DNA of 21,265 nucleotides from a virus, in the IMG/VR virus record IMGVR_UViG_3300025890_000188, positions 1-21,265 of that record, one strand, 5' to 3'. Positions 1-21,265 of the stretch are shown here, piece by piece. How positions within the stretch are numbered: position 1 is the stretch's first letter; each line of letters opens with the position of its first letter. The notes under the pieces are model-generated. The model searched no databases, was not told the origin of the DNA, and worked only from the letters and a program-made list of their open reading frames with translations. The translations under genes and the position numbers were made by a program.

Positions 1-113
1 GGTGCTTGTTGTGGTGCTTGTTGTGGTTGCATGTTAGCAAAACTAACATTTTGTGGTCCAGGTAACGGTACACCAGCTGGATTTGGCTGGTTTGGGGGAT
101 TTTGATTTTCCAT
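1..113 (-). CDS. Partial leftward gene with a Pro/Gln-rich N-terminus, function unknown
   Basis: Reading the minus strand from the ATG at 113-111 gives an open frame to the window edge: 37 complete codons starting MENQNPPNQPNPAG and ending in two PQQA repeats, which come from a 12-base direct repeat at 1-24. A Shine-Dalgarno-like AGGATC lies 7 bases upstream (126-121 on the minus strand), and a T4-type late promoter motif CATAAATA lies further upstream (168-161). These signals make it a real late gene. The visible part is low-complexity, hydrophilic and without a signal peptide. I do not recognise the family; a virion or head-associated protein is possible because of the neighbours, but that is inference. 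It is the only minus-strand gene in the window. Confidence 0.7.
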   Translation of the reverse strand, partial: MENQNPPNQPNPAGVPLPGPQNVSFANMQPQQAPQQA

Positions 114-125
114 GGTTTTAGATCC

Positions 126-133
126 TATAAATA
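126..133 (+). promoter_or_regulatory. T4-type late promoter, rightward
   Basis: The sequence TATAAATA is an exact match to the T4 late promoter consensus recognised by the gp55 sigma factor. Transcription would start about six bases downstream, near 139, giving a 5' leader of about 64 bases before the tape-measure-like gene at 203. The motif partly covers the ribosome-binding site of the leftward gene. Confidence 0.8.
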
Positions 134-160
134 CATTATATAAATGTGATTGCTACAGTG

Positions 161-168
161 TATTTATG
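161..168 (-). promoter_or_regulatory. T4-type late promoter, leftward
   Basis: On the minus strand positions 168 to 161 read CATAAATA, a one-mismatch match to the T4 late consensus with the conserved ATAAATA intact. The predicted start is near 155, giving a leader of about 42 bases for the leftward gene. It faces the rightward promoter at 126-133, so the two transcripts would begin inside each other's path and share about 17 complementary bases. Confidence 0.65.
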
Positions 169-202
169 GTAAAATATACCCACATTAAGGAAAAGATATA
201 TT

Positions 203-2953
203 ATGGCTGACGGCTTAACCCCAGAACAAATATCAAGAGCGTTTCTTGATGCAATGCGAGAATACAATTCTGGCGGTAATTTACCTGGAGCAGGTGGTGC
301 TGGCGGCGGTAGATCGACTGGTCCTTCCGTAGGAACTCCAGCCGCTGATATGGGCGGCATAATCAAACAAGTCAAAGAATACACTGATAAAGTTAAAAAA
401 GGTAACGGTGCATTAGATTCGTATACCAGAATGATGCAACTTGCTGGTGGAAACTATGTTGATGTTTCACAACAATTATCTAGTTTAGATAAAGCTATTG
501 CTAAAGCCAAAGCTTCTGAAGATCTAAATACTCAAGCCACATTAGAAAATACAAGAGCAGAACTAGCACAAACAGCAGAAGTTAAAAACGTAAACGCTAT
601 GATGAAAACGTTTGCGGCAACTACTATAAAATCAATTGCCGCGGCCGCTCCAGCAGTTGGAAACTTTGTTAAAGGTTTACAAAGTGGTGCTAGTGCTAAC
701 GAACTATCATCAGGATTAATGACAGCTGGTGTTGATGTAGCCAATGGAGCCGCACAAGGACTAGCCGCAGGAATGAGTGGTGCTGGTAGTGCAATGGCAA
801 TGTTGCCTGGACCAGCGGGAATGGCAGGTAAAGCCATGGCAGTGCTTGGTCCGATTGTTGGTAACGTGGCAAGTGGTATGTCAAAACTTGCTAAAACTGG
901 TATTAGCATAATGCAAAAAGAAGTAGCACGTACCACTACCGTTTTTACTAATGCAAGTAGATCCGGAGCATTGTTTGCAGATGGTATGACAGGCATGAAA
1001 AATGCCGCTAAAGATGCAGGATTAACTACAGAACAATATAGCAAAGTATTACAAAGTAATAGTTCTGCACTTGCCGCCGCTGGTATGGGTGTAGCAGAAG
1101 GTAGTTTATTACTTGGTGCAACCCTGAAAAAGGGTGGCGGAGAAATGCGCCGAGAGCTATTGAACTTAGGTTATAATTTTGAAGAGCAAGGTGAACTAGT
1201 TGCTGAGACTATGGCAAACATGCGTCAAAGTGGTAAAGCACTTACACAAGGCGATACAGCCGCTATTGCAGACCAAACTCGAAAGTATGCCGAAAACCTT
1301 AGAATTGTTTCATCTATTACAGGTGAAGATGCTAAGAAGAAAATGGATCAAGTTAAAGCTGAAGCACAACAACTAGCCTTCCAACAACAACTTGCAGGTA
1401 TGGATGCAAAAGAGCGTGATAACATTATTCAGGCTATGTCAATGATGAGTGACCAACAACGCAAAAACTTCCAAGAAAGTTTGGTGTTTGGTCAAGTTAT
1501 TAACAAAGAAGGCGCCGCACTAGAATCAACCAGTTCATCTTATGCCGCTAGTACACAAGCGATGGTTGATGCGGCCAAAAATGGAACACTTGATGCCGCT
1601 AAAGCAAGAATAATTATTGCTGATTCAAGTGCAGGTATTAAGAAAGACCTACTAGCACAAAAAGAAATTGGCATGGCAGGTATGGCTGGTGTCTCCGGTC
1701 TTGCAGGAAGCCTTAACACGGCAATGGGCTTAGAGTTACAATATAGAAATAAATGGAATGCTGACGCTATGAAAAAAGCCGAAGACGCCGCAAAAGCTCA
1801 AAAGAAAACAGATGATGAAGTAACAACTACAGTAGTTGACAATATGAAGATCGCACAAGATCTTGCAGTAAAAACTGAAGCTGAATTATCTAAATTATTA
1901 CCACTGTTTACAGACTTCCAAAACAAAACACTTTCAATGACCAAACAATTAGTTGATGCAGTGTCAGGTGCCGCTCAAGATTCAAAAGGCAAGAATGAAG
2001 ACGGCAGTGACAAAGACTGGGTTGAAAAACAAATGAACAAAGTTGGTCTTTCAAAACAATCAGATGAAAATGCAGGTGTTGGCGGAGCTCTTAAAGGTGC
2101 CGCTACTGGTGCAATGACTGGTGCAATGGTAGGATCACTTGTTCCTGTTGTTGGTACTGCAATAGGCGCCGCAGTTGGTGGTATTATTGGAGGAGCATTA
2201 GGTTGGTTCTCCAAAGGTAGTTCTGATGGTGGTATTGTTACTGGTGCTAACGAAGGCTTCTTACACAAGTTACACGGAACTGAATTGATTGTGCCACTAG
2301 ACAACGGCAAACCCAGAGAAAGTTCTAAAGGTTACGAACATGCAATGAATATATTTGGTAAAGGCAGTAGCACAGTAGAAGAAGCTGTTGGAGCCGCTGG
2401 CAAGGTTGCTAAAAGTGCATGGGGTTGGGCTAAAAAAACATTGTTTGGCGGCGGAGACGAAGAAGAGGGTGCCGCTTCAGGTGAAAAACAAGGAGGCGCA
2501 TTATCAGCGTTAGCTAAGTTACCTGGACCAATTGGAGCAGTTGCTGATGGTGTAAAAGCTATTGGAAGTTGGTTTGGTGGTGGCAAAAAAGACGCAGAAG
2601 CAACAGCATCAAACGAAAAAGAATCATCGAGTGGAGGTTTATTTGGTGCTCTTAAGAGTATTGTTGGAATTAGAGAGAAAGACGAACCTGGAGGTATACT
2701 AGACAGTATTGTAAGTAAAGTATCTTCGGTTGTAGCGGAAGTTAAAGAAGATGTTGTTGAAGCACTAGGTGGCGGAGATGAAGTTCGTGACCCGGATCGC
2801 CAGGCCGCAATGGCAGACGATAGCCCAATGAAAGCCGTATTAGACGAACAACTACAAGTATTATACCAATTACAAATGCATCTTGCAAATATTGATGGTA
2901 CTGGCAACGAAACAGTTGCCTACCAAAGAACATTGGTAGAGAATACTTGGTAA
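203..2953 (+). CDS. Tape-measure-like large virion protein
   Basis: This 916-residue protein is rich in Ala, Gly and Lys. Visible parts are an N-terminal Gly-rich linker (about residues 25-50), helical charged stretches, a hydrophobic Ala/Gly block (about 140-240), more helical sequence to about 610, and a glycine-zipper hydrophobic segment (627-668). Then comes SDGGIVTG followed by LHGTELIVPL (674-699), and finally two Gly-rich segments with LPGPxG motifs. The GGI...G...LHGTE.VPL motif is typical of the C-terminal part of phage tail tape-measure proteins. With the glycine zipper it supports a tail-length or DNA-injection role, with the hydrophobic segments possibly entering the host membrane. 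T4's own tape measure, gp29, is shorter and lies elsewhere, so the position next to the portal gene is unlike T4. An internal virion protein is the alternative. The start follows GGAAAAGATATATT, with a modest ribosome-binding site, and lies downstream of a late promoter. Confidence 0.6.
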   Translation: MADGLTPEQISRAFLDAMREYNSGGNLPGAGGAGGGRSTGPSVGTPAADMGGIIKQVKEYTDKVKKGNGALDSYTRMMQLAGGNYVDVSQQLSSLDKAIAKAKASEDLNTQATLENTRAELAQTAEVKNVNAMMKTFAATTIKSIAAAAPAVGNFVKGLQSGASANELSSGLMTAGVDVANGAAQGLAAGMSGAGSAMAMLPGPAGMAGKAMAVLGPIVGNVASGMSKLAKTGISIMQKEVARTTTVFTNASRSGALFADGMTGMKNAAKDAGLTTEQYSKVLQSNSSALAAAGMGVAEGSLLLGATLKKGGGEMRRELLNLGYNFEEQGELVAETMANMRQSGKALTQGDTAAIADQTRKYAENLRIVSSITGEDAKKKMDQVKAEAQQLAFQQQLAGMDAKERDNIIQAMSMMSDQQRKNFQESLVFGQVINKEGAALESTSSSYAASTQAMVDAAKNGTLDAAKARIIIADSSAGIKKDLLAQKEIGMAGMAGVSGLAGSLNTAMGLELQYRNKWNADAMKKAEDAAKAQKKTDDEVTTTVVDNMKIAQDLAVKTEAELSKLLPLFTDFQNKTLSMTKQLVDAVSGAAQDSKGKNEDGSDKDWVEKQMNKVGLSKQSDENAGVGGALKGAATGAMTGAMVGSLVPVVGTAIGAAVGGIIGGALGWFSKGSSDGGIVTGANEGFLHKLHGTELIVPLDNGKPRESSKGYEHAMNIFGKGSSTVEEAVGAAGKVAKSAWGWAKKTLFGGGDEEEGAASGEKQGGALSALAKLPGPIGAVADGVKAIGSWFGGGKKDAEATASNEKESSSGGLFGALKSIVGIREKDEPGGILDSIVSKVSSVVAEVKEDVVEALGGGDEVRDPDRQAAMADDSPMKAVLDEQLQVLYQLQMHLANIDGTGNETVAYQRTLVENTW

Positions 2954-2957
2954 AAAA

Positions 2958-2965
2958 ACTAAATA
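2958..2965 (+). promoter_or_regulatory. Possible degenerate late promoter before the portal gene
   Basis: ACTAAATA matches six of eight positions of TATAAATA and sits 30 bases before the portal start, within the 42-base gap after the preceding gene. It is a weak candidate in an AT-rich gap. The portal gene could equally be read through from the promoter at 126. Confidence 0.3.
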
Positions 2966-2995
2966 TACACATATAATAAACTAGGTAGTAACAGA

Positions 2996-4729
2996 ATGAG
3001 TTGGAAAAAATATTTTAAAGCATCGAGTGTTCCAGGAGCAATGTCTGGAAACGTAAGCCCTATTTCAGGCTCGAGAAGTCAACCAGCTGATTCAGCATAC
3101 AGAAACTACCAAAGTAATTTACCAGAAATTTATGTAGGCCATCCAAACCGTATTGATCGTTATAACCAATATGAACAAATGGACCTTGACAGTGAAGTTA
3201 ATGCCGCATTAGATATTATTTCGGAATTTTGCACACAGAAAAATGAATCAAACAATACACCATTTGACTTTCACTTTAACGATAAACCAACAGACAACGA
3301 AGTTACTATTATTAACGAACAGTTGTTACAATGGGTAAACTTAAACGATCTTAATAAAAGAATGTTTAAAATTATTCGTAATACTATTAAGTATGGAGAT
3401 CAAGTATTTTTACGTGATCCAGAAACATTCAAATTATATTGGTCTGAAATGGCCAACGTTACAAAAATTATTGTTAACGAAGCTGAAGGTAAAGAACCTG
3501 AGCAGTATATTCTTAAAGATTTAAATCCTAACTTTGAAAACTTAACAGCTACAGCAGTTCATTCAAGTGATGCATACGTTAATACTCCAAACGTTGGATC
3601 TGGAAATCAAAGTAGTAGTACTGCTTATATGCAAAATACAAATGCAGGAGTTTCCGGCGGGCGGTTTAGTGCAAGCCAAAGCGAAAGTGTAATTGATGCA
3701 GAACACGTTGTTCACCTAAGTTTAACAGAAGGGCTTGATATGTTTTGGCCTTTTGGTAACAGTGTTCTTGAAACAGTGTTTAAAGTTTTCAAACAAAAAG
3801 AATTACTTGAAGATGCTATTATTATTTACAGAGTGCAACGAGCACCAGAGCGTAGAATTTTCAAAATTGATGTAGGTAATATGCCTACACACATGGCAAT
3901 GGCTTTTGTTGAACGTGTTAAAAACGAAATACACCAGCGTAGAATTCCAACTCAATCTGGTGGCGGTGTTAATATGATGGATGCTACATATAATCCATTA
4001 AGCACAAACGAAGATTTCTTTTTTCCAACTACAGCAGACGGCCGCGGTTCAAACGTTGAAACATTACCAGGCGGAACTAATTTAGGAGAAATAACAGATT
4101 TAAGATTCTTCTCAAATAAATTGTTCCGTGGATTACGTATTCCGAGTAGTTACTTGCCAACTGGCATGGACGACGGAACACAAAGTTATACAGACGGGCG
4201 TGTTGGTACAGCGTTAATTCAAGAATGGAGATTCAATCAATATTGTAAAAGATTACAAGCAATGATTGTTGATAAACTTAACACCGAGTTTAAAATGTTC
4301 TTGCGTTGGAGAGGTTTTAATATTGACAATCAACTGTTTGATTTAATATTTGAAGAACCACAAAACTTTGCTCAGTATAGACAAGCAGACATTGATAGTG
4401 CTCGTATTGCAACGTTTACACAATTAGAGGCTTTTCCTTATATGAGTAAGCGTTTTTTAATGCAACGTTACTTAGGTATGAGCGAAGCTGAATTAGCTGA
4501 AAATGAAATAATGTGGAATGAAGAGCAAGGCAAAGCAGATACATCAATGACAGGAGATCCGAGTTTACGTAATGTTGGTATTACTCCTGGTGGTATTGAA
4601 GGAGATTTAACTGATACTGAAGTCCCAGATGAAGAAGGTGGCGAAGAAGGTGCAGTTGATGATGCAGGAGCCGCTGAGACACCAGTTCCAGATGCTCCAA
4701 CAGTAGATGCCGCTGGAAATCCTCTATAA
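2996..4729 (+). CDS. 20: Portal vertex protein (gp20)
   Basis: This 577-residue protein is recognised as the T4-family head portal from its order in the head cluster and from family-typical stretches. These include YVGHPNRIDRYNQYEQMDLDSEVNAALDIISEF near the N-terminus, RVQRAPERRIFKIDVGN, and the later regions SSYLPTGMDDGTQSYTDGRVG and FKMFLRWRGF. Twelve copies would form the ring at the packaging vertex that starts prohead assembly, holds the terminase and later joins the neck. It is somewhat longer than T4 gp20 (524 residues). The extra length includes a Ser/Asn/Gly-rich insert around residues 180-230 and a C-terminal acidic tail rich in Glu, Asp, Ala and Pro. The start at MSWKKYFK has only a weak AGGT upstream. 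No broken motif was seen. Confidence 0.93.
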   Translation: MSWKKYFKASSVPGAMSGNVSPISGSRSQPADSAYRNYQSNLPEIYVGHPNRIDRYNQYEQMDLDSEVNAALDIISEFCTQKNESNNTPFDFHFNDKPTDNEVTIINEQLLQWVNLNDLNKRMFKIIRNTIKYGDQVFLRDPETFKLYWSEMANVTKIIVNEAEGKEPEQYILKDLNPNFENLTATAVHSSDAYVNTPNVGSGNQSSSTAYMQNTNAGVSGGRFSASQSESVIDAEHVVHLSLTEGLDMFWPFGNSVLETVFKVFKQKELLEDAIIIYRVQRAPERRIFKIDVGNMPTHMAMAFVERVKNEIHQRRIPTQSGGGVNMMDATYNPLSTNEDFFFPTTADGRGSNVETLPGGTNLGEITDLRFFSNKLFRGLRIPSSYLPTGMDDGTQSYTDGRVGTALIQEWRFNQYCKRLQAMIVDKLNTEFKMFLRWRGFNIDNQLFDLIFEEPQNFAQYRQADIDSARIATFTQLEAFPYMSKRFLMQRYLGMSEAELAENEIMWNEEQGKADTSMTGDPSLRNVGITPGGIEGDLTDTEVPDEEGGEEGAVDDAGAAETPVPDAPTVDAAGNPL

Positions 4730-4742
4730 GGTAAATAGTTTT

Positions 4743-4976
4743 ATGTTATTAACTGAATTCTTTAAATCAGCGGATACACCGCACTATGTTGAAAAAGACG
4801 ATGAAAGCATTATTCGTACAAATGATACACGAAAAGTTCGCTTGACTCTGTTACATCTAAATCGTTTGCGTAGTGCAAATGATGTGCGTAAGTACGAAGA
4901 TGAACAAAAAACTCAATCTTTAAAGGATCAATATGCTAAACCAGCAGATGACGAGGCTGGTGGATTAGACGTATAA
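4743..4976 (+). CDS. Small conserved head-cluster protein, possible prohead core component
   Basis: I choose the ATG at 4743 (77 residues, MLLTEFFKSAD...) rather than the in-frame ATG at 4707, which lies inside the end of the portal gene and would add 12 unlikely residues. The protein is hydrophilic: a central basic helix (VRLTLLHLNRLRSANDVRKY) followed by an acidic tail ending in GGLDV. It starts 13 bases after the portal stop and ends just before a terminator, so it is the last gene of the portal transcript. T4 has small prohead core proteins (gp67, gp68) in this interval, which makes a core role plausible. I see no sequence signature that proves it. Confidence 0.75.
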   Translation: MLLTEFFKSADTPHYVEKDDESIIRTNDTRKVRLTLLHLNRLRSANDVRKYEDEQKTQSLKDQYAKPADDEAGGLDV

Positions 4977-5010
4977 CATATCCTCCAACTTAAGAACATT
5001 TTGTCTATAA

Positions 5011-5050
5011 AAAAGCAGTAATCCATAAAATTACTGCTTTTTTTTCTTTT
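5011..5050 (+). terminator. Strong intrinsic terminator after the portal operon
   Basis: A perfect 12-bp stem (5011-5022 paired with 5030-5041) with a 7-base loop runs directly into a T-rich tract (5038-5050 with one C). This is a textbook Rho-independent terminator. The A-rich 5' side also gives a weaker T tract on the other strand. It separates the portal transcript from the core-protease-scaffold-capsid transcript. Confidence 0.9.
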
Positions 5051-5103
5051 TGACTCAAAAACACCGTAAAAGTACCTGTATTATATATAAAGTATGCAGT
5101 TAT

Positions 5104-5111
5104 AGTAAATA
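5104..5111 (+). promoter_or_regulatory. Possible late promoter for the prohead core-protease-scaffold-capsid operon
   Basis: A promoter is expected here because a strong terminator lies just upstream and four head genes follow. AGTAAATA at 5104-5111 keeps TAAATA of the late consensus, with two mismatches at its first two positions. TATATAAA at 5084-5091 is another weak candidate. Neither is an exact consensus, so the precise site is uncertain. Confidence 0.35.
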
Positions 5112-5162
5112 CATTACAAAGGTATTATATGCAAAGCCTTAATTATCACGAGAGGAGTTCCT

Positions 5163-6011
5163 ATGAACAAGTACGAAAAGTTAATCGATCTTATCATTAG
5201 CGAAGACGAAGAAAAAGCAAAAGGTCTTTTTCACGAGATTGTTGTAGAGAAAAGTAAAACAATCTATGAGTCATTAATGGATGATGAAATCGCAGAAGAG
5301 ATTACAGATGACAAAGTTGGTGATCTTGCACAGGACGTTGAAGCCGATGAAGAAGGTGTAAACGAAGAAGACGATGAAATGGAAATGGAATTAGATGCTG
5401 AAGCTGGCGATGACGGCGAAATGGGCATTGATGACATGGATATTGATGACGGTGCTGAAGAAGGTGGCGACGAAGCGCCAGCTACTAAAGGCGACGTAAT
5501 GGATCTAGAAAGTGCAATTGATGAACTCAGAGTTGAGTTTGACAAAATCATGGACACAGTAGACGCAGATGGCGATGGCGACCACGATATGGAAGACCAT
5601 GAAGACGCTGGTGAAGAAGCTGAAGTTGATGATGAAGAAACAGAAGAGAGTGTACAATTTGAATCTGCTGATGAAGAAGCTGAAGACGACGAAGAAGTTG
5701 CTGAAGCTGAAGAAGTAGATGAAGCTGAAGAAGTCATTGAAGAAGACGACGGACAAGAAGATTTAGACAGACTACGCGAATATGTTGAAAAAGTTGCCGG
5801 TGTTCCAAACACAGGCGGCGCAGACAACAATAGTTCTGTTGTAGCTGGCAAAAACGACATGGGCGGCGAAGCTGGAAACATTGCACAAGGTGGCGATGAA
5901 AAAGGCGGCAAAGTTGCATCACCTAAAGTTGATTCCGATGGTAATGTAAACGTTCCTGGTGGTAAAGCAAGTAAGTTGGCACCGGCTCCTAAGCCTAAGT
6001 CAGCAGAATAA
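5163..6011 (+). CDS. Very acidic prohead core protein (gp67-like) with an EF-hand-like loop
   Basis: This 282-residue protein starts with a short helical segment (MNKYEKLIDLIISEDEEKAK, about residues 1-40) that resembles the start of T4 gp67 in pattern. A long Asp/Glu-rich region (about 40-205) follows, then a Gly/Asn/Lys-rich tail ending in APKPKSAE. T4 gp67 is a small, acidic prohead core protein that gp21 cuts into internal peptides, and it sits in the same place between portal and protease. This protein is over three times longer, so the match is by position, N-terminus and composition only. Residues 134-145 read DADGDGDHDMED, which fits the spacing of a calcium-binding EF-hand loop. The start has a strong AGGAG at 5153-5157, five bases upstream. 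The gene lies 12 bases before the protease gene. Confidence 0.6.
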   Translation: MNKYEKLIDLIISEDEEKAKGLFHEIVVEKSKTIYESLMDDEIAEEITDDKVGDLAQDVEADEEGVNEEDDEMEMELDAEAGDDGEMGIDDMDIDDGAEEGGDEAPATKGDVMDLESAIDELRVEFDKIMDTVDADGDGDHDMEDHEDAGEEAEVDDEETEESVQFESADEEAEDDEEVAEAEEVDEAEEVIEEDDGQEDLDRLREYVEKVAGVPNTGGADNNSSVVAGKNDMGGEAGNIAQGGDEKGGKVASPKVDSDGNVNVPGGKASKLAPAPKPKSAE

Positions 6012-6023
6012 TAGGGCTTAATA

Positions 6024-6659
6024 ATGGCTTTGTATCTTAGAGAAACTCTTACTTCTAACCAAGCTCAACTCGTAACGGAATCTGAGGACGGCAAGGACGG
6101 AAGTAAGAATCTTTATATGAAAGGTATTTTCATTGAGGGTGGTGTTAAGAATGCCAACCAACGTGTATATCCTGTTAACGAAATCGAAAAAGCCGTAACA
6201 GCTATTACTGAACAAATCAAAAGTGGATACAGTGTTCTAGGTGAAGTAGATCACCCAGATGATTTGAAAATAAACTTAGACCGAGTTTCGCACATGATCA
6301 CAGATATGTGGATGGACGGACCGTGCGGTTATGGAAAACTAAAAGTCTTACCAACACCAATGGGTAAGATGGTTCAGAGTATGTCTGATGCAGGTGTTAT
6401 GCTAGGTGTTAGCTCACGTGGATCAGGAGACGTAAATGAGGCGTCAGGACATGTCAGCAATTTTGATATTATTACTGTTGACATTGTAGCACAACCCAGT
6501 GCTCCACATGCATATCCTAAAGCAATCTATGAAAGTTTGCTTAATATGACTGGTGGCCATAAAGCTCTTGGGATAGCAGAAGAAGCTGTCCACGATCAAA
6601 GAGTACAAAAGTACTTGAAAGAGACGGTAACACGTCTAATCAAAGAACTGAAATTATAG
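6024..6659 (+). CDS. 21: Prohead maturation protease (gp21)
   Basis: This 211-residue protein is the T4-type prohead core serine protease. It digests the scaffold and trims capsid proteins after (Leu/Ile)-x-Glu sites before DNA packaging. Visible family features are NANQRVYP (about residues 43-50), the histidine motif GEVDHPDD with H77, the serine motif GVSSRG with S130/S131, and the following segment ITVDIVAQPSAPHAYP. The length matches the family (T4 gp21 is 212 residues). A C-terminal charged helix (about 190-211) may be removed on activation. It starts 12 bases after the core-protein stop, with AGGG upstream, and is followed 11 bases later by the scaffold gene, the usual order. Confidence 0.93.
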   Translation: MALYLRETLTSNQAQLVTESEDGKDGSKNLYMKGIFIEGGVKNANQRVYPVNEIEKAVTAITEQIKSGYSVLGEVDHPDDLKINLDRVSHMITDMWMDGPCGYGKLKVLPTPMGKMVQSMSDAGVMLGVSSRGSGDVNEASGHVSNFDIITVDIVAQPSAPHAYPKAIYESLLNMTGGHKALGIAEEAVHDQRVQKYLKETVTRLIKELKL

Positions 6660-6670
6660 GAGAAAAATCT

Positions 6671-7774
6671 ATGTTTGATGCTTTAAAACCATTGTTAGAA
6701 AGTGGCATCGTAAATGAAGAAACTCGTGTAGCGATTGCAGAAGCTTGGGAAACTAAGTTATCTGAGGCTCGTGAAGAAATTCGTGCAGAAATGCGTGATG
6801 AGTTTTCTCAGAAGTTTGACCACGATAAAGGCGTAATGGTAGAAGCTCTAGACAAGATGGTAACCGAAAATTTAACAACAGAAATTGAAGAATTCCAAGC
6901 TGAGAAAAAGCAACTAGCAGAAGACCGTGCAAAGTTTAATGTACGTATGGTTGAAGCCAGTGAAAAGTTTGATAAGTTCATGGTCACTAAGTTGGCTGAA
7001 GAAATTAAAGAACTACGTAATGATCGCAAAACATACGAGAATAGCATTGCTAAACTTGAAAAGTTTGTTGTCAAATCTCTTGCAGAAGAAATCCAAGAAT
7101 TCGAACAAGACAAAAAAGCAGTTGTTGAGACTAAAGTACGTCTAGTAGCCGAAGCCAAAGGAAAAATGGCAGAGCTAAAAGAAGGCTTTATTAAGAAATC
7201 ATCAGCTCTTGTTAAAGAAGCAGTTACTTCAAAGCTAGAGTCGGAATTGGCTCAACTTAAAGAAGACATTACAATCGCCAGAGAAAATATGTTTGGAAGA
7301 AAAATTTATGAAGCAGTTGCAAGTGAATTTGCTGTTACTCATTTAAATGAGAACAAAGAAATCGCTAAATTGCATCAGAAAATTAAAGACTCTGAAGATA
7401 AACTTGCCGAAGCTACTAAGGCAATTGACGACGCTAATGTAATCGTTGAGACAAAATCCAAAGAGATCCGTATTATTAAAGAATCACAAGAGCGTAAGGA
7501 AACCCTTGCTTCTCTATTGAAACCTTTGAATAAGGAAAAAGCCACAGTTATGCGTGAGCTTCTCGAGTCAGTTGAGACAACTAAGTTACAATCTCAATTT
7601 GACAAATATCTATCAGCAGTATTAGGTGGTACTAATTCAACTAAGACAAAAAAAGTCGTAGTAGAATCCACTGAAGCTACTGGAAATAAGAAATCTGTAA
7701 GTCCTTCTGTAGAAGCTGATGATAGTCAAGATGCTACTGTCATTGAGTTGAAGAAACTTGCAGGGCTTAGATAA
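6671..7774 (+). CDS. 22: Prohead scaffold protein (gp22)
   Basis: This 367-residue protein is almost entirely charged and helical. From about residue 25 to 290 it is a continuous run of Glu/Lys/Ala/Leu with heptad-like spacing, which predicts long coiled coils. The opening MFDALKPLLESGIV and the position between protease and capsid identify it as the T4 gp22 main scaffold, which fills the prohead and is later degraded by gp21. Many (Leu/Ile)-x-Glu triplets are present, as expected of a gp21 substrate. The length is larger than T4 gp22 (269 residues). AGGAG lies about eight bases before the ATG. No cysteine was noted. Confidence 0.88.
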   Translation: MFDALKPLLESGIVNEETRVAIAEAWETKLSEAREEIRAEMRDEFSQKFDHDKGVMVEALDKMVTENLTTEIEEFQAEKKQLAEDRAKFNVRMVEASEKFDKFMVTKLAEEIKELRNDRKTYENSIAKLEKFVVKSLAEEIQEFEQDKKAVVETKVRLVAEAKGKMAELKEGFIKKSSALVKEAVTSKLESELAQLKEDITIARENMFGRKIYEAVASEFAVTHLNENKEIAKLHQKIKDSEDKLAEATKAIDDANVIVETKSKEIRIIKESQERKETLASLLKPLNKEKATVMRELLESVETTKLQSQFDKYLSAVLGGTNSTKTKKVVVESTEATGNKKSVSPSVEADDSQDATVIELKKLAGLR

Positions 7775-7801
7775 TAATATACCCATAGGAGATAAGGTAA
7801 A

Positions 7802-8974
7802 ATGAAAACAGCATTATTAGAAGGCCGTTGGGGCGAGACAAAAGATGCCCTGCTAGAAGGTCTACAAGGAACAAAGCGTTCTACAATGAGTGTAGTCTTA
7901 GAAAATACTAAAGGCGCACTACTTAACGAAGCAACAGCTGGCGCAACTCAAGCTGGTAACGTAGCAACTCTTAACAGAGTTATCCTACCTGTTATCAGAC
8001 GTGTAATGCCAACAGTTATTGCTAACGAAATCGTTGGTGTTCAACCACTAACAAGCCCTGTATCACAAATCCACACTCTACGTGTTCGTTATGCTGATAC
8101 AGTAGCCGGCGATGCGGCCGCAGACGGCGCATCAGCAGGTGAAGAAGCACTATCACCATTTAAGGTTGCTACTGCTTATTCAGGAACAAGTGCAGGTAAA
8201 GCAAGTCCAACAGCTACAGCTGAAGGTGTTGCAGGTAACCGCATCAACGTTCAAATCATGAAGCAAACAGTCGAAGCAAAATCCAGAAAGCTATCAGCTC
8301 GCTGGACATTTGAAGCGGCTCAAGACGCACAAGCAATGCATGGTGTTGACGTTGAAGCAGAAATCATGGCCGCACTAGCACAAGAAATTACTGTTGAAAT
8401 TGATCAGGAAATTCTTGGTTCACTACGTTCATTAGCTTCTACAGGATTCAGCTACGATCAAGCCGCTGTATCAGGTACTGCTACTTTCGTTGGTGACGAG
8501 CATGCCGCTCTAGCAGTTATTGTTAACAGAGCCGCTAACAGAATCGCTCAGCGTACACGTCGTGGCGCTGGTAACTGGGCAGTTGTTTCACCAGCCGCTC
8601 TAACAGTTCTACAAAGTGCTACAACTTCAGCGTTCGCAAGAACAACTGAAGGTTCTTTTGAGGCACCAACTAACACTAAGATGGTTGGTACTCTTAACGG
8701 TGCAATGAAAGTGTTTGTTGATTCATTCGCTTCTGACTCAGCACCAGTACTAGTAGGCTACAAAGGTTCTGCAGAATCAGACGCCGCGGCATTCTATTGC
8801 CCATACGTGCCATTAATGAGCACAGGCGTTGTACTAGATCCATCTACACTAGAGCCAGTAGTAGGCTTTATGACACGTTACGGATACATTGAACTTACAA
8901 ACACTGCAAGTTCATTGGGTAACGCGGCTGATTATCTAGAATCAATTAGCATGTCTAACCTATCATTCATCTAA
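7802..8974 (+). CDS. 23: Major capsid protein (gp23)
   Basis: This 390-residue protein is recognised from AGATQAGNVATLNRVILPV, then RRVMPTVIANEIVGVQPLTSPVSQIHTLRVRYA, both typical of gp23 of T4-like phages. It forms the hexamers of the head shell with an HK97-type fold. A gp21 processing site is likely at LNE|A (after E43), just before AGATQAGN, as in T4, where cleavage follows E65. It is clearly shorter than T4 gp23 (521 residues), which suggests that the T4 insertion domain is absent, as in more distant marine T4-like groups. AGGAGATAAGG lies just before the ATG. GCC or GCG, never GCA or GCT, starts its Ala-Ala pairs. A terminator follows 24 bases after the stop. Confidence 0.94.
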   Translation: MKTALLEGRWGETKDALLEGLQGTKRSTMSVVLENTKGALLNEATAGATQAGNVATLNRVILPVIRRVMPTVIANEIVGVQPLTSPVSQIHTLRVRYADTVAGDAAADGASAGEEALSPFKVATAYSGTSAGKASPTATAEGVAGNRINVQIMKQTVEAKSRKLSARWTFEAAQDAQAMHGVDVEAEIMAALAQEITVEIDQEILGSLRSLASTGFSYDQAAVSGTATFVGDEHAALAVIVNRAANRIAQRTRRGAGNWAVVSPAALTVLQSATTSAFARTTEGSFEAPTNTKMVGTLNGAMKVFVDSFASDSAPVLVGYKGSAESDAAAFYCPYVPLMSTGVVLDPSTLEPVVGFMTRYGYIELTNTASSLGNAADYLESISMSNLSFI

Positions 8975-8998
8975 GTCTTACTTAGAAGAATACCATTT

Positions 8999-9026
8999 AG
9001 AAAGGTCCTTCGGGGCCTTTCTTTTT
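8999..9026 (+). terminator. UUCG-tetraloop terminator after the capsid gene
   Basis: A 10-bp stem (8999-9008 with 9013-9022, one G-U pair) closed by a C(UUCG)G tetraloop is followed by TTTTT. This is a very stable intrinsic terminator, and it ends the capsid transcript. A late promoter begins only three bases after its T tract. Confidence 0.93.
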
Positions 9027-9029
9027 GAC

Positions 9030-9037
9030 TATAAATA
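9030..9037 (+). promoter_or_regulatory. T4-type late promoter for the appendage module
   Basis: An exact TATAAATA directly follows the capsid terminator, restarting transcription for the next gene. The expected start of transcription is near 9043, which coincides with an in-frame ATG. Confidence 0.85.
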
Positions 9038-9067
9038 TTGCTATGTTATTAGATAGTAAATATTTTG

Positions 9068-9072
9068 AAGGA
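9068..9072 (+). promoter_or_regulatory. Ribosome-binding site that decides the start of the 100-residue gene
   Basis: AAGGA at 9068-9072 is six bases before the ATG at 9079. The alternative in-frame starts at 9025 (TTG) and 9043 (ATG) lie upstream of, or on, the predicted transcription start and have no ribosome-binding site. Confidence 0.75.
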
Positions 9073-9078
9073 ACTGAT

Positions 9079-9381
9079 ATGATATCAAGTACGGCTTGGG
9101 TTAAAGGCGGTACTTCTCCTTGTGTTGGCGATATAATTGAGCAAATTGATTCAACTAGTTTTATAGTAAAAACAGTTGAAGGTAAAAGCGATTGCACTCT
9201 TGTTAAAAGAGTACGAAATCCTGGTGAAATGTCAATAACAGCAACTCATTATCAGCGTGGAGCATTTAATATAGTAGAAATTTTACCTGAAACAGTATTG
9301 CATCCAGACGGAACAACATATAATTGGGTTACAGGTGCAAGGAATGCTTTTGGTGATACCGTAGGTTTAGTTTCATTATAA
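9079..9381 (+). CDS. 100-residue protein of unknown function, own late promoter
   Basis: With the ATG at 9079 the protein is 100 residues: MISSTAWVKGGTSPCVGDII and so on, ending GDTVGLVSL. It is mixed in composition, likely beta-rich, with two cysteines in the first half (CVGD and SDCTLV) and no signal peptide or membrane segment. I do not recognise the family. It sits alone between the capsid terminator and a second late promoter (9393), so it is a separately controlled late gene. A head decoration or small appendage protein is possible but not shown. If translation began at 9043 the product would be 112 residues, made from an almost leaderless message. Confidence 0.75.
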   Translation: MISSTAWVKGGTSPCVGDIIEQIDSTSFIVKTVEGKSDCTLVKRVRNPGEMSITATHYQRGAFNIVEILPETVLHPDGTTYNWVTGARNAFGDTVGLVSL

Positions 9382-9392
9382 CTTTATCTACG

Positions 9393-9400
9393 CATAAATA
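9393..9400 (+). promoter_or_regulatory. T4-type late promoter
   Basis: CATAAATA differs from the late consensus only at the first base and lies 31 bases before the gene at 9432. It would drive the run of closely spaced structural genes from 9432 to 15888. Confidence 0.75.
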
Positions 9401-9431
9401 CAAAAGAATAAGAATCATAAGGTGAGACAAT

Positions 9432-9962
9432 ATGCCCGCAACAAAAAAAGTAAATGACCATTATTATATCACTTCTCCGGAAGTTACTATCACAGGTAAC
9501 CTAACAGTTAGTGGTGCCCAAGCAAGTGTTACTTCAACTGATAGTGTTATCACAGATAGACAGATCGTTCTTAATAATGGAGAAGCAGGCGCAGGTATTA
9601 CAGGTCAATTAAAATCAGGTATTGAAATTGATAGAGGAACGCTTGATAATGCTATTTTAGTATTTGATGAAGCTGACGATCGTTGGAAGATTTCAACTGA
9701 TGGCGGCGCTACATACCGTTTCATTCTTTCTACTACAAGTGCAAGTGGAGGAACTGACGTTGTTAGTGATACTACTCCGCAGTTAGGTGGAAATTTAGAA
9801 ATTGATGGCTTTAACATTCAACACGCAGGCGATAACGTGTCAATGGTTTTTGACGATGAAGGTTTTGGCGATAGTGGAGTTTATATGACAAACGATACTG
9901 TAACTACCCATGAACTAGTCACAATGAAAAAAGCGAAACTTATCGCATACGTATTAGGATAA
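9432..9962 (+). CDS. Short fibre-type structural protein with a GNLTVSG module
   Basis: This 176-residue protein carries the sequence TITGNLTVSG (residues 19-28), then ITDRQIVLNNG (40-50), GIEIDRG (63-69) and LVFDEADDRW (76-85). The same ordered pattern occurs in the long fibre at 16082 (twice) and begins in the gene at 20501. The C-terminal half has DTTPQLGGNLEIDGFNIQ, a motif common in phage fibre proteins. It is probably a fibre-associated or whisker-like virion protein. AAGGTGAG lies nine bases before the ATG and the late promoter 31 bases upstream. The next gene starts seven bases after its stop. Its precise role is not visible. Confidence 0.75.
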   Translation: MPATKKVNDHYYITSPEVTITGNLTVSGAQASVTSTDSVITDRQIVLNNGEAGAGITGQLKSGIEIDRGTLDNAILVFDEADDRWKISTDGGATYRFILSTTSASGGTDVVSDTTPQLGGNLEIDGFNIQHAGDNVSMVFDDEGFGDSGVYMTNDTVTTHELVTMKKAKLIAYVLG

Positions 9963-9968
9963 AATAAA

Positions 9969-10280
9969 ATGGCAATTCAAAATACTACATTAACAAGTAC
10001 TGCCCAGGATTTACTACCTACAGTAGGAACTAGAGCTATTACATCAGTTTATTTTCAAAATAATCACTCTGGTGCAGTAACTATAGATATACATGTTATC
10101 CCAAGTGGTGATACAGCAGGAAATACAAATAGGATTTATAAAGAAGTTAATATCAACTCCGGTGATACACTTATTATTAGTACTGAAAAAATTATACTAG
10201 GTAATGGTGATATGATGCAGGCTACAGCGTCAGTAGACAACGTGGTATTTGCAACATGCAGTCACACAAGTTTTAGTTAA
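9969..10280 (+). CDS. 103-residue putative virion protein
   Basis: This small protein (MAIQNTTLTSTAQDLL... to ...CSHTSFS) looks like a beta-sandwich: alternating hydrophobic and polar residues, with segments ITSVYFQNNHSGAVTIDIHVIPSG and ISTEKIILGNGDMMQATAS. The pattern resembles small appendage proteins found next to fibre genes in marine T4-like phages, but I cannot name a family. It begins six bases after the previous stop and ends nine bases before the next start, so it is co-transcribed. AGGA lies about ten bases before the ATG. Confidence 0.7.
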   Translation: MAIQNTTLTSTAQDLLPTVGTRAITSVYFQNNHSGAVTIDIHVIPSGDTAGNTNRIYKEVNINSGDTLIISTEKIILGNGDMMQATASVDNVVFATCSHTSFS

Positions 10281-10289
10281 GGTTGAACA

Positions 10290-10736
10290 ATGGCATATTA
10301 CTTAAAAACTCCCGAAGCACTTGGTAGCACTTCACCTACAAAAGCAATACAAATTCCGGTATCACTAAGTGGTGCTGATAATCCTCCAGTATTACAAGAC
10401 GGAATGCTTAGATACAATTCAGTCACTAGTTGCATTGAATTTGGAATAAACGCCGCATGGCGCAAGGTTGCAAAAGTTGGTAATGCAACAATTACATCAC
10501 AAGATACAGTAGGAGATGGTACAGCTACAGATTTTGTATTGACAAATACAGTAGCGACAGTACACGATATTGTAGTCTTTGTAGGAGGAGTATATCAACA
10601 ACCTACAGCAAATTATACAGTAGCAACCAATGCTAGTACTACCACTCTTACATTCACAAGTCCACCACCAGCACCTGGGGCCAATCCTAACAGAATTGTA
10701 ATATTGTATAATGTAAATAGCACTGACGCAGTCTAA
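10290..10736 (+). CDS. 148-residue structural protein with RYN/W motif and GVxQ domain
   Basis: Residues 39-57 hold MLRYNSVTSCIEFGINAAW, matching the RYN...E(F/I)...W motif of the two longer fibres downstream. Residues 71-141 form a beta domain with IVVFVGGVYQQ, NYTV and LTFTSPPPAPG. The same domain appears in the 585-residue and 1448-residue proteins (NGVVQ and NGVIQ). This suggests a stand-alone copy of a fibre or fibre-tip building block. AAGG precedes the ATG. The stop codon overlaps the AAGGAG ribosome-binding site of the next gene, so the two are tightly coupled. Confidence 0.75.
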   Translation: MAYYLKTPEALGSTSPTKAIQIPVSLSGADNPPVLQDGMLRYNSVTSCIEFGINAAWRKVAKVGNATITSQDTVGDGTATDFVLTNTVATVHDIVVFVGGVYQQPTANYTVATNASTTTLTFTSPPPAPGANPNRIVILYNVNSTDAV

Positions 10737-10750
10737 GGAGCACTTATCAA

Positions 10751-13700
10751 ATGGCACTTGGCAGAATCTCAGGAGCAATGCTACAAGGGAATCTAGAGCG
10801 TGACGGAAGCGATCTAGCGTTTGAAACAGATTTACTTTATCTTGATGTAGCAAATAACAGGATTGGTATTAAAAACACCACTCCGGCTCACAATTTAGAT
10901 GTTGCCACGTCTGGTAAAATTGGTAACATAGTTCTTAACGGTTCCGCTATTTCAGCAACAGGGCAACTTGATTTTGGTGCTCCGGCAGATATTACATTAT
11001 CCGGTGGCTCAAATGGTTATGTATTAAGCACTGACGGTTCTGGAAATTTATCATTTACAAGTTTGTCAAGTATCATTGGAGCATCAGGCACTGATGGTAT
11101 GTCAATAGTATTAGGCACACCAACTGATACTAGCTTAGTAACAGAAGCCGCATGGGACGGTTGGTTAACAACAACAAAAGTTACAGATGCAATTGATAAT
11201 TTAAATCAAGTAGCATTAAACATTGCCAAAGAAACTTATGTAGGACAAGCAGATTTTACTGAAAGCACATCTGCAGGACCAAGCCCTTTAACAGTTAATT
11301 TTACAAGTGCATACACAGGAACAGCAGACACTTTCTTTTGGGACTTTGGAGACGGAAATTCAAGTACACAAGAAAATCCTTCGCACACATACGTAAACAA
11401 CTTAGGCGGACAGTTTACAGTTGAATTTAGAGCAAGTAATAGCTCGGGTACGTTTAGTGGTGTACCTGCAAGTGGAGCCATTGGAAGTTACGATGATGTA
11501 ACAAAAACAAATTTAATTACATTGTATACTCCAAATCCAATACCTGCTTTTACAATAACAGATGATAGCATTGATAGTGGCAGTTCAGCCGAAATAACAA
11601 ATAGTAGTCAATACACAACCAGCTTTGATTTAGACTGGGGAGACGGAACACAAGAAAACCCAGCAAACGGTTGGACAACTGAAACTCATGTTTATTCTAA
11701 TCCATCTGGTGATACACAGTATGCAATACAATTAGATGCAACTAGTACCACAGCAGGACCAAGCCCAGTTACTGTTACCGGAACTCCTCAAAACATTCAA
11801 GTGTTTGATACACATACGCCAACATTTACTGCTAATACAGTTGTTCTAGCAAACGAAGAATCAGCCGGAGGCGGGATTGTAACATTTACAAATACTACAG
11901 CAACTAATCCTGGTAGCACAAGTACATTTAATGCTAATAGGTATAGATGGACATATGGCGATGGTGATATTGATACAATCAATATACAAGGCGGTGTAGC
12001 AGGTAACCCCGGTAGCACTATACAACATCTATTTTCGTTATCATCAAGCAACCAAACCAACGGTGTTTCAGAAACGTTTGATGTTAAATTAGAAGTTATT
12101 AACGAACATACAACCAGTCCTTTTGCAAGTGGTTTAACTTCAATTAAAATTGAACCAGATGTTAGATCAAACTTCTCTGGTTCAGCAGATAGGCAAAGCG
12201 ATAGAATTGGGGATAATGCACAAGATATTTACTTGCACAATGACTACAGAGATAACTTTGATAGAGCCGCTGTTACCTTTACGTCAACAGCAGAGCATGC
12301 CGATGATTACCTTTGGGATTTTGGAGACGGAACAAACTCCGGAACAATCAATGAAGGTGATCCAGGAACAACAACTGGAGGCACACTAGCAAAAACTTAT
12401 GCAAGTAGCACGGTTGGAAATAAAACAGTTACTTTAACAGTCAACGGAACACCAGATACACTAGCACAAAGCGATGTTGATACAAAAACCAATTACATAC
12501 AAATTAACAGTAATCCACCTGCACCAGCAAGTTTAAGTTCTCGCACATTAAGTTTAAGTACATCTGGTCAACCACATCAAGGATTTGATGTAAGGTTGGC
12601 ATCAGGTGCAACAGACAACAGCGGTGGGAATATTCCAAGTGCTGGAAGCTCAGTTACAAGATATGTGTCTGGATTAACAAATGTCAACACAAACTCTGTT
12701 ACAGATGTTAATACTGATTTAACAGGAACGTTAACAGCTAAAGTTAACAATGTTGCCGCAGGAACTGTTACATTTAATATTACTACAGATCAAAGTGCAA
12801 CGTTCACTGACTTAGTACTAACTGACGATAGAGATGCACACGACTCAGTTAGTTCTTCAACATACCCAACAGGATTCTTCCGAGCATTTGATGCTAATAT
12901 TAGCACATCATTTGCTGGATTGTCAACCGGTTATTCAGATTTTCAATTAACACATGATACAGGTGGAGATACTAATAATGTTGGGTTTCTCAAAGATGAC
13001 TTGTCTTCGAATCCTACTTTAGATATTAATAGTGCCGTAGTAACGCAAACAGCACCAGGAACGTTAAAACATATATCTGGTATTCCTTATTATAATAATA
13101 GCAGTAATACTATTAGTGTAGCTGGAATTGAAGTATCAAATTGGATAGGACAAGCATATCGTAATGGTAGTAACTTTTTCTTTGAAGATAGTACAAACGA
13201 TGAAAGCACAACTGATTCAATTATTAACACACAAAGCAAAAGTTATTCAGATATTGACGGAGCATCAACAATGCTCAGTTCAGGAACTCCAATAGCAGGC
13301 ACAGGACAAGGATCAGCGTATGCACTTGGTAACATAACTTTTTCAATTAATAGAAGTGCTAGAGCAGTTGCTCAAGTACAAGCAAAAATTCGAAATGTTA
13401 ATGGTGATAGTAATACTGTTATTTTCCCAACAAAGTTTAATGTTTATAGTTCATCGTTGACAGGATTTGACGAAGAAGATATTGACGTTCCAAGTACATT
13501 GGGTGGCACGTTTTCAGACAATGGAAAACGAGTTGCATTAGGATTAACTGGAGATAATCCTTCGTATACAGCGGCTGACTTTTTTACAAACAATCCTTTT
13601 ACAGGTGCTATCACAGTTGCTGGAACCGACGAAGCAATAGTACGTTGGGGAACTTTAAAACATTATGATGATGATAATTTTTCAACTGGTTATCTACCAG

Positions 13701-14131
13701 TTGGTCCAGACTTAGTTACTGGAAGAACTGGAGCTCAGTATTTTACTTTTGCTTTCAGAAGAACTAACTTAGCAAACTTTGATATTAATATTACAACATC
13801 AACTGGAATAGCAGGTTTATGGCTAGCCGCTCCTGGAACAGGAATTGATGCCTCAGCAAGTTCAACCAACGGTTGGATTGATGGTACTGCTAGTTATGCA
13901 GGTGCTGGACTTCCTGGTACTGATACTAGTGCAGGAGGTAACGGTGACACCGGGTGTGCATTGACGTCAACTGATAGAGTACCAGTAAATACTGCAATTA
14001 CAAATACATCATATACTATGACATTAGGTAGCGAAAACTTATCTAATGCCACAGGCAAAAACTGTTTAATTAGAGTAAGACTTGACAACGGGCAATCACT
14101 AAGTTCAATTAGTATTGAGGCGGCGGCATAA
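10751..14131 (+). CDS. 1126-residue appendage protein with four PKD-like domains
   Basis: The N-terminus (MALGRISGAML...LERDGSDLAFETDLLYLDVANNRIGI, ending in LDV near residue 50) is a common head of marine phage fibre proteins. It is followed by a beta-rich linker. Four PKD-type immunoglobulin-like domains show the W-x-(F/Y)-GDG signature or a close variant: W197DFGDG, W296GDG (one residue pair shorter), W400TYGDG and W522DFGDG. The first and fourth keep the full consensus. The C-terminal half (about 590-1126) is Ser/Thr/Asn/Gly-rich beta sequence without a recognised domain. PKD domains bind surfaces or polysaccharides in secreted proteins, so host attachment is likely but inferred. AAGGAG overlaps the stop of the gene before. 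Its stop overlaps the next start by one base (TAATG). Confidence 0.8.
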   Translation: MALGRISGAMLQGNLERDGSDLAFETDLLYLDVANNRIGIKNTTPAHNLDVATSGKIGNIVLNGSAISATGQLDFGAPADITLSGGSNGYVLSTDGSGNLSFTSLSSIIGASGTDGMSIVLGTPTDTSLVTEAAWDGWLTTTKVTDAIDNLNQVALNIAKETYVGQADFTESTSAGPSPLTVNFTSAYTGTADTFFWDFGDGNSSTQENPSHTYVNNLGGQFTVEFRASNSSGTFSGVPASGAIGSYDDVTKTNLITLYTPNPIPAFTITDDSIDSGSSAEITNSSQYTTSFDLDWGDGTQENPANGWTTETHVYSNPSGDTQYAIQLDATSTTAGPSPVTVTGTPQNIQVFDTHTPTFTANTVVLANEESAGGGIVTFTNTTATNPGSTSTFNANRYRWTYGDGDIDTINIQGGVAGNPGSTIQHLFSLSSSNQTNGVSETFDVKLEVINEHTTSPFASGLTSIKIEPDVRSNFSGSADRQSDRIGDNAQDIYLHNDYRDNFDRAAVTFTSTAEHADDYLWDFGDGTNSGTINEGDPGTTTGGTLAKTYASSTVGNKTVTLTVNGTPDTLAQSDVDTKTNYIQINSNPPAPASLSSRTLSLSTSGQPHQGFDVRLASGATDNSGGNIPSAGSSVTRYVSGLTNVNTNSVTDVNTDLTGTLTAKVNNVAAGTVTFNITTDQSATFTDLVLTDDRDAHDSVSSSTYPTGFFRAFDANISTSFAGLSTGYSDFQLTHDTGGDTNNVGFLKDDLSSNPTLDINSAVVTQTAPGTLKHISGIPYYNNSSNTISVAGIEVSNWIGQAYRNGSNFFFEDSTNDESTTDSIINTQSKSYSDIDGASTMLSSGTPIAGTGQGSAYALGNITFSINRSARAVAQVQAKIRNVNGDSNTVIFPTKFNVYSSSLTGFDEEDIDVPSTLGGTFSDNGKRVALGLTGDNPSYTAADFFTNNPFTGAITVAGTDEAIVRWGTLKHYDDDNFSTGYLPVGPDLVTGRTGAQYFTFAFRRTNLANFDINITTSTGIAGLWLAAPGTGIDASASSTNGWIDGTASYAGAGLPGTDTSAGGNGDTGCALTSTDRVPVNTAITNTSYTMTLGSENLSNATGKNCLIRVRLDNGQSLSSISIEAAA

Positions 14132-15888
14132 TGGCTATTTCAGATACCCAAAAAGTTGATTACCTGTTTAAGAAGTTAGGGTATGGTGTTACTAAAACAG
14201 ATACACTCGCTTTTAAACGAGCCTTCAATGAAAGTATAAGTTCGCCGCTATTATTACGTGGCGATAAAGTATGGCAAGAAGCAGATGTAATACCAGCAGT
14301 TAAACCGTCGTCGAGTAGTTCACAAGTAACAATATATGACGATAGTGGCAATGGTTTAGCTACTGTTGAATGCACAGAAGATATTACAGCAAGTGACAAT
14401 AGAACTTGGAAAACAGGTTTAACTGATTGGATACCAACTGAATTTGGTGCAACATATCTTGTTAAAGTTTATATTTCTACCACCGCAGATGCAACTCCTC
14501 AAAGCAACGGAACTCAAATTCTTTCAGCAGGTAGTGGCAATGATGATGAATGGTTCTTTGATTACCAATCAGGTGTAGTACACTTCATTGGTGAAAACTT
14601 ACCAACAGACATTGCGTCTGGAGTTACAGGAAAGAGTATCTTTGTAGTTGGTGCTAGGTATACTGGCAACTTTGGTGTAGGTGCAGGTGCCGGAGGCGGT
14701 GCTGTTGGCGATTTAAGTATATCCGGAACTACGATTAGTACAAACAGCGGAACTAATAATGATATTATACTTGACCCAGATGGAACAGGAGCAGTTTTAA
14801 TCAGTGGTGCTGAAATTGAAAATCTAGCAGACCCAACTGATGCACAGGATGCCGCTACTAAAAATTATGTAGACACTCAACTAACTAGTGGATTATCAGG
14901 ATTATCCGCTGATAAAATATTTGATGGTAACACAGAAGCCGTTGCTGATGATACTATTGGCGCAGAAAAAATTTCGTTTACAATTAACGGAACACAAGTT
15001 GGCGAAGTAGTTGGCACAGGACTTAGTATTGATCAAATTAATCCGTATACCAGTGCAACAGGAAGAATAACATTTAATACAGTATCAGCTTTTACTATAC
15101 CTGCAGGAACAACAGCCCAAAGACCTGCTACAGGTGTTACAGGAGATCTTAGGTATAATACAACCGATGGTGGCTTAGAGTTTTGGAATGGTTCAATATG
15201 GACCAAACCAGGTGCAAGTGCTACATCGTCGGAAACGATAACCCCAGACGGTACTAGTGCAACTTATGCTCTAAATGAACTTGCAACAGTTGATAGTATT
15301 ATTGTTACACTAAATGGTGTTGTACAGCATACAAACGCATATACAGTTGCTACTAATTCTAATGTTTCTTCAATTACTTTCAGCCAAGTTCCACAGGCAA
15401 CAGATGAAGTTAATGTTAGATATCTAACACTTGACATAGCATTTGAAAACAAATATAGAAGCAACATATCAGCTGATCCTACTTCAAGTACAGCAGGTGA
15501 GGCTGGAGATTATTGGATCAATAATAAAGGTCAGTTTTTTATATACGAAGCAACAGGTTGGCATGTAGTAAGTACAGATCCAATAACTACTGTTTCTGTT
15601 GCATCAGCATCGCCACCAACTAGTATTTTTACATTCGCTTTAGCAGACTATCGTAGTGCAGAGTTTTTAGTTCAAAGTGTGAACGGTACTGATTATCAAA
15701 TTAATAGATTGCTATTGATACATGATGATACTACAGCATCTATTAATAATACTTTATTAACTGCTGATGGAACAAGTGAATTTGTAACATTATCTGCTAC
15801 TATCACTGGCTCAAATGTTTTGTTACAAGCAACAACTACAAGCGGAACAAGTACAATAACCGTCAGATCAACTTTAATTCCAGCGTAA
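14131..15888 (+). CDS. 585-residue fibre/structural protein with shared C-terminal module
   Basis: The N-terminal 185 residues (MAISDTQKVDYLFKKLGYGVTKTDT... LLLRGDKVWQ... NDEWFFDYQSGVVHFIGENLP... GKSIFVVGARYTG) form a domain known from marine T4-like phage virion proteins. A Gly hinge (GAGAGGG) follows, then NLADPTDAQDAATKNYVD (231-249), a common fibre motif. Next are DLRYN...LEFWNGSIW (339-356), the GVxQ domain (NGVVQ at 395-399) and a final module from about 490 to 585 (FALADYRSAEFLVQ...NGTDYQ). The last three also occur in the same order at the end of the long fibre. It is probably a tail or baseplate appendage. Its start overlaps the preceding stop (TAATG), which implies translational coupling. 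Confidence 0.82.
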   Translation: MAISDTQKVDYLFKKLGYGVTKTDTLAFKRAFNESISSPLLLRGDKVWQEADVIPAVKPSSSSSQVTIYDDSGNGLATVECTEDITASDNRTWKTGLTDWIPTEFGATYLVKVYISTTADATPQSNGTQILSAGSGNDDEWFFDYQSGVVHFIGENLPTDIASGVTGKSIFVVGARYTGNFGVGAGAGGGAVGDLSISGTTISTNSGTNNDIILDPDGTGAVLISGAEIENLADPTDAQDAATKNYVDTQLTSGLSGLSADKIFDGNTEAVADDTIGAEKISFTINGTQVGEVVGTGLSIDQINPYTSATGRITFNTVSAFTIPAGTTAQRPATGVTGDLRYNTTDGGLEFWNGSIWTKPGASATSSETITPDGTSATYALNELATVDSIIVTLNGVVQHTNAYTVATNSNVSSITFSQVPQATDEVNVRYLTLDIAFENKYRSNISADPTSSTAGEAGDYWINNKGQFFIYEATGWHVVSTDPITTVSVASASPPTSIFTFALADYRSAEFLVQSVNGTDYQINRLLLIHDDTTASINNTLLTADGTSEFVTLSATITGSNVLLQATTTSGTSTITVRSTLIPA

Positions 15889-15910
15889 ATTAGTTCTTTT
15901 TATTCAGTGG

Positions 15911-15918
15911 ACTAAATA
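15911..15918 (+). promoter_or_regulatory. Possible degenerate late promoter before the long fibre
   Basis: ACTAAATA occurs 23 bases after the stop of the 585-residue gene. It is identical in its eight bases to the candidate before the portal gene. It is far (over 160 bases) from the long-fibre start, so its role is doubtful. Confidence 0.25.
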
Positions 15919-16024
15919 ACATTATACGAAAGAGTCTGTTCAAGACCGTTCCATAAAACCCCCAAAAAATTTGCCAGTTAAAAAACATGCTCGCAAACCA
16001 TTTTCTCATGACTATGGTAAATAG

Positions 16025-16033
16025 TGTTATAAT
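16025..16033 (+). promoter_or_regulatory. Extended -10 promoter candidate for the long fibre
   Basis: TGTTATAAT at 16025-16033 matches the extended -10 element (TGnTATAAT) used by bacterial sigma-70 RNA polymerase. No good -35 box is visible at the usual distance, as is common for extended -10 promoters. A late-like GTAAATA lies just before it (16017-16023). Transcription would start near 16040. Confidence 0.45.
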
Positions 16034-16039
16034 TTGATA

Positions 16040-16055
16040 AAGTCACCAATGACTT
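16040..16055 (+). other. Short inverted repeat at the predicted 5' end of the long-fibre message
   Basis: AAGTCA, a CCAA loop and TGACTT form a perfect 6-bp stem. It lies right at the predicted transcription start of the 16025 promoter and 26 bases before the ATG. It may protect the 5' end of the message or act as an operator. It could also be chance. Confidence 0.35.
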
Positions 16056-16081
16056 AAGGATAACACAGGAGCATATTAAAA

Positions 16082-19000
16082 ATGGCGATAACACGTATTT
16101 TAAACAATCAAATTACCGATAGTACCATTACTGCGGCGAAGATTGCAAACGCTACTTTAACAGGTGGATTGTTTGCGGCAGACTTGACGCTTAACAGTAA
16201 CGTTACTATTTCGGGTAACTTGGTTGTTTCAGGAACAGAAAGTACAGTATCTAGTACTAATACTTTTGTTAACGATCCTCTGATCGTTTTCAATAATGGA
16301 TATACAGGAACACCAACTTACGATATTGGTATTCTAGCTAATAGAAATCTACAAAATTTAGATGGAAATAACGTTAACGCCGCTTTGGTATGGGTTGAAG
16401 CAGACGATAAGTTTGAAGCAATCGCAACTACTGAAACTGGAGGTACAGCAGGGGCAATTAACAGAACAGCATTCGTTGATTTCCAAGCAAAAGAAATTGC
16501 TGGTACTACTATTACAGCAAGTACAAATTTTGCTGGTGCTTTAACTGGTAACGTAACAGGCGATGTAACAGGTGACTTAACTGGTGATAGTGCAGGAACA
16601 CATACAGGTGCAGTAACAGGTAACGTAACTGGCGATGTTACTGGAGACTTAACTGGTGATAGTGCAGGAACACATACAGGTGCAGTAACAGGTAACGTAA
16701 CTGGCGATGTAACTGGTGATTTAACAGGCGCCTCAACTGGTGCTCATAATGGTACAGTTGGAGCAACCACTCCAGCAACTGGTGCATTTACAACAATCAG
16801 TGCTAGTGGAACAATCACTGGTGATGTAACTGGTGACTTAACCGGCAATGTAACCGGCAATGTAACTGGCGATGTTACTGGTGACTTAACTGGTGATGTA
16901 ACCGGCAATGTAACTGGTAACTTAACTGGAGCCTCAACTGGTGCTCACAATGGTACAGTTGGTGCAACCACTCCTGCTACAATCGTAGGTACAACCATCG
17001 GCGGTACTGTTATTACAGCAAGTACAAACTTTGCAGGTGATATTACTGGTGATGTAACTGGTAACGTAACAGGTAACTTAACAGGTGATGTAACTGGTGA
17101 TGTAACTGGTGATGTTACAAGTGCAGGAACAAGTACTTTTGCTACAGTTGATGTGAATGGCGGTGCTATTGACGGAACTACTATTGGAGCAACTTCAGCT
17201 TCAACTGGTGCATTTACAACATTAACATCAAGTGGTGGATTTACAGGTGATGTAACTGGTGATGTAACTGGTGACTTAACCGGTGATGTTACAAGTGCAG
17301 GAACAAGTACTTTTGCTACAGTTGATGTGAATGGCGGTGCCATTGATGGTGCAATTATTGGTGCTAACTCAGCCGCGGCAGGTACGTTCACAACAATTAA
17401 TGCAAGTGGTGCAATCACAGGTGATTTAACTGGTGATGTTACAGGTAACGCTGATACAGCAACAGCTCTAGCAACAGGTAGAACTATTGCAATCACTGGC
17501 GATGCAACATATACATCAGGATCATTTGATGGAACAGGCAATGTAACCGGCGCACTTACCTTAGCAAACAGCGGAGTAACAGCCGCAACAGTTGGATCTG
17601 GAACAGAAATTCCAGTTATTACTGTTGATGCAAAAGGACGTATTACATCAACTTCAACAGCCACAGTAACAGCCGGCGTATTGGCTATGGCAGGTGACTC
17701 GGGCACTGACAACGTAACAGTTGGTACTGATACACTAACCTTTGCTGGTACAACAAACGAAGTTGTAACTACAGTAACAAACAACCAAGTACAAATTGGT
17801 TTACCAGACAACGTAACAGTTGGCGGAAACTTAACAATTAGCGGTGACTTAACAGTTGATGGTACAACTACAACAGTTAACACAACCAACATTGAAGTTG
17901 AAGATCCATTGATGTTCTTAGCAACTGGTAACGGTGGCGCTGACTTAGTGGACATTGGTTTCTACGGACTATATGACACAAGTGGCTCACAAGACTTATA
18001 CGCAGGACTATTTAGAGATGCTGGAGATGGCAAATTTAAATTGTTCAAAGATACACAAGACGTTCCAACTACAACAGTGGATACAAGTGGTACTGGTTAT
18101 GCAGTCGCATCACTGGTAGCAAACTTAGAAGGTGCTAGTGACGGTGCTCATAACGGTACAGTTGGAGCAACAACTCCAGCAACTGGTGCATTTACAACAA
18201 TCAGTGCTAGTGGAACAATCACTGGTGATGTAACTGGTGACTTAACTGGTAATGCAGATACAGCTACAGCATTAGCTACTGGTAGAACTATTGCAATTAC
18301 AGGAGATGGAACTTATACATCGGGATCATTTGATGGAACAGGTAACGTAACTGGTGCTTTAACACTAGCAAACAGCGGAGTAACAGCAGGCTCATATGGT
18401 GATGCCGCCAACGCCGTAGCAGTGACAGTTGATGCAAAAGGACGTATTACAGCGATCTCAGAAAACGCTATTGCCGCAGTATTTAATGTCACAGGTGACT
18501 CAGGTAGTAAAGCTATAGCATTAGCAACTGAAACTATTGACTTTGAAGGTGGTACAGGTGTAACAACCGCTGTTGATAATGCAAATGATAAGATTTCGTT
18601 TGCAATTGGTCAGGCAGTTGGAACAACTGACAACGTAACATTTGGAACAATTGGCGGTACTGTTATTACAGCAAGTACAAACTTTGTAGGTGATATAACT
18701 GGTGACTTAACTGGTGGTGCAACAATTGGTGCAGGTAAAACATTAGATGTCGACGGTGTTGTTGATATTGATGCTAGTTCAGGAAACATGGATGGTGTTA
18801 ATATTGGTGGAACTACACCAGGAACAGCCGCATTTACTACAGCATCAGCAAGTGGTGGATTTACAGGTGACTTAACTGGTACAGCAGACGTAGCAACAGC
18901 AGTAACATTGATTGCTAGTAACACCACAGACTCCGCACACTACATCAACTTTACAGACTCTGCAACAGGTAATGAAAACATCAGAACTGACACTGGATTA

Positions 19001-20428
19001 ACATACAATCCAAGTAGTGGAATTTTAACAACCACTCAAGTAACTGGCAACTTAACTGGTGACGTAACTGGTAATGCAGATACAGCCACAGCATGGGCAT
19101 CAGCTCGTACTATTTCACTAGGTGGTGACTTGTCAGGTAGTGTAAGCATTGACGGTAGTTCAAACGTAACACTAAACGCAACTATTGCCGCAGATAGTAT
19201 TGCACTAGGTACAGATACTACTGGAGCCTATGTCCAAAGTATTACAAACGGATCGTACATCACAGGTGGTGACGGTGGTAGCGAAAGCGCCGCTCTAACA
19301 CTAGCAGTTGATGCAACTGATCAAAATACAGCAAGTAAAGTTGTTGCACGTGATGGCAGTGGTGACTTTGCCGCAGGCACAATCACAGCAACTTTAACTG
19401 GTAACGTAACTGGTAACATTACTTCATCTGGTACAAGTGCATTTGCTACTGCAACATTTAGCGGAGACTTAACTGGCAACAGTGCAGGTACCGCAGGTAA
19501 TGATGTAACTTGGTCAGGTGATACAAAAGCTGGACTATTTAGAGTAGTTGCAAGTGCAACATACGACACAGTCATTATTGGCGGTGATGGTACTTCAGGA
19601 GACTTAACAACAGGTGCTACTCTTAATATTGTTGGTACAGACAGTGTTAGAATTCCGTCAGGAACAACAGGACAACGTCCAGTTTCTGGTGCACAAGGCA
19701 TGATGCGTTATAATACAACTTCAGGTAACACTGAAATTTATAGCGGAAGTGAATGGAAAAACTTAGCAACTGACTTCACAGTTATTACACACGATAGCTT
19801 TAACGGTGACGCCAGTACTGTAGCATTTACACTAAGTGAATCGTCAACTACAGCAGGTTGTATGGTTAGCATCAACGGTGTTATCCAGATTCCAACTTCA
19901 GCATACAGCATTAGTGGTACAACATTAACATTTACTGAGGCACCAGCTTCAGGTGATGTTATTGATGCTAGAATTATCACAACTACTAGTACTATTGAAG
20001 GACTAAGTTCTGGTAATACTTACATGAAGATTGATGCTACAAATACCAGCATTGATGTTTACACTGGAACAAACTCAGGAACTATTACTAGTTACTGGGA
20101 TAGAGATGGTGCATATGTTGAGAATAAGACTGCTATTAGCGTTGGCACAAGTGCAACTGATATTGCAACGTTTGCGTTGGCAACATACCGCTCAGCTAAG
20201 TTTATTGTACAAAGTACAAATGGAACTGATTATCAAGTAGACGAAGTGCTTGTTATACACGACGGAACTACAGCAACAATGACATCATATGCTCAAACAG
20301 TTGCTGATGGAACTACAGCGTTTATGACACTAACAGCAGACATTGATAGTGGAAGCGTTAGACTAAGAGGAACAGGTGGCAGTGGAACTTCAACCGTAAG
20401 AGTTGCAAAACACTACATCGCAGTATAA
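16082..20428 (+). CDS. 1448-residue repeat-rich tail fibre
   Basis: This is the largest gene of the window. In order: an N-terminal helix-turn segment (MAITRILNNQITDSTITAAKIA); a GNLVVSG module (about 40-115); a region from about 155 to 460 dominated by GNVTG/GDVTG/GDLTG repeats broken by SAGTSTFATVDVNGG and GAHNGTVGATTPAT blocks; GRTIAITGD...TVDAKGRIT; a second GNLTISG module (about 575-665); a second GRTIAITGD...TVDAKGRIT block; more GDLTG repeats; MMRYN...EIYSGSEW (1207-1222); a GVxQ domain (NGVIQ, 1265-1269); and a C-terminal module (1364-1448). The repeats suggest a trimeric beta-structured shaft and the end modules a base or tip. This is a host-recognition fibre by inference. AGGAG lies ten bases before the ATG. 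It is preceded by its own promoter candidate and followed by a strong hairpin. Confidence 0.85.
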   Translation: MAITRILNNQITDSTITAAKIANATLTGGLFAADLTLNSNVTISGNLVVSGTESTVSSTNTFVNDPLIVFNNGYTGTPTYDIGILANRNLQNLDGNNVNAALVWVEADDKFEAIATTETGGTAGAINRTAFVDFQAKEIAGTTITASTNFAGALTGNVTGDVTGDLTGDSAGTHTGAVTGNVTGDVTGDLTGDSAGTHTGAVTGNVTGDVTGDLTGASTGAHNGTVGATTPATGAFTTISASGTITGDVTGDLTGNVTGNVTGDVTGDLTGDVTGNVTGNLTGASTGAHNGTVGATTPATIVGTTIGGTVITASTNFAGDITGDVTGNVTGNLTGDVTGDVTGDVTSAGTSTFATVDVNGGAIDGTTIGATSASTGAFTTLTSSGGFTGDVTGDVTGDLTGDVTSAGTSTFATVDVNGGAIDGAIIGANSAAAGTFTTINASGAITGDLTGDVTGNADTATALATGRTIAITGDATYTSGSFDGTGNVTGALTLANSGVTAATVGSGTEIPVITVDAKGRITSTSTATVTAGVLAMAGDSGTDNVTVGTDTLTFAGTTNEVVTTVTNNQVQIGLPDNVTVGGNLTISGDLTVDGTTTTVNTTNIEVEDPLMFLATGNGGADLVDIGFYGLYDTSGSQDLYAGLFRDAGDGKFKLFKDTQDVPTTTVDTSGTGYAVASLVANLEGASDGAHNGTVGATTPATGAFTTISASGTITGDVTGDLTGNADTATALATGRTIAITGDGTYTSGSFDGTGNVTGALTLANSGVTAGSYGDAANAVAVTVDAKGRITAISENAIAAVFNVTGDSGSKAIALATETIDFEGGTGVTTAVDNANDKISFAIGQAVGTTDNVTFGTIGGTVITASTNFVGDITGDLTGGATIGAGKTLDVDGVVDIDASSGNMDGVNIGGTTPGTAAFTTASASGGFTGDLTGTADVATAVTLIASNTTDSAHYINFTDSATGNENIRTDTGLTYNPSSGILTTTQVTGNLTGDVTGNADTATAWASARTISLGGDLSGSVSIDGSSNVTLNATIAADSIALGTDTTGAYVQSITNGSYITGGDGGSESAALTLAVDATDQNTASKVVARDGSGDFAAGTITATLTGNVTGNITSSGTSAFATATFSGDLTGNSAGTAGNDVTWSGDTKAGLFRVVASATYDTVIIGGDGTSGDLTTGATLNIVGTDSVRIPSGTTGQRPVSGAQGMMRYNTTSGNTEIYSGSEWKNLATDFTVITHDSFNGDASTVAFTLSESSTTAGCMVSINGVIQIPTSAYSISGTTLTFTEAPASGDVIDARIITTTSTIEGLSSGNTYMKIDATNTSIDVYTGTNSGTITSYWDRDGAYVENKTAISVGTSATDIATFALATYRSAKFIVQSTNGTDYQVDEVLVIHDGTTATMTSYAQTVADGTTAFMTLTADIDSGSVRLRGTGGSGTSTVRVAKHYIAV
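16547..16730 (+). repeat. 72-bp tandem repeat inside the long fibre
   Basis: Two full 72-base units (16547-16618 and 16619-16690) and a partial third (to about 16730) encode GNVTGDVTGDLTGDSAGTHT followed by GAVT. The protein units are identical, while the DNA units differ at several third codon positions (for example GTAACA versus GTAACT). The unit is a multiple of three, so changes in copy number keep the reading frame. Confidence 0.9.
16771..18246 (+). repeat. Dispersed 72-bp identical direct repeat in the long fibre
   Basis: The 72 bases at 16771-16842 are identical to those at 18175-18246, encoding the PATGAFTTISASGTITGDVT region. The offset is 1404 bases, a multiple of three, so recombination between the copies would remove 468 codons in frame. 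The coordinates given span both copies and the DNA between. Confidence 0.85.
17108..17340 (+). repeat. 59-bp identical direct repeat pair in the long fibre
   Basis: Positions 17108-17166 and 17282-17340 are identical over 59 bases, encoding GDVTSAGTSTFATVDVNGG. The offset is 174 bases, again in frame. Unlike the 72-bp tandem units, these copies have no synonymous differences, which suggests a recent duplication or conversion. Confidence 0.88.
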
Positions 20429-20436
20429 TAAAACAA

Positions 20437-20467
20437 GAGCTGGGGTAGGAATAGCTTACCCCAGCTC
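20437..20467 (+). other. GC-rich intergenic hairpin without a U tract
   Basis: GAGCTGGGGTA at 20437-20447 pairs perfectly with 20457-20467 (11 bp), and two further inner pairs leave a 5-base loop. It is unusually GC-rich for this DNA. No T tract follows on either strand, so it is not a standard intrinsic terminator. It lies between two fibre genes and could stabilise the upstream message, cause partial termination or mark an RNA processing site. Confidence 0.8.
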
Positions 20468-20500
20468 ACTTAACAAATAGCCAATGGGAGATATGGAACA

Positions 20501-21265
20501 ATGGCAAACAGTAATTTCGTAGTTAAAAATGGATTAACCGTAGGTGCATTAACAATTGATGCATCAACAGGTAACATCACAACATCAGGTACCATTAGTG
20601 GTGACCTAGCAACATCAAGTATCGCTAAAAACGATACCAGTCTTGCTCTAAACGATACTGGCACAGGCAGCGATGTTGCTGTTACTGTTGACGGTACAGA
20701 AATTTTTACAATTACCGGTGACGGTATTATACCAAGTGTTGATTCCGACGGGTCAACAGGTTTTTCATTAGGTAGTGCATCTTTTGCATGGAAAGACGTT
20801 TATGTGTCCTCAGGATCACTTTACGTTAATGGTCAAAAAGTTCTACAAGACGATTCAGGTACAATCGTTGTTAGTGCTGACTCTGACCAAAACCTAAGTT
20901 TTCAAACAAGTGGTTCAGGTAATGTTGAATTGAATGCAACAGGCTCAGGACTGATTGCAGTTAAATCAACACTACAGATTGAAGATGGTATTAATATCAC
21001 TAACTCAGCAGGAAATGCAATTACATTCGCTAATAGCATTGACGTTGATGCAATTGAAAGCAGATCAACTGACACTAACTTAACACTTTCAGCTAACGGC
21101 TCAGGTGTTGTTACAGTTAACGATAACTGTACAATTACAGGAAACTTAACAGTTTCTGGCACAACAACCACAGTTAACTCAGAAACAATTTCACTAGCTG
21201 ATAACATGATTGACTTAAACAGTAACTTTACCAGTGGTACTCCAAGTGAGAATTCAGGTATCAGA
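20501..21265 (+). CDS. Tail-fibre-type protein, partial at the window end
   Basis: The frame from the ATG at 20501 stays open for all 255 codons to the window edge. It starts MANSNFVVKNGLTVGALTID, a head sequence common to marine phage fibre proteins. Residues 86-115 read GFSLGSASFAWKDVYVSSGS and YVNGQKV, another frequent fibre motif. From residue 211 it enters the shared module TITGNLTVSGTTTTVNS, with DNMIDLNSN after it. GGGAG lies ten bases before the ATG. It is probably another tail fibre or fibre-like structural protein following the long fibre. The only GCAGC pentamer I found in the window lies in it (20667-20671). Confidence 0.85.
   Translation, partial: MANSNFVVKNGLTVGALTIDASTGNITTSGTISGDLATSSIAKNDTSLALNDTGTGSDVAVTVDGTEIFTITGDGIIPSVDSDGSTGFSLGSASFAWKDVYVSSGSLYVNGQKVLQDDSGTIVVSADSDQNLSFQTSGSGNVELNATGSGLIAVKSTLQIEDGINITNSAGNAITFANSIDVDAIESRSTDTNLTLSANGSGVVTVNDNCTITGNLTVSGTTTTVNSETISLADNMIDLNSNFTSGTPSENSGIR

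Follow-up and report, generated by a model that had tools for sequence, protein, structure and literature searches.

Why does a stretch of viral DNA almost lack one short palindromic word, and why are its adjacent alanines spelled differently from its single ones? In the 21,265-base record of a large marine bacterial virus analysed here, the whole of which we call the window, GCAGC occurs once and GCTGC not at all, next to 46 copies of GCCGC and 20 of GCGGC; the hand counts of the original prediction (1, 0, about 45 and about 20) agree with these to within one or two. A count of all 5-mers against Markov and codon-shuffled expectations, proposed at the time as the check, gives GCWGC the lowest z among all 5-mers, with its single copy set against 36.3 expected under a maximal-order Markov model and 47.4 (minimum 38) in within-gene codon shuffles of 15 genes over 1,000 trials. 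The genes and sites concerned are listed in Table 1.

Table 1 Genes and sites of the window (genes are mechanical open frames)
Feature	Position	Strand	Remarks
Tape-measure-like structural gene	203..2953	+	Ala-Ala pairs GCC/GCG; followed directly by the portal gene
Portal protein gene, T4 gp20 type	2996..4729	+	About 50% identity to PA5oct-like Pseudomonas phages
Head maturation protease gene	6024..6659	+	55% identity to the annotated PA5oct gene
Major head protein gene	7802..8974	+	66% identity to PA5oct
GCWGC-free region	203..20428		The window's only GCWGC sits at 20667
Lone GCAGC	20667..20671	+	Context G.GCAGC.G; the 5' G is the flank tolerated by avoiding relatives
GCGC sites	1147..19290		18/18 with a 5' G or 3' C flank; HGCGCD 0 versus 22 expected
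CAATTG sites	633..21056		10/10 adjoin TC/CC or GA/GG

The loss reaches well beyond the window. Positions 1-16779 match contig G001 (89,459 bases) at 99.8% identity, and G001 overlaps contig G042 (228,348 bases) over 44 kb at 99.99% identity, the window being connected to G042 via G001 only. Together the three give 277,845 non-redundant bases of the focal species, in which GCWGC occurs once versus 349 expected under a trinucleotide model; under the maximal-order Markov model it is found 0 times versus 100.4 expected in G001 and 0 versus 222.8 in G042, and parts of three more contigs of the species (11-21 kb each) hold none. The near-absence originally claimed is confirmed, and the effect is larger than claimed. 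If elimination is defined by a palindromic word, an observed/expected ratio below 0.1 and an expectation above 15, GCWGC is eliminated from the window, G001 and G042. Judged by the homologues and order of its portal, protease, capsid and baseplate genes, which it shares with PA5oct-like T4-type jumbo phages, the focal phage is a PA5oct-like, T4-like jumbo myovirus; its portal is 50% identical to those of the group of PA5oct, MIJ3, Paride and Callisto. The tape-measure-like gene occupies the place that structural genes have ahead of the portal in PA5oct and RaK2, and its product has no sequence match among the PA5oct proteins.

As had been noticed, Ala-Ala pairs are forced to GCC or GCG (first codon GCC in 44 and GCG in 13 of the 57 pairs in the window, with in-frame GCCGC at 8369, 8504 and 8594 of the major head protein gene, each an Ala-Ala pair with GCC first), while single alanines favour GCA or GCT, which serve 571 of the window's 700 alanines. 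It would be tempting to see here an influence of codon pairing or translation on GCA-GCN and GCT-GCN, the more so as most of the sites expected in phase 1 are Ala-Ala. However, codon-shuffled expectations for the three reading phases of G001 and the window tail are 99.6, 9.5 and 7.0, and the observed counts are 0, 1 and 0; outside coding phase 1, GCWGC occurs once versus 16.5 expected in the focal phage and 14 times versus 96 in the relative G002 (221 kb), whose three phases stand at 0.21, 0.21 and 0.08 of expectation. Moreover, G026 and PA5oct use GCA and GCT freely in Ala-Ala. Because all three phases are depleted, in G002 as well, the codon-pair alternative raised in the original prediction is ruled out by the phase counts and we give it next to no credence. 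The depletion is strand-symmetric and independent of reading phase, and the loss of GCWGC is avoidance of a DNA word.

A mutation bias, such as deamination of methylated cytosine in GCWGC, could also erase such a word, and the products GTWGC and GCWAC are found 443 times versus a codon-shuffle expectation of 386. The main replacements, however, are GCC and GCG (GCSGC 158 versus 47 expected), which makes deamination unlikely, and no PF00145 or PF01555 methylase was found in any of 40 records, nor PF01555 in a further search of 10 records, of which nine were new. The phage records tested differ in this from GCWGC methyltransferases, whose recognition word is the one that the focal phage avoids. 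Frame q54 of G042, taken by eye for a methylase, is DUF3050 in Pfam. With the replacement words as they are, the chance that mutation bias made the pattern appears negligible.

The reading that remains closest to the original prediction is plain avoidance of a host GCWGC restriction-modification system, with modification of the phage DNA playing no role. TseI/ApeKI/BbvI-type enzymes recognize GCWGC, the very word avoided in the focal phage, and no 5-mer ranks lower than GCWGC in the window or in any of nine contigs (G001, G042, G061, G002, G009, G013, G010, G025 and G050). Avoidance of Type II sites is known and common, 7.1% of sites being eliminated in tested phage-site pairs according to the excerpted text of PMC6286503. 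The same excerpts of Rusinov et al. 2018 (PMC6286503) describe the loss of orthodox Type II palindromes by dsDNA phages, with an observed/expected ratio below 0.1 taken as elimination, and GCWGC m4C methylation is described, in the part of the source available, for freshwater Chloroflexi (PMC6329791).

Comparison with related phages, another check proposed at the outset, finds the avoidance in several of them, graded across the 80 contigs that were retained after a portal search, and spread over at least six distinct parts of the portal tree (counted by eye, with no formal count of changes). In a pool of avoiders (G002, G009, G010, G013 and 19 loci), HGCWGCD occurs 21 times versus 737.5 expected, and GCWGC with a 5' G on either strand 349 times versus 425.9, whereas in non-avoiders (loci above 0.85 plus G026, loci of 0.56-0.85 being in neither pool) the two classes stand at 1.05 and 1.16 of expectation. 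No depletion was seen in the one-base neighbours of GCWGC in the pooled avoiders. In G042 and G061, GCWGC is gone even with a G flank; the G-flanked form is lost from the focal phage too (1 versus 29.6 expected; 0 versus about 81 in G042).

The influence of the flank extends to many other palindromes. We called a site protected if GA, GG, TC or CC lies within it or at its edges, and a motif eliminated if its observed/expected ratio is below 0.15, motifs with an expectation below 8 being left out. HGCGCD, RCGCGY and RCAATTGY are erased, and identical words beside 5'-GA or 5'-GG are mostly kept. In the window, all six CGCG are of the protected kind and RCAATTGY is found 0 times versus 3.3 expected, a weak result alone; in G042 it is found 0 times versus 37. 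Without and with a G flank, GCGC stands at 0/95 and 61/96 in G042 and at 0/46 and 15/40 in G061, and GCATGC at 0/23 and 21/24 in G054; CGCG in G025 stands at 1/88 unprotected versus 371/384 protected, and CAATTG in G042 at 0 versus 28 expected when unprotected and 106 versus 88 when protected. Among motifs, 13/55 unprotected versus 1/86 protected (the one being GCWGC) are eliminated in G042, 14/59 versus 0/94 in G054, 10/56 versus 3/97 in G025, and 8/56 versus 3/93 in G059, which does not avoid GCWGC. Over a pool of 15 phages, outside which PA5oct served as control and G064, G065, G068 and G069 were also kept, the totals are 97/738 unprotected versus 15/1,146 protected, and of 462 comparable motif-genome pairs 63 lose the unprotected form only, 2 the protected form only and 9 both. 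Tested singly, 10 of the 15 phages reach p <0.05 and five are non-significant (p 0.06 to 0.39). Some motifs overlap (AGCGCT and TGCGCA contain GCGC; ACGCGT and GCGCGC contain CGCG; two of the 13 motifs eliminated in G042 are nested in GCGC), so that the number of independent words is smaller than these counts, and the cells are not independent because the phages are related and the motifs overlap. Under a trinucleotide Markov model of G042, nine unprotected words are found 0 times versus 11 to 176 expected. Of eight protected counterparts, six reach between 0.8 and 1.5 times the expected number (7 to 51 sites); the two low ones are GAAGCTT (2/17.7) and GGTGCAC (3/8.6), and a G flank rescues AAGCTT and GTGCAC only partly.

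Plain avoidance of a host GCWGC system leaves unexplained the sites mostly kept beside GA or GG, as well as a single rule for many palindromes whose recognition would take different enzymes, and we regard it as unlikely. Selection on a palindromic DNA word, as originally inferred, stands in all reading phases; its restriction to a single word does not, since about ten further palindromes are missing from the focal contig wherever neither strand has a 5'-GA or 5'-GG step within or beside the site, most of them surviving where such a step exists. The first interpretation is right in kind and too narrow. Could the agent instead be a nuclease of the phage's own, which cleaves unmodified host DNA at these words and has selected them out of the phage itself? 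G042 has SNase and PD-(D/E)XK matches and a weak GIY-YIG match, and the scatter of avoidance over several places of the portal tree would fit such a gene, yet one nuclease with about ten unrelated palindromic specificities is not expected, and we hold this to be very improbable. The GIY-YIG gene near the portal, considered as the self-selecting agent, is present in avoiders and non-avoiders.

Which dinucleotide protects can be read from the words themselves. Among 55 strand-symmetric sets (10 single dinucleotides and 45 pairs), {GA, GG} separates best (66 versus 2), the next-best set giving 16 versus 1. In a logistic model, the strongest protective coefficients are those of GG (-2.04) and GA (-1.25), followed by AT (-0.74); taken singly, AT looks as protective as GA, and AT-holding words are rarely empty too (1.1% versus 4.9% in the single-factor table). 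Which flank protects varies with a motif's first base: motifs beginning with A or G are protected by G, those beginning with C by T or C, and those beginning with T by none. Cells below 4 being left out of this table, as of the logistic model, empty cells number 84/298 among C-first motifs with both flanks purine versus 15/758 otherwise, 70/434 among G-first motifs without a G flank versus 15/280 with one, 51/1125 versus 13/634 likewise among A-first motifs, 13/1290 among T-first motifs and 37/4213 among motifs with an internal G-purine or S-centred. A second neighbour matters as well: for C-first motifs the values are 0.96 for GGC, 0.75 for GGT, 0.56 for GGA, 0.36 for GGG and about 0.58 for GA, and in G- and A-first motifs the flanking G no longer protects when another G precedes it (3/66 and 1/52).

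These flank effects could in principle arise if each host enzyme happened to dislike a flanking G, so that the words really avoided are longer ones such as HGCWGCD and RCGCGY; flank preferences of restriction enzymes do exist. However, a single either-strand dinucleotide rule accounts for 95 combinations of motif and genome (H..D where the motif starts with G or A, R..Y where it starts with C; 97 minus the GCWGC of G042 and G061) and is visible in the unselected table too. The 95 were picked by unprotected loss, so that their -1 effect is partly circular; the -2 effects, the first-base table and the 55-set test are not. A flank that changes with the first base of the motif fits a modified G before a purine on either strand rather than enzyme flank preferences, which we accordingly think highly improbable as the cause, and it is likewise left unexplained by plain avoidance.

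We suggest that the pattern probably results from two coupled defences against Type II restriction, namely deazaguanine modification of the DNA and the purging of sites that the modification does not reach. The G of 5'-G-purine contexts would be replaced by a 7-deazaguanine derivative, made by phage FolE, QueD and QueE and inserted by a DpdA-like transglycosylase. Sites with a modified G inside or next to them would resist cleavage, and those missed would be removed under selection by the restriction enzymes of past and present hosts, mostly via synonymous change, for example from GCA/GCT to GCC/GCG in Ala-Ala pairs. GCWGC would be a blind spot because no G-purine step can occur inside it. Among relatives that avoid it, GCWGC seems to be shielded by a modified G at its flank, and in the focal phage the loss of GGCWGC presumably comes from an enzyme not blocked by modification outside its site, so that the total loss there requires the extra assumption of an enzyme that ignores a modified base outside its site. 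DNA modification, an alternative in the original prediction, is probably involved as well, and it appears to have determined which sites were purged. With somewhat less assurance, we lean towards a more specific version, judged from genome statistics and gene content, in which a QueC-less deazaguanine pathway marks G in G-purine steps and the genomes record, as a negative imprint, both the specificity of its enzyme (GGC > GGT > GGA > GGG; GA) and the Type II enzymes that the phages have met.

Genes fitting such a pathway are found in the clade. FolE, QueD and QueE are among the matches listed for G002 (PHROGs), whose frames comprise 207 of at least 100 aa within one stretch, a few giant structural ones being left out; 140 were scanned, plus 42 of the other 67. 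Homologues of all three occur in G042, G061, G025, G050, G054 and G059, the region being known for the focal species from G042, beyond the 21 kb window, and QueD occurs in 22 of 40 records. Their presence failed as a discriminator between phages that lose HGCWGCD only and those that lose all GCWGC, both kinds and the non-avoider G059 carrying them. QueC (PF06508) was found in 0 of 30 records, so the inserted base may not be preQ0; 7-carboxy-7-deazaguanine or another product of QueE would be conceivable, as would host-derived preQ0. The DpdA candidate of G042 is a conserved protein of 489 aa (161043-162512) with DSGGFQ, LDIPT, NVLQG and FDCASP, which we take to be TGT/DpdA motifs. Its structural model has a middling pLDDT of 65 and a pTM of 0.74, and the three best PDB fold matches are two tRNA-guanine transglycosylases and the preQ0 DNA insertase DpdA 7ui4, at low TM scores of 0.30-0.34 by query. 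A profile of the candidate has matches in 15 of 30 records and, in a second set of nine that shares G065 and G068 with the first, in one; the candidate matches none of the sequences of solved structures, and the Pfam TGT family PF01702 was found in 0 of 40 records at E 1, including the candidate-bearing G002 and G025.

The closest known system is that of CAjan and 9g (Hutinet et al. 2019, PMC6884629, in its accessible parts), with which the clade shares FolE, QueD, QueE, a putative TGT-like insertase and protective contexts resembling GA and GGC. According to excerpts of PMC8306585 and PMC10002423, CAjan DpdA modifies GA and GGC, contexts with which those found here are in line, and some phages lack parts of the pathway, MED16 having dpdA only; excerpts of PMC6884629 add that DNA of CAjan without dpdA is sensitive to all enzymes tested. 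The focal clade differs in having no detected QueC and a distant DpdA candidate, known from sequence, in a T4-like jumbo phage. CAjan differs also in that its own genome has no elimination pattern (5/47 unprotected versus 4/71 protected over 50 kb, at a cut-off of 0.2). PA5oct is similar to the focal phage in having a DpdA-like protein (36% identical, annotated as hypothetical) and an annotated QueE, but over 50 kb it follows no context rule (1/40 unprotected versus 1/59 protected) and does not avoid GCWGC (86 observed versus 70 expected). The absence of the pattern from these DpdA-type phages may reflect weaker restriction pressure, or the modification reading may be wrong. RaK2 and Atu_ph07 have no match to the DpdA candidate and no pattern (2/44 versus 3/65 and 0/36 versus 3/62).

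Other contigs are mixed. G065 (335 kb), which has the DpdA candidate, FolE, QueD and QueE, has lost 8/56 unprotected but also 4/91 protected motifs, and AGATCT, which contains GA, stands at 2/69 there and is low in G068 and G069 too, which indicates that GA is not protective against every enzyme. Contigs without a DpdA match have little elimination (G068 1/47 versus 1/70, G064 2/45 versus 0/65, G069 0/43 versus 1/61); we rejected them as natural negatives, since they are fragments whose neighbouring genes are missing too. The sparing of GCWGC in G059 is as the model of coupled modification and purging expects if its hosts lack that enzyme.

Avoidance and modification are usually seen as ways of evading restriction of which a phage uses one or the other; here they seem to complement each other, site by site. 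The pattern resembles the avoidance described by Rusinov et al. 2018 in the elimination of Type II palindromes from dsDNA phage, and differs in that the loss depends on the neighbouring dinucleotide, involves many motifs and reaches 0 versus 223 in 228 kb; as excerpted, that study (PMC6286503) compared hydroxymethylase-coding with non-coding coliphages by whole genome, not site by site. No paper linking deazaguanine context to site avoidance was found in the literature searched, including the available parts of the BASEL study (PMC8594841), and the accessible portions of the Paride (PMC10761892), Callisto (PMC11079468) and MIJ3 (PMC6892783) papers say nothing about base modification or restriction digestion of these phages' DNA. 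Site elimination has precedents; elimination confined to what a base modification leaves exposed had none in the literature searched. If the reading is true, the context of a modification enzyme could be read from the genome statistics of uncultured phages with no chemistry, and modified DNA should resist at GGCGC, CCGCG and CCAATTG and be cut at AGCGCA, ACGCGT and ACAATTGT; PA5oct, a cultured relative, offers a clean test. Each phage would also carry a fossil list of the restriction enzymes of its hosts. A host search with one transporter gene returned distant matches only, the best at 49%, a weak hint of Alphaproteobacteria.

Further motif losses were restricted to single lineages, in four of the related phage contigs. 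TTTAAA is missing from G013 (0 observed against 17 expected) and ACGT is depleted in G026 (41/141), while GTWAC is reduced to 6 of an expected 127 copies in G027, regardless of context. In G065, AGATCT (2/69) and TCGCGA (0/20) are lost despite holding GA or TC.

In PA5oct, the Pseudomonas phage relative, the hypothetical protein PQE65_gp168 is a DpdA-like homologue; a gene annotated as QueE-like lies only 2.8 kb away (NC_071039.1). We suggest that PQE65_gp168 deserves naming.

The focal phage contig G001 and the 221 kb relative G002 each carry a giant structural gene; the matching position in PA5oct is taken up by a virion gene of 11.6 kb. The tail-fibre-like gene of the window, whose translation shows GDVTGDLTG-type repeats, has pieces that match G001 a second time (window 16607-17040 with G001 1-305, 83-89%). 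The late region of G001, and sites elsewhere, encode numerous mutually related proteins that homology to reading frames of G002 suggests are radical-SAM-like, alongside a carbamoyltransferase.

Coordinates of genes and regions in the focal phage and its relatives
Feature	Length	Location
Giant structural gene	4,413 aa	G001 37151-50392
Giant structural gene	4,719 aa	G002 172830-186989
Radical-SAM-like proteins and carbamoyltransferase (late region)		G001 62238-70397
tmRNA gene		G002, L091:2697-3042
PQE65_gp168 (DpdA-like homologue)		PA5oct, NC_071039.1 222985-224607

Stretches L089-L095 of G002 also gave Pfam matches to Tad3 (a Thoeris inhibitor), sulfate permease, CsgG and CsgF, UvdE, ClpS and Clp protease, PhoH, and Cu/Zn superoxide dismutase. 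The same phage bears a tmRNA gene with the tag ANENSYFEEFALAA (ARAGORN) and, ~20 kb from it, three tRNA genes in L092. At ~19.5-22 kb of the focal contig G042 (L233-L234) lie genes that by eye resemble a TRAP-type transporter, whose binding protein shares 49% identity with one from an Alphaproteobacteria MAG.
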